A stretch of DNA of 64,000 bases from Halorubrum distributum JCM 10118 (GTDB lineage Archaea; Halobacteriota; Halobacteria; Halobacteriales; Haloferacaceae), in NCBI RefSeq assembly GCF_000337335.1, contig NZ_AOJN01000047.1:73387-137386 (forward strand), in the 5' to 3' direction. Shown in pieces: positions 1 through 64,000 of this stretch. Every line of letters starts with the position of its first letter. The stretch's first letter is position 1. The notes beneath the pieces are model-generated. The model worked only from the letters and a program-made list of their open reading frames with translations, was not told the origin of the DNA and made no database searches. The translations under genes were made by a program, and so were the position numbers.

Positions 1-553
1 TGCCGGTGATCGTCGATTCGGGATCTTCGACCTCGCCGGGTTCGAGGTGGCGCTGGCACCCCTCGTCGCACTCGTCGCCGCGGGCGTGCGCGCCGCAGTA
101 CGGGCAGGTCCCCTCGACGTAGCGGTCGGGGAGGTACTGGTCGTCGACGGGGTCGTACGCCACCATGATCTCCTTCTCGTAGAGGTGGCCGGCCTCGTCG
201 AGGTCGCGGACGAGCTGCTGGGTGATCTCGGTGTTCGTCTCGTCGTGGGTGTGGCCGTAGTTGTCGAAGTCGACGTTGAACTTCGGGAACGTCTCGGCGT
301 AGCGCTCGTGCCAGTCGAGCGCGAACTCCTCGGGGGAGACGCCCTCCTGCTCGGCGTTGACCGCGACCGGCGTGCCGTGCATGTCGGAGCCGGAGACGAA
401 TGCGGTCTCTTGGCCGAGCCGTTCGAGCGCGCGGCTGTACACGTCGCCGCCGACGTAGGTGCGGAGGTGACCGATGTGGAGGTCGCCGTTGGCGTACGGC
501 AGTCCACAGGTCACCACCGCCGGGCGATCGGTGGGGAAGTCGTCGTGGCTCAT
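1..553 (-). CDS. metG: Methionyl-tRNA synthetase, N-terminal part (gene runs off the window)
   Basis: Class I aminoacyl-tRNA synthetase that charges tRNA-Met in the cytoplasm. Only the first 184 residues are inside the window. They contain the family opening (VVTCGLPYANG), the HIGH nucleotide-binding motif at residues 26-29, and a Cys-rich zinc knuckle (CPYC, then a Cys-rich stretch) near residues 145-160. The start ATG at 553 puts the Rossmann strand directly at the N-terminus, as usual for the family. The KMSKS motif and anticodon-binding domain lie outside. It is transcribed away from its neighbour at 887, with a 333-nt gap between them. Confidence 0.97.
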   Translation of the reverse strand, partial: MSHDDFPTDRPAVVTCGLPYANGDLHIGHLRTYVGGDVYSRALERLGQETAFVSGSDMHGTPVAVNAEQEGVSPEEFALDWHERYAETFPKFNVDFDNYGHTHDETNTEITQQLVRDLDEAGHLYEKEIMVAYDPVDDQYLPDRYVEGTCPYCGAHARGDECDEGCQRHLEPGEVEDPESTITG

Positions 554-886
554 GTGGTGTGTGTATGTCGTGTGTCGGTCGATCGGGTCTAAAGCCCGCT
601 GGTTCGGGGCCGTCGCCGGCGCGGCGATCGGTCGCGGTCGCGGATCGCCGTCCGCTCCGCGGCTCGCGCGATCGACGGCCCGGACGCTGCGGAGGGCGAC
701 GGGATTCGCCGCCGCGTCGGCGCCGGCCGCGTTACCGGCCGACGGCGACGCGACGGGTCCACCCGTCGCTAAAAGGAGCGCATCCGCATCTCGGACCGTC
801 GACGCCGTGTCACGCTTCACGCTTCGGACGGTCCCGTCTAAAAAGCGTCGCCCCGAGCCGGGTTGACGGCGGTCTCGGCCGAGGCC
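554..886. other. Non-coding gap between metG and the PPOX-family gene
   Basis: This 333-nt stretch has no reading frame with plausible protein character; those present are high-GC artefacts. It holds the upstream region of metG. I see no tRNA cloverleaf, no repeat copy of the family described elsewhere in this window, and no strong palindrome. Confidence 0.5.
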
Positions 887-1339
887 TCAGGGCTCCATCG
901 CCCGCTCGGCGCGGCCGGTGAGTCGGTCCGGATCGAGCCGGTAGAACTCGAACGTCACCTCGCTCGTCGGCTCGCCGAAGACGTCGACTATCGGAATCCG
1001 CTCCGTGCGTTCGAGGCCGGCGAGCGACTCCGTCGAGTCCGCGTCGTCGGTGGTCGACACCAACCGACCGCTCGCCACCACGCTCTTCCACCGTCCGTTC
1101 GCTTCCCCGTAGGTGACGAACGTGACGCCGCGGTCGGTAGGGTTCGCCTTTCCGCTCTCTTTCCCGACGGCGAGGCGGAAGTAAAACACCTCCTCGACCG
1201 GGTCGTACCCGTACGACACCGGCACCGAGTGCGGGGGCTCGTCGCGGGCCGTCGACAGGGAGAGGACCCCCGTTCCCGACCGCCCGAGGAACTCGTCGCG
1301 CTCGTCGTCCGCCATCCGAACCGCGTCCGTGCTCTCCAT
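887..1339 (-). CDS. Pyridoxamine 5'-phosphate oxidase family flavin-binding protein
   Basis: A 150-residue split-barrel protein of the PPOX/FMN-binding family common in haloarchaea. Visible signatures are the N-terminal helix (DDERDEFLGRSGTGVLSL), the strand with PHSVPVSYGYD, and FYFRLAVGKESGKANP, where the central basic residues would contact the flavin phosphate. Length fits single-domain PPOX proteins. Substrate is unknown; such proteins bind FMN, F420 or haem. The ATG at 1339 is chosen; an internal ATG eight codons later is possible. It stands alone, convergent with nothing. Confidence 0.8.
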   Translation of the reverse strand: MESTDAVRMADDERDEFLGRSGTGVLSLSTARDEPPHSVPVSYGYDPVEEVFYFRLAVGKESGKANPTDRGVTFVTYGEANGRWKSVVASGRLVSTTDDADSTESLAGLERTERIPIVDVFGEPTSEVTFEFYRLDPDRLTGRAERAMEP

Positions 1340-1418
1340 ACGCGATCGTCGTGGCGTACGCTAATGAATACCAACCACGGTCCGGGCGGGCGGACCGCTT
1401 CGTCCCGCTGCGCCCCGC

Positions 1419-2327
1419 CTACAGGATCTCGCGGACGATCGCGGCCGCCTCGGACGCCGTCGGCGCGAGCACGTACACGATCGGCTCAATGCCGACCGCG
1501 CCGGTCTGGTACAGGACGAGCGTTTCGCCGTCCGCCGGGAGGTCGGCGGCCGCGACCGCGTCGGCGACCGCCTCGCGCGTCGGTCGCTCCGCGTCGAACT
1601 CCACGGTCGGGTGGTCGGCCGCGAGCGTGTCGACCGTCTCCGGGTCGTAGCGGAGGTTCACCGCGCCCCGGACGGGGGCGCCCGCCTCGCGGGCCGCGAG
1701 CAGCACCGTCGCGACGTGTTCGCTCACGCCGAACTCCGGCTCCCCGGGCACCATCGCCCGGCCCTTCACGTCGACGAGCCGGCCGGGGACCGCGGCGACG
1801 TCGTCGACGGTGGCGGCGTCGGCGAGGCACTCGGCGACGTTCGCGCCGACGTTCGGGATGAGCCCGGCGAAGCCGGAGGCGTTCGTCAGGGTCCGAAGGC
1901 CGCGCCGGACCGAGGTGAGGACGCGCTCGCGCTCGCGAAGCCCGCTGTCGGGGTCGTGGACCGAGAACTCCACGTCCGCCTCGGCGAGCGCGGGCATCGC
2001 CGCCTCGTGGAGGTCGGCGAGGAGGTCGCCCTCCTCCAGCTGGCGGATCAGCACCTCGATCTCGACGAGCGCGGCCACCGGCGTGAGATCGCCGCTCGCG
2101 AGCCCCTCGCCCACGCGCTCGACGAGGTTTCGCACGCGCTCGTCGTCGACGATGTCCTCGTGTCTGGCCACGTCGCCGGCGGCGTACTTCGAGACCGCCG
2201 ACTGGGAGATGCCGAGGGCGTCGGCGACCTCAGACTGCGTGAACCCGCGGTCGCGGAGGTCCTCCGCGAGCATCGAGCGGACGGTCGGCAGGAACTCGTC
2301 GACGACGACCTCCTCGATGAACCTCAT
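1419..2327 (-). CDS. thiR: ThiR-type transcriptional regulator (HTH plus ThiN domain)
   Basis: A 302-residue regulator. Residues about 25-52 form a helix-turn-helix ([19 protein letters not shown]). Residues from about 125 to the end form a ThiN-like domain, related to archaeal thiamine-phosphate synthase, with the core [13 protein letters not shown] and [20 protein letters not shown]. Proteins of this architecture are described in archaea as ThiR, which senses thiamine phosphates and controls thiamine genes. The likely target thi4 is only 5 kb away. The gene overlaps the end of dcd by 4 nt (ATGA), so the two are probably co-translated, although pyrimidine and thiamine metabolism have no obvious link beyond the shared operon. 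Confidence 0.88.
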
Positions 2328-2944
2328 CGCCCGTCACCCCGCTCCACGTCCGCCGCCCGGTCGGCGTCGTCGAACTCCGGGTCGTCGCCGATCCGCGACG
2401 CCTGCGGCCCGTCCTGGTTCTGGTACTTTGAGCCGCGCTCGGCGCCGTACGGCCGCTCTGCGGGCCGCTTCAGCTCCGTGAAGGTGAGCTGCGAGACGCG
2501 CATGCCGGGCGAGAGCGCCACGGGGGCGGTCCCGAGGTTCGAGAGTTCGAGGGTGATCTGGCCCTCGTAGCCCGGGTCACAGAGGCCCGCGGTCGCGTGG
2601 ACGACGATCGCGAGCCGGCCGAGCGAGGAGCGGCCCTCGACGTGGGCGACGAGGTCGTCCGGGATCGCGACGCGCTCGACGGTGGTCCCGAGGACGAAGT
2701 CGCCGGGGTGGAGGATGAACTCGTCGCCCTCGTCGACGGTCGTCTCGGTGACGTACTCGCTCACCTCGCCCGCGTCGGTCGGGTGGATGCAGGGGATGTT
2801 GGTGCGCTGGAACTCCAGGAACCGCTCGCCGAGGCGCAGGTCCACGCTCGCGGGCTGGACCTGCTGGTCGACGTCGTCGAGCGGCTCGATCGCGAGGTCG
2901 CCCTCCGCGAGCCGGTCGAGGATGTCGGCGTCCGACAGGATCAT
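2324..2944 (-). CDS. dcd: dCTP deaminase
   Basis: Converts dCTP to dUTP for thymidylate synthesis; some archaeal members also cleave dUTP to dUMP. The 206-residue protein has the trimer/phosphate motif GRSSLGR at 104-110, the catalytic Glu in [10 protein letters not shown] (Glu127), and the C-terminal lid [12 protein letters not shown] at about 174-184. The extra 15 C-terminal residues are acidic and probably disordered. It is the first gene of a two-gene unit with thiR. Whether it is mono- or bifunctional cannot be settled from sequence alone. Confidence 0.95.
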
Positions 2945-3036
2945 ACCGAGAGGGGGAGCGCCAGCGGGTTAAAAACTCCCGAATCCGCGGTCGCGGGCGT
3001 CCCCGCGGCTGGCGCGGCCGACCGGTCCGGTGGGAC

Positions 3037-3807
3037 TCAAACCGCCGCGATCACGAGCGCGATCGCGGCGAAGAACGTCGCCACGCCCGCCGCCGCCCCG
3101 CGACCGAGGTCGTGTTCGGCCTCCAGCCCGCCGACGACCACGACCCACTGGATCGCGATCGCTACCGCGGACGCGACCAGCAGCGGGCCCGTCGCGCTCG
3201 TGATCGCGGCGACGAGGTCCGTCGTGAGCGCCTCGAACGACGACCCCGCGGGCGCCGCGTTCGAGAGCGTGTACCAGATCGCGACGATCCCGGCGCCGAG
3301 CCGGAGCAGCTCCGCGCCGAGGGCCCACCCGGCGATCACGAAGGAGTCGGCGACGGAGCCGGAGCCGCCGGCGACGAGCGCCCCGACGTGGAGCGCGAGC
3401 GCGAACATCACCCACCAGAGCGGCACGCCCAGCAGGCCGTAGTGGATGTATCCGCCCGCGGCGTCGCGCAGTTCCTCCCCCGCGTCGACCTCGATCCGCT
3501 TCGGCTCGTCGCACTGCTCGCCGATCACGGAGTCGGGGTCGTCGCCGAACGTCTCGCAGGTCGACTCCGAGGGGCGATCCGGGTTGTCGACGGTGATCTG
3601 CTGGTCGACCGTCGCGTCGAAGACGGCCCCGAGCGCGATGATTCCGACGCTGGTGCCGATCGTGACGACGACCAGCATCGCGACCGCGACGGTCCCGGCT
3701 CGGGGGGAGCCGAAGGCGTCGCGGACGCGGTCGATGAGGCTGCCGGGCAGACTCGCGAGGGCGGCGAACGGGGAGGGCATCGGCGGGTCATCGCCGCCGA
3801 CGGACAA
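3037..3807 (-). CDS. YIP1-like multi-pass membrane protein
   Basis: A 256-residue integral membrane protein with about five hydrophobic segments (near residues 38-62, 125-145, 155-175, 205-225 and 235-256). An extracytoplasmic acidic loop at residues 70-115 has two Cys (STCETF, GEQCDEP). The pattern resembles haloarchaeal Yip1-family proteins, but I have no functional motif. A second possible ATG lies nine codons downstream, at 3780. Function unknown. Confidence 0.65.
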   Translation of the reverse strand: MSVGGDDPPMPSPFAALASLPGSLIDRVRDAFGSPRAGTVAVAMLVVVTIGTSVGIIALGAVFDATVDQQITVDNPDRPSESTCETFGDDPDSVIGEQCDEPKRIEVDAGEELRDAAGGYIHYGLLGVPLWWVMFALALHVGALVAGGSGSVADSFVIAGWALGAELLRLGAGIVAIWYTLSNAAPAGSSFEALTTDLVAAITSATGPLLVASAVAIAIQWVVVVGGLEAEHDLGRGAAAGVATFFAAIALVIAAV

Positions 3808-3872
3808 GTGCTTTTCCGCTCGGTGGCGGCGACCGCGGTCCGGGACCGATCCGACGCCTCACGCGGGCCGCG

Positions 3873-4481
3873 TCACTCCCGGTCGAGTTCGGTCTCCGCG
3901 TCGGCGTCGGTCTCCTCGGCCTCGCTCGCGGCGGCCTTCCGCGCGCGGTCGGCCGCCAGTTCGCGATCGATGTCGTCCTCGACGTACCCCATCGACTCCA
4001 CGGTGACGACGTTGCCGCCGCCGGGGTCGACAACCATCACCTCCTCGCCCTCGTCGATCTCGCCGTCGATCGACCGGGCGGAGTAGTGGGGGCTGAAGCC
4101 GCCGCCGGTGAGTTTCACCTCGCCGCCTGTAGGGGTCACCCGCTCCGTGACCGTCCCCGTCTTCCCCTTCAGCGAGTCGCTGTCGCTGGTCTGTTGCTGC
4201 CCTTTCCCGCCGTAGAGGTCGAACTCGTGGTAGCCGTAGAAGGCGGCGGCGCCGAAGGCGAGCGTCAAGAACGCCATGAGCAGCGTGAGGAGGACGCCGG
4301 CGACGCCGAGCGAACTCAACACGAGCCCGCCGAGCCCCGCGCCGATGAGCGCGATACCGACGACGATGAAGTTCGCTCCCGGGGCGAGCGCCTCCGCCAT
4401 CGAGAGCAGCAGCCCCGCGGTCAGAAGCAGGAGCGGGAGAGTGTCCGGCGAGAGGAGCCCGGACTGTGCGAGCGCGTTCAT
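3873..4481 (-). CDS. NfeD family membrane protein
   Basis: A 202-residue protein. Residues 1-85 give two or three transmembrane helices, and residues 105-165 form an OB-fold NfeD domain (LKGKTGTVTERVTPTGGEVKL through EEVMVVDPGGGNVVTVE). The tail is acidic. NfeD proteins normally partner with SPFH/stomatin proteins in membrane microdomains and are often encoded beside them. Here the only SPFH gene seen is about 40 kb away, at 44083-45219. Role inferred as a membrane organiser; no direct evidence. Confidence 0.82.
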   Translation of the reverse strand: MNALAQSGLLSPDTLPLLLLTAGLLLSMAEALAPGANFIVVGIALIGAGLGGLVLSSLGVAGVLLTLLMAFLTLAFGAAAFYGYHEFDLYGGKGQQQTSDSDSLKGKTGTVTERVTPTGGEVKLTGGGFSPHYSARSIDGEIDEGEEVMVVDPGGGNVVTVESMGYVEDDIDRELAADRARKAAASEAEETDADAETELDRE

Positions 4482-4581
4482 GTTCGGTCCTACGGCCGCG
4501 GCCTGATAAGTGGTGCGCGGCCGCGGTGTCGGTCGAGCGGCCGTCCCCTCTCGGTTCGCGCCCGACCGGCGGCGACCTGGC

Positions 4582-4869
4582 TCAGAACCCGACCAGCAGG
4601 ACGCCGACCGTGAGCGCGACTCCGAGGACGACGAAGACCGCGTGTTCGAGGGTGACGTCCCCGGGCTCTATCGGCTCGTCCGCGGGCGTGGCGGTGTCTT
4701 CCGTGACCCCGTCCGGCCCGACGTCGTCGACCGCGAAGCGCCACTCGCGCCCGTCGTCCGGGCTCTCTTCGCCGGCGTCGTTGGCCCGCGTCCGCTCGCC
4801 GAACTCCGCCGACTCCGGGGCGCCGGCCGAGTTCTCCTCGCGGGCGTCGTCGCCGGATTCGTCGCTCAT
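4582..4869 (-). CDS. Small acidic protein with one C-terminal membrane anchor
   Basis: A 95-residue protein. The first 70 residues are acidic and low-complexity (many Glu, Asp, Ser, Ala), followed by one hydrophobic helix (HAVFVVLGVALTVGVLLVGF) ending at the C-terminus. This is a tail-anchored topology. It resembles a conserved haloarchaeal family of unknown function (DUF7312-like, from memory). It is flanked by the NfeD gene and pyk, both on the same strand. Confidence 0.6.
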   Translation of the reverse strand: MSDESGDDAREENSAGAPESAEFGERTRANDAGEESPDDGREWRFAVDDVGPDGVTEDTATPADEPIEPGDVTLEHAVFVVLGVALTVGVLLVGF

Positions 4870-4987
4870 GGACGAGCGTACGCGACTCCGTAATAAATGG
4901 CTGGCGGGCGCGGGCGGTCGGATCGGTCTGGCGGATGGGGTCCGCGCGGGACGGGGCGGGACGGCGGGCCCGGTTCGGCGGAGCGGC

Positions 4988-6745
4988 CTACCGCTCGCGG
5001 GCCGCCCGGAGGACGTCGCCGTCGTAGACGACGCCGCGTTCGCCGTCGACGGTCACCGTGGTCCCGTCCGCGACGGACTCGGGCAGGCCGGCGCCGGAGA
5101 CCATCGGCACGCCGAGTTCGCGCGCGACGACGGCGGGGTAGCCGGTCATCCCCTCGCGGGCGTCGATGACCCCGGCGATCCGGTCGAGGTCGCCGGAGAA
5201 CTCGCCGTCGAAGTCGGCGCCGAGCGCGACGACGGCGCCGTCCGGCAGCGCGTCGAGGTCGCCGTCAGCGGTCCGGTGGACGGGGCCGGCGACGCGGCCG
5301 GCGACGACCGCCTTCCCGGTCACGAGCGTCTCGGCGGCCACGTGGACCTTCAGGGTGTTCGTCGTGTTCGTCCCCTCGAACTCGGTGAGCATGCCGGAGA
5401 GGACGACGAGCGTGTCACCCGACTCGGCCCCGCCGGTGTCGAGGGCGGCGTCGACGGCGTTGTCGAGGACCGCCTCCATGTCGTGGGCGTACTCGGTCAA
5501 CACGGGGCGAACGCCCCACGAGAGCGCGAGCTGTCGGCGGACGCGGTCGTTCGGCGTCGTCGCGACGACGGGGACCCCCGGCCGGAACATCGCGGTCTTG
5601 CGGGCGGTGAAGCCGGACTCGGAGACGGCGACCACCGTCGAGGCGCCGATGTCGCGCGCGAGGTACCGCGCCGAGCGAGCCAGCGCCTCGGTGCGCGATC
5701 CCTCGTCGGCCGTCGGGACGCGCTGCTCGCGCGTCTCGGCGTACTCGCCGCTGGCCTCGACCTGCCGGACGATCCGGTCCATCGTCTCGACGACGTTGAC
5801 GGGGTCCTCGCCGATGGCGGTCTCGCCGGAGAGCATGACGGCGTCGGTGCCGTCGAGGACGGCGTTCGCCACGTCGGAGGCCTCCGCGCGGGTGGGCCGC
5901 CGCGAGGAGACCATGGAGTCGAGCATCTCCGTCGCGGTGATGACGGGGACGCCCTCGTTGACGCAGGTCCGGATGATCCGCTTTTGGATCACCGGAACGT
6001 CCTCCAGCGGGCACTCGACGCCGAGGTCGCCGCGGGCGACCATCACGCCGTCGGCGGCGTCGACGATCTCCTCTAAGTTCTCGACCGCGCCGGCGCGCTC
6101 GATCTTCGCGACGATCGGGATGTCGTCGCCGCCGCGGGCCTCCAGCTCGTCGGCGATCTTGTACACGTCGTCGGCGTCGCGCACGAAGGAGGCGGCGACG
6201 AAGTCGGCGTTCGTCCGGGCCGCGAGGTCGAGCTCCGCCTCGTCCTCCGGGGTGATGAGGTCGACGTCGATGGCGACGCCCGGGAGGTTCACGCCCTTCC
6301 GGGAGCCGAGCTTCCCGCCGGAGACGACCGTCGCGACCACGGACTCGCCCTCGACGTCCTCGACGCGACACTCGATCCGGCCGTCGTCCAGCAGGATCGT
6401 GTCGCCCGGTTCGGCGGCCCCGATCGAGTGGGTGAGGCCGACGCGCTCGGGCGTCGCGTCGTCGCCTTCGAGGAAGGTGACCTCGGAGTCCGTCGCGAGT
6501 TCGATCGGCTCGTCGATCTCGGCGGTGCGGACCTCCGGGCCCTTCAGGTCGACCATCACCGCGAGCGGGTCGTCGATCTCCTCGTCGACGGCGCGGGCGC
6601 GCTCGATCACCGTCTCCCGGTGGTCGGTCGTTCCGTGGCTGGCGTTGAGCCGGACGACGGACATCCCCGCGTTGGCGAGGCCGCGGATCGTGTCCCGGTC
6701 GTCCGAGGCGGGACCGATCGTACAGACGATCTTGGCGTTTCGCAT
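4988..6745 (-). CDS. pyk: Pyruvate kinase with C-terminal PEP-utiliser-like domain
   Basis: Converts PEP and ADP to pyruvate and ATP, the last step of glycolysis. Visible motifs are KIVCTIGPAS at the start, VVRLNASHG, MVDLKGPEVR, the active-site strand IVAKIERAGAVEN, VARGDLGVE, TATEMLDSM and MLSGETAIG. Residues from about 475 to 585 form an extra domain related to the phosphohistidine domain of PEP synthase (REGMTGYPAVVARELGVP). In PpsA of this same window the equivalent is GGMTSHAAIISRELGVP. The catalytic His is thus replaced by Tyr, so the extra domain cannot carry phosphate and is probably structural or regulatory, as in Bacillus-type enzymes. Confidence 0.97.
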   Translation of the reverse strand: MRNAKIVCTIGPASDDRDTIRGLANAGMSVVRLNASHGTTDHRETVIERARAVDEEIDDPLAVMVDLKGPEVRTAEIDEPIELATDSEVTFLEGDDATPERVGLTHSIGAAEPGDTILLDDGRIECRVEDVEGESVVATVVSGGKLGSRKGVNLPGVAIDVDLITPEDEAELDLAARTNADFVAASFVRDADDVYKIADELEARGGDDIPIVAKIERAGAVENLEEIVDAADGVMVARGDLGVECPLEDVPVIQKRIIRTCVNEGVPVITATEMLDSMVSSRRPTRAEASDVANAVLDGTDAVMLSGETAIGEDPVNVVETMDRIVRQVEASGEYAETREQRVPTADEGSRTEALARSARYLARDIGASTVVAVSESGFTARKTAMFRPGVPVVATTPNDRVRRQLALSWGVRPVLTEYAHDMEAVLDNAVDAALDTGGAESGDTLVVLSGMLTEFEGTNTTNTLKVHVAAETLVTGKAVVAGRVAGPVHRTADGDLDALPDGAVVALGADFDGEFSGDLDRIAGVIDAREGMTGYPAVVARELGVPMVSGAGLPESVADGTTVTVDGERGVVYDGDVLRAARER

Positions 6746-6855
6746 GTCGCCGGGTTCGACGTAGCGCCGGAAAAAGGCACCCGGTTGCGTCGCTCCCGAG
6801 TAAACGTTCGTGAAGGACGATCGCAGTCGATTCCAGGTCTGGGCTGCGGTGACTG

Positions 6856-7228
6856 TTTATAAACGAACACGTGGCGGCGCGTGCCTCCGAGCGCCCGCCA
6901 GGGCGCGAGGAGCACGCGCGAGGGAGCGGTGAGCGACGGGCGACCGGAGGGAGCCCCGAGCGAACCGCGAGGCTGGGGGGGTGCGAGGTGCGGTTGCGGT
7001 GCGGGGCGGGACTCAAAGGGGCAGTCGCGAAGAGCGCGGAGGCGACGTAAGGACCGCAGGGAACGAGCGTAGCGAGTGACCGAGGACCGCAGCGAGCGTC
7101 CGCGCTCTTCGCGACTGGGGCTTTGGCGGCGTTCGCCGTCGATCCGCGGCCAGTTATTTATAAGTGAGCTGTCGGAGCGTTGGCGGCGTTCGCCGTCGCT
7201 TCGTCGGCAGCCAGTTATAAAAGACCGG
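6856..7228 (+). repeat. Dispersed structured element, copy A
   Basis: This is an intact copy of the repeat family found seven times in the window. A TTTATAA box lies at 6856-6862. Hairpin P1 is at 6877-6919, with a CTCC/GGAG middle helix and a tandem GA/GA internal loop. Hairpin P2 closes with GCGGT/ACCGC. The G-rich linker ends in GACTCAAAGGGGCAG. The perfect 18-bp P3 palindrome has arms 7022-7039 and 7100-7117, with a 60-nt loop. Two 57-bp units follow (7115-7171 and 7172-7228); the first holds TATTTATAA at 7155-7163. It lies upstream of pyk and downstream of thi4, antisense to both. No protein is encoded. Confidence 0.85.
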
Positions 7229-7274
7229 CCGAGTGCGTGGAGGGGGCCGTCCTCGAAGCGTCAGCGGTGGGTTC

Positions 7275-8210
7275 TCAGTCGTCCGCGGGGGCGGGCGCGC
7301 TGCCGGTCGAGAGGTTCACTTCGGGCGCGTCGACCTCCAGCTCGTCGAGCGCGGTCTGTGCGGCGCGCTTCCCCGACACCAGCATCGCCCCGAACGTCGG
7401 GCCCATGCGCGGGAGGCCGTGGGCGGTCGCGACCGCCATCCCGGAGGCGATCAGGCCGTCGTGGACGACGCCGGTGTGCTCGACGACGGCGTCCTCGCTC
7501 TCGCCGACCCACATCGAGTCGTGGCCGGGCGAGTCGTGGCCGGGGGCGCCGTACTCGCCGTCGGCCGTCTGGTCCATGCCGGTGTTGTGCTCCTTCGCGT
7601 GTTCGATGCCGGGCGCCGAGAGGACGCCGCGCTCGTCGAGCTTGCTGATCGCGACGGCGTCGTGACCGGTCGCGTCGATGACGAGGTCGGACTCGACCGC
7701 GATCGGGTCGACGCAGGTGATCTCGCGCGGGAGCGCGTGGACCGGCGTCCAGTTCATCACGATCCCGCCGACCTCGTGGTCGTCGCGGACGACGAGGTCC
7801 GTGAACTCGGTCATGTTCTGGACGCGCGCGCCGGCGTCGCACGCCGCCTTGATCAGCCCGGAGCAGGCCTCCGGCCCCGCGGCGGTGTAGAGGCCGTCGA
7901 CGTCGTCTACCGGCTCGTACTCCACGTCGAGGTCGTCGAGGATCTCCTGGGCCGGGTCGCGCACGGTCACCGTGTTCATCAGGAACCCGCCGAGCCAGAA
8001 GCCGCCGCCGAGGTAGTTGTTCTTCTCGACGATCATCACCTTCACGCCGCGCTCGGCCAGCTCCTTCGCGGCCATCAGCCCGGAGGGGCCGCCGCCGAGA
8101 ATGATCACCTCGGAGTCCGTGAAGTCGAGGAACCCGTCGGTCCACTCGGTGCCGATGGCTCTCGTTACGTCCGTCTCGCTCACGTCCGCGAAGCCGTTGA
8201 ATCCCTTCAT
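7275..8210 (-). CDS. thi4: Thiazole synthase Thi4
   Basis: Makes the thiazole half of thiamine (ADP-thiazole) from NAD and glycine. The 311-residue protein has a Rossmann dinucleotide motif ([16 protein letters not shown], about residues 35-50), the [13 protein letters not shown] segment, and Cys166 in PREITCVDP. That Cys corresponds to the active-site cysteine shown to be essential in Haloferax Thi4, so this is probably the Cys-donor type rather than the sulfide-dependent His type. The C-terminal [17 protein letters not shown] is typical. The ATG at 8210 matches the family N-terminus ([12 protein letters not shown]). The leader carries a candidate operator, consistent with control by ThiR. 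Confidence 0.96.
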
Positions 8211-8211
8211 A

Positions 8212-8273
8212 CAACTTGGTAGTATTACTTGGTTGTGAAATACGTTGCGGTCGATGCGGAGTTGTATATATAA
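8212..8273 (-). promoter_or_regulatory. thi4 promoter and candidate ThiR operator
   Basis: On the minus strand a TATA-like TTATATATA lies at about 8264-8273, roughly 55 nt before the thi4 ATG, which predicts a leader of about 30-35 nt. That leader contains ACAACCAAGTAATACTACC followed by AAGTTGT at 8212-8237. It has a direct repeat ACCAAGT (13-nt period) inside inverted ends ACAAC/GTTGT. A site just downstream of the start point would suit a repressor. The TATA box falls inside the terminal 57-bp unit of repeat copy B. Linking the site to ThiR is inference. Confidence 0.5.
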
Positions 8274-8500
8274 GATCTTCCGGCAGACCGGCGGCGAACA
8301 CCGCCAAAGCCCCAGTCGCGAGGACGAAGACGCGCGACTGGGGCTTTGAGTCCCGCCCGCACCGCCCCGCACAGCAGCCTCACGCCTCCCCAGCCTCGCG
8401 GTTCGCTCCGGGCTTCCTCCGGTCGCCCGTCGCTCACCGCTCCCTCGCGCGTGCTGCTCGGCCGCAGATGCGGCCTCGCAGGCACGCGCCACCGCCGCGT
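8259..8500 (-). repeat. Dispersed structured element, copy B (short P3)
   Basis: Minus-strand copy. P1 is at 8447-8489 with its own helix sequences: CTGC/GCAG in the middle and GGCCGC/GCGGCC at the tip, still separated by GA/GA. P2 is as in copy A. P3 is short and perfect: AAAGCCCCAGTCGCG at 8306-8320 pairs with 8333-8347, leaving a 12-nt loop. The 60-nt loop seen in other copies is missing, and the usual GGG/GGG internal loop has become CCC/GGG. One 57-bp unit occupies 8259-8315 and contains the thi4 TATA box. The copy fills the divergent gap between thi4 and rpl37ae. Confidence 0.83.
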
Positions 8501-8586
8501 CGGGTCGTCTGCTATCGTCGCGCGTACCGTTCCGACCGCCGCGACTCGCAGCCTTTTTACCTACGCTGGCGGTAGAAGTGGCTACT

Positions 8587-8853
8587 ATGGCTGAGGACAA
8601 GGCTCGAAGCACCGGCAGCGCGGGCCGATTCGGCGCTCGCTACGGCCGGGTCTCCCGCAAGCGGGTCCAAGACATCGAAGCGGAGATGCGCAACGCGACC
8701 GTCGACGGCGACGACGTCAAGCGCGTGGGTACCGGCATTTGGGTCAACGAGGAGACCGGCGAGACGTTCACGGGCGGTGCGTACCGCCCCGAGACGCCCG
8801 GCGGTCGCACCGTCCGCCGCTCCATCCGCGCCGCGCTCGCCGACGAGGAATAG
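8587..8853 (+). CDS. rpl37ae: 50S ribosomal protein L37Ae (eL43) without zinc finger
   Basis: An 88-residue ribosomal protein of the large subunit. The N-terminal [21 protein letters not shown] and C-terminal [20 protein letters not shown] are characteristic. The family normally carries a CxxC...CxxC zinc ribbon between them. Here that segment reads [21 protein letters not shown] and the whole protein contains no cysteine. The ATG at 8587 is preferred over one three codons upstream because family members start MAE. It is the first gene of a co-directional cluster with rpoP, pcc1, pfdB and a DUF3194 gene. Confidence 0.95.
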
Positions 8854-8857
8854 GACG

Positions 8858-8992
8858 ATGAGCTACAAGTGCTCCCGCTGTAAGCGCGACGTCACCCTCG
8901 ACGAGTACGGCGGCGTGCGCTGCCCGTACTGCGGCCACCGCGTCCTCCTGAAGGAGCGCGGCGGCGACGTGAAGGAAGTGAACGTCGAGTAA
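8858..8992 (+). CDS. rpoP: DNA-directed RNA polymerase subunit P (Rpb12-like)
   Basis: A 44-residue zinc-ribbon subunit of archaeal RNA polymerase. It has CSRC near residue 5 and CPYCGHR near residue 22, then a basic stretch VLLKERGG. The length is typical. The start is 4 nt after the rpl37ae stop, so the two are co-transcribed and probably translationally coupled. Confidence 0.96.
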
Positions 8993-9020
8993 TCCGACGC
9001 TTTCGTCTCCCTCTCGGACC

Positions 9021-9272
9021 GTGACGCGCGCACACGAGACGGTCCTCTCGTTCACCTACCCCTCCGAGCGGCGCGCACGGGTCGTGGCCGCCGCGCTCGG
9101 TCCCGAAGTCGGCGAGATTGACGACGCCCGGTCGAGCGCGACCGTCGACCGCGAGGGCGACGCGGTCCGCGTCCGCGTGCTCGCCGACGACCTCGTGGCG
9201 CTGCGCGCCGGCGTCAACAGCTGGTCGCGGCTGGTCTCCGTCGCCGATGGCGTCGGCGCGGGACGGGATTGA
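9021..9272 (+). CDS. pcc1: KEOPS complex subunit Pcc1
   Basis: An 83-residue small alpha/beta protein that dimerises and serves as a platform for Kae1 in KEOPS, which makes N6-threonylcarbamoyladenosine in tRNA. The tail [21 protein letters not shown] is the Pcc1 helix. Translation begins at a GTG (9021), 28 nt after rpoP. The position between rpoP and prefoldin beta is the usual archaeal location of Pcc1. A paralogue is present at 63211-63552. Confidence 0.87.
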
Positions 9273-9379
9273 GGCTCACCGGATACGCCGATACCGCCCC
9301 CTCTCGGGCCGCTGCGCTCCGAATACCCCGTCGTCCGAGAAGTAAGGGGTTTTTCTGTCCGGGTCGCCTCGGTCCGCCC

Positions 9380-9778
9380 ATGCAAGGGAACATGCCGCCC
9401 GAGGCACAGGAGAAGATCGAGGAACTTCAGGAGCTTCAGGAGACCGCACAGCAGGTCGCCGAGCAGAAGGAGCAGGCGGAGTCCGCGCTCAACGAGTCGA
9501 AGACCGCCCTCGACGCCCTCGAAGACGTCGACGAGGACGCGGGGATGTACCGCGAGATCGGCGAGGTCCTCGTCGAGACGGACTACGAGTCCGCCTACGA
9601 CGACCTCGAAAACAAGGTCGACTCGCTCGAGGTCCGCGTCGAGCAGCTCCAGAAGCAGGAGGAGCGCGTCGAGGAGCAGTTCGACGACCTCCAGAGCGAG
9701 CTCCAGCAGATGCTCCAGGGCGGCGCGGGCGGCGGCGGCCCGATGGGACCGGGCGGCCCGGGCGCCGGCGGCGCGTAA
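9380..9778 (+). CDS. pfdB: Prefoldin subunit beta
   Basis: A subunit of the hexameric prefoldin chaperone that passes unfolded proteins to the thermosome. The 132-residue protein has two long coiled-coil helices (about residues 8-48 and 75-118) joined by a beta hairpin ([21 protein letters not shown]), then a Gly/Pro-rich tail ([16 protein letters not shown]). The ATG at 9380 gives the family start [12 protein letters not shown]. It lies in the L37Ae-RpoP-Pcc1 cluster. Confidence 0.96.
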
Positions 9779-9782
9779 GGCC

Positions 9783-10079
9783 GTGACCGACGACGGAACC
9801 GACGCTTCCGAGGCCGACGGCGGCGCGGACGACGCCGCGGGGCCGAGCGACGACGAGGTCGTTCGCACCGCCGCCGAGGCGGCCGAGGGGATCGTGTTCA
9901 AGCACTACGACCAGTCGACGGTCACGGACCTCGACGTCACCGTCACGTTCGAGGAGGGCGTCCTCGACGTGGACGTCTACCTCAACGCGCCCGAGGACGC
10001 GGAGCCCGACCGCGAGGCGGTCGCGCAGGAGGCCGTCGAGACCGCGGGCGAGGCCGTCGACGAGCTGTTCGCCGAGTAG
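9783..10079 (+). CDS. DUF3194 family protein
   Basis: A 98-residue acidic protein, started by GTG 4 nt after pfdB. Residues 25-98 hold the conserved block (EVVRTAAEAAEGIVFKHYDQSTVTDLDVTVTFEEGVLDVDVYL). Members of this family follow prefoldin beta in many archaea. Function is unknown; the context suggests a role near translation or protein folding. Confidence 0.85.
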   Translation: MTDDGTDASEADGGADDAAGPSDDEVVRTAAEAAEGIVFKHYDQSTVTDLDVTVTFEEGVLDVDVYLNAPEDAEPDREAVAQEAVETAGEAVDELFAE

Positions 10080-10209
10080 GCCGCGCGCCCGTCTGTCAGG
10101 CGGCACGCCCGTCAGCCGGGCGGCACACCCGTTTTTCCGGAGTCGATGTCGGACCCGAGGAGCCGCTTCTGCCGCTAGGCGCAGCTGCTCTCCCCCTCTC
10201 GTAGTAAAC

Positions 10210-10217
10210 TATTAATA
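10210..10217 (+). promoter_or_regulatory. TATA box for the zinc-finger gene at 10241
   Basis: ATTAATAA lies 24-31 nt before the ATG at 10241, in an otherwise GC-rich gap. This spacing fits a leaderless haloarchaeal transcript beginning at or next to the start codon. Confidence 0.5.
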
Positions 10218-10240
10218 ATGACATTGAGTACCGTTGCCAC

Positions 10241-10438
10241 ATGTCATCTCGTGACGGCGGTACCACGGCGTTCGACCGGCTCCGGGCGCGCTTCGACGGC
10301 CGGACCTTCGCCTGCGAGGAGTGCGGGTTCGTCGACGAGGAGAGCGAGTGGGCGGCCGCGACGACGGGCGCGACCGTCGAGTACCGCCACGAGTGCCCCG
10401 GCTGTGGCGACACCACGGTTCGGCGGTACCGGCTCTGA
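10241..10438 (+). CDS. Small zinc-finger protein
   Basis: A 65-residue protein with two CxxC knuckles, CEEC near residue 25 and CPGC near residue 52, separated by about 25 residues. The N-terminus (GGTTAFDRLRARFDGRTFACEECG) resembles a conserved haloarchaeal family annotated as a zinc-finger protein of the HVO_0649 type (from memory). It may bind nucleic acid or protein; no partner is evident. The next gene begins 24 nt downstream. Confidence 0.75.
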   Translation: MSSRDGGTTAFDRLRARFDGRTFACEECGFVDEESEWAAATTGATVEYRHECPGCGDTTVRRYRL

Positions 10439-10462
10439 GACGGGGGCGCGAGACCGATACCG

Positions 10463-10888
10463 ATGTACGACGCGATCCTGTGTCCGACCGACGGAAGCGC
10501 CGGGAGCGCCGCCGCGATCGAACAGGCCTGCGGGCTCGCCGCGCTGACGGGCGCCCGGATCCACGCGCTGTTCGTCGTCGACGAGGGTATCGCCGGCGCC
10601 GACGAGTGGGATCTGGTCGTCGAACGCGAGGAGGAGCGCGGAGAACGCGCGCTCGACGCGGTCGCGGAGGCGGCCGCGGAGCGGGGCGTCGAAACTGAGC
10701 TCCACCTCCGTCGCGGTCGCCCGCACGAGGAGATACTCGACGCCGCGACTGACTACGGGGCCGACCTGATCGTGATGGGGACTCACGGCCGCACCGGGAT
10801 CGGGCGCTTCGTCACGGCGGGGTCGGTCGCCGAGCGGGTCGTGCGACACAGCGAACTCCCGGTGTTGACGGCGCACATCAGAGAATAG
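10463..10888 (+). CDS. Universal stress protein (UspA family)
   Basis: A 141-residue single-domain USP. It opens with the strand [15 protein letters not shown] and has the nucleotide-binding signature [19 protein letters not shown] (Gly-x2-Gly-x9-Gly-Ser), so it is probably of the ATP-binding class. A general stress or signalling role is known for the family; the specific role here is unknown. It is convergent with guaA at 10911. Confidence 0.92.
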
Positions 10889-10910
10889 TCTTCTGCTCCC
10901 GTCGGAGGCC

Positions 10911-11465
10911 CTACGCCGACTCGCAGATCGCGACGAAGTTCTCGAAGACCTCCTCGCCGCGCTCCGTGTGCGCGACCTCGGGATGCCACTGGACGCCGTA
11001 CAGCCCCGCGTCCGGGTTCGACATCGCCTCGATGCCGCAGACGTCGGAGGTGGCGGTGCGGGCGAACCCGTCGGGCAGCGCCGTCACCTCGTCGGCGTGG
11101 GAGGCCCAGACGCGCGTCTCCGGCGCGAGCGAGCCGACGAGCGGGTCTGCGTCGTCGGTTATCTCGACGTCGACGTCGGCGTAGCCGCCGTAGTCGCCCG
11201 CGCCCACCGCGCCGTCGAGCTCGCTCGCGATCAGCTGCATCCCGAGGCAGATGCCGAGGACGGGAATATCGCGGTCGAGGTAGTCGGGCGCGTTGCCGAC
11301 GCGGTCCATGTCCGGGCCGCCCGAGAGGACGACCCCGTCCGCGTCGACCTCGTCGGCCGGCGCGTCCGCCGAGATAATCTCGGTGTCGACGCCGAGGTCG
11401 CGGAGCGCCCGCCGTTCGAGGTGGGTGAACTGGCCGTGGAGGTCGATGACGACGATCCGGGTCAT
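10911..11465 (-). CDS. guaAA: GMP synthase glutaminase subunit
   Basis: Class I glutamine amidotransferase subunit that supplies ammonia to the separate GMP synthetase subunit in archaea. The 184-residue protein shows the nucleophile motif GICLGMQ (Cys near residue 75), the oxyanion motif LSGGPDM, and the catalytic His/Glu pair in GVQWHPEVAHTE. The ATG at 11465 gives the family start MTRIVVIDLHGQFTHL. The ATPase subunit is not in this window, as is common for split archaeal GMP synthase. Confidence 0.95.
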   Translation of the reverse strand: MTRIVVIDLHGQFTHLERRALRDLGVDTEIISADAPADEVDADGVVLSGGPDMDRVGNAPDYLDRDIPVLGICLGMQLIASELDGAVGAGDYGGYADVDVEITDDADPLVGSLAPETRVWASHADEVTALPDGFARTATSDVCGIEAMSNPDAGLYGVQWHPEVAHTERGEEVFENFVAICESA

Positions 11466-11569
11466 GCCTCCGGTTGCGGGCTGTCGCACAAAAGCGGCTC
11501 GGAACGGAGCGCAGTATCGTGGTGATTTCGGCTACTGAGTTCCAGCTTCAATACACAAACGCGGATCGA

Positions 11570-13045
11570 TCAGAGGTCCAACGGACCGCGCTTCGTGAAC
11601 TCGCGGAGCAGCACGGTCGCGTACGAGCCGCTCGGGAGCGCGAAGGCGAACCGCGGATCGCCCCCTTCGAACGTCACGTCGAGGTCGGTGCGCAGGAGGA
11701 CCGCGCGCCGCGTCCCACGGGAGTCGAACTCGCGGGGGAGCGCGAAGTCGCCCGGCTCGACCCCGGCGTCGGCGAGGACCTCGCGCTCGATCTCGCCCGG
11801 CTCGCCGTCGCCGAGCTCCGTCTCGGTGCCGACGAGCGGCGCGGTGACGAACGCCCGCCCGCGCTCGCAGTGCCGCGAGACCACGTCGACCCGGTCGGCG
11901 TCGACCCGCTGGAGCCGGTCGGTGTCGGGCGCGTACAGTTCGTCGGGCGCGTCGGCGTCCGCGAAACACACCACGTCGCCGGCGACGGGGCGGTCGAACG
12001 GGAGCCCGCGGCGCAGCCGCTCGCTCACGACCCGGTTGAAGCAGTACGACTGCGCGGCGTTGACGAACAGCCGCTGGAGGTTCGAGGGCACCGCCTCCAA
12101 GGCGTGCCACCAGTCCTCGTCGTCGGGCGGCGCGTCTGGGTCGACGCCGCGGTCGGCGAGCCGGTGGACCATCGACCGCTCGAACCGGAGCTTGCCGGGG
12201 ATCGCCTCGAGGCAGGCGGCCCAGTCGCCGTCGCCCGTGCCGTCGGCGGCGGCGCGGTCGGCGTCGTCGGAGCCGGAGCCCTCGTCGACGCCGAACGCCG
12301 CGTCGACGCGGTCGCGCGCGGCCCGGGTGTCGTCGGGCTCCGTCTCGGCCGGGTTGCCGGCGTACAGCCGGACCGCCTCGCGCGGGTCCTTCCGCGCGAT
12401 CGCGAGCCCCACGAGGTGCGTCACCGGCCGCCGGCTACCGAACCGCTGCTGGCCGAAGTAGTTCGGGACGCCGACGGTCGCCTCGGTCGGAGCTCCTCCC
12501 TCGCCGTCGGGAGGAGCCTCTCCGTCGCCCGCGAACGCCCGCAGATCCCGCACCGCGTCGGCGACGCGGTCGGGCGCCTCCTCGACCGCGTCCGCGACCC
12601 GGATCTCGAAGGCGTTGCCGGCGAGGTCGCCGAACGAGAGGCTCCGCCCCGACCGGCCGAGCGCCTCGATCTCGGCGCCGCGGATCTCGGGGAGCTCGTC
12701 GGCGCCGATCCCGCGGACCGTGAACAGCTGCGTGGTGACGGCGCGCTTGTCCTTCGTCCCCGCCCACGAGACGCGCTCGCGGCTGATTCCGAGCGCGTCC
12801 GAGAGGCGGCGCGCGAAGTCGTTCGTGTCCCAGTCGCGGAGGGTCGCCCGGAGGACGAGCTCGGGGTAGCTTCCGGGTTCGGCGTCGAGCGGCTCCGCGT
12901 CGAACGCCTCCAGCTCGCGGACCCGGAAGTCCTCGGGCGACTCGCGGAGCCGGCCGCCGATGCCGTCGGCGTCGCTGACGTAGTACTCGATGCCGACCGC
13001 GCGCTCGGTCGGGTGCGCCTCGCGAAGCGTGCGTTCGGGGGCCAT
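11570..13045 (-). CDS. truD: tRNA pseudouridine(13) synthase TruD
   Basis: Modifies U13 of tRNA to pseudouridine. The 491-residue protein carries the TruD active-site motif [13 protein letters not shown] with the catalytic Asp, the NYFGQQRFG motif, and the C-terminal catalytic-domain end [12 protein letters not shown]. It is longer than bacterial TruD because of acidic insertions, such as residues about 255-280 rich in Asp/Gly/Ala. Its ATG follows the pth2 stop with no intervening base, so the two RNA-related genes form an operon. Confidence 0.97.
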
Positions 13046-13384
13046 TCAATACAGCGAGAGGTCGCCGGTCACGCGATCGACGCTGTCGTCGCGGGCGGGC
13101 CCGACCGCGAGCGCGGTGACGGTCCCCGGTTCGAGTTGGGTGTGACCGGCGTCGCGGACGATCGCGTACGGGAGCCCCTCCTTGTCGGCCTTGTCGGCCA
13201 GCCCGAACAGCTGGCTTTCGGAGTCGCCCTTCAGCACGACCTTCTTCTGTCCCTCGCCCTGCCACTTCTTCCGGGCGCGCTTCCCCGCGTCCTGGTACGC
13301 CGACAGCGACGCGTGCGCGACCTGCGCGGCGAGCTTCCCCTCGCCCATGCCGATGTCCGTCCGGGCGACGATGGCCTGTTTCAT
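13046..13384 (-). CDS. pth2: Peptidyl-tRNA hydrolase (Pth2 type)
   Basis: Recycles tRNA from prematurely released peptidyl-tRNA. The 112-residue protein has the archaeal/eukaryotic Pth2 signatures: [26 protein letters not shown] at the N-terminus, [10 protein letters not shown], and the C-terminal [18 protein letters not shown]. It is first in the pth2-truD pair. Confidence 0.97.
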
Positions 13385-13493
13385 ACCGTCTCCACCGCCG
13401 CCGCGGGTTTAGCGCTTTTCTCTCCGCCGCCGAGCCGCGGGGCTCGTCGTCGCCGGTCGAAATAGGAAGGGGCGGGGGACCGACCGCGGCCGA

Positions 13494-14366
13494 TCAGTCG
13501 TCGGCGGGCGCCGCGCCGCCGCGGGAGGCCGAGCCGAGGCCGGCCGCCATGTCGCCGACCGTCCGCTCGTTGTTGACGACCCAGCGCAGCAGGAGGAACG
13601 CGAAGAGGTACTTCGCGATGATGTCCATCCCGCTGTACGCCCACGAGGTGATCGCGACGTCCAGCACCGCGATCCCCTCGGCGCCGAGCGCCCAGAAGAT
13701 CGGGTAGCCGAGCCAGAGGACCACGGTGAGCACCTTCAGCGTGTTGAAGATGTCCGCGGTGCCGGCGACCTCCGCGTCCCGCGCCCACTCGGCGAGCAGG
13801 ATGTAGAGGACGACGACGAAGAACGCGCAGCTGATCCCGTACCAGACCCACCGCAGCAGGAGGGAGGACGTGGTCAGCGCGGCCGCGAGCCCGGTGATAC
13901 ACATCCCGACATCGGCCACCACGGCGGTGAACAGCTTGCTCAGGTTCGACCCGGCGAGCAGGCCGAGCGCGACGAGGATCATCGGCGTCGAGAACGCCCA
14001 CGTGAGGTATCGGCCCCACGGGGTGAACACGCCGCCCTCCGGTCCGGCGCCAGCGCCGGCGAGCGCGTGTCCCGCCGGCATCTCGAGGAAGCTCACCGTG
14101 AGTCCGGAGACGAGCCCCGTGTAACTGGAGATGGACACCAGCGGTACCATCAGGGTCGCGACGAAGATGAGCTGCGCGCGCGGGTCCTCCACGTTCCGTC
14201 CCATATAGACGAACAGGAGGATCGACAGGCCCGCGAGGGCGATGTTCACCCAGAGCGACGCGCTCAAGAGCGTGTTGCTCTGGATGAACTGGAATATCTC
14301 GGTCTGCGTCATTTCGAGCGGGACTGTTCCGCTTGCGAGTAAGTCAGCCGCTGCTGTTTCGATCAT
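13494..14366 (-). CDS. hop: Halorhodopsin (light-driven chloride pump)
   Basis: A 290-residue seven-helix retinal protein of the cell membrane that imports chloride in light. Helix C reads RYLTWAFSTPMILVALG: Thr122 stands where the proton pump has its first Asp, Ser126 follows, and Ala133 replaces the proton-donor Asp, the chloride-pump pattern. The retinal Lys is Lys252 in helix G (GMDIIAKYLFAFLLL). Helix D-E sequences (ADVGMCITGLAAALTTS, GTADIFNTLKVLTVVLWLGYPIFWALG) match halorhodopsins. An N-terminal extension of about 25 residues is usual for Hop. It lies downstream of the carotenoid desaturase with its own TATA box. Confidence 0.97.
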   Translation of the reverse strand: MIETAAADLLASGTVPLEMTQTEIFQFIQSNTLLSASLWVNIALAGLSILLFVYMGRNVEDPRAQLIFVATLMVPLVSISSYTGLVSGLTVSFLEMPAGHALAGAGAGPEGGVFTPWGRYLTWAFSTPMILVALGLLAGSNLSKLFTAVVADVGMCITGLAAALTTSSLLLRWVWYGISCAFFVVVLYILLAEWARDAEVAGTADIFNTLKVLTVVLWLGYPIFWALGAEGIAVLDVAITSWAYSGMDIIAKYLFAFLLLRWVVNNERTVGDMAAGLGSASRGGAAPADD

Positions 14367-14390
14367 GCGACAGTGCTAATCACGTGGCGT

Positions 14391-14400
14391 ATTTATTAAA
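14391..14400 (-). promoter_or_regulatory. TATA box of halorhodopsin gene
   Basis: On the minus strand TTTAATAAAT is centred about 29 nt before the ATG at 14366, in an AT-rich patch. The spacing predicts a leaderless or near-leaderless transcript, as for known haloarchaeal opsin genes. The roughly 100 nt further upstream are also unusually AT-rich (14400-14490) and may hold activator sites. Confidence 0.6.
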
Positions 14401-14554
14401 TGTACTAACCTGACTGGTAAGGTTTTTCTGTCCGTTTTCGATCTCGCGGCCTATTTTTCGAAATATTTTTTCTCTTATCACTAACTGTGGACGTTCGTTT
14501 CGTTCTTTGTCCGCCCCGCTCTGCGCCTCGCCGCTCCGCTCTTCCCGGCGCCAC

Positions 14555-16090
14555 TCACCGACCCACCAGCGGCAGCCGATCGAGGGGCCCCCCACCGGCC
14601 GCGTCCGCCTCGACCGCGGCCGCGCAGTGCTCGCCTCCGAGCAGGCACATCGGCACGCCGATCCCGGGGTTGCTGCTCCCGCCGACGTAGTAGAGCCGGT
14701 CGGTCCCGCGGACGCGCGGTCCGGGACGGAGCGGCCCGGTCTGCGACATCGTGTGCGCGAGCCCGAGCGCGCTTCCGCCGGGCTGGTCGAACCGCCCCGC
14801 GAACTCGGAGACGCACACCGACTCCTCGGCGACGATTCGGTCTCGAAGGTCGACGCCGGTCCGGGACGCCACCGCCTCCAAGACCCGCTCCCTGAGCGCC
14901 GCCCGCCGGTCCGGGGTGTCGTCGAGCCCCGGCGCGAGCGGCACGAGCGTCACGACCGCCTCGTGGCCGTCGGGGGCGACCGACGGGTCCGTCCGCGACG
15001 GGACGTTCACGTACACCACCGGTTCCGTGTCGCCGGTCGGCCACCCGGGGTCGTCGAAGATGGCCGCGAAGTGCGGGTCCCAGTCCGTCGGGAGCGCGAG
15101 CGTGTGGTGCTCCAGCTCCGGCAGCTCCCCCTCGACGCCGAGGTACAGCAGGTGCGCCGAGGGGCCGTACGTCCGGCGGCCCCAGTAGTCGCCGAGCCGC
15201 GGCACCGTCCCCTCGGGGAGCAGCTCGCGCTCGACGTGCGCGGGCGGCGCGTTACAGACGACCCGGTCGTGGACGTAGCGGTCGCCGCCGAGCTCGGCCT
15301 CGACGCCGCCGTCGATCGGCTCCAGCCCCGTCACCTCGACGCCGGTGTGGACGTCGGCGCCGGCGTCGCGGGCGACCGTCTCGACGGCCTCGATCACCTC
15401 GTACATCCCGCCCATCGGGTAGTAGACGCCGAGCCCGTAGTCGACGTGGCTCATCAGCTGGTACAGCGCCGGCGTGTTGTGCGGCGACCCGCCGAGGAAG
15501 ACGAGCGTGTACTCCAGCAGCTGCCTGAGCTTCGGGTGGTCGACGTACGACCGCACCGTCTCGTCGAGGCTGGACAGGAGATCCAGCTCCCGCCCCCCGG
15601 CGAGGACGTCCAGCGAGAGGTAGTCGCGGAAGCGCGACCGCCCGGGGAGCACGAACCGCTCCATGCCGGCGTCGTACGCCCGCTCCGCGTCGTCGAGGTA
15701 CTCGCGGAACGCCGCTCCCGCCCCGTCCTCGTACGACTCGAACAGGTCGGCGGCGGCCGCGGGGTCGGCGGGGACGTCGGCGCGGTCGCCGTCGTCCCAG
15801 AACACGCGGTAGTGCGGGTCGAGCCGCGTCAGCTCGTAGAACTCCTCGGGCGAGCGGCCGAAGTCGTCGAAGAACCGTTCGAAGAGGTCCGGGAGCAGGT
15901 ACCACGACGGGCCGGTGTCGAACCGGAACCCGTCGAGCTCCAGTCGCCCGGCGACGCCCCCGACGCGCTCGGCCCGCTCGTACACCGTCACCTCCGCACC
16001 GGCGGCCGCGAGGTAGGCCGCCGCCGAGAGCCCGCCGACGCCGCCGCCCACTACCCCTACCGACTCCCCGCGGAGCGACTCGTCGCTCAT
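14555..16090 (-). CDS. crtI: Phytoene desaturase family protein (CrtI-like)
   Basis: An FAD-dependent carotenoid desaturase of 511 residues. The N-terminal Rossmann motif VGVVGGGVGGLSAAAYLAA (residues 11-29), the substrate/FAD segment GFRFDTGPSWYLLPDLFERFF and the C-terminal LYYVGGSSNPGIGVPMCLLGGE are diagnostic. It could desaturate phytoene to lycopene, or act later in bacterioruberin synthesis; haloarchaea carry several paralogues and sequence alone does not decide. Lycopene leads to beta-carotene and retinal, which suits its place directly upstream of halorhodopsin. The ATG at 16090 gives MSDESLRGESVGVVGGG. Confidence 0.92.
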   Translation of the reverse strand: MSDESLRGESVGVVGGGVGGLSAAAYLAAAGAEVTVYERAERVGGVAGRLELDGFRFDTGPSWYLLPDLFERFFDDFGRSPEEFYELTRLDPHYRVFWDDGDRADVPADPAAAADLFESYEDGAGAAFREYLDDAERAYDAGMERFVLPGRSRFRDYLSLDVLAGGRELDLLSSLDETVRSYVDHPKLRQLLEYTLVFLGGSPHNTPALYQLMSHVDYGLGVYYPMGGMYEVIEAVETVARDAGADVHTGVEVTGLEPIDGGVEAELGGDRYVHDRVVCNAPPAHVERELLPEGTVPRLGDYWGRRTYGPSAHLLYLGVEGELPELEHHTLALPTDWDPHFAAIFDDPGWPTGDTEPVVYVNVPSRTDPSVAPDGHEAVVTLVPLAPGLDDTPDRRAALRERVLEAVASRTGVDLRDRIVAEESVCVSEFAGRFDQPGGSALGLAHTMSQTGPLRPGPRVRGTDRLYYVGGSSNPGIGVPMCLLGGEHCAAAVEADAAGGGPLDRLPLVGR

Positions 16091-16224
16091 GGGTACGGTA
16101 GGGACTCGTGCCGTGTGAGTGGTTGCCAACTCTCGACGGGGCTTTATCAAGCGGGCCGCCGGCCCGCCGCGAGGCGTACTCGTTCGGGGTCCTTTTTTTC
16201 CGGCTTCGCCCCCGAGATCGACAC

Positions 16225-17004
16225 ATGGGACAGCGGTCGCGGTCGTCCGACTCCAGCCGCGCCGAACGCCCGGGATCGGTCGGCCCCTCGGGCTCTGACG
16301 GCGGTGGCACCTCGGACGCGGCCCGGAGCGGCTCGGACGCGGCGCGAGACGCCGGGCGGTCCACCGGTGCGGTCGGCTCCGGCGGCGCCGGCGTCCGCGT
16401 TGAGGTTGTGGTCCGCGACCCGACGCCCGCGCCGGTGGCGGCGGCGCTGCCGCCGGGCGCGGTCGCGGAGGACGTCGACCGCCTCCGCGTCGACGGCGCC
16501 GCAGTCTCGCAGTTCCGCGCCGACCGCGCCGTCGACGCCGAACTCGTCTTCGACGGGGGCGACGAGTTCGTCTACCGCTGCCGGAGTCGGGCGCCGGACC
16601 AGTTCCCGTCCGACGCCGTCGAGTCGCTCGGCTACCCCGTCTCGTCGGTCACGGTCCGGACGGCGCCCGACCGCGTTCGGCTCGGGCTCTCCCTGCCCGC
16701 GGCCGACCCGCTGGGGGACGTGATCGACGCGCTGGAGGCGACCGGCGGCTCGGTGCGGCTCGAACGGCTCACCAGCTCCGGCGGGGCCGACACCCGCTCG
16801 GACCCAGTCATCGTCGACCGGGGGCGGCTCACGGAGCGGCAGCGCGAGGTGGTTCGGACCGCCCACCGGCTCGGCTACTTCGAACACCCCCGCGAGGCGA
16901 GCGCGACCGAGGTGGCCGACGCGATCGGGATCGCCCGCGCGACCTTCTCGGAACACCTCGCGGCGGCGCAGCGCCGCGTCTTCGATGACCTCGTCGGCGG
17001 GTGA
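16225..17004 (+). CDS. Bat-type HTH (HTH_10) transcriptional regulator
   Basis: A 259-residue protein. Residues 1-50 are disordered (Ser/Gly/Ala/Arg-rich). Residues about 55-190 resemble the small sensing domain that precedes the HTH in haloarchaeal Bat-like proteins. Residues about 200-258 are a bacterio-opsin-activator HTH (LTERQREVVRTAHRLGYFEHP, then SATEVADAIGIARATFSEHL). It lacks PAS, GAF and receiver domains. It is divergent from crtI with a 134-nt shared gap, so it may regulate the crtI-hop pair; this is inference. Confidence 0.85.
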   Translation: MGQRSRSSDSSRAERPGSVGPSGSDGGGTSDAARSGSDAARDAGRSTGAVGSGGAGVRVEVVVRDPTPAPVAAALPPGAVAEDVDRLRVDGAAVSQFRADRAVDAELVFDGGDEFVYRCRSRAPDQFPSDAVESLGYPVSSVTVRTAPDRVRLGLSLPAADPLGDVIDALEATGGSVRLERLTSSGGADTRSDPVIVDRGRLTERQREVVRTAHRLGYFEHPREASATEVADAIGIARATFSEHLAAAQRRVFDDLVGG

Positions 17005-17125
17005 GGCCCGCCGCGGTCGCCCCGGCGCGTCGGGGTCGGCTCGCCCCTCGCCCGGGGCCAGAAATCCGTTCTCACGCGGCGGGGGCGACCGCGGTATTGA
17101 AACCGTTCAGGTGCCCAGGTAAGGT

Positions 17126-17551
17126 ATGTATCGCAGACGGTTCCTCCGGTCGGCCGGCGCCGCCGGGGGCGCGGCGGCGACCGTCGGCCTCGCCGGGTGC
17201 GCGGGCGTCGGCGGCGAACCGGACTTCGACGTCGGGATGCTCGCGTCCGCCTACCAACCGAGAGAGATCACGGTCTCGGTCGGCGACACCGTCGTCTGGG
17301 AGAACACGAGCGCGCGGTCGCACACCGTCACCGCGACCGCGGGCGGGATCCCCGACGACGCGGAGTTCTTCGCCTCCGGCGGCTTCGACGACTACGAGAC
17401 CGCGCTGTCCGCGTGGCAGTCCGACTTCGGCGGCAGGATGGAGAACGGCGACCGCTTCGAGCACACCTTCACCGTCTCCGGCGCCTACGAGTACGTCTGT
17501 ATCCCCCACCGCGAGGGCGGGATGTTCGGGACCGTCGTCGTGGAGGAGTGA
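17126..17551 (+). CDS. Tat-exported lipoprotein cupredoxin (halocyanin-like)
   Basis: A 141-residue blue-copper protein. The N-terminus has a twin-arginine signal (YRRRFLRSAGAAGG) and a lipobox (LAGC at about residue 22-25), so it should be lipid-anchored outside the membrane. The type 1 copper ligands are visible: His in ARSHTVTA and the Cys/His/Met set in YVCIPHREGGMFGTVVV. It probably carries electrons or copper. It precedes the SafE-like and copper ATPase genes on the same strand, a context that suggests copper handling for a terminal oxidase. Confidence 0.92.
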   Translation: MYRRRFLRSAGAAGGAAATVGLAGCAGVGGEPDFDVGMLASAYQPREITVSVGDTVVWENTSARSHTVTATAGGIPDDAEFFASGGFDDYETALSAWQSDFGGRMENGDRFEHTFTVSGAYEYVCIPHREGGMFGTVVVEE

Positions 17552-17693
17552 TCCGCGTGGCCCGTCTCGCCACCGTCCGACCAACCGCGCCCCGCGCCGC
17601 CGACCCCGTCCGACCAACTGCGGCTTGCTCCGCCGAATCCGGCCGCCGAAACCCGTTTCCGCCCGCGCGCCGAACGGTCGGTGACTGATCTCC

Positions 17694-18536
17694 ATGGCCC
17701 TCTCGCCGCTCCTCGGAACCGACGTGTTGCTGTTCGCAGCCATCGGGCTGCTCGGCGGCGCCCACTGCATCGGGATGTGCGGCCCGCTCGTCACGGTGTA
17801 CGCGAGCCGGATGGACGCCGACGCCGGGCGGACCGACGGCGGCGAGGCGGGCGCCGCGCGCACCGCGAGCGGGACCTCCGGCCGCGAAGGACACCTGACA
17901 ACCTACGAGGTCCGCCAGCACGCGCTGTTCAACCTCGGGCGCGCGGCGAGCTACGCGACGATCGGGACCCTTCTCGGCGCGCTCGGCGGCGCGGTGTTCG
18001 TCACCACCGCGACCCTCACCGGCGCCGCCGAGACCGTCCGCGGCGGGGTCGGCCTCCTCGTCGGCGCGGCCGTGATCCTCGTCGGCATTCGATACCTCCT
18101 CGGCGGCGCCACCGGCGGCGTCCACCTTCCCGGGCTCGAACGCGTCACCGGGTGGCTCACGGGCCACGTCGACCGGCTCGCGAACGGACCGGGGATCGTC
18201 GCGCTCGGCGCGGTCCACGGCCTCCTCCCCTGTCCGATCCTCTACCCGGCGTACCTGTACGCCTTCGCGAGCGGCTCGGCGGTCGCGGGCGGCGTCGCGC
18301 TCGGCGCCCTCGGGCTCGGCACGATCCCGGCCGTCTTCGCGTACGGGACCCTGATCGAGAGCGTCGACCCGGTCCACCGCCGCCGGATCCATCGGCTGCT
18401 GGGGGTCGCGTTCGTCGCGCTCGGCTACGTGCTGTTCGCCCACGGGCTGATGTCGGTCGGGATCCACGTGCCGCACCCGCGGCTCCCGTTCTGGAACCCG
18501 CTCGACGTGGCCGGCGCCGGCCACGGGGGGATGTGA
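17694..18536 (+). CDS. SafE/UreH-type membrane protein (TauE/SafE or DsbD-like family)
   Basis: A 280-residue protein with about six transmembrane helices. The first membrane segment has the family motif LLGGAHCIGMCGPLVT with Cys residues, and a second conserved segment reads GAVHGLLPCPILYPAYLYAFASG. In bacteria, homologues accompany the copper ATPase CcoI/FixI in cytochrome oxidase maturation clusters. Its stop is one base before the ATG of the P-type ATPase, so the two are co-translated. A role in copper or thiol transfer across the membrane is inferred. Confidence 0.85.
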   Translation: MALSPLLGTDVLLFAAIGLLGGAHCIGMCGPLVTVYASRMDADAGRTDGGEAGAARTASGTSGREGHLTTYEVRQHALFNLGRAASYATIGTLLGALGGAVFVTTATLTGAAETVRGGVGLLVGAAVILVGIRYLLGGATGGVHLPGLERVTGWLTGHVDRLANGPGIVALGAVHGLLPCPILYPAYLYAFASGSAVAGGVALGALGLGTIPAVFAYGTLIESVDPVHRRRIHRLLGVAFVALGYVLFAHGLMSVGIHVPHPRLPFWNPLDVAGAGHGGM

Positions 18537-18537
18537 G

Positions 18538-21126
18538 ATGAGCGCGACTCGCGACGACGGCTCGGCCGACGACCCCGCCGCGTGTACCCTCTGTGAACTC
18601 CCGACCGAGGGCGTCGACGTGACCGACGGCGACGGGAACCGCTTCTGCTGTACCGGCTGCCGCGACGTGTACGGCGCCCTCGGCGACGTCGACGTCGACG
18701 CCGACGCGGTCCGCGAGCGGCGGCGGGCGGACGCGGGTGACGGAGGGGCCGGAGTCGAGGACGGCGCCCCCGCGGACGACGGCGACCGCGACGTGCCCGA
18801 CGGCCACGAGGCGACGTACCTGGAGGTCGACGGGATGCACTGCGCGACCTGCGAGGCGTTCATCGAGACGGTGGCGACCGACGCCGAGGGCGTCAGCGGC
18901 GCGAGCGCGAGCTACGTCACCGACACGGTGCGGATCGACCGCGACCCCGACGCGGTCACCGTCGAGGACCTCACGGAGACGGTGAGCGGGCTGGGGTACA
19001 GCGCGTACGCCCGCGACGACGCCTTCTCGCGGCGGCAGGCGAGCAACATGGCGACCGCGCGGCTCGCGGCGGGCGTGCTCGTCGGGATGGCCGTCATGCT
19101 GCAGTACATCGTGCTCATCTACCCGACGTACTTCGCGTTCCCGTTCTACGACGAACGGACCCTCACGTACCTCAACGAGGCGATGGCCTCGACCTCCGGC
19201 ACGTACTTCTTCATCGTCATCGGCGTCCTGACCACCATCGTCCTCTTCTTCACCGGGAAGCCGATCCTTCGGGGGGCGTACGTCAGCGCGAGGACGCGCT
19301 CGCCGAACATGGACCTGCTCGTCGCCATCGCGGCGGTGAGCGCGTACCTCTACAGCACGCTCGCCGTGATCTTCGTCGAGTCGCCCTCGATCTACTACGA
19401 CGTGACCGTCGCGATCATCGTCATCGTCACGGTGGGGAACCACTACGAGGACTCGGTGAAAGACCGCGCGACGGAGCTGCTCTCCGAGGTCACCGCGGTC
19501 CAGGTCGACGACGCGCGGCGGCTGACCGCCGACGGCGACACCGAATCGGTCGCCGTCGAGGCCCTCGACCCCGGCGACCGGCTCCTCGTGCGCGCCGGCG
19601 AGCGGGTCCCGGTCGACGGCGAGGCGGTCGACGGCGACGCCGCGGTCGACGAGTCGGTCGTCACCGGCGAGTCGCTCCCGGTCCGGAAGGTCGCGGGCGA
19701 CGCGGTCGTCGGCGGCTCCGTCGTGACCGACGGCTCGCTCACGGTCGCGGTCGGCCCGGACGCGACCTCCAGCCTCGACCGCGTCGCGGAGCTGGTGTAC
19801 GACCTCCAGAGCGGGAACCACGGCGTCCAGAAGCTCGCGGACCGGCTCGCCACCGTCTTCGTCCCGGCCGTCCTCGTCATCGCGGTCGTCGCGGCCGGCG
19901 CGTCGCTCGCGCTCGGCGGAAGCCCGACGAACGCGATGCTCGTCGGGTTGACGGTGCTGATCGTCTCGTGTCCGTGCGCGCTCGGGCTGGCGACGCCGCT
20001 CGCGGTCGCCGCCGGGATCCGCGACGCCCTCGAACGCAGCATCGTGGTCTTCGACGACACCGTCTTCGAGCGGATCCGCGACGCCGACACGGTCGTCTTC
20101 GACAAGACCGGGACGCTGACGACCGGCGAGATGCGGCTGATCGACCGCCGGATCGACGACGATCTGCTCCGGCTCGCGGCCGCGCTCGAATCGCGCTCCG
20201 CGCACCCGGTGGGGCAGGCGATCGCCGCGGCGCGGTCCGCGGCTGGCGCGGCCGACGCCGCTCTCGGCGAGGGCGGCGCGACGCCGGCGGTCGCGGACGG
20301 CGGGGCGGAGGCGGTGGACGGCGAGGCGGTGGACGGCGGGGCGGAGCCGGTCGACGGCGAGACCGGCGAGGGAGGCGACGCCCCCGCGGTCGAGTCCTTC
20401 GAGAGCCACGCCCGCGGCGTCTCCGGTGTCGTCGACGGCGTCGAGGTCGTGGTCGGCCACCCCGACCTGTTCGACGAGCGCGGCTGGAGCGTCCCGGACG
20501 AGGTCCGCGAGGCGGTCGCCGACGCGCGCGACGTGGGGCGCGTCCCGGTCGCGGTCGGTCGCGACGGCGTCGCCGAGGGGTTCGTCGTGGTCGGCGACGA
20601 GCTGCGCGACGGGTGGGAGGAGACGGTGACCGCGCTCGATCGCTCGGGCGTCGAGGTGATCGTCCTCACCGGCGACGACGAGCGCGCGGCGACCGTCTTC
20701 AGCGAGCACGACGCGGTCTCGTCGGTGTTCGCCGGCGTGCCGCCGGAGGGGAAGGCCGAGGCCGTCGGGCGACTGAAGGAGCGCGGCGTCACCGTGATGG
20801 TCGGCGACGGGACCAACGACGCCCCTGCGCTGGCCGCGGCCGACCTCGGGATCGCGCTCGGCGGCGGCACCGCGATGGCGGCCGACGCCGCCGACGTGGC
20901 GATCGTCGACGACGACCTCGGCTCCGTGGCGACCGTCTTCGAGCTCGCGCGGGCGGCGGGCCGGCGCGTGAAGGGGAACATCGGCTGGGCGTTCTGCTAC
21001 AACGCGGTCGCCATCCCGCTCGCGGCGACCGGACTCCTGAACCCGCTGTTCGCCGCCGTCGCGATGGGCGCGTCGAGCCTGCTCGTGGTGACGAACTCCT
21101 CGCGAGCGCTGCTCTCCGACGAGTGA
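18538..21126 (+). CDS. Copper-type P1B ATPase (CcoI/CtpA-like)
   Basis: An 862-residue heavy-metal ATPase. In order: an N-terminal Cys-rich metal-binding domain (CTLCELPTEG and FCCTGCRDVYGAL, PF12156-like), an acidic linker, an HMA domain with GMHCATC near residue 101, membrane helices, the CPC ion motif (VSCPCALGLATP), the phosphorylation motif DKTGTLTTGE, the SAHPVGQAI nucleotide-domain motif, and GDGTNDAPAL. The PF12156-type N-terminus is typical of ATPases that export copper for cytochrome oxidase assembly rather than detoxification. An Asp/Glu/Gly-rich repeat insert lies in the nucleotide-binding domain (20291-20385). Metal choice is inferred from CPC and neighbours. Confidence 0.94.
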   Translation: MSATRDDGSADDPAACTLCELPTEGVDVTDGDGNRFCCTGCRDVYGALGDVDVDADAVRERRRADAGDGGAGVEDGAPADDGDRDVPDGHEATYLEVDGMHCATCEAFIETVATDAEGVSGASASYVTDTVRIDRDPDAVTVEDLTETVSGLGYSAYARDDAFSRRQASNMATARLAAGVLVGMAVMLQYIVLIYPTYFAFPFYDERTLTYLNEAMASTSGTYFFIVIGVLTTIVLFFTGKPILRGAYVSARTRSPNMDLLVAIAAVSAYLYSTLAVIFVESPSIYYDVTVAIIVIVTVGNHYEDSVKDRATELLSEVTAVQVDDARRLTADGDTESVAVEALDPGDRLLVRAGERVPVDGEAVDGDAAVDESVVTGESLPVRKVAGDAVVGGSVVTDGSLTVAVGPDATSSLDRVAELVYDLQSGNHGVQKLADRLATVFVPAVLVIAVVAAGASLALGGSPTNAMLVGLTVLIVSCPCALGLATPLAVAAGIRDALERSIVVFDDTVFERIRDADTVVFDKTGTLTTGEMRLIDRRIDDDLLRLAAALESRSAHPVGQAIAAARSAAGAADAALGEGGATPAVADGGAEAVDGEAVDGGAEPVDGETGEGGDAPAVESFESHARGVSGVVDGVEVVVGHPDLFDERGWSVPDEVREAVADARDVGRVPVAVGRDGVAEGFVVVGDELRDGWEETVTALDRSGVEVIVLTGDDERAATVFSEHDAVSSVFAGVPPEGKAEAVGRLKERGVTVMVGDGTNDAPALAAADLGIALGGGTAMAADAADVAIVDDDLGSVATVFELARAAGRRVKGNIGWAFCYNAVAIPLAATGLLNPLFAAVAMGASSLLVVTNSSRALLSDE

Positions 21127-21216
21127 GCGGGCGGTGCTGCCGCCCCGTGGACCGAGCGGGCGGCGCCCGCGGCCGCGACCCGAAGGCACTTTTCTGTCCC
21201 GGCCGTGCCGCCGCGC

Positions 21217-21639
21217 ATGTCCCTCCACGAAGCCGAGCGGCGCCGCGACCGGCGGTCCTCCTCGTCCGACGACGACCGGGGCGACGGCGAGACCGACCGT
21301 CGGCTCGGCGTCACCCTGATCGTCGCGCTCGCGCTGATCAGCGGGCTCACGGACCTGGTCGGGGGGCTGGCGCTGGTCGCGAGCCCGCTGTTCCTGATCG
21401 GGGTCCCGGTCGCCGCGATCGGGGCGGTGAAGTGCTGGGCCGCGCTCGGGCTCCGCCGAGGCAGCGCCCGGGCACTCGGCCTCACCTTCCTGTTCTTCGG
21501 CGTCGGGGCCATGGTGTCGACCGGCGAGCTGCTCTTCGCGCTCCGGGGCGGCGGCGGCCTCGTCGCCCCCGCGGCCGCGCTCGCGCTCGACCTCGCGGTC
21601 GTCGGCTACCTCTTCGTGCTCGTCGACGAGTTCGACTGA
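21217..21639 (+). CDS. Small multi-pass membrane protein, unknown function
   Basis: A 140-residue protein with a charged 35-residue N-terminus (HEAERRRDRRSSSSDDDRGD) and about four hydrophobic helices (LGVTLIVALALISGLTDLVG, LALVASPLFLIGVPVAAIG, ALGLTFLFFGVGAMVSTGEL, ALDLAVVGYLFVLVDEF). The ATG at 21217 is preferred over a GTG four codons upstream. It follows the copper ATPase by 90 nt, but nothing in the sequence ties it to copper. Confidence 0.65.
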   Translation: MSLHEAERRRDRRSSSSDDDRGDGETDRRLGVTLIVALALISGLTDLVGGLALVASPLFLIGVPVAAIGAVKCWAALGLRRGSARALGLTFLFFGVGAMVSTGELLFALRGGGGLVAPAAALALDLAVVGYLFVLVDEFD

Positions 21640-21752
21640 GCGCCCCGCGGGTTCGCGGTCGCCGCTCTCGCGACCCGTCCGCCGGCCCCGTGACCCGGCC
21701 GCGCCCGCCCCTACCGCAAGCGATTTTCGGCTCACGCGAGTAGACGGTGACG

Positions 21753-22583
21753 ATGACAGACCAACAGCAGCAGCCCGCGGTACCGACCCGCAACGGAATG
21801 CCCGTTCTCGGGCTCGGCACGTGGGAGAACGACGACCCCGCGCAGTGTACCGAATCGGTCGCGAACGCGCTCGACGCCGGCTACCGCCACGTCGACACCG
21901 CCCAAATCTACGGCAACGAGGCGGCCGTCGGCGAGGGGATCGCGAAAAGCGACGTCGACCGCGAGGACATCTTCCTCGCGTCGAAGGTGTGGATCGACGA
22001 GCTCTCGCCCGCCGACGTGGCCTCGTCGACCCGCGAGAGCCTCGACAAGCTCGGCGTCGACGCGGTCGACCTCATGTACGTCCACTGGCCGGCCGGCGAG
22101 TACGAGCCCGAGGAGACGCTGCCGGCGTTCGCGGAGCTCCGCGACGACGGGCTGATCGACCGGATCGGCGTCTCGAACTTCGAGCCGCACCACCTCGACG
22201 CCGCGACGGACGCGCTCGGCGAGGCGCCGTTCGCGAACCAGGTCGAGATGCACCCGCTGCTCCGCCAGGAGGAGCTTCGCGAGTACGCCGACGCCAACGA
22301 CGTCGAGCTGGTGGCCTACTCGCCGCTCGCCCGCGGGGAGATCCTCGACGATCCGGACATCGTCGACATCGCGGAGAAACACGGCGTCAGCGCGGCGCAG
22401 GTGAGCCTCGCGTGGCTCCGCGAGACGGGCGTCACCGCCATCCCGAAGGCGACCGGGATCGACCACATCCGCGACAACCTCGCGAGCGTCGACCTGACGC
22501 TCGACGACGAGGACGTCGAGCGCATCGACTCGCTCGGCAGGACCGACCGCCAGCTCAACCCCGACTTCGGGCCGGACTGGTAG
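21753..22583 (+). CDS. Aldo/keto reductase
   Basis: A 276-residue NADPH-dependent oxidoreductase. The AKR catalytic tetrad is visible: Asp and Tyr in VDTAQIYGNEAAVG, Lys in LASKVW, and His in MYVHWPAGEY. The family signature GVSNFEPHHLD and the C-terminal cofactor loop IPKATGIDHIRDNL are present. The substrate is not predictable; haloarchaeal members reduce small aldehydes or sugars. The ATG at 21753 is two codons after an alternative GTG. Confidence 0.93.
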   Translation: MTDQQQQPAVPTRNGMPVLGLGTWENDDPAQCTESVANALDAGYRHVDTAQIYGNEAAVGEGIAKSDVDREDIFLASKVWIDELSPADVASSTRESLDKLGVDAVDLMYVHWPAGEYEPEETLPAFAELRDDGLIDRIGVSNFEPHHLDAATDALGEAPFANQVEMHPLLRQEELREYADANDVELVAYSPLARGEILDDPDIVDIAEKHGVSAAQVSLAWLRETGVTAIPKATGIDHIRDNLASVDLTLDDEDVERIDSLGRTDRQLNPDFGPDW

Positions 22584-22601
22584 GCGGCAAGAGCGCCCCC
22601 C

Positions 22602-24005
22602 TCACTCCGTCGCCCGGGGGAGCGACACCGTGATCCGGTTACCGCGCTCGCGACCCGTCGGGTCGGCGTCGACCGCGATGCTCCCGTTTGACAGCTCCAC
22701 GCTCCAGTAGATGAGCCAGAAGCCGAGACCGCTGCTGTGGTAGACGTTCGTCATGTCGTGGTCGCCGGTGAGCACGTCGGCCTCGACGGCCGGTATCGCC
22801 GCGAGGTCGTCTTCGATCACGAGATCCGCGCCGTCCTCGGTTCGACTGAGACGCACCGTCACCGTCGGCGCTCGGTCCTCGCTGTGCTGGAACGGGTTCT
22901 CTAAGAGCTCGATCACCGCCGACCGGAGCTCGCAGCGCCCGTCGACGGTGACCGGATCGAGGGCGTCCACCGCGATCGACCCCTCGGGGTATCGGTCCCT
23001 GACGGTCCCGACGCACTCCTCGACCACGCTCCGGAGGTCGATCCGATCGGTCTCCCGCTGGTCGGTGATGAGTTTGATGACCTCGCGTTCCTTCTGGGCG
23101 GTCTCGAGGAGGCCCTCGCCCATCCGCCGGATCACCGCGGTGTGTTCCGCCGCCTCCGGCACGTCGTCGTCGAGCTCCTCCAGCTCGCCGAAGACGACGT
23201 TGAGGTCGTTCCGGAGGTTGTGGCGCAGGAGGTTGTCCATCACCACCAGCTGCCGCTCGCGCCGTCGCCGGTCCGTGATGTCCTTCGTGAACCCCGTGAT
23301 CCGGACCACCTCGCCGTCCTCCGTTATCGGCTCTCCCTGAACCCAGACCCACCGGCCGTAGTCCTCGTCGGCGTTCACCCGGTACTCGATGTCCACCGAC
23401 GAGCCTGCGGCGAGCAGCTCCATCGCCTCCTCGACCGCGGGTCGGTCGTCGGGGTGGGTCGCCTCGAGGAACTTGTTCGGGTCGCCACGGAGCTCGTCGG
23501 TCGACGCGCCGTATATCTCCTCGTAGGCGGGGTTCACGAAGAGGAGCTCCGACCAGTCGGCGTCGAACATCCAGAGGACGTCGCTGGAGACCGACGCGAT
23601 CTCCCGGAGGTGCGAGGCGGCCTCCTCCCGCTGACGCTCCGCGCGGACGCGGTCGGTCACGTCGCGGGAACTGATCACGTACCCGTCGAGCTCCCCGTCG
23701 ATGAGGTTCGACATCCGGCTCTCCAACCACACCCACGAGCCGTCGCGCGTCCGGTGCCGGTAATCCGCCGTCACCTCGGTGAACCCCGCGGTCCGGATGG
23801 CGCCCTCGAAGGTGCGTCGCACGGCCTCCCGCTCGTCCGGGTGGATGTACTCGAAGGCGTTCGTCCCGATCAGTTCGTCGCGATCGAATCCGAGGATCCG
23901 CTCCGCGGTCGCGTTGACGTACGTGTACGTTCCAGTCTCGTCCAGCAGGGCGACCTTGTCTTGGGCCTGATCGAGCAGCACCCCGTGCGGATCGGACCGG
24001 CTCAT
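22602..24005 (-). CDS. PAS-PAS sensor histidine kinase (soluble)
   Basis: A 467-residue signalling protein without membrane helices. PAS 1 spans about residues 12-120 (VALLDETGTYTYVNATAERILG, ending in SSRDVTDRV) and PAS 2 about 140-246 (ending in FTKDITDRR). The kinase core has the archaeal-style H-box NLLRHNLRNDLNVVFGEL with His262, and a HATPase domain (VIELLENPFQHS, then DDLAAIPAVE and GLGFWLIYWSVEL). The last Gly-rich lobe motif is short, as in many haloarchaeal kinases. No response regulator is adjacent. The signal is unknown. Confidence 0.92.
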   Translation of the reverse strand: MSRSDPHGVLLDQAQDKVALLDETGTYTYVNATAERILGFDRDELIGTNAFEYIHPDEREAVRRTFEGAIRTAGFTEVTADYRHRTRDGSWVWLESRMSNLIDGELDGYVISSRDVTDRVRAERQREEAASHLREIASVSSDVLWMFDADWSELLFVNPAYEEIYGASTDELRGDPNKFLEATHPDDRPAVEEAMELLAAGSSVDIEYRVNADEDYGRWVWVQGEPITEDGEVVRITGFTKDITDRRRRERQLVVMDNLLRHNLRNDLNVVFGELEELDDDVPEAAEHTAVIRRMGEGLLETAQKEREVIKLITDQRETDRIDLRSVVEECVGTVRDRYPEGSIAVDALDPVTVDGRCELRSAVIELLENPFQHSEDRAPTVTVRLSRTEDGADLVIEDDLAAIPAVEADVLTGDHDMTNVYHSSGLGFWLIYWSVELSNGSIAVDADPTGRERGNRITVSLPRATE

Positions 24006-24129
24006 GGACGCCCCCTTCTCACGCGCGTCTCATAACCGTCACGGCCGGATTAGCCCGTGCCGGACGACCGTCACCGCCGGACCGTCGTGGTGGAGCCACC
24101 ACGCACGGGACCGGCCGCTTCGGACCGCC

Positions 24130-25935
24130 TCAGACGTGCTCGGCGAGGAAGCCGACGATCTCTCGATACGCCTCGATCCGGTTGTCGAGCTTCGCGAAGC
24201 CGTGCCCCTCGTCGTCGAAGATCAGCTTCCGGACCGGGACGCCCTGCTCGCGGGCCTCCTCGACGATCTGCTCGGCCTCGCCGACGGGCACCCGCGGGTC
24301 GTTCTCGCCGTGGAGGACGAAGAGGGGAGCCTCGATCGACTCGATGTTGTTGATCGGCGAGACGGACTCGAGGAACTCGCGGTCGGCTTCGAGCGACCCG
24401 TACTCTGCCTCGCGCAGCGAGCGGCGCCAGTCGCCGGTGTTCTCGAGGAACGTGACGAAGTTCGCGATGCCGACGATGTCGACGCCGGCGGCCCACAGCT
24501 CGGGGTACTCCGTCAGCGACGCCAGCACCATGAAGCCGCCGTAGGAGCCGCCCATCGCGACGACGCGGTCCGGATCGACCTCGGGGTGGTCGTGGAGCCA
24601 GCCGACGGCCTCCCGGACGTCTTTCACCGAATCCATCCGATTTTCCACGTCGTCGAGCCCGGAGTACGCCTTCCCGTACCCCGAGGAGCCGCGGACGTTG
24701 GGCTCGAAGACGGCGTACCCGTTGTTCAGCAGGTACTGCGTGACCGAGGCGAAGGAGGGCCGCCGCTGCGACTCCGGCCCGCCGTGGATGTCGACGACGA
24801 CCGGGTAGCCCGACTCCGGCGGCTCCGTCTCCGGCACGGAGAAGAAGGCGGGAATCTCGCGCCCGTCGAAGGTCGGGTAGTGGACCAGCTCGCGCTCGAC
24901 GAACGTGTCCGCGGGAATCCCCGCGGTCGAGGCGCGCGTCCACCGCTCCGCCTCGCCAGTGGTCGCCTCCACCACGTAGACGTTCGCGTTGTGCGTGCTC
25001 CCCGTCGCCGTCACCGCGAACCGGTCGCCGTCGGGACCGAAGCTCACGCCGCCCGCGACGCCGTCAGGCAGGTCCGGGTCCGGGAACTCGTCGATCCGGT
25101 CGGGCGCGACGAGCTCGCCGGCGGTGAGCTCGGTGTAGCCGTCGACGTTCCGGGAGTAGACGACCCGACGGGACTCGTCGTCTATCGCGACGCCGTCGAC
25201 GTTCCACTCGCCGCCGTCGGCGACGACCGCGAACTCGTCGGTCTCCAGGTCGAGCCGCTCCAGGCGCAGCGTGTCCGTGTCGCGGTCGGTGACGAGGTAG
25301 ACCCCCTCGCCGTCAGGGCCCCACTCCGGGCCGGAGTAGCGCACGTCCCCCTCGTGGGGCGTGTGGTGGGTCAGGTCCCCGGTCGCCAGATCGAGGGTGT
25401 ACACGTCGTGGTCGAACGAGGAGTGCGCCTCGTGGACGATCAGCCGGTCGTCGCTCGGCGACCAGCCGGCGACCGAGAGCCAGCCGTCGCCCTCGTAGAC
25501 GAGTTCGGCGTCGTCGCCCGTCTCGTCGCGGCCCTGGACGTACACGTCGAAGACGGCCTCGTCGCGGCGGTTCGACGCGAACGCGAAGCGGTCGCCCGTC
25601 GAGTCCCAGCCGCCCCACCGGTGTTTCGCCTCGGGCATGTCGGTGAGGTTCGTGATCGCGCCCGACTCGTAGTCAAGCCGGTACAGCTGCGCGCGCTCGT
25701 TGCCACCCTCGTCCATGCCGAAGACGGCCTCGGAGCGCTCCGGCGAGGAGTCGACGAAGGAGACGGACTCCTCGAAGAACGTGTGCTGTTCGGGCCACGA
25801 CTCGGGCTCGCGGACCGACCACACCTGTCCGGTCCCGGTCGTGTCGAGGAGAAAGGACAGCCGTCCGTCGGGGCCGAGGTCGGCGCCGCCCGCGTTCCGC
25901 ACGTTGAGGTAGCGCTCGATGTCGTACTGTCGCAT
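24130..25935 (-). CDS. S9 family (prolyl oligopeptidase-like) serine peptidase
   Basis: A 601-residue cytoplasmic peptidase. The N-terminal two thirds form a beta-propeller of WD/TolB-like blades (SPERSEAVFGMDEG, WDSTGDRFAFASN, WSPSDDRLIVHE). The C-terminal alpha/beta-hydrolase carries Ser in MGGSYGGFMVLA, Asp in HGENDPRVPVG, and His in FDDEGHGFAK. Known S9 enzymes cleave short peptides, with access controlled by the propeller. No signal peptide is seen. Confidence 0.94.
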   Translation of the reverse strand: MRQYDIERYLNVRNAGGADLGPDGRLSFLLDTTGTGQVWSVREPESWPEQHTFFEESVSFVDSSPERSEAVFGMDEGGNERAQLYRLDYESGAITNLTDMPEAKHRWGGWDSTGDRFAFASNRRDEAVFDVYVQGRDETGDDAELVYEGDGWLSVAGWSPSDDRLIVHEAHSSFDHDVYTLDLATGDLTHHTPHEGDVRYSGPEWGPDGEGVYLVTDRDTDTLRLERLDLETDEFAVVADGGEWNVDGVAIDDESRRVVYSRNVDGYTELTAGELVAPDRIDEFPDPDLPDGVAGGVSFGPDGDRFAVTATGSTHNANVYVVEATTGEAERWTRASTAGIPADTFVERELVHYPTFDGREIPAFFSVPETEPPESGYPVVVDIHGGPESQRRPSFASVTQYLLNNGYAVFEPNVRGSSGYGKAYSGLDDVENRMDSVKDVREAVGWLHDHPEVDPDRVVAMGGSYGGFMVLASLTEYPELWAAGVDIVGIANFVTFLENTGDWRRSLREAEYGSLEADREFLESVSPINNIESIEAPLFVLHGENDPRVPVGEAEQIVEEAREQGVPVRKLIFDDEGHGFAKLDNRIEAYREIVGFLAEHV

Positions 25936-26114
25936 GCCACTCGGTTCCGCGCGCCCCGTGAAACCGTTTCGGGTGACGGAACCCCGTAGACCGTCGCGCC
26001 GCGCCGACGGTCGGCCGCGGGCGGAGCGGCCGGGCGACGCCGCCCCGCCGTCGACGCGCCGTCTCCCGGCCGGATGCCGTGTCTTTTTACCGGCGCCCCC
26101 CGTGCGGTCGGCGT

Positions 26115-27164
26115 ATGCGCGTCGCGTTCGTCTCGCTCTTCGCCCCCGGACACGGGGAGACCCCCGCGCGAACGCGAACGCTGCGGACCGCCCGCGCCCT
26201 CGCCGACCGCGGCCACGACGTGGTCTGGCTCTGCGCGCAGTGGTGGGGCGGCGACCACGGCGCCTTCTCCGAGGACGGGATCGAGTACCGGTCGGTCACC
26301 GTCGAGCCCGCGCCGGTCGCGTTCGCCGCGAAGCTCCCGGCCGCGCTCCGGCGCGTCGGGCCCGACGTCGTCCACGCGGTCAACAGCCCGCCGACGCCCG
26401 CGCTCGCCGCCACGGTCGCGGGGTCGCTCTCGCGGGCGCCCGTCGTCGTCGACTGGTGGCGCGACCACCCGGCCGACGCCCGCCGCTGGTATCGGCCGCT
26501 CGCGCGCCGCGCGGACGCGGTGGCGACCCCCTCTCGGACCACCAAGACGCGCGTCCGCGAACACGGCGCCGACGGCGACGACGTGCGCGTGCTCCCCGAG
26601 AGCATCGATTTCGACGCCGTCGAGGCCGCGGGCGTCGACGACCGGTTCGACGCGGTGTACTCGCGGCGGCTCGACCGCCACGCCAACGTCGAGACGTTCC
26701 TCCTCGGACTCGCCGAGCTGCGCGGCCGCGACTGGACCGCGGCGGTGATCGGCGACGGCCCCGAGCGCGGCCGGATCGAGTCGACCGCGAGCGACCTCCG
26801 GATCGACGACCGGGTCGAGTTCCTCGGCGACCTCCCGACCGAAGAGCGGATTCCGATATTCAAGGGAACGCACGTCGCGGTCGCGACGGCGACGTGGGAG
26901 ACGTTCGCGACCGACCTGCTGTGGGCGGTCGCGTGCGGCTGCGTCGCGCTCGTCGAGTACCAGGCGGACTCCAGCGCCCACGAGCTCGTCGAGGGGCGCG
27001 AACGCGGGCGGCTCGTGACGAGCCCGGCCGAGCTGGCCGACGAGTTCGTCGCCGTCGGCGACTTGGAGCGGCGGTCGATCGACCGCGAGTTCGCCTCCTT
27101 CGACCACGAGGCCGTGATCGACCGCTACGTCGCGCTGTACGAGGACCTCGTCGGCGACGAGTGA
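26115..27164 (+). CDS. Glycosyltransferase family 4 protein
   Basis: A 349-residue GT-B fold enzyme. The N-terminal acceptor domain starts MRVAFVSLFAPGHGETPART. The C-terminal nucleotide-sugar domain has VIGDGPERGRIES, GDLPTEERIPIFKGTHV, and an acidic motif around TWETFATDLLWAVACGCVA...SAHELVE, the E-x7-E-like region. It might build a cell-surface glycan or glycolipid. It is isolated, with no other glycan gene nearby. Confidence 0.9.
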   Translation: MRVAFVSLFAPGHGETPARTRTLRTARALADRGHDVVWLCAQWWGGDHGAFSEDGIEYRSVTVEPAPVAFAAKLPAALRRVGPDVVHAVNSPPTPALAATVAGSLSRAPVVVDWWRDHPADARRWYRPLARRADAVATPSRTTKTRVREHGADGDDVRVLPESIDFDAVEAAGVDDRFDAVYSRRLDRHANVETFLLGLAELRGRDWTAAVIGDGPERGRIESTASDLRIDDRVEFLGDLPTEERIPIFKGTHVAVATATWETFATDLLWAVACGCVALVEYQADSSAHELVEGRERGRLVTSPAELADEFVAVGDLERRSIDREFASFDHEAVIDRYVALYEDLVGDE

Positions 27165-27196
27165 GACGCGCGCGTCCCGCGCCGGACGGGACGCGG

Positions 27197-27352
27197 TCAG
27201 GCGAGCGCCGAGAGGCGGGCCGCCCCGAACGGGACCAGCATCTCCGCCGGACTGATGCCGCCGTGCGTCCCCACCAGCGAGAGCTCGTCCGGCTCGACGT
27301 CGCCGAACCACATCCCCAGGTCGCGGTGCGTGACCACGAGGTCGCCGTACCG
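27197..27352 (-). pseudogene. C-terminal remnant of an alkaline phosphatase/phosphodiesterase family protein
   Basis: About 50 residues (RRYGDLVVTHRDLGMWFGD, then LSLVGTHGGISPAEML and VPFGAARLSAL) look like the end of a type I phosphodiesterase/alkaline phosphatase, where THGG would supply a metal-binding His. No start codon or N-terminal domain exists upstream. The frame opens at 27448, but the first 30 residues do not look homologous. The simplest reading is a deleted gene of which only the 3' end survives, beside the glycosyltransferase gene. Confidence 0.55.
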
Positions 27353-27502
27353 CCTGTGAAACCGGTCCGACGGCGGGCGGTCGACGCCACCGCGGAACAC
27401 GGGCTGACGTCGGGCGACGACTGAAAAGCTCTTCGGGCGGCGTGTCACTCGGTCCGCTCTGGGGGTGCTCGCCGATGTCCCGGGCGAAAACAGGCCGGAG
27501 GG

Positions 27503-28138
27503 TTACGCCTGGTCCTGCCGGGTGATCGTGCCGCCGTACTTCATGAAGACGAACGCCAGCCCCAGCGTGCTCACCATCGCGATGAACGTCGCGATGCCGA
27601 GCGCGCGGGCGGCGTCCGGGACGAACACCGCGTCCGACCCGCCGCCGCCGACCTCGACGGTGGCGATGTCCTCGCCGACGGCGAGGCCGGCGTGCATGCC
27701 GACCGCGGTGTGGGGCACGCAGTGGTAGTGGGTGATGCCGGCGTCCTCGCTCGACGTCTCGTACTCGTAGGTGGCGCCCTCCTCGCCGACGGGGTCGCCG
27801 CTGTCGAGGCTGGCCGGGCCGCCGCCGTCGACCGTCTGGACGTTGTGGTTGCCGCCGTTCCCGGTCCACTCCCAGGTGATCGTCGTCCCCTCGTCGACCC
27901 ACACCAGGGTCGGATCGAACGCGAGCCCCTGGTCGCCGGCGCCGACCGAGATGGTCACCGAGTCCTGGCCGCGGGCGTCGGTGTACGACCCGACGTTGCC
28001 CTTGGTGGCGCTCGGCCAGTCGGGTTCCACTTCCTGTGCAGCCGCCGTCCCCGCCGTCGCCGTCGCCGCGCCGGCGGCGGCCGCCGCACCGCCGGCCGTC
28101 CGCATGAACGCGCGCCGAGAGACGTCGTCCGAACTCAT
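27503..28138 (-). CDS. Halocyanin-type blue copper protein with Tat signal and C-terminal anchor
   Basis: A 211-residue electron carrier. The N-terminus has a twin-arginine signal (SRRAFMRTAGGAAAA) with a cleavage-like AQEV. The copper domain (about residues 50-155) has His in GGNHNVQTVD and the Cys/His/Met set in YHCVPHTAVGMHAGLAV. A C-terminal helix (ALGIATFIAMVSTLGLAFVFMKY) anchors it, leaving the copper site outside. Halocyanins donate electrons to terminal oxidases; no oxidase gene is in the window. Repeat copy C lies immediately upstream, and its last TTTATAA is about 80 nt before the ATG. Confidence 0.94.
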   Translation of the reverse strand: MSSDDVSRRAFMRTAGGAAAAAGAATATAGTAAAQEVEPDWPSATKGNVGSYTDARGQDSVTISVGAGDQGLAFDPTLVWVDEGTTITWEWTGNGGNHNVQTVDGGGPASLDSGDPVGEEGATYEYETSSEDAGITHYHCVPHTAVGMHAGLAVGEDIATVEVGGGGSDAVFVPDAARALGIATFIAMVSTLGLAFVFMKYGGTITRQDQA

Positions 28139-28206
28139 ACAGGCCGGTTCGTGGTGACCCGTAGTGAATATGTTGATCCGAACGCGGGATCACGGGTCGC
28201 TCGGTG

Positions 28207-28750
28207 CCAGTGATTGTTTATAAATGGGTTGCGGCCCTGCGGCGGACTTCTCTGAACTCCCGGCCGCTCATTTATAAATAGTTGACAGTAGATTGGCGAC
28301 GAACACCGCCAACGCCCCGGCCGCTCGGTTGTACGTGGCTGCCTCTCGAACGGCGGAGAAGGCCCACAAAGCCCCAGTCGCTCGGTTGTACGTGGCTGCC
28401 TCTCGAACGGCGGAGAAGGCCCACAAAGCCCCAGTCGCTCGGTTGTACGTGGCTGCCTCTCGAACAGTGGAGAAGGCCCACAAAGCCCCAGCCGCGAGGA
28501 CGCCGTACGCTCGCTGCGGTCCTCAGTCGCTCGCTTCGCTCGCTCCCTGCGGTCCTTGCGTCTCCTACGGCGTCCTCGCGACTGCCCCTTTGAGTCCCTC
28601 CCCCGACAGCACCGCAACCGCGCCTCACGCCTCCCCAGCCTCGTCGGGCGCGTCTTCGGGCTCCCTTCGGTCGCCCTCGTCGCGCCCGACTCCCTCGCGC
28701 GTGCGACTCGCGCCCTGCGGGCGCTCGTCGGCACGCGCCACCGCGTGACA
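28207..28750 (-). repeat. Dispersed structured element, copy C, with five 57-bp tandem units
   Basis: Minus-strand copy filling the gap between mfnA and the halocyanin gene. P1 is at 28697-28738 (CGAC/GTCG, GCGCCC/GGGCGC, GA/GA). P2 has a long closing helix, GTCGGGCGCG/CGCGCCCGAC. P3 arms are 28489-28507 and 28566-28584 (19 bp, one non-canonical pair). Units end at 28491, 28434, 28377, 28320 and 28263, exactly 57 bp apart. The three units nearest P3 are almost identical and replace the TATTTATAA box with ACGTACAACCGAG, which indicates recent tandem amplification. TATA-like boxes occur in the last two units and near 28751-28758 at the 5' side. Confidence 0.85.
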
Positions 28751-28797
28751 TATTTATAAGGAACAGTCGTCACCGCGGTCGAGTATTTAAAAGAGGC

Positions 28798-29892
28798 CTA
28801 CCGCCGGATCCCGTCGACGTCGTCGAGGAACGCCCGCAGCGCCGCCCGCGTCACGTGCGGCATACACACCACGCGGAGCTCTCCGGTTCCGGTCCGCGAC
28901 ACCTTCCAGCCGGCGTCGCGGAGCGCCTGGAACTCCGACTCGGGCACGTCGGCCGCGACGAGCGGAAGTTCGGGCTCGACGACGTCGTACCCGCGGTCGG
29001 CGAGCCCCTCTGCGAGCCACTCGGCGTTCTCGGCCGCGCGCTCGGCCGCCTCGCGGTAGCCGTCGGGCCACAGCGCGTCCATCGCCGCGACGGCGCCCGC
29101 GACTCCGGCGCCGCTCCGGGTCCCGGTCAGCGTCGCCTGCGACCGCGTCTCCAGGTAGGGGGTCTCGACCGCGAGCGCGTCGAGCGCGGCGTCCTCGCGG
29201 GCCAACAGTCCCCCCGCCGGGACCGGCGCCTGCCCGAACTTGTGGGGGTCGATCGTCAGCGTGTCGACCGGCGCGTCGGCGAACGCCCACGCGTGGTCGG
29301 TGAAGGGGAGGACGAACCCGCCCCACGCGGCGTCGACGTGGAACCGCGCTCCCGCCTCCTCGGCGATCGACGCCAGCTCGGGGATCGGGTCGACCCGGCC
29401 GTACTCGGTGCTGCCGGCGACACCGACGACGAGCGCCGTCCCCTCGTCGACCGCGGCCGCGACGGCGTCGGGGGCGGCGCGGTAGTCGCCGTCGAGGGGG
29501 ACCGTCCGGAGCTCGACGCCCAGAAGCTCCGCCGCCTTGTGGAACGAGAAGTGTGCGCTGGCCGGCGCGACGACGTTGACGTCGCGCTCGCCGTTCTCGG
29601 CGTCGCTCCCCTCGTGTCGGTTCCGCGCCGACCGCACCGCCTGGACGTTCGCCTCGGTGCCGCCGGAGGTGACGTACCCCGCGGCGGTCTCCGGGTCCGG
29701 GTGGGCCGCGAGCGTCGCGAGCCCCTCGACCGCGCGCGCCTCGAGGTCCGCCACCGCCTCGTAGGTCGCGGGGTCGCCGGGGTTCGTCGCGAGGAACCGC
29801 TCGGCGGCCGCGCGGGCGTCCGGGTGCGGCTCGGTACACATCGAGGAGAGCACCCGGTCGAACGACTGCGGCTCCGGTTCCGGCTGTCGCAT
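28798..29892 (-). CDS. mfnA: MfnA-type PLP decarboxylase (tyrosine/aspartate decarboxylase)
   Basis: A 364-residue group II PLP enzyme. The cofactor Lys is in [12 protein letters not shown]. The motifs [14 protein letters not shown] and [10 protein letters not shown] bind PLP. In methanogens MfnA makes tyramine for methanofuran. Haloarchaea lack methanofuran, and there the enzyme is thought to make beta-alanine from aspartate for coenzyme A. That role is therefore the more likely one here, by inference. The start at 29892 gives a typical N-terminus ([20 protein letters not shown]). Confidence 0.93.
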
Positions 29893-29967
29893 CTGCCCCG
29901 CTGTTGTCGGGGGCGGCTCTTACCGGTTCCGCTCTCGGGTGCGTCGAGAAACTGACCGCGAGCGGCC

Positions 29968-32325
29968 TCAGCGGACCGAGTCGAGCAACAGGCGCTGTTC
30001 GGTCCGCTTGACCTCGTGTTGCACGTCCCGGACCGCGTCGATGTTCGCGGAGATGGAGGAGACCCCCTTCTCGACGAGGAACTCGACCATCTCGGGCTTC
30101 GAGCCGGCCTGCCCGCAGATGCTGGTGTCGACGCCGAGCTCGCGGCACGTCTCGATCGTGTCCCCGATGAGCCGCAGCACGGCCGGGTGGAGCTCGTCGA
30201 ACCGGTCGGCGACGTGCTCGTTGTTGCGGTCGACCGCGAGCGTGTACTGCGTGAGGTCGTTGGTGCCGAAGGAGGCGAAGTCGATCCCCGCCTCGGCGAG
30301 GTCCTCGATCTGGAGCGCGCTGGCGGGCGTCTCGATCATCACGCCCCAGCGGTGCGTCTCGGGGTCGATCCCGGCCTCGCGCATGTGGCCGGTGATCCCC
30401 TCGACGTCGGCCGCGTCGTTAACCAGGGGGAACATCACCTCGAGGTTGTCGTAGCCCATGTCGTAGAGCCGCGCGAACGCGGCCAGCTCCTGGCGGAACG
30501 GCTCCGGCTTGTCGAGGCTCCGGCGGATCCCGCGCCAGCCGAGCATCGGGTTGTGCTCGGCGGGTTCGCCCTCCCCGCCCTCCAGCTCGCGGAACTCGTC
30601 GGTCGGCGCGTCGATGGTGCGCACCCGGACCGGTCGGGGGTAGAACTCGTCGGCGACGCGGCGGACGCCCTCGATCAGCTCGTCCTGGTACGCCCGGGCG
30701 CCGTGGTCGGCGATGTACTTCTCGGGCGTCTTCCCGAGCGACAGCACCATGTGTTCGATCCGGAGCAGCCCGACGCCGTCGGCGCCCGTCGCCGCGGCGC
30801 GCTCGGCCGCCTCGGGGATCGAGACGTTCACCTTCACCTCCGTCGCCGTCATCGGCTTGACGGGGGTCTCCGGGCGCGCGGCCTCCACCGGTTCGAACTC
30901 CTCGCCGGGCTCGGCCGACGCGGACTCGCCCGCGCGGATCGTCCCCTTGTCGCCGTCGAGCGTGACCTGCTGCCCGTCTTCGAGGACGCGGGTCCCGTTG
31001 CCGGTCCCGACGACCGCGGGGACGCCGAGCTCGCGGGAGATGATCGCCGCGTGGCTCGTCATCCCCCCCTCGTCGGTGACGATGCCGGCGGCGCGCTTCA
31101 TCGCGGGGACCATGTCCGGCATCGTCATCTCCGTCACCATCACGTCGCCCTCCTGGACCTGATCGAGGTGGTCGAGCTTGTGGACGATCCGGACCGCCCC
31201 GGAGACGACCCCCGGACTGGCGCCGAGCCCGTCGACGAGGACGTCCGCGTCCGAGTCGGCTGATCCGCCGTTGGCCGCGCCGGGCTGGCCGGACGCCGCG
31301 TCCCCGACGGTGGACTTTCTCGGCGTCTCGCCGCCGGTTCCGCCCGCGTCCCCGTCCGCCTCGTCGCCGGCGTCCTCCTGGATCGTCGTGATGGGGCGCG
31401 ACTGGAGCATGTATATCTCGCCGTCGTAGATCGCCCACTCGACGTCTTGGGGAGCGCCGTAGTGGTCCTCGACCAGCTCGCCGAGCTCGACGAGGTCGCC
31501 GATATCCGCGTCCGAGAGCACCCGCTCGTTCCGGCGGTCCTCGTCGACGTCGAGCTGGACCGTCTCGCCGGTCTCTTCGTCTTTCACCATCTCCACCTTC
31601 TTGTCCGCGACGGTGACCTGGTCGACCTCGCCGCGCTCGCGGTCGTACACGTAGTTATCGGGGGAGACGGTCCCGGAGACGACCGCCTCGCCGAGCCCCC
31701 ACGCTGCCTCGATGGTGACCTGCGGCTCGCCCGTCGAGGGGTGGCTGGTGAACATCACGCCGGACTTGTCGGCGTCGACCATCCGCTGGACGACGACCGC
31801 GATGTCGACCTCGGAGTGCGGGAACCCCCGCTGCTGTCGGTAGTAGATCGCGCGCTGGGTGAAAAGCGAGGCCCAGCACTCCTTCACGCGCCGGAGGAGG
31901 TCGTCCTCGCGGACGTTGAGGAACGTCTCCTGCTGGCCGGCGAACGAGGAGTCGGGCAGGTCCTCGGCCGTGGCGGACGAGCGCACCGCGACGAACGCCT
32001 CCTCGCCGTCCTCGGCCATCGCCCGATACTGTTCGAGGATCTCCTCACGCACCTCCTCGGGGAACGGGGTGTCGAGGATGAGCTCCTCCGCGCGCGCCTC
32101 GGCCTCCCGGAGCGCGGCGGAGTCTTCCGGGTCGACGTCGACGGCGTCGAACAGCTCGTCGTCGATTCCGGCCTCCTCGATGAACGTGCGGTACGTGCCC
32201 GCGGTGACGGCGAACCCCGGCGGAACCGGGAGCCCCGCACCGATGAGTTCGCCGAGCGACGCGGCCTTTCCGCCGACGGTCCCGACGTCGTCGGCGTCGA
32301 CGTCCTCCAGCAAGAGTACTGCCAT
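29968..32325 (-). CDS. ppsA: Phosphoenolpyruvate synthase
   Basis: Makes PEP from pyruvate and ATP for gluconeogenesis, opposing pyk in this window. The 785-residue protein has the N-terminal ATP-grasp domain (VGGKAASLGELIGAGLPVPPG, then VAVRSSATAEDLPDSSFAGQQ), the phosphohistidine domain with GGMTSHAAIISRELGVP, and the C-terminal PEP-binding barrel (GFDGVGLLR-type segment TGADGVGLLRIEH, SFGTNDLTQY, ICGQAGSKPEMVEFL). A low-complexity acidic linker follows the ATP-grasp domain (DAGDEADGDAGGTGGET). The ATG at 32325 gives MAVLLLEDVDADD. Confidence 0.97.
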   Translation of the reverse strand: MAVLLLEDVDADDVGTVGGKAASLGELIGAGLPVPPGFAVTAGTYRTFIEEAGIDDELFDAVDVDPEDSAALREAEARAEELILDTPFPEEVREEILEQYRAMAEDGEEAFVAVRSSATAEDLPDSSFAGQQETFLNVREDDLLRRVKECWASLFTQRAIYYRQQRGFPHSEVDIAVVVQRMVDADKSGVMFTSHPSTGEPQVTIEAAWGLGEAVVSGTVSPDNYVYDRERGEVDQVTVADKKVEMVKDEETGETVQLDVDEDRRNERVLSDADIGDLVELGELVEDHYGAPQDVEWAIYDGEIYMLQSRPITTIQEDAGDEADGDAGGTGGETPRKSTVGDAASGQPGAANGGSADSDADVLVDGLGASPGVVSGAVRIVHKLDHLDQVQEGDVMVTEMTMPDMVPAMKRAAGIVTDEGGMTSHAAIISRELGVPAVVGTGNGTRVLEDGQQVTLDGDKGTIRAGESASAEPGEEFEPVEAARPETPVKPMTATEVKVNVSIPEAAERAAATGADGVGLLRIEHMVLSLGKTPEKYIADHGARAYQDELIEGVRRVADEFYPRPVRVRTIDAPTDEFRELEGGEGEPAEHNPMLGWRGIRRSLDKPEPFRQELAAFARLYDMGYDNLEVMFPLVNDAADVEGITGHMREAGIDPETHRWGVMIETPASALQIEDLAEAGIDFASFGTNDLTQYTLAVDRNNEHVADRFDELHPAVLRLIGDTIETCRELGVDTSICGQAGSKPEMVEFLVEKGVSSISANIDAVRDVQHEVKRTEQRLLLDSVR

Positions 32326-32660
32326 TCGTGTACCCGGAGGATCCGCGAGCCGACGTATGAAGCTTCCGACAGCCGTAACGATGAATAAAAGATTACTCGC
32401 CGCCGAGTTGTGTTCGTCCGCGGCAGACGGAAGTTGAACGAGGCGAAAGGAACCGGGTCGGGAACCCTGCGACCGCGAGCGAAAACGAGGGCCGAACGTC
32501 GGGGACAGCGAACCGAAACGTGGTTCGTACAACGCAGTAATGGAGTGATCCGTCTATACTTACCTCCCGTTTCGCGATTAGGGTCCGTAACTTGTTACGG
32601 AAGCTGTAGCAGTTCAACGCCGTCGGCTCGAACCGCGAGTCGGTCGACCGCCGTCCCCAA
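32326..32660. other. Non-coding gap upstream of ppsA
   Basis: A 335-nt gap between divergently read flanks (ppsA reads left; the gene ending at 32661 also reads left). It holds an AT-rich patch near 32375-32400 that could be the ppsA promoter. There is no copy of the dispersed element and no convincing small gene. Confidence 0.45.
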
Positions 32661-33470
32661 TCAGTCGCCGCCGAGCCGCCGCCGCTCGTCTCGGAGCAGC
32701 CGCTCCCAGAGCCCGAACAGGGCGCTGTCGAGGCCGTACGCCTCGTCGACCCGGCTGACCCAGCGGTCGTCGGCGAACAGGTGTCGCTGGAACCGCCGGA
32801 CTTCGGGCGAGAGGCGGTCGCGCTCCCCGCCGTAGTAGGACAGCGACTCCTCGCGGGTCCGCGCGACGAGGCCGTCGGGCACCTCGATCCCGTCGGCGGC
32901 GGCGACGTGGTCGAACCACTCCAGGTGGAGCAGCGAGTCCGCGAGGAGGAACCGCTCGCGGAAGCCGGAGACCCGCGACAGCGCCGGGGCGCCGTCGATT
33001 CGGACGTCCGTCGGGCGCGAGAACCGCGGCGCGGTCGCGGTCGCGGACGCGCGCTCGGCGACCGCGCCGGCGACCCGCCGCAGCCGCCAGTCGCCGTAGC
33101 GGACCGGCGCGATCAGCGCGAGCTCGTACCAGGTCGGCAGCCACTCGCAGTACGGCTCCGAGAACGCGCCGTCAGCGAGCAGCGTCGCCGCGACCGAGCG
33201 GGCCTCGGCGGGCGTCAGCTCGTCGGGGGTCGTTCGGAGCCGACGCGCGATTCGGTCGTCGTCGAGGGCGTCGACGCCGGAAAACCCCATCCCCTCGGCG
33301 ACGCCGGTCGTGTACGCGCGGCCGGCGGCGTACCAGGCCGCGAAGTCGGCGGGCGTCGTCAGCCGCAGGAGTCGGAGGACGGTGATACCGATCGGAGGGC
33401 CCGCGTCGAGATAACCGTTCGGTCGGTCAGCCGTCGCCGGCGCCGCCGGCGTCGCGCTCTCCCATCCCAC
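32661..33470 (-). CDS. Conserved-looking protein of unknown function, last gene of a MinD-like operon
   Basis: A protein of about 269 residues. The frame is clearly coding, with balanced aromatic residues (FAAWYAAGRAYTTGVAEGMGF, YCEWLPTWYELALIAPVRYG, LLHLEWFDHVAAADG). There is no good ATG at the front. I propose the GTG at 33470, inside the end of the upstream gene; the first internal ATG (about 33288) would cut off the conserved-looking segment ADFAAWYAAGRAY. It has no membrane helix or recognised motif. It overlaps the upstream gene, so coupling is likely. Confidence 0.6.
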   Translation of the reverse strand: MGWESATPAAPATADRPNGYLDAGPPIGITVLRLLRLTTPADFAAWYAAGRAYTTGVAEGMGFSGVDALDDDRIARRLRTTPDELTPAEARSVAATLLADGAFSEPYCEWLPTWYELALIAPVRYGDWRLRRVAGAVAERASATATAPRFSRPTDVRIDGAPALSRVSGFRERFLLADSLLHLEWFDHVAAADGIEVPDGLVARTREESLSYYGGERDRLSPEVRRFQRHLFADDRWVSRVDEAYGLDSALFGLWERLLRDERRRLGGD

Positions 33471-34137
33471 CCGGATCGTCGGGGGCGTCGCTTTCCGCCA
33501 TCTCCTCCGGATCGTCGAGCGCGTCGTCGAGCCCCCACTCGGCGGCGCGGTCGCGGGCCTCCGACCGCGCCTGCTCGCGGATCGCGTCGATCCGGTCGTC
33601 GTCGGCGAGGAAGGCGGCGACGGCGTCGTCCTCGTCGTCGGCCGCCCGAAGCCGCTCGTCGGGCGCCGCGTCGCGGGTCCGGTCGGCGAGGTCGGCGTCG
33701 TCGGCCAGCTCGGTCGCGGCCGCGTCGGGCGCGACCCGCAGCGCCTCCTCCTCGTGGGCCGCCGCAAGCCCGGTCGCGTCGACGGCGTACAGCTCGACGC
33801 GGTAGGGGCCGGGCACTGCCAGCTCCGCGAGCGCGTCCGGGCCCCCGCTGTCCGTCACGGTGTTGTACGCCAGCACGGGCACGCCGTCGTCGAACGTGAT
33901 GACGCCGCGGGCCTCGCCGGAGAGCAGCAGCGTCTCCTGCGGGACGAGCGTCGCGTAGCCGGTAAGCCCGCGGTCGAGCGCGCGCGAGAGCGTCGTCCCC
34001 ACGTCGGAGACCACCCGCGAGCGGAGGAGCGTCCCCCGTGGGATGGTGAGGGTGGCCGGCTCCGAGCGGTCGCCGCCGGGGCTGTCGCCGTCCGGGCGGT
34101 CGCCGTCTGAGCCGTCGTTCTCCGGGCTCCCGCTCAT
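33427..34137 (-). CDS. Acidic protein of unknown function, middle gene of the MinD-like operon
   Basis: A 236-residue protein. The first 30 residues are Gly/Asp/Ser-rich. Residues about 30-125 look globular (IPRGTLLRSRVVSDVGTTLSRALDRGLTGYATLVPQETLLL, then GVITFDDGVPVLAYNT). The rest is highly acidic and probably disordered. The globular part could be a small signal-input or adaptor domain, but I recognise no family. Its start overlaps the MinD-like stop by 4 nt (ATGA). Confidence 0.7.
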   Translation of the reverse strand: MSGSPENDGSDGDRPDGDSPGGDRSEPATLTIPRGTLLRSRVVSDVGTTLSRALDRGLTGYATLVPQETLLLSGEARGVITFDDGVPVLAYNTVTDSGGPDALAELAVPGPYRVELYAVDATGLAAAHEEEALRVAPDAAATELADDADLADRTRDAAPDERLRAADDEDDAVAAFLADDDRIDAIREQARSEARDRAAEWGLDDALDDPEEMAESDAPDDPGGMGERDAGGAGDG

Positions 34138-34901
34138 GGCGTGTCGGGGACGACCGCGCTGCGGAATCGGTCGGCGACCGCGTCGCCGTCGCCGTCGCGC
34201 ACGTTGAGCCGGTCGGCGGCCCGCCGGTAGCGCGTGGCGGCCTCGCTTTCCGGCGCGTGCGCGAGCAGGGGTTTCCCCGCTCGGCGCGCCGCCCGAACGT
34301 CGTCGCTCTCGGGGACGTTCGCGAGGACGGGGCCGCCGAAGTGGCGCTCCGCCTGCGCGGCGACGTCGTCGGCCTCGTCGCGGACCTTGTTGAACAGGAC
34401 GCCCGCCGTCTCCGTGCCGTACGAGCGCGCGTACTCCTGGACCTTCAGGCCGTCCGAGAGCGCCGGGATCGTCGGCTCGACGACGACCACGACGCGGTCG
34501 GCGAGCACAACGGGCAGGACGGCCGACTTCGACCCGAGCGCGGCCGGCGAGTCGAGCAGGAGCACGTCGGTGTCGCGCGCGAGCTCCGCCACAACGTCGC
34601 GGAGGCGCTCCGGTTCCGCGGCCTCGAACCCGGCCAGCGAGGTGCCGCAGGGGACGACCGAGAGCCCGAACCGGTCGTAGGTGGCCTCGGTCACGTCCGT
34701 CGCGGTGCCCTCGACGAGCAGGTCGTGGAGGGTGACCGCCGCGTCGTCGAGTCCGGCGTGAAAGAGGAGGTTCGCCATGCCGGTGTCGGCGTCCACGACC
34801 GTCACGTCGTGGTCCTCGGCGAGCGCCATCCCGAGCGCGAGCGTGCTCGTCGTCTTCCCCGTGCCGCCCTTCCCGCTGGCGACCGCGAACGCCTCGACCA
34901 T
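34134..34901 (-). CDS. MinD/ParA-family P-loop ATPase
   Basis: A 255-residue cytoplasmic ATPase. It has the deviant Walker A (SGKGGTGKTTSTLALG), switch I DADTGMANLLFHAG, and switch II LLLDSPAALG. It lacks an obvious C-terminal amphipathic membrane-targeting helix; the last 40 residues are polar and acidic. MinD paralogues in haloarchaea position cellular structures such as archaella and chemosensory arrays. The partners encoded downstream are uncharacterised, so its cargo is unknown. The ATG at 34901 gives MVEAFAVASGKGG. Confidence 0.9.
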   Translation of the reverse strand: MVEAFAVASGKGGTGKTTSTLALGMALAEDHDVTVVDADTGMANLLFHAGLDDAAVTLHDLLVEGTATDVTEATYDRFGLSVVPCGTSLAGFEAAEPERLRDVVAELARDTDVLLLDSPAALGSKSAVLPVVLADRVVVVVEPTIPALSDGLKVQEYARSYGTETAGVLFNKVRDEADDVAAQAERHFGGPVLANVPESDDVRAARRAGKPLLAHAPESEAATRYRRAADRLNVRDGDGDAVADRFRSAVVPDTP

Positions 34902-34975
34902 ACGCCCGCTCGCCGGGCGCTCCGAATAAAAGCTACCCATCGCGGTCGCGACGGATTCCGCATCTGTTGCGGTTG

Positions 34976-35484
34976 CGGTGGCGCGTGCCGATGAGCGCCC
35001 GAAGGGCGCGAGTCGCACGCGCGAGGTCGCCGGCGCTACGCGCCGGCTGCCAGAGAATCTCCGATTCTCGCTGGAGTCGGCGGTCCGGAGCGAAGCGGAG
35101 GACCGCCGACGAGGTTGGGGAGGCGTGAGGCTGCGGTGCCGTGCGGGGCGGGACTCAAAGGGGCAGCCGCGAGGCGGCCGTACGCTCGCTGCGCTCCTCG
35201 CTCAGTCACTCCGTTCCTTCGCTGCGGTGCTTGCGTCGCCTACGGCCGCCTCGCGGCTGGGGCTTTGGCGGTGTCCGCAGTCGGTCCGTAGTTGATTATT
35301 TATAAGCGAGCAGCTGGGGCTTTGGCGGTGTCAGTCGTCGATCCGCAGTCGATTATTTATACGCGAGTAGCTGAGGCTTTGGAGGTGTCAGCAGTCGATC
35401 CGCAGTCGGATATTTATAAACGAGCGGCCGGGGAATCGGAGGCATTCGCCGCAGCGCCGTTGTTCACTTATCTGTAATCCGCCG
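34976..35484 (+). repeat. Dispersed structured element, copy D, with inverted P3 loop and four 57-bp units
   Basis: Plus-strand copy in the divergent gap between the MinD-like and rhodanese-MBL genes. P1 is at 34981-35022 (a CGAT/GTCG wobble keeps the helix). The P2 region is enlarged and contains extra hairpins; its main helix is 35076-35086 with 35100-35110. P3 arms 35164-35182 and 35241-35259 are a perfect 19-bp palindrome. Its 58-nt loop is the reverse complement of the loop in copies A, C, E and G. Units start at 35257, 35314, 35371 and 35428, each 57 bp; the first three carry TATTTATA near unit position 41, and the fourth is degenerate. Confidence 0.85.
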
Positions 35485-35580
35485 GCGAGTCCCAGAACGC
35501 AGCGTTGATCTCGCCGCTGCCGATTCCCTCGTACTTCCCGCCCACCGAGCGCTTTTGATCGCGCGGAACAACACTTCGGT

Positions 35581-36879
35581 ATGGTCGAAACGATCTCCGC
35601 CGACGAGTTCCGCGACAGGATCGATGAGCGACGCCGCGGCGAGCGTTCGTTCGTCATCGTCGACACGCGGCCCGAGGAGAGCTTCGCGGGGTGGCGCGTG
35701 GCGGACGCCGTCCACTACTTCTACAAGCCGTTCCACGAGTTCGACGTCGACGACTTCGAGCGCGAGACCGGCCTCTCGCCCGACGACACCGTGATAACCC
35801 TGTGCGCGAAGGGGAAGGCCTCGGACGACTTCGCCGCCGAACTCGACGCGGCCGGGTACGACGACGTGACCGTCGTCGCCGACGGCATGCGCGGGTGGTC
35901 CGCGGTGTACGACCGAACCGAGGTTTCGCTCCCCGACGCCCCCGACGCGGCTCCGCCGCTCGACGTCGTCCAGGTCCAGCGCCGCGCGAAGGGGTGTCTG
36001 GGGTACCTCGTCGTCGGCGGGCGCGAGGCGGGCACGGCGGACCACGTCCCCGCGGCGTCCGACGGCTCCGACCGCGTCGCGGTCGCTATCGACGTCTCCA
36101 GACACGGCGACGAGTGGATCGAAGCGGCCGCCGAGCGCGACGCGTCGATCGCGACCGTCCTCGACACGCACGTCCACGCCGACCACCTCTCGGGCGGGCG
36201 AGCGCTCGCAGACGAGCTCGGCGTGCCGTACTACCTCCCCGCCGCGGCCGCCGAGCGCGACGTGGCGTACTCGTTCGAGCCGATCGACCGGAACGAGACG
36301 CTCGACGTCGGCGGGATCGACCTGAAGGCGCTCGCGACGCCCGGGCACACCGACGACGGCGCCAGCTACCTCGTCGGCGACGCGGCGGTCCTCACGGGCG
36401 ACACGCTGTTCACCGACAGCGTCGGACGAACGGAGCTCCAGTTCTCGGCGGGCGGCGACGGTGACGGAGACGACGGCGAAGTTGACGGCGCCGCCGACGA
36501 GGGCGCCGCGGGCGCGGCCCGCCGGCTCTACGACTCGCTCCACGGCACGCTGCTCGCCGAGCCGGACGGCGTCGTCGTCTGCCCCGGGCACTTCGCGGTC
36601 GCGAACGACGGGACGACCGGCGACGTCGTCCCGGGCGAACCCGTCTTCGCGACGGTCGGGGACGCGCGCCGCGAGATCGACGTCCTCGACCTCGACGCGG
36701 CCGACTTCGTCGAGCGGATCACCCGGACGCTCCCGGAGAAGCCGCCGAACTACGAGTCGGTGATCGCGGCCAACCGCGGCGTCGAGTCGCCGCCCGACGA
36801 GACCGCGGCGATCGAACTCGAACTCGGGCCGAACCGCTGCGCGGCCGAGCCCGACGCGGGATCCGCCGCGGACGACTGA
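35581..36879 (+). CDS. Rhodanese-metallo-beta-lactamase fusion (persulfide dioxygenase-like)
   Basis: A 432-residue protein. Residues 1-110 form a rhodanese domain (VIVDTRPEESFAGWRV, active-site Cys in ITLCAKGKASDDF). Residues about 125-400 form an MBL-fold hydrolase with THVHADHLSGG, the metal-ligand region ATPGHTDDGASY, TGDTLFTDSVGRTEL, and CPGHF. This order resembles ETHE1/BlhA-type sulfur-handling proteins that oxidise or transfer persulfide sulfur. An Asp/Gly-rich insert lies after GRTELQFSAGG. The domain order (rhodanese first) is less usual than the reverse. No sulfur gene is adjacent. Confidence 0.88.
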   Translation: MVETISADEFRDRIDERRRGERSFVIVDTRPEESFAGWRVADAVHYFYKPFHEFDVDDFERETGLSPDDTVITLCAKGKASDDFAAELDAAGYDDVTVVADGMRGWSAVYDRTEVSLPDAPDAAPPLDVVQVQRRAKGCLGYLVVGGREAGTADHVPAASDGSDRVAVAIDVSRHGDEWIEAAAERDASIATVLDTHVHADHLSGGRALADELGVPYYLPAAAAERDVAYSFEPIDRNETLDVGGIDLKALATPGHTDDGASYLVGDAAVLTGDTLFTDSVGRTELQFSAGGDGDGDDGEVDGAADEGAAGAARRLYDSLHGTLLAEPDGVVVCPGHFAVANDGTTGDVVPGEPVFATVGDARREIDVLDLDAADFVERITRTLPEKPPNYESVIAANRGVESPPDETAAIELELGPNRCAAEPDAGSAADD

Positions 36880-36906
36880 GGGGCCGGTATCGTCCCCGCA
36901 GCCTGA

Positions 36907-37179
36907 TTACTCGTCGTGGATGAAGACGAGCCGCTTCGACTCCGTGTTGACCAGACAGAGGTCGATCCCGTCGCGGGTCGCGCCGATCTGCTGCCAGCCG
37001 TGGTCGCTGACGAACAGCGTCTGGAAGACGCCGCGGTCGCAGTCGGGGTTCGGGCAGCCGACGCCCGCCGCGTTCTTGTAGACGGTCGTCCCCCCGCCCG
37101 AACTCTGTCGCACCAACCCGTCGGTCAGCGACCGGAACTCCTCGGCGGACATCGGACTTTCCGCGTCGTCGTCTCCCAT
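36907..37179 (-). CDS. Small conserved haloarchaeal protein with CPNPDC motif
   Basis: A 90-residue protein. Visible features are KNAAGVGCPNPDCDRGVFQTLFVSD in the middle and CLVNTESKRLVFIHDE at the end. The Cys pair could bind zinc with a third Cys near the C-terminus. Homologues are annotated as DUF7385 or flagella-cluster proteins (from memory); nothing here links it to archaella. It is convergent with the rhodanese-MBL gene. Confidence 0.7.
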   Translation of the reverse strand: MGDDDAESPMSAEEFRSLTDGLVRQSSGGGTTVYKNAAGVGCPNPDCDRGVFQTLFVSDHGWQQIGATRDGIDLCLVNTESKRLVFIHDE

Positions 37180-37288
37180 GCGTTCGCGTTCGCAGTCGAT
37201 CGTCTAAAAACCGCCTGCCCGTGGCAATCGGTGGCACGGAAGCGACGCCGCGCCGACGCCCCCCGCGCCCGTCGCCGCCGTCCGCGTC

Positions 37289-38158
37289 TCAGTCCGCGTC
37301 CCGCTTCACCGTATCGGCGTACGCGTCCGCGAGCCGCGTCGGCTTGGGGAGCTTGTACCCCGCGCAAAGCGCCGCGACGAACTCGACCGCGGTCGCCGCC
37401 GACACGCGATGGCCGGGGCTGACGTACAGCGGGTTCACCCGTTTGCTGTTCGGGTACTGGCGCGACTGGAACGCGTGGCCGATGACGGTTCCCGGCTCGG
37501 CGGTCGTCACGGCGTCGTCGGCGCGGACCGGCGTCCGCCAGCCCTCGGGCCGCTCGACCGTCGGTTCGTCTGGCTCCCCGCAGAGGAGGCTCTTGGCGAC
37601 GCCGACGCTCGGCACGTCGCGGAGGACGCCGACGTGGGTCGCGAGCCCCGCCTCTCGGAAGTGGATCCGGCCGGAGCCGTCACAGATCAGCAGGTCGGGG
37701 TCGGCGTCGAGCGCGTCGAGCGCGGCGAGTATCGGCTCTCCCTCCCGGAACGCGAGCAGGCCGGGAACGTACGGGATCGACAGCGGCGTCGTCGCGCTCG
37801 CGTACTCGACCACGGTCCCGGCGCGGAACGCGACCGCGGCGGAGACGGCGGCGTCGGGGCGGTCGCCGTCGCGGTCGGTGAGGAACGCCTGGTCGACGCC
37901 GACGACGGTCGGACCGTCCGGATCGGGCGTCGTGTCGGCGCTGCCCTCGTCGCCGGTGCCCAACCGCTCCTGCGCGCCGTCGCGCGCCGGCGGGAGGCCG
38001 TCCGCGAGCGAGGTCGCCTCCTCGACCGCGACGGCGGCCGGGTCGAGCCCGTGGTCGTCCTCAAACGTCGCGGCCGCCGCGATGTCGCGCTGGAGACCCT
38101 CCATCTCCGCGCGGGACAGCGACGGGTCCGGCCGGAGGTCGGGCCGCGCGAGGCCCAT
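37289..38158 (-). CDS. nfi: Endonuclease V
   Basis: Cleaves DNA (or RNA) near deoxyinosine during repair. The 289-residue protein has the EndoV core: VVGVDQAFL with the first catalytic Asp, SIPYVPGLLAFREGEPIL (the wedge PYVPGLLxFRE), DLLICDGSGRIHFREAGLATHVG, and SVGVAKSLLCGEPD. An acidic insert at about residues 60-88 lengthens it relative to bacterial enzymes. Its ATG shares one base with the rhomboid stop, so it is translated with that gene. Confidence 0.95.
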   Translation of the reverse strand: MGLARPDLRPDPSLSRAEMEGLQRDIAAAATFEDDHGLDPAAVAVEEATSLADGLPPARDGAQERLGTGDEGSADTTPDPDGPTVVGVDQAFLTDRDGDRPDAAVSAAVAFRAGTVVEYASATTPLSIPYVPGLLAFREGEPILAALDALDADPDLLICDGSGRIHFREAGLATHVGVLRDVPSVGVAKSLLCGEPDEPTVERPEGWRTPVRADDAVTTAEPGTVIGHAFQSRQYPNSKRVNPLYVSPGHRVSAATAVEFVAALCAGYKLPKPTRLADAYADTVKRDAD

Positions 38159-39144
38159 CAGAACCGCCCGCCGGGGCCGCCGGGGCCGCCCGGTCCGCGC
38201 GGGCCGCGCGCGCCCCCCATCGAGACGCCGCCCGCCCCGCCCGCGGAGCGCGCGAGCCCCTCGTTGCGCTTACCGAACGCGAGGCCGATCGCGAAGCCGA
38301 TCAGGTGCGCGAGGTGCGCGATGCCGCCGGCGCTGCCGGCGCCGCCGGCCTGGAGGCTCTGGACGACGAGGACCGCCGAGACGAGCGCGATCCCCCACGT
38401 GAGGTACTTGATCTTCATCGGGATGACGAAGAAGAGGAGGACCTGCATGTTCGGCCGCCAGACGGTGAGGACGCCGAGTATCGCGAAGCCCGCGCCGCTG
38501 GCGCCGAGGACGCCGGTCGGCGGCCCGCCGGTCGCGATCGCGAACAGGACGTGGCCGAGGCCGGCGAGGATCCCCGAGAGGAGGAAGAACCCGACGAACC
38601 GCTTCGACCCAACCGCCCGCTCGACGAGGGGGCCGAAGAACAGGATGACGATGCTGTTGCCGATGATGTGGTACAGCAGTCCGGGAGAGTGCGAGAACAC
38701 GGACGTCACCCAGGTCCACACGTTGGCGAGCTCGTCCGACTGGAGCACGAACAGCGTGTTGTGAAGGGACTGCCCGCCGAAGTACAGCACCGCCAACTGC
38801 GCGACGAAGGTGACCCACATCGCCAACAGCAGGGCGTACGTCGCGTTGTTGCGGAAGTACCCCAGGATGCCGCCGGTGCCGGTTTCGCGGTCTATCCGGC
38901 GCTTGACTCGGTCGACGACGCCTGCGGACGCGCCGCTCCGGGCATCGGTGGTGCCGCTCCCCGACCCGCCCTCGACGCTCTCGTCGAACCCGCTGTCGAA
39001 GACGCCCCCGGGGTCGTCCCACTCGGCGAGGCCCGGGCAGTCGTGGTTCTCGGGCAGTCGGTGTTCGGCACAGAACGTCTGGCCGCACCGCTTACACTGG
39101 TACGGGAGGTTCTCGTACTCCCCACACACGTCGCACGTCGCCAT
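38158..39144 (-). CDS. Rhomboid intramembrane protease with AN1-type zinc finger
   Basis: A 328-residue protein. Residues 1-40 form an AN1-type zinc finger (CDVCGEYENLPYQCKRCGQTFCAEH, with later His/Cys ligands). A Ser/Gly linker follows, then six or more membrane helices from residue 100. The catalytic Ser is Ser216 in GVLGASGAGF, the oxyanion Asn is in HIIGNSIVILFFGPLVER, and the catalytic His is in GGIAHLAHLIG. The Gly-rich tail (GGAGGVSMGGARGPRG) is disordered. The zinc finger probably binds substrates or ubiquitin-like partners; this is inference. Confidence 0.93.
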   Translation of the reverse strand: MATCDVCGEYENLPYQCKRCGQTFCAEHRLPENHDCPGLAEWDDPGGVFDSGFDESVEGGSGSGTTDARSGASAGVVDRVKRRIDRETGTGGILGYFRNNATYALLLAMWVTFVAQLAVLYFGGQSLHNTLFVLQSDELANVWTWVTSVFSHSPGLLYHIIGNSIVILFFGPLVERAVGSKRFVGFFLLSGILAGLGHVLFAIATGGPPTGVLGASGAGFAILGVLTVWRPNMQVLLFFVIPMKIKYLTWGIALVSAVLVVQSLQAGGAGSAGGIAHLAHLIGFAIGLAFGKRNEGLARSAGGAGGVSMGGARGPRGPGGPGGPGGRF

Positions 39145-39223
39145 TGACGTGTGTTACGGGGGCGGTCGTAAAGCGGTTTGGCTCTATACGTGGTTTCTTC
39201 TGCGACGGATGGCGGCCCTAGTA

Positions 39224-39530
39224 ATGATTTATAAGTGGTAGTTGATGGCATCACGGTGACGGATTCCTACAAAGCCCCAGCCGCGAGGACTCGCGCGGCT
39301 CGCTGCGCTCCTCGGTCGCTCACTTCGTTCGCTTCCTCCGGTGCTTGCGTCGCCGTGCTTCGCCCTCGCGGTTGCCCCTTTGAGTCCCGCCCCGCACCGC
39401 AACCGCAGCCTCACGCCTCCCCAGCCTCGCCGCTCACGCCCTTCGGGCGTTCGCGGCGTCCCTCGCGCGTGCGACTCGCGCCCTGCGGGCGCTCGTCGGC
39501 ACGCGCCACCGCACCGTATTTATTTATAAA
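39224..39530 (-). repeat. Dispersed structured element, copy E
   Basis: Minus-strand copy between aroD and the rhomboid gene. P1 is at 39465-39506 (CGAC/GTCG, GCGCCC/GGGCGC, GA/GA). P2 is at 39428-39458 with outer CGCCGC/GCGGCG and inner ACGCCC/GGGCGT, again joined by GA/GA. P3 keeps only about 11 paired bases next to the conserved flanks (39278-39288 with 39364-39374). One 57-bp unit lies at 39224-39280, with TTTATAA at 39228-39234. An AT-rich box TTTATAAATA lies at about 39518-39530 on the 5' side. Confidence 0.82.
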
Positions 39531-39566
39531 TAGTCGCCGCAGGCGTGGTTAATCACTTGTAAATAG

Positions 39567-40274
39567 TCACCCGTCCGCTCCGCCCTCTCTCAGCCCGTCG
39601 ACGAGCTCTCTGAGCGTCGCGAGCGGATACTGGCCCGGCGCGGTCGCGTTCGCGGGGTCGACCGGCGCGTAGCCGATCTTCGAGCCGTACACGGGCGTGA
39701 CGGCGCGGGTGTGCCGCCCCGGCTCGCCCATACACATCGTCGCGACGCGGTGGCCGGCGGCGGTCGCCTCGTAGGTCGCCTCGATCATCGCGAGCGCGTC
39801 GGCCGGCGCGGTCGCGGTCGTCGCCAGCTTCCCCACGTCGCCCTCGCTCGCGGCGTCGGCGAGCAGGTCCACGAGCGCGGCGGACTCGGGCGTCGACTCG
39901 AAGTCGTGGACGGACGCGACGACCTCGACTCCCGCCTCGCGGGCCGCCTCGCGCAGCGCGGTCGCGTGCGACTCCTCGGCCGGGTCCGGATGCGTCCCGC
40001 GCAGCGCCGCGAGCTCGATGTCGACCGCGGCCACCGCGTCGGTACCGATCGCCGTCGAGAGCGCGTCGTAGCGGCCGAGCCCCTCGGCCTCGCCGCCCTC
40101 CCACGACGCCCGGTTCGTGACGAGCAGCGGGAGCTCGCCGTCGTAGCCCGCCAGCTGGTCGAGCGGGTCGCTCGCGAGGTCCATCCGGAACTCCACGGCG
40201 TCGGCGTCCTCGCTGGCGCGCGGCTCCTCGGTGAGGTCGGCCGTGCTCGCGGCGAGAACGAACTCCTCGAACAT
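39567..40274 (-). CDS. aroD: 3-dehydroquinate dehydratase, type I
   Basis: Third step of the shikimate pathway. The 235-residue TIM-barrel protein has AVEFRMDLASDPLDQL near the N-terminus, the catalytic His region VVASVHDFESTP, the Schiff-base Lys in GDVGKLATTA, and VATMCMGEPGRHTRAVTPVYGSKIGYAP near the end. It lies downstream of tfb on the same strand. No other aro gene is in the window. Confidence 0.95.
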   Translation of the reverse strand: MFEEFVLAASTADLTEEPRASEDADAVEFRMDLASDPLDQLAGYDGELPLLVTNRASWEGGEAEGLGRYDALSTAIGTDAVAAVDIELAALRGTHPDPAEESHATALREAAREAGVEVVASVHDFESTPESAALVDLLADAASEGDVGKLATTATAPADALAMIEATYEATAAGHRVATMCMGEPGRHTRAVTPVYGSKIGYAPVDPANATAPGQYPLATLRELVDGLREGGADG

Positions 40275-40372
40275 ACGCGAGGCTTCCGCGGGCGGGGACT
40301 TAGCTGGTCGGGTTGGAACCGCTTGCGGGGTCGGAACGAGTCAGCGAAACGAGTCGGCGAAAAGCGCGCGGG

Positions 40373-41347
40373 TTACGCGACGAGGCCGTCCTCGGCCTCG
40401 AGGAGCTCGTGGTACCGGTTGCGGATCGTGACCTCGGAGATGTCGGCGACCTCCGAGACCGCGGCCTGCGTCGTCTTCTCGTTGGTGAGGAGCGCGGCGG
40501 CGTAGACGGCGGCCGCGGCGAGGCCCACCGGCGACTTGCCGGAGTGAACGCCCTTCTCCTTCGCGTTGCGGAGGAGGCTCTTCGCGCGCATCTCGGACTC
40601 CTCGGAGAGCTCCAGGTCGGAGGCGAACCGGGGGACGTACTGCTCGGGGTCGGCCGGCTTCACTTCGAGCTTGAGCTCGCGGACGACGTAGCGGTACGTC
40701 CGCGCGATCTCTGCCTTCTCGACGCGCGACACGTCGGCGATCTCGTCGAGGCTGCGCGGGACGCCGGCCATCCGGGCGGCGGCGTACACGCAGGAGGTGG
40801 AGACGCCCTCGATGGAGCGACCGGGGAGCAGGTCCTCGTCGAGCGCGCGGCGGTAGATGACGGAGGCCGTCTCGCGGACGTTGTCCGGGAGCCCCTGCGC
40901 CGAGGCCATCCGGTCGATCTCGCCGAGCGCCTGCTTCAGGTTGCGCTCCTTCGAGTCGCGGGTGCGGAACCGCTCGTTCCACTTGCGGAGCCGCTGCATC
41001 TTCTGGCGCTGGCGGGCGCCGAGCGAGCGGCCGTACGCGTCCTTGTCGCGCCAGTCGATGTTCGTCGAGAGCCCCTTGTCGTGCATCGTGTTCGTGGTCG
41101 GGGCGCCGACGCGGCTCTTCTCGTCCTTCTCGCGGGAGTCGAACGCGCGCCACTCCGGCCCGCGGTCGACCGAGTCCGCCTCGACGACGAGCCCGCAGTC
41201 GCTACAGACCGTCTCGCCGTGCTCCTCGTCGTTGATAACGTGACCCCCGCACTCCGGGCAGCTGAGCGTCTCGTCGGTGCTCTCCGATTCCTCCTCGTTC
41301 GTCTCCGTTCGGGAGCGACTCCCCCGTGTGTGTAGTCGTTCACTCAT
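40373..41347 (-). CDS. tfb: Transcription initiation factor TFB
   Basis: Archaeal TFIIB homologue that recruits RNA polymerase to TBP-bound promoters. The 324-residue protein has a zinc ribbon (Cys30, Cys33, Cys48, Cys51), a B-reader/linker region (DSVDRGPEWRAFDSREKDEKSRVG), and two cyclin repeats (about 125-215 and 220-315), including the BRE-contact helix near AVSEVADISEVTIRNRYHEL. Haloarchaea carry several TFB paralogues; which one this is cannot be told here. The upstream region (41348-41555) is shared with the divergent BtuF-like gene. Confidence 0.97.
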   Translation of the reverse strand: MSERLHTRGSRSRTETNEEESESTDETLSCPECGGHVINDEEHGETVCSDCGLVVEADSVDRGPEWRAFDSREKDEKSRVGAPTTNTMHDKGLSTNIDWRDKDAYGRSLGARQRQKMQRLRKWNERFRTRDSKERNLKQALGEIDRMASAQGLPDNVRETASVIYRRALDEDLLPGRSIEGVSTSCVYAAARMAGVPRSLDEIADVSRVEKAEIARTYRYVVRELKLEVKPADPEQYVPRFASDLELSEESEMRAKSLLRNAKEKGVHSGKSPVGLAAAAVYAAALLTNEKTTQAAVSEVADISEVTIRNRYHELLEAEDGLVA

Positions 41348-41555
41348 AGCTCGGTTGCCCCGGGAAACTCAAACCGCCCGAAGCGATCTTGGTTTACCCT
41401 CGGCGGAACACAACTTAAAACGACCGGAACGTGTCGCTCGAAACCCGACGAAAGGACACGATCTATCACGTGTTTTCGCCGGTCTCCGGATCCCGTCCCA
41501 CCGGCGCGCCGCCGGGACCGAAACCGTTGACACGGTCGCGGCCGGATCGGACGCC

Positions 41556-42353
41556 ATGTCCGCGCCACGCGTCGTCTCCCTCGCGCCGAGCGCGACCGCG
41601 ACGGTCGCCGCGCTCGGCGGGGCCGACCGCCTCGTCGGCGTCACCGCCCACTGCGACCTCGCCGACGAGCCGAACGCCGGGTCCGCGCACGGCGAGGAGT
41701 CCCCGACCGTCGTCGGCGGCTGGCTGAACCCCGACCTCGACCGAGTCGCCGAGCTGGACCCCGATGTCGTCCTCACGAGCGACGCGCTCCAGTCGGACCT
41801 CGCCGACGCCTGCCGGGAGCACGGCCTCGACGTCGCGCACCGCGAGCCCGCGACCCTCGACGACGCGGTCGACGGGTTCGCGGCCCGGGGGAGGGACGTC
41901 GGTCGCCCCGAGGCCGGCGAGCGGCTCGCCGCCGACGCGCGCGGCCGACTCGACCGGGTCGCCGACGCCGTCGCCGACCGCCCTCGACCGACTGTCTACT
42001 GCGAGGAGTGGTCCGACCCGCCGATGGCGGCCGGCAACTGGGTCCCCGACGCCGTCTGCGCCGCGGGCGGGCGCTACCCGTTCGTCGACGCCGGCGAGCG
42101 CTCCCGCGAGGTCGACCCCGCCGCGGTCGAGCGGGCCGACCCCGACCGCGTCGTCGTCCACGTCTGCGGCCACGGCGACCGGGTCGACCCCGCGACGGTC
42201 GGCGAGCGCGACTGGGTCGACGCGCCCGTTCACGTGATCGACGACTCCCTCCTCAACCAGCCGAGTCCCGCGCTCCTCGAGGGGGTCGAGCGGCTGGCGC
42301 GCCTGTTCCATCCCGACGCGTTTTCAGTCGCCGACGCCGACGACCGGACATGA
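41556..42353 (+). CDS. BtuF-like cobalamin/metal-chelate binding protein
   Basis: A 265-residue helical-backbone metal receptor (VVSLAPSATATVAALGGADRLVGVTAHCD, then ELDPDVVLTSDALQSDLADAC). Such proteins bind vitamin B12 or iron chelates for ABC import. It has no signal peptide or lipobox, so it appears cytoplasmic, unlike classical BtuF; this is common for this haloarchaeal subfamily. The ATG at 41556 is chosen because upstream residues look non-coding. It overlaps the YjjX-like gene by 4 nt. Confidence 0.85.
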   Translation: MSAPRVVSLAPSATATVAALGGADRLVGVTAHCDLADEPNAGSAHGEESPTVVGGWLNPDLDRVAELDPDVVLTSDALQSDLADACREHGLDVAHREPATLDDAVDGFAARGRDVGRPEAGERLAADARGRLDRVADAVADRPRPTVYCEEWSDPPMAAGNWVPDAVCAAGGRYPFVDAGERSREVDPAAVERADPDRVVVHVCGHGDRVDPATVGERDWVDAPVHVIDDSLLNQPSPALLEGVERLARLFHPDAFSVADADDRT

Positions 42354-42937
42354 CGACCCTGCGAGTCGGCGTCGGCAGCGGGAACCCGGTGAAGCGGCGC
42401 GCGGTCGAACTGGCCCTCGGAGCGGCGGCGGACGACGACCTCCCGAGCGATCCGACCGGCGTCGCGGTCGAATCCGTCCCCGTCGACTCCGGCGTGAGCG
42501 AACAGCCGACGGGCCACGCGGAGACGATCGCGGGCGCCGAGAACCGGGCGGCGGCCGTCCTCGACGCGGAACCGAGAGGCGGCGCCGGCGCGCCGGACGA
42601 CGGCGCGACGTACGACCTCGGCGTCGGCGTCGAGGGCGGCGTCGCGGGGTTCGACGGCGCCGACGGCCGCTACCTGATCATGTGGGCGGCGGTGACCGAC
42701 GGCGACCGGGTCGGCCGCGCGGCCGGCCCGAGCCTCGCGCTGCCGGCCGACGTCGCCGCCCGCATCGACGACGGCGAGGAACTGGGTCCGGTGATGGACG
42801 TCCTCCTCGACACCGACGGGATCGCGGAGCGCGGCGGCGCGGCCGGCGCGCTCACGAACGGCCGCGTCGACCGCGCCGAGGCGCTCGCGGCCGGGGTGAG
42901 CGGTGCGCTCGGTCCGTTCGTCACCGATCTGTACTGA
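42350..42937 (+). CDS. Inosine/xanthosine triphosphatase (YjjX/DUF84 family)
   Basis: A 195-residue enzyme that probably removes ITP/XTP from the nucleotide pool. Family marks are the N-terminal VGVGSGNPVKRRAVELAL, VDSGVSEQPTGHAETIAGAENRA, GVGVEGGV and LTNGRVDRAEAL. Its ATG overlaps the previous stop (ATGA), so the two are co-translated. Together with endonuclease V 4 kb away, the window holds two inosine-damage functions. Confidence 0.92.
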   Translation: MTTLRVGVGSGNPVKRRAVELALGAAADDDLPSDPTGVAVESVPVDSGVSEQPTGHAETIAGAENRAAAVLDAEPRGGAGAPDDGATYDLGVGVEGGVAGFDGADGRYLIMWAAVTDGDRVGRAAGPSLALPADVAARIDDGEELGPVMDVLLDTDGIAERGGAAGALTNGRVDRAEALAAGVSGALGPFVTDLY

Positions 42938-43103
42938 CTCCGGCGCGGCGGCACCGGTGCGGCGCCGCCGTGGTTCGAAGGCCGTACCCAAACGCGGTCG
43001 TGGGATGGTACTCACGGCCCCGATGACGCGTAAAATCGCCAGACTGCGGCGTGTTAACCCGGTCTACCAACCGCCTTATGCGGCGTGGTGACGTGGTGAG
43101 CGT

Positions 43104-43358
43104 ATGAGCACTGCCCACCCGGACGCGGTCGCGGCCGAATCGACCGGTCTCTCCGCGAAACAGGCGCGTATCCTCCGCTACCTCCGCGAGAACGCGGCCG
43201 ACCGCACCTACTTCAAGTCGCGGCTGATCGCCGACGACCTCGGGCTCTCGGCGAAGGAGGTCGGCGCGAACATGAGCGCCGTCGCCGACGCGGCCACCGA
43301 TGTCGACGTCGAGAAGTGGGGCTACTCGTCGGGGACGACGTGGATGGTCACGGCCTGA
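43104..43358 (+). CDS. Winged-helix-like protein of the DUF7123 type
   Basis: An 84-residue protein predicted as a small winged helix (SAKQARILRYLRENAADRTYFKSRLIADDLGLSAKEVGANMSAV), ending in a beta hairpin (VEKWGYSSGTTWMVT). Probably DNA-binding or an adaptor. It is a single-gene unit. Family name is from memory. Confidence 0.75.
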   Translation: MSTAHPDAVAAESTGLSAKQARILRYLRENAADRTYFKSRLIADDLGLSAKEVGANMSAVADAATDVDVEKWGYSSGTTWMVTA

Positions 43359-43384
43359 CGGTCGCCGTCGCGCGCTGAGTCGAG

Positions 43385-43993
43385 TCAGGGATCGTACGCG
43401 ACCAGCGACGCCGCCTCGTCGGCGAACGCGACGGCCTCGGCGTCGAAGGAGTCGGCGTAGCGGACGACGAGCGTGAGCAGCCGCTCCGGCTCGGTCAGCG
43501 CGTAGCCGTCGGTCCGGTCGAGGAGGCCGGCGGCTTCGAGGTCGGCGGCCGCGGCGCTTATCGTCGGCCGGGAGACGCCGAGCGCGCTCGCGAGGTCGGC
43601 GCCGGTCGCGTCGGGGTCACGCAGCAGCGCGAGGATCATCCCGCGCGGCGTCTCCCGGCGGAGGTAGCCGAGCGCCCGCTTGTCCGTCTCGTCGAACCGG
43701 CCGGCGGGGAAGAAGCGCCGGTAGTCGGCGTCTTTTACCGACTCGATCGCGCCCGCCTCCTCCAGCTTCCGGAGGTGGTACTGCGCCTCGCCGGTGCCGA
43801 GGCGGAGGTCGTCGCGGAGCTTCGAGAAGTGCGCGCCGGGGGTCGTCGGCACGTAGCCGCGGATCGCCTCCCGCGTCTCGTTCTCGTCGGTCCCGTCGTC
43901 TGCGCTCGCGGTCCCGACGAACGGCGCGGCGGCTCCGACCGCTGCGAACCGCCGGAGCGTCTCGCGCTTTTGACCGTCGAACCCCTCTGTCAC
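43385..43993 (-). CDS. Transcriptional regulator with two winged-helix domains
   Basis: A 202-residue protein. The first winged helix (about residues 45-95) reads HFSKLRDDLRLGTGEAQYHLRKLEEAGAI. The second (about 110-170) reads PRGMILALLRDPDATGADLASALGVSRPTISAAAADLEAAGLL. The tail is a small alpha-helical segment. The N-terminal 40 residues look like a weak hydrophobic or Ala-rich segment (RFAAVGAAAPFVGTASA) that could be a membrane anchor or a mis-set start. Targets are unknown. Confidence 0.85.
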   Translation of the reverse strand: MTEGFDGQKRETLRRFAAVGAAAPFVGTASADDGTDENETREAIRGYVPTTPGAHFSKLRDDLRLGTGEAQYHLRKLEEAGAIESVKDADYRRFFPAGRFDETDKRALGYLRRETPRGMILALLRDPDATGADLASALGVSRPTISAAAADLEAAGLLDRTDGYALTEPERLLTLVVRYADSFDAEAVAFADEAASLVAYDP

Positions 43994-44082
43994 GGCCGTA
44001 TTAGTCGGCGCCTCGACAAAAACACTTCGCTCGCGGCCGAATCGTGTCGGAAAATGCGGCTACGGACGCGTTTCGCGCCGAG

Positions 44083-45219
44083 CTACTCCTCTTTCTCGAC
44101 TTCCGCGGGCGCCTCCTCGTCGTCCATCTCCTGGATGACCTCGTCCGCGGACCTGATGCTCGCGCCGGCGTCGCCCGCTTTCACGGCCTCGGCCTCCTTC
44201 TCGAGCTCCTCGACGTTCATCTCCGCGGACTCCTCGATCTGGCCGAGGATCTCGTCGATGTCGTCGAGCCCGAGCATCTTCCGGGTGTCGTCGTCGAACT
44301 CCTTGCCGTCGAGCCCCTCCATCTCCTGGACGTCGGAGCCGGAGAGGGCCTTGCCGTAGCGCCCCACCAGGCTCGTGAGCTCCTGCGGGAGGACGAAGGT
44401 GGTCGACTCGCCTTTGCCGATCTCCTCGAGGGTCTCCATGCCGCGCTCGATGATGGCGCGCTCGCCCATCGACTCCGCAGAGCGCGCGCGGAGGACGGTC
44501 GAGATGGCGTCCCCCTGCGCCTCGAGGATCTGCGACTGCTTTTCCCCCTGCGCGCGGATGATGTTGGACTGCTTGTCACCCTCGGCCTGCTCGACCGCGG
44601 AGCGGCGTTCCCCCTGCGCTTCGAGGATCATCGCGCGGCGGCGGCGCTCTGCGGAGGTCTGCTGCTCCATCGCCTGCTGGACGTCCTTCGAGGGGTTGAC
44701 CTCGCGGACCTCGACGCTCTCGACGCGGATCCCCCACTCGTCGGTGGGCTCGTCGAGCTCCTTGCGGATCTTCGCGTTGATCTCCTGCCGCTTGTTCAGC
44801 GTGTCGTCGAGCTCCATGTCGCCGAGGACGGCCCGGAGGGTGGTCTGCGCGAGGTTCGAGACGGCCTTCTTGTAGTCGTCGACCTCAAGGAACGCCTTCT
44901 TCGCGTCCATCACCTTGATGTAGACGACGGCGTCGGCGGTCACGGGGGAGTTGTCCCGCGTGATCGCCTCCTGGCGGGGGACGTCCAGCGTCTGGGTCCG
45001 CATGTCGAACGGGTACGTGCGGGAGACGAACGGCGGGATGAGGTTGATGCCCGGTTCGAGCAGCTTGCGGTACTCGCCGAAGACGGTGAGCGTCTTCTTC
45101 TCGTAGGCGTCGACGATCTCGAACGACTGCCAGAGCGTGACGACCACGAGCAGGAGCGCGAGCAGGCCGACGCTTACGAGCCCGAGACCGAGCCCGGCTT
45201 GGAGGGTGATCGGATCCAT
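44083..45219 (-). CDS. SPFH/band-7 protein (stomatin/paraslipin-like)
   Basis: A 378-residue membrane-associated scaffold. It has an N-terminal transmembrane helix (LGLVSVGLLALLLVVVTLW), an SPFH domain (about residues 35-190; IVDAYEKKTLTVFGEYRKLLEPGINLIPPF, then TLDVPRQEAITRDNSPVTADAVVYI), and a long coiled coil with Ala/Glu/Gln repeats (ILEAQGERRSAVEQAEGDKQSNII). The C-terminus is acidic. It oligomerises in membrane microdomains, usually with an NfeD partner; an NfeD gene lies at 3873-4481. Confidence 0.94.
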   Translation of the reverse strand: MDPITLQAGLGLGLVSVGLLALLLVVVTLWQSFEIVDAYEKKTLTVFGEYRKLLEPGINLIPPFVSRTYPFDMRTQTLDVPRQEAITRDNSPVTADAVVYIKVMDAKKAFLEVDDYKKAVSNLAQTTLRAVLGDMELDDTLNKRQEINAKIRKELDEPTDEWGIRVESVEVREVNPSKDVQQAMEQQTSAERRRRAMILEAQGERRSAVEQAEGDKQSNIIRAQGEKQSQILEAQGDAISTVLRARSAESMGERAIIERGMETLEEIGKGESTTFVLPQELTSLVGRYGKALSGSDVQEMEGLDGKEFDDDTRKMLGLDDIDEILGQIEESAEMNVEELEKEAEAVKAGDAGASIRSADEVIQEMDDEEAPAEVEKEE

Positions 45220-45334
45220 GCCTCCCGTTTAGGCCATCGCACGCTTAATAGTTCGCCCGCCCCCGAATCGGTGCGCCGTCTCCCGGTCGGCTCGTCGCGC
45301 TGGCGACCCCTGCGGACGGATCTGTCGAACGTCC

Positions 45335-45826
45335 TCACCCGCCCGCGTCGAGCTCCGCGGCGACGTTCTCCAGCGCCGCCCGGAGCTGCCGCTCGTTGAA
45401 CCGACGGATCACGGGCGCGCCGACCCGCGTGAGCGCGTTCTCCGGCAGGTCGTACGTCGCGGCGTACGTCAGCTTCGTCCCGCCGTCGACGGGGTCGAGC
45501 CGGAGGTCGATGGTGCCGGTGAGCCGGCCGCGGAGCTCGAACGCGTGGCGCTCGGGCGGCTCGTGGACCGTCTGGACGATCTCCCCGTCGATCCCGATCC
45601 CGGCCATCCGGTAGGTGTACGAAAGTCGCTTCCCGCCGTTCGCCAGCGGCTCGACGTCTCTCACGTCCGTGAGCCCGGGCGTGATCGCCGCGTGGTTCGC
45701 GGGGTCGTCGAGGAACGCGAACACGGACTCCGGATCGGCCGCGACGACGACGGCGTCGCTCGCGGCGAACGGGTCCGCTCCCGCGACGGACGGTTCGTCG
45801 CCCGGCTCCGGCTCCTCGTCGCTCAC
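45335..45826 (-). CDS. SRPBCC (START-like) family protein
   Basis: A 163-residue hydrophobic-ligand-binding fold. It begins with an acidic tail, then VVVAADPESVFAFLDDPANHAAITPGLTDVRDVEPLANG, the typical SRPBCC opening, and ends with the long helix RVGAPVIRRFNERQLRAALENVAAEL. CoxG-like members bind cofactors, lipids or pigments. It lies 34 nt downstream of bat on the same strand and may be co-transcribed with it, but no function follows. Confidence 0.85.
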   Translation of the reverse strand: MSDEEPEPGDEPSVAGADPFAASDAVVVAADPESVFAFLDDPANHAAITPGLTDVRDVEPLANGGKRLSYTYRMAGIGIDGEIVQTVHEPPERHAFELRGRLTGTIDLRLDPVDGGTKLTYAATYDLPENALTRVGAPVIRRFNERQLRAALENVAAELDAGG

Positions 45827-45860
45827 GCGTCGCCCCCCGAGGTCGCGGCGCGCTTCCGGC

Positions 45861-47870
45861 TCATTCGCCTGATCGGGGGTCGACGTACGCCTCGACCAGC
45901 TTGCGCTCGGCCGCGCGGAGGTGCTGGTGGAACGTCTGCCGGGTGATCCCCATCTGCTCCGCGATCTCCGAGCCGTCGACCGGTCGCGGCCACTCGAAGT
46001 AGCCGTTCAGCTCGGCGGTCTTCAGGGCGGCGCGCTGGCGCTCGGTGAGCCGCTCGTCGACCGCGGCCGCGAACTCCGCGACGGTGCGGTCGCGGCTCTC
46101 CCGTTCGACGCGCGACCGGAGTTCGACGCCCTCGTACTCGCCGCGGAACACGTCGAGGATCGACCGGACGTCGTGCTCGGGCGGCGCCTCGATCGTCAGG
46201 GTCGCTCCCTCAGGCGTGGCGGTCGCCTCGGCGACGACGCCGCCGTGGTCGGCCAGCTGCGTGAGCGGCGGCGACTCGGTGGCGGTGACGGCGAAGCTGA
46301 CGCCGTCGTTCGTCTCCGAGACGGTCCGCATCGATTCGACCAGCGGGAGGGCGGCGAGCTCGTCGAGGTCCGGGTCCTCGCCGTCGGCGTGGAAGTACAG
46401 CTCGCACGCGTCGTCGTCGAGCCGCGTCGTCCCGAGGTGGTCTACCTTCCCGCCGACCGCGTCGGCGATCCGGGCGAGCGGCCCCGTCGAGTCCCGTATC
46501 TCGACGACGAGCTCCACGACGCGGTCGGTCGTGAGCATCTCCGTCGTCTCGATGGAGTGGAGTCCGTTCGCGATCATCTTCCCGACCGACTCGCACACCC
46601 GTCGCTCGCGGCGGTCGAGCACGTCCGCGCCGCTGCCGTAGATCCCCAACAGGCCGTACTGGCGGTCGCCGTAGGTGAGCGGCACGACGAGGAGCCGCCG
46701 ACCGCCCGCGGACTTCGGTTCGAGCGGGCCGTCGGACGCGTCCTCTATCGACCCGGTCCGGAGCTCCTCGCTCTCGATCGCCTCCTGTACCTCCTGCGGC
46801 GTCTCGCTGACGTCGAACGCCGCGCCCGGCTCGACCGCCACGCCCTTCGCGGCGCGGATCTCGAGCCGCCCGGTCGCCGACGACACCTCGCCGATCCAAC
46901 CGCCTGCGTACCCCGGCTCGCCGGCGACGACCTCGCAGACGCGCTCGGGGATGACGTTCGGGTCCCGGTTCTCGACGAGGATGCGACTGATGTCGCTGAA
47001 GAGCCCGTTCACCCGACCGAGGACCCTGTCGAGCGAGCGCCGCTCAGTCGCGAGCTTCTCGGCGCGCTCCTCGGCGAGCCGCTCCGCCTCCTTTCGGTCG
47101 CTGATGTCGTTCTGGAAGCCGACGTAGTGGGCCAGGTCGCCGTCCTCGTCGTATATCGGCGCGACCGTCAGCTCGTTCCAGAAGGGCGTTCCGTCGCGCC
47201 GGTAGTTCCGTATCTCGACGGTCGCCTCCTCCTCGTTCGCGATCGCGTCCCCGATCTCCTCGACGGTCTCCGGGTCCGTCCCCGGTCCCTGGAGGAACCG
47301 CGGGTTGCGGCCGAGCGCCTCCTCGACCGGGTAGCCCGTGTGTTCCTCCCAGGCGTTGTTGACGTACACGAGGGGATAGTCCGGGAGGTCCGGGTCGCTG
47401 ATGCTGATCCCGATCGGCGCGTCCTCGACGGCCCGCGTCACGTCCGTCGCCGACGGCTCGTGGTCAGAGATGTCCCGTCGCGGCTCCGAGGTCGGGACTC
47501 CCGAACAGACCGTCGAGACGTCGGAGACGAGCTTATCGATCGACGCCGACCCGTTCTTCTGGAGGAACCTGTCGACGCCGTTCTCGAAGGCGGCCTCCGG
47601 CACCCCCTCCTCGTCCGTCTCCGTGAACATCACGACGGGCACGCCGGCGTCGGACTCTTCGATTGCGGTCGCGAGGGCCACCCCGTCGTCGCCGTCCAGC
47701 GCGTACTCGCTGACGACGCAGTCGTACTCCCCGGTCGTTGCCTTTGCGACCGCGGACGCCGCGGTGTCCGTGCGGGTCACGTCGAACCCCGCGGCCCCGA
47801 GCGCCGTCTCGATCCGATCGCTCCCCTCCTCCGGGTGGACGAGGAGCGCTCGAGCGTTCGCCATGGGCAT
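45861..47870 (-). CDS. bat: Bat-type regulator: receiver-like, LOV-like PAS, GAF and HTH
   Basis: A 669-residue soluble activator, probably of opsin and retinal genes nearby. Domains: receiver-like (1-125) in which the phospho-acceptor Asp is Glu55 (CVVSEYAL); a LOV-like PAS (about 150-260) with GRNPRFLQG at 187-195, where the photoactive Cys is Pro190 while the FMN-contact residues Asn222 (NYRRDG), Asn232 (FWNEL) and Gln253 (GFQND) are kept; a coiled coil; a GAF domain (about 290-420); the bacterio-opsin activator domain (about 450-600); and an HTH_10 (DGSEIAEQMGITRQTFHQHL). An alternative ATG lies two codons downstream. It is 3 kb from bop. Confidence 0.9.
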   Translation of the reverse strand: MPMANARALLVHPEEGSDRIETALGAAGFDVTRTDTAASAVAKATTGEYDCVVSEYALDGDDGVALATAIEESDAGVPVVMFTETDEEGVPEAAFENGVDRFLQKNGSASIDKLVSDVSTVCSGVPTSEPRRDISDHEPSATDVTRAVEDAPIGISISDPDLPDYPLVYVNNAWEEHTGYPVEEALGRNPRFLQGPGTDPETVEEIGDAIANEEEATVEIRNYRRDGTPFWNELTVAPIYDEDGDLAHYVGFQNDISDRKEAERLAEERAEKLATERRSLDRVLGRVNGLFSDISRILVENRDPNVIPERVCEVVAGEPGYAGGWIGEVSSATGRLEIRAAKGVAVEPGAAFDVSETPQEVQEAIESEELRTGSIEDASDGPLEPKSAGGRRLLVVPLTYGDRQYGLLGIYGSGADVLDRRERRVCESVGKMIANGLHSIETTEMLTTDRVVELVVEIRDSTGPLARIADAVGGKVDHLGTTRLDDDACELYFHADGEDPDLDELAALPLVESMRTVSETNDGVSFAVTATESPPLTQLADHGGVVAEATATPEGATLTIEAPPEHDVRSILDVFRGEYEGVELRSRVERESRDRTVAEFAAAVDERLTERQRAALKTAELNGYFEWPRPVDGSEIAEQMGITRQTFHQHLRAAERKLVEAYVDPRSGE

Positions 47871-48069
47871 CCGTTCGCACCCATACGGGTTAACGGTTGC
47901 CTACGTTCCGAGGGTCCGAAGCCTCGGCGTCCGACCGGCCGACCGCGGGGGCCGTCGGGGCGCGACTGTCCAGTTAGGCCCGGGTACTTTGAGGTCGCTG
48001 GGCGTGAGATCGACGCATGGTGTCGACTATCGCCGCCGAGGAGCCATCCCGCGAGCGGGCCCACGAACC

Positions 48070-50154
48070 ATGAGCGTGCGCGTCCCCGTCCGGGAGCCCC
48101 CCACGTCCGTTCCCGGCGACCGCGTGGGGCTCCCCGAGGCCGTCCTCGCCGACCTCGGGATCGGCCTCGGCGATTCGGTGACCGTCGAGGGCGCGCGGCG
48201 CGTCGCCGCCCCGGTCGTCGCGGTCGACGGCGGGGCCCGGGCCGTCTTCCTCCCCGAGCGGCTCCGGCGGACGGCCGGGGTCGAGCCGGGCGACGCCGCG
48301 ACCGTGGCGGCGTCGTCCCTCCCGGTCGCCTCCTCGGTCACGCTGCGGCTCCGCCAGTCGGTCGACCTGGAGCGGAGCGAGGACGCGATCCGCCGCCGGC
48401 TCGATCGGCGCGCGGTCGCCGTCGGCGACGAGGTCGAGGTCACCCGCCTCGGCGGCGCGCTCACGCTCCGGTTCGACGTGCGGGACGTGGCCCCCACCTC
48501 GCCGGCGGTCGTCGGCGACGAGACCGAGATCACCGTCGCGGCCGACGACGGGGCGCCGGCGGTCGAGGCCGAGCGCCCCGGCGGGACCGGCGCCGGCGAC
48601 GGCTTCGTCCCGACGGCGACGTTCGAGCGCCTCCGGGACGCGGTCGCGACCCGGTTCGACGCGGCCGAGACGTTCGAGTCCGCGGGCTCGTCGACGCTGG
48701 GGCTGCTCCTCCACGGCCCGCGCGGGTCGGGGAAGACGACGCTCGTCGAGGCCGTCGCGGCCGCGACCGACGCGTCGCTCGTCCGCACCTCCGCGGCCCG
48801 GCTCCGGGGCGAGCGCGCGAGCGACCAGTCGGACGGGCTCGACCGCGTCGTCGAGGCCGTCCCGGCCGGAGAGCCGACCGTGGTCCTCCTCGACGACCTC
48901 GAGGCGCTCGGGGCCGACGACGGCGGGGGCTCCGCGCTCGCCGACCGCCTCCGCTCGACCGTCGACGAGCTCCGCGATGGGGACCGAACGGTCGTGATAG
49001 GCGTGGCGACGGACCCGAACGCCGTGCCGTCGGCGCTGCGCCGCGGCGGGCGGTTCGACCGCGAGATGGTGGTCGAGCCCCTGACGACCGCCGAGCGACG
49101 CGACGCGCTCGAAGCCCTCTGCGAGGGCGCACCGCTCGCGATGGACGTCGACTTCGATGGCGTCGCCGCGCGGCTCAACGGCTACGTGTTCGCCGACCTA
49201 GCCGTCCTCGTGGACGCGGCCCTGGAGCGGGCGGTCCGCCGCGACGGCCGGACCGCGATCCGGATGGCCGACTTCGAGGCCGCGCTCGACGACGTCGAGC
49301 CCACCGGGCTCCGCGAGGTCACCGTCGAGTTCCCCGCGGTCGGCTGGGACGAGGTCGGCGGCCTCGACGACGCCAAGCGCGAGCTGGTGCGCGCGGTGTA
49401 CTGGCCGCTGGAGTACGCCGACCGCTTCGCGGCGCTGGGGATCGACCCGCCCTCCGGCGTGCTCCTGTACGGGCCGCCCGGCACCGGGAAGACGCTGCTC
49501 GCCCGCGCGGCGGCGAGCCTCAGCGACGCGAACTTCATCCCGGTGAACGGGCCCGAGCTGCTCGACAAGTACGTCGGCGCGAGCGAGCAGGCCGTGCGCG
49601 ACCTGTTCGCGACGGCGCGCGAGAACGCGCCGGCGGTGATCTTCTTCGACGAGGTCGACGCCATCTCGCCGAAGCGCCGGGGCGACGACACCGGCGCCGG
49701 CGAGCGCGTGGTGTCGCAGCTGCTGACCGAGCTCGACGGGCTGGAGCCGCTCACCGACGTGGTGGTGATCGCGGCGACGAACCGCCCGGACAACATCGAC
49801 GAGGCGCTGTTGCGCCCCGGTCGCATCGAGAAGGCGGTCGAGACGCCGCTCCCGGACCGCGAGGCGCGCCGCGATATCCTGCGGATCCACGCGCAGGAGA
49901 TGCCGGTGGCGTCGGGCGTCGACCTCGACTCCCTCGCCGACCGCACGGCCGGGTACAGCGGCGGCGACCTCGCGGCCTTGGTCCGCGAGGCCGGGCTGCT
50001 CGCCATCGAGGACGCCATCGTCGACGACGGGCCGCCCGCCGACCCGACCGTCGGGCGCGACCACTTCGAGCGCGCCTTGGCCGAGACGTCGCCGTCGACG
50101 AGCGACGGGCGCGCGGACGCCGAGCGAGCGGGACGCGACTCGCCGGCGGAGTGA
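48070..50154 (+). CDS. CDC48-family AAA ATPase with divergent first ATPase domain
   Basis: A 694-residue unfoldase. Residues 1-165 look like a CDC48 N-domain (double-psi barrel; VGLPEAVLADLGIGLGDSVTVEG). D1 has Walker A HGPRGSGKTTL but Walker B reads VVLLDDLEAL, so the catalytic Glu is Asp, and sensor-1 reads VATDPNAV rather than ATN. D2 is canonical: YGPPGTGKTLLARA, VIFFDEVDAISPKRRG, AATNRPDNIDEALLRPGRIE. Hydrolysis probably resides mainly in D2. CDC48 is known to feed the proteasome. It is divergent from bat and sits between bat and bop. Confidence 0.93.
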   Translation: MSVRVPVREPPTSVPGDRVGLPEAVLADLGIGLGDSVTVEGARRVAAPVVAVDGGARAVFLPERLRRTAGVEPGDAATVAASSLPVASSVTLRLRQSVDLERSEDAIRRRLDRRAVAVGDEVEVTRLGGALTLRFDVRDVAPTSPAVVGDETEITVAADDGAPAVEAERPGGTGAGDGFVPTATFERLRDAVATRFDAAETFESAGSSTLGLLLHGPRGSGKTTLVEAVAAATDASLVRTSAARLRGERASDQSDGLDRVVEAVPAGEPTVVLLDDLEALGADDGGGSALADRLRSTVDELRDGDRTVVIGVATDPNAVPSALRRGGRFDREMVVEPLTTAERRDALEALCEGAPLAMDVDFDGVAARLNGYVFADLAVLVDAALERAVRRDGRTAIRMADFEAALDDVEPTGLREVTVEFPAVGWDEVGGLDDAKRELVRAVYWPLEYADRFAALGIDPPSGVLLYGPPGTGKTLLARAAASLSDANFIPVNGPELLDKYVGASEQAVRDLFATARENAPAVIFFDEVDAISPKRRGDDTGAGERVVSQLLTELDGLEPLTDVVVIAATNRPDNIDEALLRPGRIEKAVETPLPDREARRDILRIHAQEMPVASGVDLDSLADRTAGYSGGDLAALVREAGLLAIEDAIVDDGPPADPTVGRDHFERALAETSPSTSDGRADAERAGRDSPAE

Positions 50155-50197
50155 GCGGCCGGCAGGGACCCGGACTCCCCGGCCGACGAACCTCGCC

Positions 50198-50422
50198 TTA
50201 CTCCGGCTCTTCGTGGAGGTTCAGGACGAAGTAGACAACGCCGCCCATGGCGAGTAGCTCCAGGGCCGCCATCGTCCAGAACCGGACGTTCAGTCCGCCG
50301 CTCGGCTCCTGTAGCGTCGGGATCAGGAAGATACCGACGAGAGCGATCACGGCGCACGCGGCCAGCCCGACCACGGACCGGGTATTCATCACTGGCGGCT
50401 GTTCGGTGGGAGTGTCAGTCAT
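50198..50422 (-). CDS. Small two-helix membrane protein downstream of bop
   Basis: A 74-residue protein with two membrane helices (SVVGLAACAVIALVGIFLI and FWTMAALELLAMGGVVYFVL) and short polar ends. It begins 65 nt after the bop stop on the same strand, so it may be co-transcribed with the proton pump. I know no function for it. It could assist folding, trimer packing or regulation of the rhodopsin; this is speculation. Confidence 0.75.
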   Translation of the reverse strand: MTDTPTEQPPVMNTRSVVGLAACAVIALVGIFLIPTLQEPSGGLNVRFWTMAALELLAMGGVVYFVLNLHEEPE

Positions 50423-50487
50423 GTCGAAAAATGAACGGTGGAAACGGTTGAACCGTGTTGTTCGGTCGCGTCGAGTCCGCCGGCCGA

Positions 50488-51264
50488 TCAGTCCGCGGCG
50501 GAGGCCTCAGCGCCCGCGGAGGGCTCCGGGGCCTCGGTGTCGCCGAGGATCGCGCGGCTGCGGAGCAGGATGAAGCCGAAGCCGACCTTGGCGGTCACGT
50601 CGAGAACCATGAACAGGAGGGTCTCGATGCCGAGGCCGACGACGCCGGCTCCCTCAGTACCGATGATCCAGAGGATCGGGTACGCGGTCCAGAGGACGAG
50701 CACCAACGCGGTCAGCGTGTTGAACGTGCTCGCGACTTCGGGGCCGCGCTCCTTCGCCGCGGCGCGCAGGCTCGTGGCGAGGAAGTACAGCACGACGATC
50801 ATGCAGATCGTGCTGAACAGCCACCAGGAGTACCGCGCGAGCGGCGTGTGCGAGAGCGCGCCGATGAGGCCGGTGACGATCATCAGCGCGTCGACGCCGA
50901 CGAGCGTCCCGATGCTCACGCGGTCGACCTTCGCCAGCAGCGCGAGGTCGAGCAGCAGCAGCGGCGTGGTGAACAGCCAGTCCGCGTACCGCGCGTAGTA
51001 GATGTCGAGCACTTCTCCGGCGACCGTGACTTCCGTCAGGCCGATTCCGAAGAACATCGACAGGTACGCCGCCGACGCGATCCCCGGCACGAGGATCGTA
51101 ATCGAGTAGTACTCACGGGCCTCCTTGTCGGTGACCCCCCATCCTTTGACGATGAAGTAGAAGGTCCCGATGAGCATTAGTAGCGTGCCTATACCCAACC
51201 AAAGCGTCTCGGGACGTCCGTCCCCGAGCAGGTCGTATCCCGCCTGTAGCGCTATCGGGTCCAT
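50488..51264 (-). CDS. bop: Bacteriorhodopsin (archaerhodopsin-type proton pump)
   Basis: A 258-residue light-driven proton pump. Helix C is [21 protein letters not shown] with proton acceptor Asp95 and donor Asp106. Retinal Lys226 lies in [16 protein letters not shown], with counter-ion Asp222. Proton-release Glu204 and Glu214 are present. The mature start is [13 protein letters not shown], after the short precursor MDPIAL. The ATG at 51264 matches known archaerhodopsin precursors; an in-frame GTG two codons upstream is less likely. The sequence closely resembles Halorubrum archaerhodopsins, supporting the genus assignment. A small membrane-protein gene follows. Confidence 0.98.
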
Positions 51265-51275
51265 ACCCACCTCAT

Positions 51276-51290
51276 GATATACCGTATACT
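51276..51290 (-). promoter_or_regulatory. bop promoter region
   Basis: On the minus strand AGTATACGGTATATCA lies about 12-26 nt before the ATG at 51264. The AGTATAC part is the likelier TATA box, giving a near-leaderless transcript, as known for bop genes. The 150 nt further upstream separate bop from the divergent zinc-ribbon gene and would hold any Bat-binding site. Confidence 0.45.
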
Positions 51291-51442
51291 CTATTCAGAT
51301 CGATGCCAACCCAGTCAGGTATCGGCGTCCGCGGGCGGTCGACCGTCGGGGTCCCTCGGTGGTCGCTGCCCCCGTCGCGTTGCCCGTCGGGGGATACGTT
51401 GTCGGCCCGAAAGTAATCAACCTGGGGCCCCAGTGATGCTGT

Positions 51443-51823
51443 ATGGCCGACGACGACACCGAAGCGGAGGCGGAGTCGACGACAGAAACCACCGCGGAGC
51501 GAGAGGACGAAACGGAGGCGGTCGACGACGTCACCATCGACGTCGAGGCGATCGACGAGTACGAGCAGCGCATCGAGGAGCTGTCCACCGCGGTCGAGGA
51601 GCGCGACGAGACGATCGAGGAGCTCCGGTCGGTCGTCGAAGAGCAGTCCGAACAGATAGACAAGCTGGAGAACCAGTTCCTCGATCTGTCCGCGCGGGTC
51701 GCGGACGGCCGGAATCTCGGGGTCTGCCCCGAGTGTAACGGCCCCACGGAAAAGAAGGAGCGGCTGTTCCGGTCGGACACGATCGAGTGCACGCGCTGCG
51801 GCGAAGTGATCCACACGTACTGA
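51443..51823 (+). CDS. Acidic coiled-coil protein with C-terminal zinc ribbon
   Basis: A 126-residue protein. Residues 1-35 are acidic. Residues about 36-88 are a coiled coil (YEQRIEELSTAVEERDETIEELRSVVEEQ). Residues about 93-126 form a zinc ribbon with CPEC and CTRC. It is divergent from bop, separated by 178 nt. In Halobacterium a small zinc-finger protein (Brz) regulates bop; this protein is larger and the link is only positional. It may also be an unrelated nucleic-acid-binding protein. Confidence 0.82.
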   Translation: MADDDTEAEAESTTETTAEREDETEAVDDVTIDVEAIDEYEQRIEELSTAVEERDETIEELRSVVEEQSEQIDKLENQFLDLSARVADGRNLGVCPECNGPTEKKERLFRSDTIECTRCGEVIHTY

Positions 51824-52012
51824 GCCCGTTCCGAACCCCTCGCTCTCCGCTCAGCGCGTCGCCGAACGGACACGCGGCTCCGTCGAACCCTCACAGGTGA
51901 CGCGTTCTGAACTGGCGCTGGTCAGTGCAGACGTACCGGCGAGCGATAGCGGGAGTGAGTATCGCAGATCGGCGGCCGCGATGTGGTATTTAAATACCCA
52001 CGGGCGACGGCG

Positions 52013-52305
52013 ACGAGCTCTTATAAAAGGGGTGCGGTGGCGCGCCCGCGAGCGGCCGGAGCGAAGCGGAGACCGCGAGGCTGGGGAGGCGTGAGGTGCG
52101 GTTGCTGTGCGTTCCCGCGAGCGAAGCGAGCGGGAGCACGGAAGCCGCAGCCCGCACAGCGACCGAAGGGAGCGAGCAGGAACGTCTTCCGGTGGGGCGG
52201 GACTCAAAGGGGCAGCCGTCGAGGCGGGACTTTGGAGGCACTCGCCGCAGTAGCGTCTCACTTATAAACAGCCGACAGGGACACCGCAATTCCACTTATA
52301 AATGG
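52013..52305 (+). repeat. Dispersed structured element, copy F (decayed)
   Basis: Plus-strand copy between the zinc-ribbon gene and brp. A TTATAAAA box lies at 52021-52028. The conserved start GCGGTGGCGCG is present, but P1 is lost; P2 is reduced. The linker GAGGCTGGGGAGGCGTGAGG and GGGACTCAAAGGGGCAG remain, with an extra 80-nt insertion between them containing a CCCGC/GCGGG hairpin. P3 is deleted: the left flank joins almost directly to GGGACTTTGGAGGC. Two CTTATAAA boxes (52261 and 52295 regions) mark what is left of the tandem units. Confidence 0.72.
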
Positions 52306-52420
52306 CCTCACTCACAACGTACTACACTCACTCCCGAAACCGATCAGGAAACACTCTTCGGCGACCGACCGTTTCAGACGAAATTCATCCGAAAAGTGGG
52401 GGTTCCGACAGAGCCGAGAA

Positions 52421-52427
52421 TATAAAA
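52421..52427 (+). promoter_or_regulatory. TATA box of brp/blh
   Basis: TATAAAA lies 53-59 nt before the brp ATG at 52480, predicting a start near 52447 and a leader of about 30 nt. It is separate from the TATA-like boxes of repeat copy F about 120 nt upstream. Confidence 0.55.
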
Positions 52428-52479
52428 GACCGAATAATGGCGACGAGGCCCTAACCCTCTAACGCCCCTAACGACACCC

Positions 52480-53532
52480 ATGTCGACGTCGACGGCGAGT
52501 CCGGTGCGGCGACTCCTCGGCGAACCGGAACGGACGGCCATCGGTGCGTCCCGCGCGGCGTTGCTCCTGCTCGCAGTGGGGTTCGGCGCCCTGTCCGCGG
52601 CCGGTACCGACGTGTCGCTCCGGACGCAGATGATCGCGTACCTCGTCGGGATGGTCGCGCTGAACCTCCCACACGGGGGGTACGAACACTTCTCGAACCT
52701 CCGCCGGCGGGGGCTCCCGTTCGGCGCGCGGTACGTCGGCTTATACCTCGGCTTCGTCGCCTCGTTCGTGGCGCTGTTCGTCGTCGCGCCCCTGCCGGCG
52801 CTCGCGCTCGCGTTCGGGACGGCGGTCGCGAAGGGCGGGCACGGCGACCTCCGCGTGATGGACGCGCTGGTCGGCACCGAGCACCTCACGACCAAGCCGC
52901 AGCGGGCGCTCGCCGCCCTGATCCGCGGCGGGGCCGTGATGATCGTCCCCGCCGTCTTCTGGACCGAGACCTACTACAGCTTCACCGGCATCATGCTGGG
53001 CGTCTTCGACGGCCGGCTGGCCGGCCCGGCCGCCTCGAACCCCGAGACGTTCACCACGGCGCTCGGCGCGGTCTTCGGGCTCGGCGTGGTCACGCACCTC
53101 GGCGGCGGCCTCGTCACCAGCCTCCGCTCGACCGGCGGCGTGAGCCGGTCGTGGCTCCTCGACGCCGCGGAGACGCTGCTGCTCGTCGCGTACTTCGCCT
53201 TGGTGCCCGTCGTCGTCGCCATCGGGCTCTACTTCCCGCTGTGGTACTCGCTGCGCCAGTCGGCGCGGAGCATGGTGGTCGAGCAGGAGCAGCCCGACCG
53301 GACGGAGGGGGTCTCGCTCGTCGTCGCGTGGGGCGTCCTCGTCGTCGGCGCGCTGGTGACGGCGACCGTCGCGGCCGCCCTGTGGACCGTCGCCCCGAAC
53401 CCGCTGGCCGGCGGGTCGCTGCTCTCCGGCGCCGTCGCCTTCTACACCATCTTCGTCTGCGTCATCGCGATGCCGCACGTCGTGGTCGGGGAATGGCTCG
53501 ACTTCGGACGCGGCATCTGGTACGTGCCCTGA
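52480..53532 (+). CDS. blh: Brp/Blh beta-carotene 15,15'-dioxygenase
   Basis: A membrane enzyme of 350 residues that splits beta-carotene into two retinals, the chromophore of the rhodopsins in this window. About eight membrane helices are visible. Conserved His residues that would hold iron lie in LNLPHGGYEHF, AKGGHGDLRVMDALVGTEH, GVVTHLGGGLVT and IAMPHVVVGEWLDFG. It lies near bop and bat, as in Halobacterium, where brp adjoins them. It shares direction with the zinc-ribbon gene and is separated from it by the repeat copy F. Confidence 0.93.
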   Translation: MSTSTASPVRRLLGEPERTAIGASRAALLLLAVGFGALSAAGTDVSLRTQMIAYLVGMVALNLPHGGYEHFSNLRRRGLPFGARYVGLYLGFVASFVALFVVAPLPALALAFGTAVAKGGHGDLRVMDALVGTEHLTTKPQRALAALIRGGAVMIVPAVFWTETYYSFTGIMLGVFDGRLAGPAASNPETFTTALGAVFGLGVVTHLGGGLVTSLRSTGGVSRSWLLDAAETLLLVAYFALVPVVVAIGLYFPLWYSLRQSARSMVVEQEQPDRTEGVSLVVAWGVLVVGALVTATVAAALWTVAPNPLAGGSLLSGAVAFYTIFVCVIAMPHVVVGEWLDFGRGIWYVP

Positions 53533-53634
53533 CGGCGGCCGATCGCGTCGGCGAGACCGCGCTCGCGACGCGAACCGCCCGCCCGCGTCGACGAGATAAC
53601 AAGCCCTAAAACCCGGCTCGTCGACCGATACGGT

Positions 53635-54375
53635 ATGCCTCTGCGGTTCGCTCGGCGCCTCGGGCTCGCGGACGCGGTCACCGTGGCCAACGCCGCCGTC
53701 GGCTTCCTCGCCGTCGTCGCCGCGACGGTCGACGTCGCGCTCGCGGCCCGCCTCGTGCTCCTCGCCGCGGTCGCGGACGGGCTCGACGGCGTCGTCGCCC
53801 GTCACCGGGGGTCGACGCCCGCCGGGCCGTACCTCGACTCGCTGGCAGACGTCGCCTCGTTCGGCGTGGCGCCCGCCTTCCTCGTGGCCGCCGTCGTCCG
53901 CGACGGGCGCTCGTTCGCGACGGACCCCGTCCTCGTCGGCGCCGGCGTCGGCGCGGGCGCCCTGTTCGTCGCCGCCGCGGTCGCCCGACTCGGGCTCTAC
54001 ACGGTCGACGAGGACGGCGCCCGCGAGACGGTGGGCGTCCCGACCACGCTGGCGGCGACGGTGCTCGCGGCCGCCGTCATCGCGGGCTACACCGCGCCCC
54101 TCCTCCTCGTTGGAGCGACGACCGCGTTCGCGCTGCTCATGGGCTCGACGGTCACGTACCCCGACCTCCACGCGCAGGACGCGCTCGTGATGGGCGTCGT
54201 TCAGGCCGCCGTGATCCTCACCCCCGCGGGCCACATGGCGACGGGCGCGCTCCCGGCGTGGATCGGCGAGGGGTTCGCGTTCGCGCTGCTGTTCCTCTCG
54301 TTCGGCTACCTCCTGCTCGGCCCGCGGTTCTACTGGGGCGACGGGATCCGCGCGCCGCCGGGTCTTCGGCGGTGA
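53635..54375 (+). CDS. pssA: CDP-alcohol phosphatidyltransferase (archaetidylserine synthase-like)
   Basis: A 246-residue membrane enzyme. The CDP-alcohol motif is visible in VADGLDGVVARHRGSTPAG followed by YLDSLADVASFGVAP, with four Asp. Six to eight membrane helices are seen. The family makes archaetidylserine from CDP-archaeol and serine. In Haloferax the PssA/PssD pair is needed for archaeosortase-dependent lipid anchoring. The serine specificity is inferred from similarity of the motif region; an inositol-type enzyme is possible. Confidence 0.85.
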   Translation: MPLRFARRLGLADAVTVANAAVGFLAVVAATVDVALAARLVLLAAVADGLDGVVARHRGSTPAGPYLDSLADVASFGVAPAFLVAAVVRDGRSFATDPVLVGAGVGAGALFVAAAVARLGLYTVDEDGARETVGVPTTLAATVLAAAVIAGYTAPLLLVGATTAFALLMGSTVTYPDLHAQDALVMGVVQAAVILTPAGHMATGALPAWIGEGFAFALLFLSFGYLLLGPRFYWGDGIRAPPGLRR

Positions 54376-54498
54376 GTTCGGAGCGGAGCGGCGAGCGTTC
54401 GGAACGGACCGGCGAACGGACTCGTCGGTAGCGGGCGGACTATCGTCGAAAATCGCAGCGAAGAGCGGTCGGCGAGCTCGCCTCGTCGGCGGGCCGCC

Positions 54499-55230
54499 TT
54501 ACAGCAGGTCGTCGAACTCCTTGTACCGGGTGATCTCGACGCCGTCGTCGGTGACGACCGCGACGTTGATCCCGTTGCCGGAGGCGAGGTCGCGCTCGAC
54601 GGCGGACTGGATCGCCTTCGCGGCGATGGTCTTCGCCTCGTCGATGGTGACGTCGTCGTCGTACTCCTGTTCGAGGACACCGAGCGCGTACTGCGACCCG
54701 GAGCCGGTGACGGTGTACTCCTCCTCGGTCGTGCCGCCGAGGGCGTCGATGGAGTAGATGTGCGCGCCCTCGTCGTCGACGCCGCCCAGGATCGGCTGGA
54801 CGACGAAGAACGCCCCGGAGCGGAGGAGGTTCCCCGTCAGGGTCGACAGCGCCTCCATCGACATGTCCTTGCCGCGGCGGGCCTCGTAGAGGCTCGTCTC
54901 GGCGCGGAGCGTCGAGATGAGGTTCTGGGCCGCCGAGACGGAGCCCGCGATGGTCAAGGCGCCGCGCGGGTGGATCTCCTCGACCTTCTGGACGTCCTTC
55001 GAGGAGACCATGCCGCCGAGGGAGGCGCGCATGTCGGTCGCCATCACGACGCCGTCGTCGGCCTTGATGCCGACGGTCGTGGTGCCGGTCTTCATCTCGC
55101 CGTCCTCCTCCGCCTTCGCGGCGCGGCGCTCGCTGTGTTCGAACTCGCCGAGCTCCGGTCCGAAGACGGGCTGGTCGCGGCCGAGGTCCGCTGCCGGGCC
55201 GTCTGAGAGGTCGCCAGTCGGTGTTCGCAT
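54499..55230 (-). CDS. psmB: Proteasome subunit beta
   Basis: Catalytic subunit of the 20S proteasome. The 243-residue precursor has a 49-residue propeptide cleaved before Thr50 in KTGTTTVGIKADDGVV. The catalytic Asp (ATDMRAS) and Lys (QKVEEIH region) are visible, as is the SGSGSQYALGVLE segment. The propeptide length matches the haloarchaeal pattern. The CDC48-like ATPase 4 kb away could be a functional partner. Confidence 0.97.
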   Translation of the reverse strand: MRTPTGDLSDGPAADLGRDQPVFGPELGEFEHSERRAAKAEEDGEMKTGTTTVGIKADDGVVMATDMRASLGGMVSSKDVQKVEEIHPRGALTIAGSVSAAQNLISTLRAETSLYEARRGKDMSMEALSTLTGNLLRSGAFFVVQPILGGVDDEGAHIYSIDALGGTTEEEYTVTGSGSQYALGVLEQEYDDDVTIDEAKTIAAKAIQSAVERDLASGNGINVAVVTDDGVEITRYKEFDDLL

Positions 55231-55450
55231 TACACGCTCGTTGGCTCGGCGCGCTGATAAAGGCAACCCTTCGGGGGCCGCCGACCGGTTCCGACGGGCC
55301 TATCCGTCGCCGGGTTGCGACCGGTCGACGGCGACCGGACGGGCGCGTCCAAGACGGGTGACGAGGCGCCCGCGTCACCGACGGTACTGTCGCTCCGGGT
55401 CGGTTCGGCGTTCGGTCGGCTGGGCAAAACGAGTCGCTACGGCGGCGCGG

Positions 55451-55627
55451 TCACTCCTCGGCGGCGGTCTCGAACGCCTCGGTGGTGGTCTCGACGAGCC
55501 GGCCGACGGGGACGTTGATATCGAGGCGCTGACGCGCGAAGACGGCCATCGGGAACAGCGAGATCCCGACGGCGACGGTCGCTTGGTGCAGCCCGAAGAG
55601 GGCCGCGGTTCGGATGCGGTCGAACAT
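55451..55627 (-). CDS. 58-residue membrane-associated small protein
   Basis: A short gene (ATG at 55627, TGA at 55453-55451). The protein begins FDRIRTAALFGLHQATVAVG and continues ISLFPMAVFARQRLDINVPV, giving one hydrophobic helix (about residues 7-31) then an amphipathic acidic tail (VETTTEAFETAAEE). A TATA-like box (ATATTTATATAT on the minus strand at 55656-55667) lies about 34 nt before the ATG, a good spacing for a leaderless transcript. Similar short proteins occur in haloarchaeal genomes, from memory. Function unknown. Confidence 0.7.
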   Translation of the reverse strand: MFDRIRTAALFGLHQATVAVGISLFPMAVFARQRLDINVPVGRLVETTTEAFETAAEE

Positions 55628-55941
55628 TGGACTTCTGCTCCACCCGAACGCGGGGATATATAAATATCTTCCGTGCCTGCCGCCGAGTCGACCCCGTCGC
55701 AGTCTTGCGGTTTTCGGTCATAAATTAACGATCCTGAAACTTCCCCCGTCCCGCGCCGATCGACGCGTATCCCAGCCCGGTTTGACCCCGTTTATCTCCG
55801 TAACTTATGAGAATTCACGGCGGTTCGTGCGCCTCGCATCGGCGCTTCGCGCCCGGCACTGTCCCGCCGGCTCCGACCGCGCGTGGGTCGCACCGCGCCG
55901 GACCGAACGGGATTTAACCGAGTGAGCGCCTACCCGGTCGC
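55628..55941. other. Gap between the 58-residue gene and the UDG-family gene
   Basis: This 314-nt divergent gap holds a TATA-like box at 55656-55667 for the small protein and ATTTAA at 55912-55917, about 27 nt before the GTG start of the UDG-family gene. The middle is less GC-rich than the surroundings. No other gene is supported. Confidence 0.5.
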
Positions 55942-56622
55942 GTGAAGAACGTCACGGACCGGATCCGGAACCCCTTCGGGATGCGTCCCGACTGCCCATC
56001 GTTCGTCCCCGGCTACGGCGACGCCAACGCCGACTTCCACGTCGTCGGCGACTACCCCGGCGTCCACGGCGGGACCGAGTCGGGCGTCCCCTTCACCGGA
56101 GAGGCGTGGTCGCCCGCGTTCCTGTCGGCGCTCGCGGCGGCCGGACTGATCGCGGGACTCGCCGACGGCGTCGCGCCCGACGGCGTCGCGATCGACGGCG
56201 ACCCGACGGCGATCGACCCCGTCCGGACCGACCGGACGTTCTTCTCGTATCTCCACATGTGCGAGAGCGAGGGGGCGCCGGACGAGGGCGCCTACGACGA
56301 CATGGAGCGGTTCTTCGACGCCGAGCTCCGCGCCATCGCGGCCCACGTGCTGCTCCCGGTGGGCGCGCGGGCGACCGAACACGTCCTCGAGACCTACACC
56401 GCGCGGGCCCGGAAGACCGAGATCGACATGGACGCGCTCCACGGCGAGGAGCTGCTCGGCGCCGGCTGGCTCGTCGTCCCGATCAAGGACCCCGCCGACT
56501 GGACCGACGGCGACGCCGACCGGCTCGTCGACTCGCTCGGGGAGCTGCGCTCGACCGACTTCCGGCGCGAGAGCGACCTCGGACGGTTCGTCGCCGGCAA
56601 CGAGCCGTACCTGGTCCGCTGA
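55942..56622 (+). CDS. Uracil-DNA glycosylase family protein
   Basis: A 226-residue protein from a GTG start. The motif FHVVGDYPGVHGG resembles the uracil-binding loop (GxxPG) of UDG families 4 and 5, and VPIKDPADW near residue 190 occupies the place of the second catalytic motif. The first Cys-containing iron-sulfur cluster of family 4 is not obvious (only RPDC and HMCESE). It may therefore be a divergent or non-catalytic haloarchaeal branch. A leaderless transcript is predicted. Confidence 0.75.
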   Translation: MKNVTDRIRNPFGMRPDCPSFVPGYGDANADFHVVGDYPGVHGGTESGVPFTGEAWSPAFLSALAAAGLIAGLADGVAPDGVAIDGDPTAIDPVRTDRTFFSYLHMCESEGAPDEGAYDDMERFFDAELRAIAAHVLLPVGARATEHVLETYTARARKTEIDMDALHGEELLGAGWLVVPIKDPADWTDGDADRLVDSLGELRSTDFRRESDLGRFVAGNEPYLVR

Positions 56623-56880
56623 CGCAGCGACCGCCCGCGAGTCCGCGAACTCGTCGGTTTTCTCCCGGATAGACGTGAAATTTCTCCGGCAAAGCGGGTT
56701 CCCGATGCGGGGATTCGGCAGTAATCGCTCGCATCCGCGGACGATCGTTTTCTGCCCGGCCGCGATCGAGTCATATTTGTCGCTACTGCCCGGATTTTAT
56801 ACCTCTCCTGCCGATATTTCAGTAGACGCCCGCTCGAACGGGCGTCGGCCGCAGGACTGGTACTCCGCGCGGCGACTTGG
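56623..56880. other. AT-richer gap between the UDG-family and AsnB-like genes
   Basis: This 258-nt convergent gap is less GC-rich than its surroundings, with stretches such as GTGAAATTTCTC and CATATTTGTCG. The flanking genes converge, so it should hold two terminators. I see no gene, no dispersed-element copy and no clear T-run terminator. Confidence 0.4.
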
Positions 56881-58146
56881 TCAGCTCCGGCCCTCACCGG
56901 CCGGTTTTTCCTCGCTACACAGCGCCTCGATGTACTTCCCGACGTGGTCGTCCATCCGCCGCTTGTAGCCCGCCTGCCGCGCGAGTCGGTCGAGCTCGCG
57001 GGAGACGTACGTGCCGTACTGGACCGCCTTCTTGTCCGCGCCGTGAACCGATTCCGGCACGCGCCCGGCCGCGACCCGGCGGAGCGCGACCTTCCGCTCG
57101 TCGCTGTCGACGAGCAGGTCGTCGGGGAGCGCCAGCGCGGCGGCGACGACCCGGTCGTCGAGCAGCGGCGTCGCGGGCTCGACGCCGGCGGCGCGGAGCG
57201 CGAGGACGTCCCGCTCCAGTTGACCGGGTAGCGTGCGGACGGTCTCCGTCCGCGCCCCGCGGACGGTGTCGGCCTCGACGCGAGGGTCCGCCGCCGGGTC
57301 GACCACCTTGCTGTACCCGCCGAACAGCTCGTCGGCGCCCTGCCCGACCGCGAGCCGGTCGAACCCGTCCGCGGCGGCCGCTTCGGCCGTCAGGAACAGC
57401 GGCACCGCGATGGCGACGTCCATCGGGTTCCGGCGACCGGTCGCGGCCGCGACGGCGCGGACGGCGCGCCTGAGGTCCTCGTGCGTGATCTCGACGACCC
57501 GCAGGTCGCGCTCCATCGCGCTCGCTGCCTCGCGCGCGGCGGCGACGTCGTGACTCCCCTCGAAGCCGGCGACGTAACAGGGGGCCTCGGGGACGGCGGC
57601 CGCGACGAGCCCGGAGTCGACCCCGCCCGAGAAGGCGACCGCGAGGTCGCCGTCAGCGGTTCCCTCGGCACTCGCCGGAGAGAGTGAGGACGCGAGGTCG
57701 TCGAGCGCTGCGCTCACCGCGTCGTCGACCGCCGACAGCGCCGCCTCCCGGTCCGGTTCCGGACCGGGATCGGGGAGGCGCCAGACGCGTTCGGTCCCCG
57801 TTGCCGAGACGACGCTTCCGGCCGGGACCGGTTCGGGATCCTTGAGGTCGGTCCGGTCGAAGGCCCACGCGTCGGGGGCCGTCGACCGACGCTCAGTGTC
57901 GGGGTCGAGCGCCGTGGCCTCGGCGAACAGCGGCTGCCGGCCGAGGACGCCGCGGACGAGGGCCGCCCCCTCGCGGTTCGGAGCGTCGCGGTCCGGCGAG
58001 TCCCACTTCGGCAGGTCGGCCAGCAGGCCGGCGAAGCCGCGGCCGCCGGGGAGGGGGTCGTCGTCGCGGAGCGCGGCGCGGACTCGGTCCGGGGAGGCGC
58101 CGCGCAGGTCGGAGGACTGGTCCTCGGAGGAGGCGTCGGGCGCCAT
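56881..58146 (-). CDS. Asparagine-synthase-like protein lacking the glutaminase nucleophile
   Basis: A 421-residue protein. The C-terminal synthetase domain is intact: AVAFSGGVDSGLVAAA (ATP pyrophosphatase loop, near residue 178) and GQGADELFGGY. The N-terminal region (1-160) resembles a reduced glutaminase domain (GVLGRQPLFAEA, WAFDRTDL) but starts MAPDASSEDQ, with no Cys2. It would have to use free ammonia, or amidate another substrate. It forms a pair with the PHP-domain gene (5-nt gap), which suggests a substrate other than aspartate is possible. Confidence 0.88.
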   Translation of the reverse strand: MAPDASSEDQSSDLRGASPDRVRAALRDDDPLPGGRGFAGLLADLPKWDSPDRDAPNREGAALVRGVLGRQPLFAEATALDPDTERRSTAPDAWAFDRTDLKDPEPVPAGSVVSATGTERVWRLPDPGPEPDREAALSAVDDAVSAALDDLASSLSPASAEGTADGDLAVAFSGGVDSGLVAAAVPEAPCYVAGFEGSHDVAAAREAASAMERDLRVVEITHEDLRRAVRAVAAATGRRNPMDVAIAVPLFLTAEAAAADGFDRLAVGQGADELFGGYSKVVDPAADPRVEADTVRGARTETVRTLPGQLERDVLALRAAGVEPATPLLDDRVVAAALALPDDLLVDSDERKVALRRVAAGRVPESVHGADKKAVQYGTYVSRELDRLARQAGYKRRMDDHVGKYIEALCSEEKPAGEGRS

Positions 58147-58151
58147 CGGGC

Positions 58152-58859
58152 TCACCGGAGGGCGTCGAGCGTGCGGAGCGCGCGGCGCTTGGCCCCCCCG
58201 CCGAACTGCTTGAGCGAGATCCGCCACGGGGTGCGCTTGCCGACGACGCTCGTCCGGCCGTCGGCGATGCCCGAGAGGATCGCGGCCGCGGAGCGCTCGT
58301 CGGCGCCCACCTCGGTCACCGCCTGTCCGACCATCTCGGAGATGTGGGCGTCGCTGCCGGCGGTCATCGGGAGGCCGTTGCGGACGGCGAACTTCTCGGC
58401 CTGGCGGTTCGAGCGCCCGGTGAACAGCCGGGAGTTGTACACTTCGAGGGCGTCGGCGCTCGCCAGCTGCTCGTCGCTGATGTGCGCGGCGACGCCGTGG
58501 CGGGACTTCTGGAAGGGGTGGGGGACGACCGCGATCCCGCCCTGATCGCGGATGCGGTCGAGCGTCTCGTCGAAGGGGAGGCCGCTCTCGATACGCTCCT
58601 CGATGCCGAACGCGAGGACGTGGCCGACCGCGGAGGTCACCTCCATGCCGACGACGCCGACGAGGCCGTAGTCGGGGGCCTTCTCGGCCGCCTCGATGCT
58701 GGCGTCGATCTCGTCGTGGTCGGTGACGGCGAGCGCGTCGAGCCCGACCGCGGCCGCCTGCTCCAAGAGGAGCTCGACCGGGTCGCGCCCGTCGTACGAC
58801 AGCGCGGAGTGCGCGTGTAGCTCGACCGATAGCACACGCACTGCTTCGAGCGTGGTCAT
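58152..58859 (-). CDS. PHP-domain metal-dependent phosphoesterase
   Basis: A 235-residue single PHP domain. Metal-binding motifs are VELHAHSALSYDG, ALAVTDHDEIDAS, VGMEVTSA (Glu), VVPHPF and TAGSDAHIS. Stand-alone PHP proteins hydrolyse phosphoesters of nucleotides or histidinol phosphate. The start at 58859 lies at the edge of the gap holding repeat copy G. It is co-transcribed with the AsnB-like gene. Confidence 0.9.
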   Translation of the reverse strand: MTTLEAVRVLSVELHAHSALSYDGRDPVELLLEQAAAVGLDALAVTDHDEIDASIEAAEKAPDYGLVGVVGMEVTSAVGHVLAFGIEERIESGLPFDETLDRIRDQGGIAVVPHPFQKSRHGVAAHISDEQLASADALEVYNSRLFTGRSNRQAEKFAVRNGLPMTAGSDAHISEMVGQAVTEVGADERSAAAILSGIADGRTSVVGKRTPWRISLKQFGGGAKRRALRTLDALR

Positions 58860-58927
58860 AAAAAGCGCCCCGGTCCGCGCGGGTCTCAGGAGATTCGCGG
58901 CGGCTGAACATCGCTGTGGCGACGTGG

Positions 58928-59232
58928 TATTTAAAAACAGACCGCGGTGGCGCGTGCCGACGAGCGCCCGCAGGGCGCGGGTCGCACGCGCGAGGGACGC
59001 CGCGAGCGCTTTTAAGCGCGAGCGGCGAGGCTGGGGAGGCGCGAGGTGCTGTGCGGGGTGGGGACTCGAAGGGGCAGCCGTGAGGCGGGCGCAGGGGACG
59101 TAAGGACCACAGAGAGGGAGCGAGTGAAACGAGCGACCGACCGAGGACCGCAACGAGCGTGCGCCCGCCTCACGACTGGGGCTTTGGCGGTGTTCGCCGC
59201 CGATCTACCGGCGGTTGTTTATAAATGAGCGG
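58928..59232 (+). repeat. Dispersed structured element, copy G
   Basis: Plus-strand copy upstream of the PHP gene and downstream of the DUF7513-type gene, antisense to both. The TATTTAAA box is at 58928-58935. P1 is 58950-58991 (one G-A pair of the internal loop has become GG). P2 is 58998-59027: outer CGCCGC/GCGGCG, inner GCGCTT/AAGCGC, loop TT, with GA/GA between. P3 arms 59075-59093 and 59160-59178 pair over 19 bp with one mismatch, enclosing a 66-nt loop in the usual orientation. One 57-bp unit follows at 59176-59232, with TTTATAAA at 59218-59225. Confidence 0.85.
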
Positions 59233-59272
59233 CTGAATCGACGAACTCGAAAAAAGACGCTTCGGGTACCGA

Positions 59273-59539
59273 TCAGAACGCGCTCTCGCCCACCGTCTTC
59301 CGGTAGGTCGCTCGGCCGGTGTGCGCCGAGTCGTCCCACGACTCCACGTCGACGATGATCCGAGTGTTGATCGCGTCTTCCGGCGCGCCCTCGATCCGCA
59401 GCGTCGAGTCGCCGATCCGGGCGACGTGGCCGCCGTCCCCCTCGCCGGTCACCATCACTTCGAGGACGTCGCCGGCCGCGTAGTCCGGCCTCGACCCCCG
59501 GAACGACCAGCCGGCGAGGAACTTGTCGAAGACGCTCAT
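59273..59539 (-). CDS. TRAM/OB-like small protein coupled to the NhaC gene
   Basis: An 88-residue protein. Residues 18-80 look like a TRAM/OB-fold domain (YAAGDVLEVMVTGEGDGGHVARIGDSTLRIEGAPEDA). It corresponds to a haloarchaeal family of unknown function (DUF7513 type, from memory). TRAM domains bind RNA. Its ATG overlaps the NhaC stop by 4 nt (ATGA), so the two are translated together. Confidence 0.72.
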   Translation of the reverse strand: MSVFDKFLAGWSFRGSRPDYAAGDVLEVMVTGEGDGGHVARIGDSTLRIEGAPEDAINTRIIVDVESWDDSAHTGRATYRKTVGESAF

Positions 59540-61095
59540 GCGCGCGACACCTCCTCGGAGACGCGGTCGGGAATGTACTCCCGCCCGAAGCCGGTGACCG
59601 CGGCGAGGATGAATATCGCCACGAGGAACCAGCCGTGGAACACGTACGGGACGACCTCGATCGGGTTGACGACCATCTCGGGGCCGTACTCGGCGCCGAG
59701 CCCGTCGGGGCCGACCATCACCTGGTACCCCACGAGCACGCCGCCCGCCCACGGGAAGATGTAGCCGAGCGCGGAGGTGTTGGCGTCGAGAATGTTCGCG
59801 CGACGGTAGCCGTTGATGTTGAACTTCTCGCCGATGCGGGCGACGTACGGGGCGATCGCGATCTCCGCCGCGGTGTTGATCGTGATCATCCCGTTGATCG
59901 TCGCGGTGCCGAGCACCATCGTCAGCTCCGCCCGGCGGACCGTCGTCGCGACGCGGTCGAGGAGGAACGTCTGGATCGCCTCGAAGCCGCCGCCGCGGAT
60001 CATGATCTGCGCCATCGACACGATCAGCAGCGTCAACACGATGAGCGGGAAGAAGCCGGTCGCGCCCGTGTAGAGGCTCCCGCCCACGCCCGTGGTCTCG
60101 CCGACCGCGACGAACGGCAGCGAGGTGAACGTCCCGGCCTCGCTCACGGTGAACACGAGGATGTCGCTCACCGACGAGAGCCCGAACAGGAGGTTGAACG
60201 CGACGGCGACGACGATCCCCCACGAGATCGCCTCGACGATGTGTCGGCCCGCGACCGCGGTCACGATCACGATGCCCATCGAGACCAGATGGACCAGCCC
60301 CGCCGCGGCCGCGTCGAGCTCGGCAGCGCCCTCGAGGCTCGTGCCCGGCAGCACCGACCCCATGACCAGATAGGCGACGAACGCGGGCACCGCCGCGAGG
60401 ATCGCGTACTTGAACCGCGAGGCGACCACGCCGCCGATGTCGGCGTCTTGGGTCACCGCGCTCACGATCGTCGTGTCGCTGACGGGCGCGAGGTTGTCAC
60501 CGAAGACGGCGCCCGAGAGGATCGCGGCGAACAGCAGCACCGGGTTCGCGCCGAGGAGCACTCCGGCCGGGAAAAAGAGGGTCACGAACGCGATAGTGGC
60601 GCCGTACCCCGTCCCGATTCCGGTCGCGAGCAGCCCACAGAGGATGAATGCGGCCGCCGGGAACGTCGCTCCGCCGACGTTCAACGCGTCGGCGGCGAAG
60701 ATGAGCCCGTTGACGAACTGGCCGACCTGTAGCGTGTCGGCGAACATCCCGGCCCACAGCCACGCGACGATCGCCGTGGCGGCGACGCGCTGGGTCATCC
60801 CCTCGAAGATGGTGTCCGCGTACGCCTTCCAGCTCCCGCGAACGAAGAACATCCCGAGGATCGTCCCGATCAGTGCCCCGATCACGAGCCCGTCCGCGCC
60901 GCCGACTCCGAGGATTCCGCTCTGGAAGACGGCCCAGAGAATGAAAAACGCGATCGGGACCGTGCTCATCCACTTCCCCCCGCGGAACTCGATCCGCGGG
61001 CCGTCGCTGTTCTGCTCGCCGACGCCGAACTCGCTCCCGTCGGGCGGGTCCCCGCCGTCGGTCGCCGGCGGAGCCGCGTCTGTCGTGTCGGTCAT
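59536..61095 (-). CDS. nhaC: NhaC-family Na+/H+ antiporter
   Basis: A 519-residue membrane protein with about 12 helices. Family segments include ATGIGTGYGATIAFVTLFFP, AILSGAVFGDNLAPVSDTTIVSAVTQDAD and GTATINGMITINTAAEIAIAPY. The FGDNLAPVSDTT motif is typical of NhaC. The N-terminal 45 residues are acidic and cytoplasmic. It exports sodium in exchange for protons, important in hypersaline medium; malate or lactate exchange is an alternative in this family. Confidence 0.93.
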   Translation of the reverse strand: MTDTTDAAPPATDGGDPPDGSEFGVGEQNSDGPRIEFRGGKWMSTVPIAFFILWAVFQSGILGVGGADGLVIGALIGTILGMFFVRGSWKAYADTIFEGMTQRVAATAIVAWLWAGMFADTLQVGQFVNGLIFAADALNVGGATFPAAAFILCGLLATGIGTGYGATIAFVTLFFPAGVLLGANPVLLFAAILSGAVFGDNLAPVSDTTIVSAVTQDADIGGVVASRFKYAILAAVPAFVAYLVMGSVLPGTSLEGAAELDAAAAGLVHLVSMGIVIVTAVAGRHIVEAISWGIVVAVAFNLLFGLSSVSDILVFTVSEAGTFTSLPFVAVGETTGVGGSLYTGATGFFPLIVLTLLIVSMAQIMIRGGGFEAIQTFLLDRVATTVRRAELTMVLGTATINGMITINTAAEIAIAPYVARIGEKFNINGYRRANILDANTSALGYIFPWAGGVLVGYQVMVGPDGLGAEYGPEMVVNPIEVVPYVFHGWFLVAIFILAAVTGFGREYIPDRVSEEVSRA

Positions 61096-61481
61096 CGATC
61101 GTTCACAACCCTCCCGATACCGACGACCCACCTAAAACCTCCCCTCCGCGGAGAGCTTGCGCGGAGCGACATCCGCACTCAAGCGGCACGAAGCGGAGGC
61201 GGAAGCGAGGACGCCTCCGCCGCTCCGACCCACAAGAACACGCTTAAGAACCCTGACGGCGACTCCGAACACGGGAACAGCACAGCTGCAGATCCGACTC
61301 GCCGGGGCCCTTTCGCCCGCGGCTTGGGAATGTAGCAGTGCGCCGACGCCTCCGGCGTCGCGGTCGGGCGGGCCGCTCGCGCGGCCCGTCCGGTCGGATC
61401 GCTCGCTCCGCGAGGGATTCGTAGCCGCGCCGCGCGGAGTCGCGGTCACGTTGCGGTTGTGCCGTTCCAACCAGACAGACA
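61096..61481 (+). promoter_or_regulatory. Upstream and structured leader region of rps15
   Basis: This 386-nt divergent gap has a TATA-like GCTTAAGA at about 61240-61247, predicting a start near 61270 and a leader of about 210 nt, long for haloarchaea. The leader holds strong hairpins, for example GACGCC/GGCGTC near 61338-61352 and a GGGCGGGCCG/CGGCCCGTCC-type stem at about 61364-61392. No tRNA-like 3' arm or repeat-family copy is visible. It could be an autoregulatory leader for S15, or contain an unrecognised small RNA. Confidence 0.4.
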
Positions 61482-61949
61482 ATGGCACGAATGCACACGC
61501 GCCGTCGCGGTTCGTCCGGTTCGGACAAGCCGGCGACGGACGAGACCCCGGAGTGGAGCGACGTCGACGCCGAGGACATCGAGTCCCGCGTCGTCGAACT
61601 GGCGGAGCAGGGCCACGACCCCAGCGTCATCGGCCTCAAGCTGCGCGACGAGGGCGTCAAGGGCGTCCCGGTCCCCGACGTGAAGCTGGCGACCGACAAG
61701 AAGATCACCGAGATCCTCGAGGAACACGACGCCGACGCCGACATCCCGGAAGACCTCCGCAACCTCATGTCACAGGCGATCCGCCTGCGCGAGCACATGG
61801 AGGAGAACGGGCAGGACCACCAGAACAAGCGCGCGCTCCAGAACACGGAGTCGAAGATCCGCCGCCTCGCGAACTACTACCGCGGCGACGAGATCGACGA
61901 GGAGTTCACGTACACCTACGAGAACGCCGTCGAGTACCTCGAGGAGTAA
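61482..61949 (+). CDS. rps15: 30S ribosomal protein S15 (uS15)
   Basis: A 155-residue archaeal S15. The N-terminus MARMHTRRRGSSGSDKP and the C-terminal LANYYRGDEIDEEFTYTYENAVEYL are typical. The rRNA-binding helix-loop region lies around HQNKRALQNTESKIRRLANYY. It is the first gene of a cluster S15, RecJ-like, Pcc-like and S3Ae conserved in haloarchaea. Confidence 0.97.
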   Translation: MARMHTRRRGSSGSDKPATDETPEWSDVDAEDIESRVVELAEQGHDPSVIGLKLRDEGVKGVPVPDVKLATDKKITEILEEHDADADIPEDLRNLMSQAIRLREHMEENGQDHQNKRALQNTESKIRRLANYYRGDEIDEEFTYTYENAVEYLEE

Positions 61950-61988
61950 GCGTCCGACGCGGCGACAGCGGCCCACGAGACCCCACCA

Positions 61989-63209
61989 ATGACCGAAGCG
62001 ACGTCCGCCACGCCCGCCCCCGACGCGCTCGCCGGCGTCCTCGCAGACGCGCCGTTCGTCCGGCTCGTCGCGACCGACGACGGCGACGCGCTGGCAGCCG
62101 CGGGGCTGCTCGCGCGAGCGCTCCGAGCGACGGGCACGCCGTTCCAGGCGCGCGTCGACCCCGATCCGGTCCCCGCCGACGTCGACGACGGCGTCGCGGT
62201 GGCCGTCGGCGTCGACCGCGGCCCGCACGCGATTCCCGGGACGGGACGGCCGGCCAGCACGGCGGCCTTCGCGGTCGCCCGCGCGCTCGGCGCCGAGCCC
62301 GACCCCGTGGTCGCGCTCGCCGGCGTCGTCGCGGCCGGGTCGATCCCGGGCGCCGACGGCTCCGGGGACGCGCTCGACGCCGCGGAGCGGGCCGACCGCG
62401 TCGAGCGGCGCCCCGGCGTCGCGCTCCCGGTCTCGGGTGGAAACGAGGCCGGCGAACTCCCGGACGCGCCCTCGCGGGCCGAAGCCCTCGCGGCCTCGAC
62501 GCTCGCGTCGACGCGGTACTCCGGCGACCCCGAGGCGGCGCGCGACGCGCTCGCCCCCCTGGGACTGCCGGCGGACCCCGACTCGGACGATCACCGACGC
62601 CTCGCGTCGCTGGTCGCGGTCGACGCGGTCGACGGCGACGACGCGAGCGAGCGCGCGGCCTCGGCGGTCGAGCGCGCGCTCCGCCCGTACGCGACGGACG
62701 GCCCGTTCGAGACGGTCGGCGGCTACGCCGACGTGCTCGACGCGCTCGCCCGGGAGGCGCCCGGGACGGGCGTCGCGCTCGCGCTCGCGAGCGACCCCGA
62801 CGCGTCGCTCCGGACGGCCGCGCTCGACGCGTGGCGCCGCCACGGCCTGGCGGCTCACCGCGCGCTCGACGCCGCGACGGTCGGCCGGTACGACGGCTGC
62901 GTCGTCGCCCGCGTCGACGCCTCGGGGGCGGTCCTGCCGACGGTCGCCCGGCTCGTCCGGGACTTCCGGTCGCCGGAGCCGGTCGCGGTCGCGCTCGACG
63001 AGAGCGCGGGCCGGCTGGCGGCCGCCGCGACCGGCGGTGGCCGCGCAGCGGGCGACGCGGCCGCCGGCCCGGTCGGACTCGGCGACGCCTGCCGGACCGC
63101 CGCCGGCGAGGTCGGCGGCGACGGCTGGGGGACGCCGATGCGAGGTCACGTTTCGGTCGACGACGGCGACATCACCGCGGCGCTGGCCGCGCTCAGGGAG
63201 GCGATCTGA
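61989..63209 (+). CDS. RecJ/DHH-superfamily-like protein with degenerate metal motifs
   Basis: A 406-residue acidic protein in the S15-S3Ae cluster, where archaea encode a RecJ-like protein. The first phosphoesterase motif appears as VRLVATDDGDALAAAGLLAR. The DHH signature is absent; the matching place reads VGVDRGPHAIPG. A DHHA1-like C-terminal part with a glycine-rich stretch (AAAATGGGRAAGDAAAG) follows. It is probably non-catalytic or has a changed activity, perhaps structural in an RNA-processing or KEOPS-related complex. Confidence in the superfamily comes mainly from context and motif I. Confidence 0.7.
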   Translation: MTEATSATPAPDALAGVLADAPFVRLVATDDGDALAAAGLLARALRATGTPFQARVDPDPVPADVDDGVAVAVGVDRGPHAIPGTGRPASTAAFAVARALGAEPDPVVALAGVVAAGSIPGADGSGDALDAAERADRVERRPGVALPVSGGNEAGELPDAPSRAEALAASTLASTRYSGDPEAARDALAPLGLPADPDSDDHRRLASLVAVDAVDGDDASERAASAVERALRPYATDGPFETVGGYADVLDALAREAPGTGVALALASDPDASLRTAALDAWRRHGLAAHRALDAATVGRYDGCVVARVDASGAVLPTVARLVRDFRSPEPVAVALDESAGRLAAAATGGGRAAGDAAAGPVGLGDACRTAAGEVGGDGWGTPMRGHVSVDDGDITAALAALREAI

Positions 63210-63210
63210 G

Positions 63211-63552
63211 ATGGTCGACGACGCCGCGCCGACCGCCGGCGACGCGAAACGGACCGCGACGGTCCGGACGACGCACGCCGACGCCGCGACGGTCGCGGCC
63301 GCGCTCGGGCCGGACGAGACCGACTCGATGCGCACGCGCGTCGACGGCGACGTCGTCGCCTGTACCGTCGCGCGACCGACCACCGGCGGGCTCCAGTCGA
63401 CGCTGGACGACCACCTCGTGAACCTGCGCGTCGCCGACCGCGTGATCGACCGCGCTCGGTCGCATCTCGCCGCAGCCGCTGACTCCACCGACGCACTCGA
63501 CTCCACAGACGAACCGCAGACGACCGACACCGACACACAACCCGACACATGA
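63211..63552 (+). CDS. Second Pcc1-like KEOPS subunit (Pcc2 candidate)
   Basis: A 113-residue protein. Residues 10-85 have the Pcc1 fold pattern (ATVRTTHADAATVAAALGPDETDSMRTRVDGDVVACTVARPTTGGLQSTLDDHLVNLRVADRVID). The last 25 residues are Asp/Thr-rich and disordered. A paralogue of Pcc1, called Pcc2, has been described as a fifth KEOPS subunit in archaea; this gene fits that by fold and by being a second copy. Its ATG follows the RecJ-like stop by one base, and its stop overlaps the S3Ae ATG. Confidence 0.8.
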   Translation: MVDDAAPTAGDAKRTATVRTTHADAATVAAALGPDETDSMRTRVDGDVVACTVARPTTGGLQSTLDDHLVNLRVADRVIDRARSHLAAAADSTDALDSTDEPQTTDTDTQPDT

Positions 63553-64000
63553 GCGAACGATCCGTATCCAAGAGCAGAGAACAGAAGCGCTGGTACACCG
63601 TGCTGGCGCCCGAACAGTTCGACCGACAGGAGCTCGGCGAGACCCTCGCCGAGGAGCCCCAGCAGGTCGTCGGCCGTACGATCACGACGACGCTCGACGA
63701 GCTGACGGGCGACTCCAACGCGAACAACACGAAGCTAACCTTCAAGATCACCGACGTCGGCAGCGACTCGGCGTACACCGAGTTCATCAAGTACGAGCTG
63801 ACGCGGGACTACCTGCGCTCGCTCGTCCGCCGCGGCGCCTCGAAGGTCGAGGCGTCGATCACGGTCCTGACGACGGACGACTACCGGATCCGCGTCCAGC
63901 CCGTCGCGCTGACGACGAAGAAGGCGGACCGCTCGCAGGAGAAGGCGATCCGCCGCGTGATGATCGACAAGGTCCACGCCGCCGCCGAGGAGCGGACCTT
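63549..64000 (+). CDS. rps3ae: 30S ribosomal protein S3Ae (eS1), N-terminal part
   Basis: Small-subunit ribosomal protein; the window ends after about 150 residues. The opening (RSVSKSREQKRWYTVLAPEQFDRQELGET), VVGRTITTTLDELTGD, KLTFKITDVG and SLVRRGASKVEASITVLTTDDYRIRVQ identify it. The ATG at 63549 overlaps the preceding stop by 4 nt. Confidence 0.96.
   Translation, partial: MSERSVSKSREQKRWYTVLAPEQFDRQELGETLAEEPQQVVGRTITTTLDELTGDSNANNTKLTFKITDVGSDSAYTEFIKYELTRDYLRSLVRRGASKVEASITVLTTDDYRIRVQPVALTTKKADRSQEKAIRRVMIDKVHAAAEERT

What the first reader, a model, noticed from the sequence alone, without database searches (positions are those of the whole stretch)
6856..59232. Seven copies of an unrecognised intergenic element with a modular, structured-RNA-like architecture
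Copies lie at about 6.86-7.23, 8.26-8.50, 28.21-28.75, 34.98-35.48, 39.22-39.53, 52.0-52.3 and 58.93-59.23 kb. All are between genes, in both orientations, with no consistent relation to gene direction (A and G antisense to both neighbours, C and E sense). The shared order is AT box, P1 hairpin, P2 hairpin, GAGGCTGGGGAGGCGTGAGG linker, GGGACTCAAAGGGGCAG, P3 palindrome, CTGGGGCTTTGG, 57-bp units. Seven copies in 64 kb would mean hundreds per chromosome if typical. It encodes no protein. It could be a non-autonomous mobile element, an abundant non-coding RNA family, or both.
Basis: partly seen in the sequence, partly recalled or inferred. Interest (0 to 1): 0.88.

Follow-up and report, generated by a model that had tools for sequence, protein, structure and literature searches.

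The report
Haloarchaeal folded-hairpin intergenic repeat family
Many salt-loving archaea carry tens to more than a hundred non-coding repeats between their genes whose folded single-strand shape is kept while most of the letters change; what recognises them is unknown.

Summary
The seven copies are real. The anchor motif has 144 matches in the window's 3.3-Mb genome (Halorubrum by its relatives; control 0) and occurs in 34 of 35 genomes of the genus. The core is not confined to that genus: a covariance model of the long hairpin (P3) finds it in 95 of 146 genomes of the haloarchaeal order (41 of 56 genera) and in no genome outside the order in a phylum sample of 120. The fold is conserved rather than the letters: 31 of 34 pairs show two-sided change across genera, while GGG/GGG, GA/GA and AAG/CA loops are nearly invariant. 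In P3 and P1 one strand carries the constraint. P3 apices are mostly GNA triloops (DNA-stable class), with no GNRA among 84 scored; P2 does not follow this. Copies lie between genes, favour convergent gene ends (odds ratio 4.4), show no sense bias, and form head-to-head doublets in several other families. Syntenic occupancy is patchy. No partner transposase, no promoter outside the genus, no Rfam match and no description in the open-access papers searched. Best reading: a REPIN/BIME/BOX-like repeat whose folded strand, probably ssDNA, is acted on by unidentified machinery. A transcribed RNA is the main rival.

The parts
6857..7230 (+). Copy A: AT box 6857-6862, P1 from 6873, linker 6969-6988, anchor 7008-7024, P3 hairpin, END 7115-7126, tail AT box 7158-7163, second degenerate unit with AT box 7215-7220
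   Evidence: model R1 133.4 bits at 7004-7127
8260..8493 (-). Copy B: P1 8485-8493, linker 8378-8397, anchor 8338-8354 with GGGG changed to CCCC, P3 collapsed to a short palindrome, END 8304-8315; no 5' AT box
   Evidence: 38.2 bits
28210..28759 (-). Copy C: AT box 28754-28759, P1 28734-28742, linker 28623-28642, anchor 28582-28598, P3, four END motifs in 57-bp units 28309-28491, tail AT boxes 28272-28277 and 28218-28223
   Evidence: 126.8 bits
34977..35480 (+). Copy D: P1 34977, double-hairpin insert before P2, linker 35111-35130, anchor 35150-35166, P3 with inverted interior, three END motifs / 57-bp units from 35257
39225..39530 (-). Copy E: AT box 39524-39529, P1 39502-39510, linker 39409-39428, anchor 39372-39388, P3, END 39269-39280, tail AT box 39229-39234
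   Evidence: 120.5 bits
51935..52340 (+). Copy F: extra 5' module with CGGGAGTGAGT 51950-51960 and ATTTAAA 51988-51994, AT box 52021-52026, P1 52036, linker 52077-52096, about 80-bp insert, anchor 52199-52215, P3 deleted, tail AT boxes 52262-52267 and 52296-52301, inverted CGGGAGTGAGT 52326-52336
   Evidence: only 28.4 bits
58929..59230 (+). Copy G: AT box 58929-58935, P1 58946-58954, linker 59027-59046, anchor 59061-59077, P3, END 59176-59187, tail AT box 59219-59224
   Evidence: 102.4 bits

Best explanation
A haloarchaea-wide family of non-coding interspersed repeats that works like bacterial REPIN/BIME and BOX repeats. The recognised unit is one strand of the P3 hairpin: a closing helix, a GGG/GGG internal loop, a rod of short helices alternating with GA/GA mismatches, and a mostly GNA apex. 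I infer that this strand folds when exposed as single-stranded DNA (replication, repair) and is bound and copied or moved by a structure-recognising activity encoded elsewhere and not yet identified. Units occur alone or as head-to-head inverted doublets; in at least four families a G-rich linker like Halorubrum's lies upstream. Halorubrum has AT boxes and an amplifiable 57-bp tail. Copies sit mostly where they do least harm (gene ends), are inherited at fixed places for long times, gain and lose hairpin modules, and keep the fold through compensatory change. SHOWN: family, distribution, fold conservation, strand bias in P3 and P1, location, patchy occupancy, modular differences. INFERRED: ssDNA as the active form, mobilisation in trans, identity of the machinery.
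For: Copies and spread. Covariation across genera (63 matches, alignment fitted to the model): 96.7% of cells paired, 31 of 34 pairs with two-sided change, 498 such cells vs 137.5 shuffled and at most 64 slid. Within Halorubrum (44 cores, sequence alignment): 22 of 34 pairs. P1: 9 of 12 pairs. Unpaired model positions vary less than paired ones across genera (mean top-base frequency 0.86 vs 0.71; within Halorubrum only 0.87 vs 0.84). Strand bias: GT over AC 37:8 (A1), 54:19 (A2), 19:3 (P1); predicted energy better on the plus strand in 44/44 and 53/58 (RNA) and 41/44 and 46/58 (DNA). P3 apices: GNA or GNNA in 28 of 39 scored (A1) and 35 of 45 scored (A2), no GNRA; P1: 64 of 146, 2 of them GNRA, no UNCG. 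GNA/GNNA loops on G-C pairs are described as extraordinarily stable DNA mini-hairpins (PMC4686876, passages). Head-to-head doublets at 13 of 46 loci, about half with matching inverted ends by eye. Convergent gene pairs: 61 of 142 with a copy vs 109 of 741 without, odds ratio 4.4, p 6e-13, the preference also reported for pneumococcal BOX (PMC3049150, passages). Patchy syntenic occupancy. Hairpin rearrangements at DNA level.
Against: No partner: the 14 largest of 511 neighbour clusters (666 proteins) are ordinary genes, the rest were not annotated; 7 of 39 genomes of the genus have no Y1 transposase yet 10-100 copies. No clean empty site or target duplication. P2 does not follow the strand rule (GT 13, AC 20) nor the loop rule (27 of 129 GNA/GNNA, 10 of them GNRA-like by a crude score). 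The GT excess and the larger strand difference with RNA energies suit RNA equally. No exact match of three 17-20-base motifs in viral contigs and only 6 plasmid records, unlike many active mobile elements.
Confidence: 0.47

Rival explanations
1. An abundant structured non-coding RNA family: the plus strand is transcribed, folds and is bound by a conserved archaeal protein, or acts on neighbouring mRNAs (terminator, 3'-end stabiliser, processing site).
For: Covariation and conserved internal loops; GT over AC excess in P3 and P1; in Halorubrum an AT box starts 15-20 nt before P1 in 70 of 145 copies, and a TATA-like motif lies within 100 nt in 98 of 145 vs 1 of 144 in a control stretch.
Against: In tandem gene pairs 22 copies are sense and 31 antisense (p 0.27). 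0 of 43 non-Halorubrum units have a TATA-like motif within 100 nt upstream. With a TATA box starting at -26 from the start site, as in halovirus HF2 (PMC8707807, passages), transcription would begin inside the 5' arm of P1. No GNRA apex among 84 scored P3 loops. No Rfam match.
Confidence: 0.27
2. A chromosome-level DNA site (protein binding, topology, replication or segregation) kept at gene ends, as proposed for BIMEs with gyrase or IHF.
For: At three sites copies keep place and orientation: site A 14, site B 16, site E 18 of 30 loci each; wide conservation; location between convergent genes.
Against: Copy number varies from 0 to 176 within the genus and 51 of 146 order genomes have no match; the constraint is on a single-strand fold rather than on a duplex sequence.
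Confidence: 0.15
3. A MITE of a conventional DDE transposon, with terminal inverted repeats and target duplications.
For: A Halorubrum subset including window copy F carries inverted CGGGAGTGAGT-like ends (5' motif 21, 3' motif 29, both 13 of 157 copies; wrong-orientation controls 6 and 11); about half of the doublets in other families have matching inverted ends.
Against: Most copies lack such ends; no target duplication seen; a conserved single-strand fold is not expected of a DDE MITE.
Confidence: 0.07
4. No selection on structure: long palindromes repair themselves by template switching and only appear to covary.
For: Copy B has become a palindrome, and P3 interiors are inverted in 4 of 150 scorable copies.
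Against: Self-correction would erase mismatches, yet GGG/GGG, GA/GA and AAG/CA loops are nearly invariant across families, and GT exceeds AC on one strand in P3 and P1.
Confidence: 0.03

Closest known systems
REP / BIME / REPIN repeats with RAYT (Y1 HUH) transposases of bacteria (PMC2817692, passages)
   Same: Extragenic imperfect palindromes in high copy, often as inverted doublets, palindromes preserved through complementary changes
   Different: Model unit 124 nt, conserved non-Watson-Crick internal loops, archaeal; no Y1 gene in seven genomes with 10-100 copies, and no RAYT flanked by units seen in the clusters examined
BOX elements of Streptococcus pneumoniae (PMC3049150, passages)
   Same: Modular, variable number of tandem sub-units, folded, over-represented between convergent genes, no easily comparable empty site
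   Different: Tandem units form the 3' tail rather than the middle; spread over an order rather than a few species; no sequence comparison made
PATEs and SMRs of Haloquadratum walsbyi (PMC3119063, passages)
   Same: Transposase-free haloarchaeal repeats in high copy, some with palindromes and no target duplication
   Different: PATE ends resemble IS605-type ends; here copies do not follow Y1 gene counts. Their sequences are in supplements that I could not open, so not compared
Halovirus HF2 class I intergenic repeats, 56-58 bp promoters (PMC8707807, passages)
   Same: About 57 bp, AT-rich box, virus of the same group of hosts
   Different: The printed core CTTTAAGT is absent from all seven window copies; HF2 repeats are dispersed viral promoters, not a hairpin tail

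Membership tests
REP/REPIN (RAYT-mobilised) | Multi-copy extragenic imperfect palindrome | tested here: met
   43 of 43 classified non-Halorubrum loci overlap no called gene
REP/REPIN (RAYT-mobilised) | Inverted doublets | tested here: met
   13 of 46 loci head-to-head, one tail-to-tail, in five other families; not the usual form in Halorubrum
REP/REPIN (RAYT-mobilised) | Short 20-40 bp unit | tested here: not met
   model of 124 positions; P3 alone about 100 nt
REP/REPIN (RAYT-mobilised) | Cognate Y1 transposase present in the genome | tested here: not met
   7 of 39 genomes of the genus have no Y1_Tnp match but 10-100 copies; draft genomes could miss a gene
REP/REPIN (RAYT-mobilised) | Transposase gene flanked by two inverted units | tested here: inconclusive
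   not seen in the 14 neighbour clusters printed; the other clusters were not annotated
MITE | Terminal inverted repeats | tested here: inconclusive
   both ends in 13 of 157 copies
MITE | Target-site duplication | tested here: inconclusive
   comparable sites too diverged
PATE | Near-terminal palindromes related to an IS605-type transposon | not testable with these tools
   PATE sequences are in supplements; Y1 counts do not track copies
Rfam RNA family | Match to a curated covariance model | tested here: not met
   whole window at gathering scores: only the S15 leader at 61271; copies A and B at E <= 1: none
Structured non-coding RNA | Covarying helices beyond shuffles | tested here: met
Structured non-coding RNA | Transcribed from the folding strand | not testable with these tools
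   no RNA data; indirect signs point both ways (for; against)

The most novel reading that the evidence does not exclude
An ancient class of archaeal element defined by a conserved single-strand fold with almost free stem sequence, perhaps older than the split of the haloarchaeal families, maintained and multiplied by a hairpin-recognising machinery of a kind not yet described: a ssDNA transposition system without a recognisable HUH transposase, or a host ssDNA function with up to well over a hundred sites per genome.
Probability: 0.35. Interest if true: 0.9.

Novelty: new variant of a known kind. Interest (0 to 1): 0.75.

Why it matters
As far as these searches show, it is an undescribed and abundant non-coding element of a whole archaeal order. 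It gives many naturally diversified sequences for one fold, ready for probing, and a test case for whether REP-type repeats exist in archaea without RAYT. Finding what binds the folded strand would decide between a ssDNA mobility system, an RNA and a chromosome site.

Tried and rejected
IS200/605-type TnpA as the obligate partner: rejected, because copy number does not follow Y1_Tnp counts. A Halorubrum-only element: rejected by the covariance model, although exact-motif scans had suggested it. The AT box as a general promoter: weakened by its position and by its absence elsewhere. Gene conversion versus saturation: P3 identity at orthologous sites (means 0.75, 0.77, 0.81) is like paralog identity (0.785) and different-site identity (0.778), so locus signal is lost either way; undecided. 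A common alignment of P2 failed (the P2 half stopped with an error); P2 comes in several hairpin types, and only per-copy stems were scored (164 copies, 67 distinct arms). Precise insertion sites were sought in five relatives and not found. A GC-rich bacterial negative control was not obtained. Instead, the model hits nothing but the seven copies in the window, and 51 of 146 order genomes have no match, several of those listed with first-look counts as high as matching genomes.

Limits. Genes were called by my own codon model. A2 was aligned to the model, so its pair counts lean towards the structure; A1 was aligned by sequence only. For A1, 152 copies with P3 of 95-115 nt were thinned to 44 less than 90% alike, and L102 was left out because its interior is inverted. 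For energies 5 of 63 A2 rows were dropped by length. For apices 5 of 44, 18 of 63 and 1 of 130 could not be scored. Gene-context counts dropped 19 edge copies and 1 overlapping a called ORF of 164. Outside the genus genome search scores 24-29 candidates per genome (150), so copy numbers there are lower bounds. Neighbour clusters beyond the 14 largest were not looked at.
Full report
OBSERVATION. The seven copies exist as described. The 20-base linker has seven matches in 64 kb at up to 3 mismatches (chance 0.01), and the anchor GGGACTCAAAGGGGCAG has eight (chance 0.17), of which the one at 46479 is spurious. All seven lie between genes called by a codon model trained here. In the window's own genome (3.31 Mb, 68 contigs) the anchor has 144 matches at up to 2 mismatches and its reversed control none. 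Of 35 genomes of genus g1, its own included, 34 have it at up to 1 mismatch, with 4 to 176 copies; one (G034) has none, as have the 24 genomes of other genera in that search; the reversed control gave one match each in two of the 59 genomes. An exact degenerate anchor gave 14 of 14 genomes of the genus and 2 of 229 others, one hit each.

ANATOMY IN HALORUBRUM. From the window and loci L001-L207 I collected 210 copies, 203 of them distinct. Order: optional 5' module, AT box, P1, P2, G-rich linker, anchor, P3, END (CTGGGGCTTTGG), tail with AT box; END plus tail is what is amplified as 57-bp units. P3 was scored in 182 copies: mean stem 17.6 pairs, 112 distinct 5' arms, 2991 Watson-Crick pairs, 60 GT, 19 AC and 125 other mismatches, 115 of them GG. 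Extra hairpin modules sit between P1 and P2, in the P3 loop or after the linker. By eye, relatives show deletions of P3 or of P2 to P3 between short repeats (L156, L167, L174). Four of 150 scorable copies have an inverted P3 interior, and copy B has been turned into a palindrome of one arm. These are events on DNA hairpins.

FOLD CONSERVATION. Forty-four P3 cores were aligned by sequence. RNAalifold gave 34 pairs, 22 with changes on both sides. Counted against controls: 98.0% of cells paired, 207 doubly changed cells versus 49 after shuffling and at most 24 when slid. P1, aligned separately (60 of 140 distinct copies), has 12 pairs, 9 with two-sided change. P2 could not be aligned as one family; 164 copies gave 67 distinct stem arms.

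WIDER FAMILY. A covariance model (R1, 124 positions) was run over 146 genomes of the order: 95 have matches at E <= 0.001, in 41 of 56 genera; without the nine of genus g1, 86 of 137 genomes. Ten genomes of nine families, rescored with 150 candidates each, gave 7 to 80 matches at E <= 1e-6, the best 6.6e-19. A phylum sample of 120 genomes had 16 with matches, all in this order. In the window plus 29 Halorubrum loci (296 kb) there were 39 matches; those in the window fall only on the seven copies, D on both strands. Named plasmid records with a match are from Halorussus vallis, Halorubrum salinarum, Halobaculum (two), Natrinema thermotolerans and Haloarcula rara. Three exact scans of viral contigs found nothing.

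Outside the genus the anchor typically reads GGTGGGACTGAAAGGGGC and END GGGGGCTTTC. The closing helix covaries: CTCAAAG/CTTTGG in Halorubrum, CTGAAAG/CTTTCG in many others, CTGGAAG/CTTCCA in G058. Sixty-three matches in 46 loci, aligned to the model, give 96.7% paired cells, 31 of 34 pairs with two-sided change and 498 doubly changed cells against 137.5 shuffled and at most 64 slid; this alignment leans towards the structure by construction. Across genera unpaired positions vary less than paired ones (mean top-base frequency 0.86 versus 0.71; within Halorubrum 0.87 versus 0.84): GGG facing GGG, GA/GA steps and an AAG/CA loop are at 0.9 or more. Ten of 43 units have a GGCTGGGGAGG-like linker (up to 1 mismatch) just upstream, in families f1 (other genera), f3, f6 and f7; L241 shows the full order P1-P2-linker-P3 by eye. 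Thirteen of 46 loci hold head-to-head pairs, ten with 19-47 bp and three with 88-181 bp between the matches, in five families (f4, f6, f7, f10, f12), and one holds a tail-to-tail pair; about half of the head-to-head pairs have ends that match as inverted repeats by eye.

WHICH STRAND, WHICH NUCLEIC ACID. GT pairs exceed AC pairs on the plus strand: 37 to 8 in A1 and 54 to 19 in A2 without the outermost pair, 19 to 3 in P1 (p 2e-5, 5e-5, 9e-4). P2 does not follow (13 to 20). Predicted energies favour the plus strand with RNA parameters in 44 of 44 and 53 of 58 cases and with DNA parameters in 41 of 44 and 46 of 58. So for P3 and P1 one strand, folded, is what is kept. The P3 apex was resolved in 39 of 44 and 45 of 63 cores: 34 and 44 triloops, 23 and 35 of them GNA; five tetraloops in A1, all C(GNNA)G; no GNRA. 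P1 apices: 146 scored, 46 GNA and 18 GNNA, two of the latter GNRA, no UNCG. P2 apices: 129 scored by the same crude rule, 16 GNA and 11 GNNA, ten of the latter GNRA. GNA and GNNA loops on G-C pairs are described as extraordinarily stable mini-hairpins in DNA, with a melting point of 78 degrees for GCGAAGC (PMC4686876, passages). That RNA hairpin families favour GNRA and UNCG loops is recalled general knowledge, not a test. The loops are the main reason for preferring ssDNA; they are suggestive, not proof, and P2 does not share them.

LOCATION. In 142 gene pairs with a Halorubrum copy, 61 are convergent, 53 tandem and 28 divergent; 741 element-free pairs are 109, 482 and 150. Convergent enrichment has odds ratio 4.4, p 6e-13. 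In tandem pairs 22 copies are sense and 31 antisense. For other genera 43 loci were classified (two edge cases dropped): 23 tandem, 11 convergent, 9 divergent, none overlapping a called gene; in these few loci convergent pairs are no commoner than among the other gene pairs there (13 of 55). Pneumococcal BOX repeats show a convergent preference, read there as a sign of tolerated mobile insertions (PMC3049150, passages). The AT box in Halorubrum starts 15-20 nt before P1 in 70 of 145 copies, but none of 43 other units has a TATA-like motif within 100 nt.

HISTORY OF COPIES. Around thi4 and upstream of the 328-aa gene, 30 loci each were compared. Within 800 bp, site A holds an anchor or linker in 14, site B in 16 and site E in 18, always in the same orientation. 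At site E the 5' flank with its AT boxes is shared by several species, so those copies are orthologous. Among 15 site-E loci, adjacent-gene identity of 0.87-0.92 goes with P3 identity of 0.76-0.90; the closest pair (gene 0.97) has identical P3. Overall orthologous P3s (means 0.75-0.81) are no more alike than paralogs (0.785). By the gaps between aligned blocks, relatives have only 30-73 bp where the window has C (G022, G016), D (G033, G022) or F (G022, G026, G016), while G061 runs through C, D and E and all five relatives run through G. The flanks are too diverged to read a duplication, and gain and loss cannot be told apart. At site E some relatives have a small membrane-protein ORF instead.

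PARTNER. Neighbours of copies in the window, L001-L145 and L208-L261 (666 proteins) form 511 clusters; the 14 largest are ordinary genes, the rest were not annotated. Y1_Tnp is absent in 7 of 39 genomes of the genus that hold 10 to 100 copies.

KNOWN OR NOT. Rfam 15: no match at gathering threshold in the copies nor at E <= 1 over A and B. Literature: the searches and a sequence-string search listed no paper that describes it by title or abstract; this covers open-access papers only, and the listings were read, not the papers. RepRanger (PMC12306157, passages) surveyed REPs in archaea; 'halo-' does not occur in its main text. PATEs and SMRs (PMC3119063, passages), RAYT-REPs (PMC2817692, passages) and BOX are the nearest described kinds.

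VERDICT. A real, abundant, order-wide structured repeat family, new as a family as far as searched and REPIN/BOX-like as a kind. I hold the DNA-repeat reading at 0.47 and the RNA reading at 0.27. The recognition machinery and the function are open and directly testable.

Noticed in passing
window 61271-61341: S15-Halobacteria ribosomal protein leader (RF03143, 72.1 bits) upstream of the + strand gene called at 61491.
   Followed up: no
window 8211-8236 (minus strand): Immediately upstream of thi4 a motif ACAACCAAGTAATACTACCAAGTTGT is kept, with variations, in nearly all of 30 Halorubrum loci printed, between copy B's tail and the start codon; it may be an operator.
   Followed up: partly
L177, L185, L188, L202, upstream of the 328-aa gene: Where site E lacks the element, a small membrane-protein ORF (MALIESDQSSLVSAFGLL-like) lies in the same gap.
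   Followed up: no
L035, L042, L043, L058, L064, L082, L089, L118, L139 and window 51935-52000: An optional 5' module of about 100 nt with CGGGAGTGAGTRT-like ends, shared by a subset of copies; further upstream some copies share more sequence (TTGTCGAAATCCTC-like), perhaps another repeat.
   Followed up: partly
L001, L018, L026, L153, L166, L196: Two-hairpin insert modules recur inside P3 loops or next to P2 in different species, as if a second, smaller repeat used the element as a landing site; not tested.
   Followed up: no
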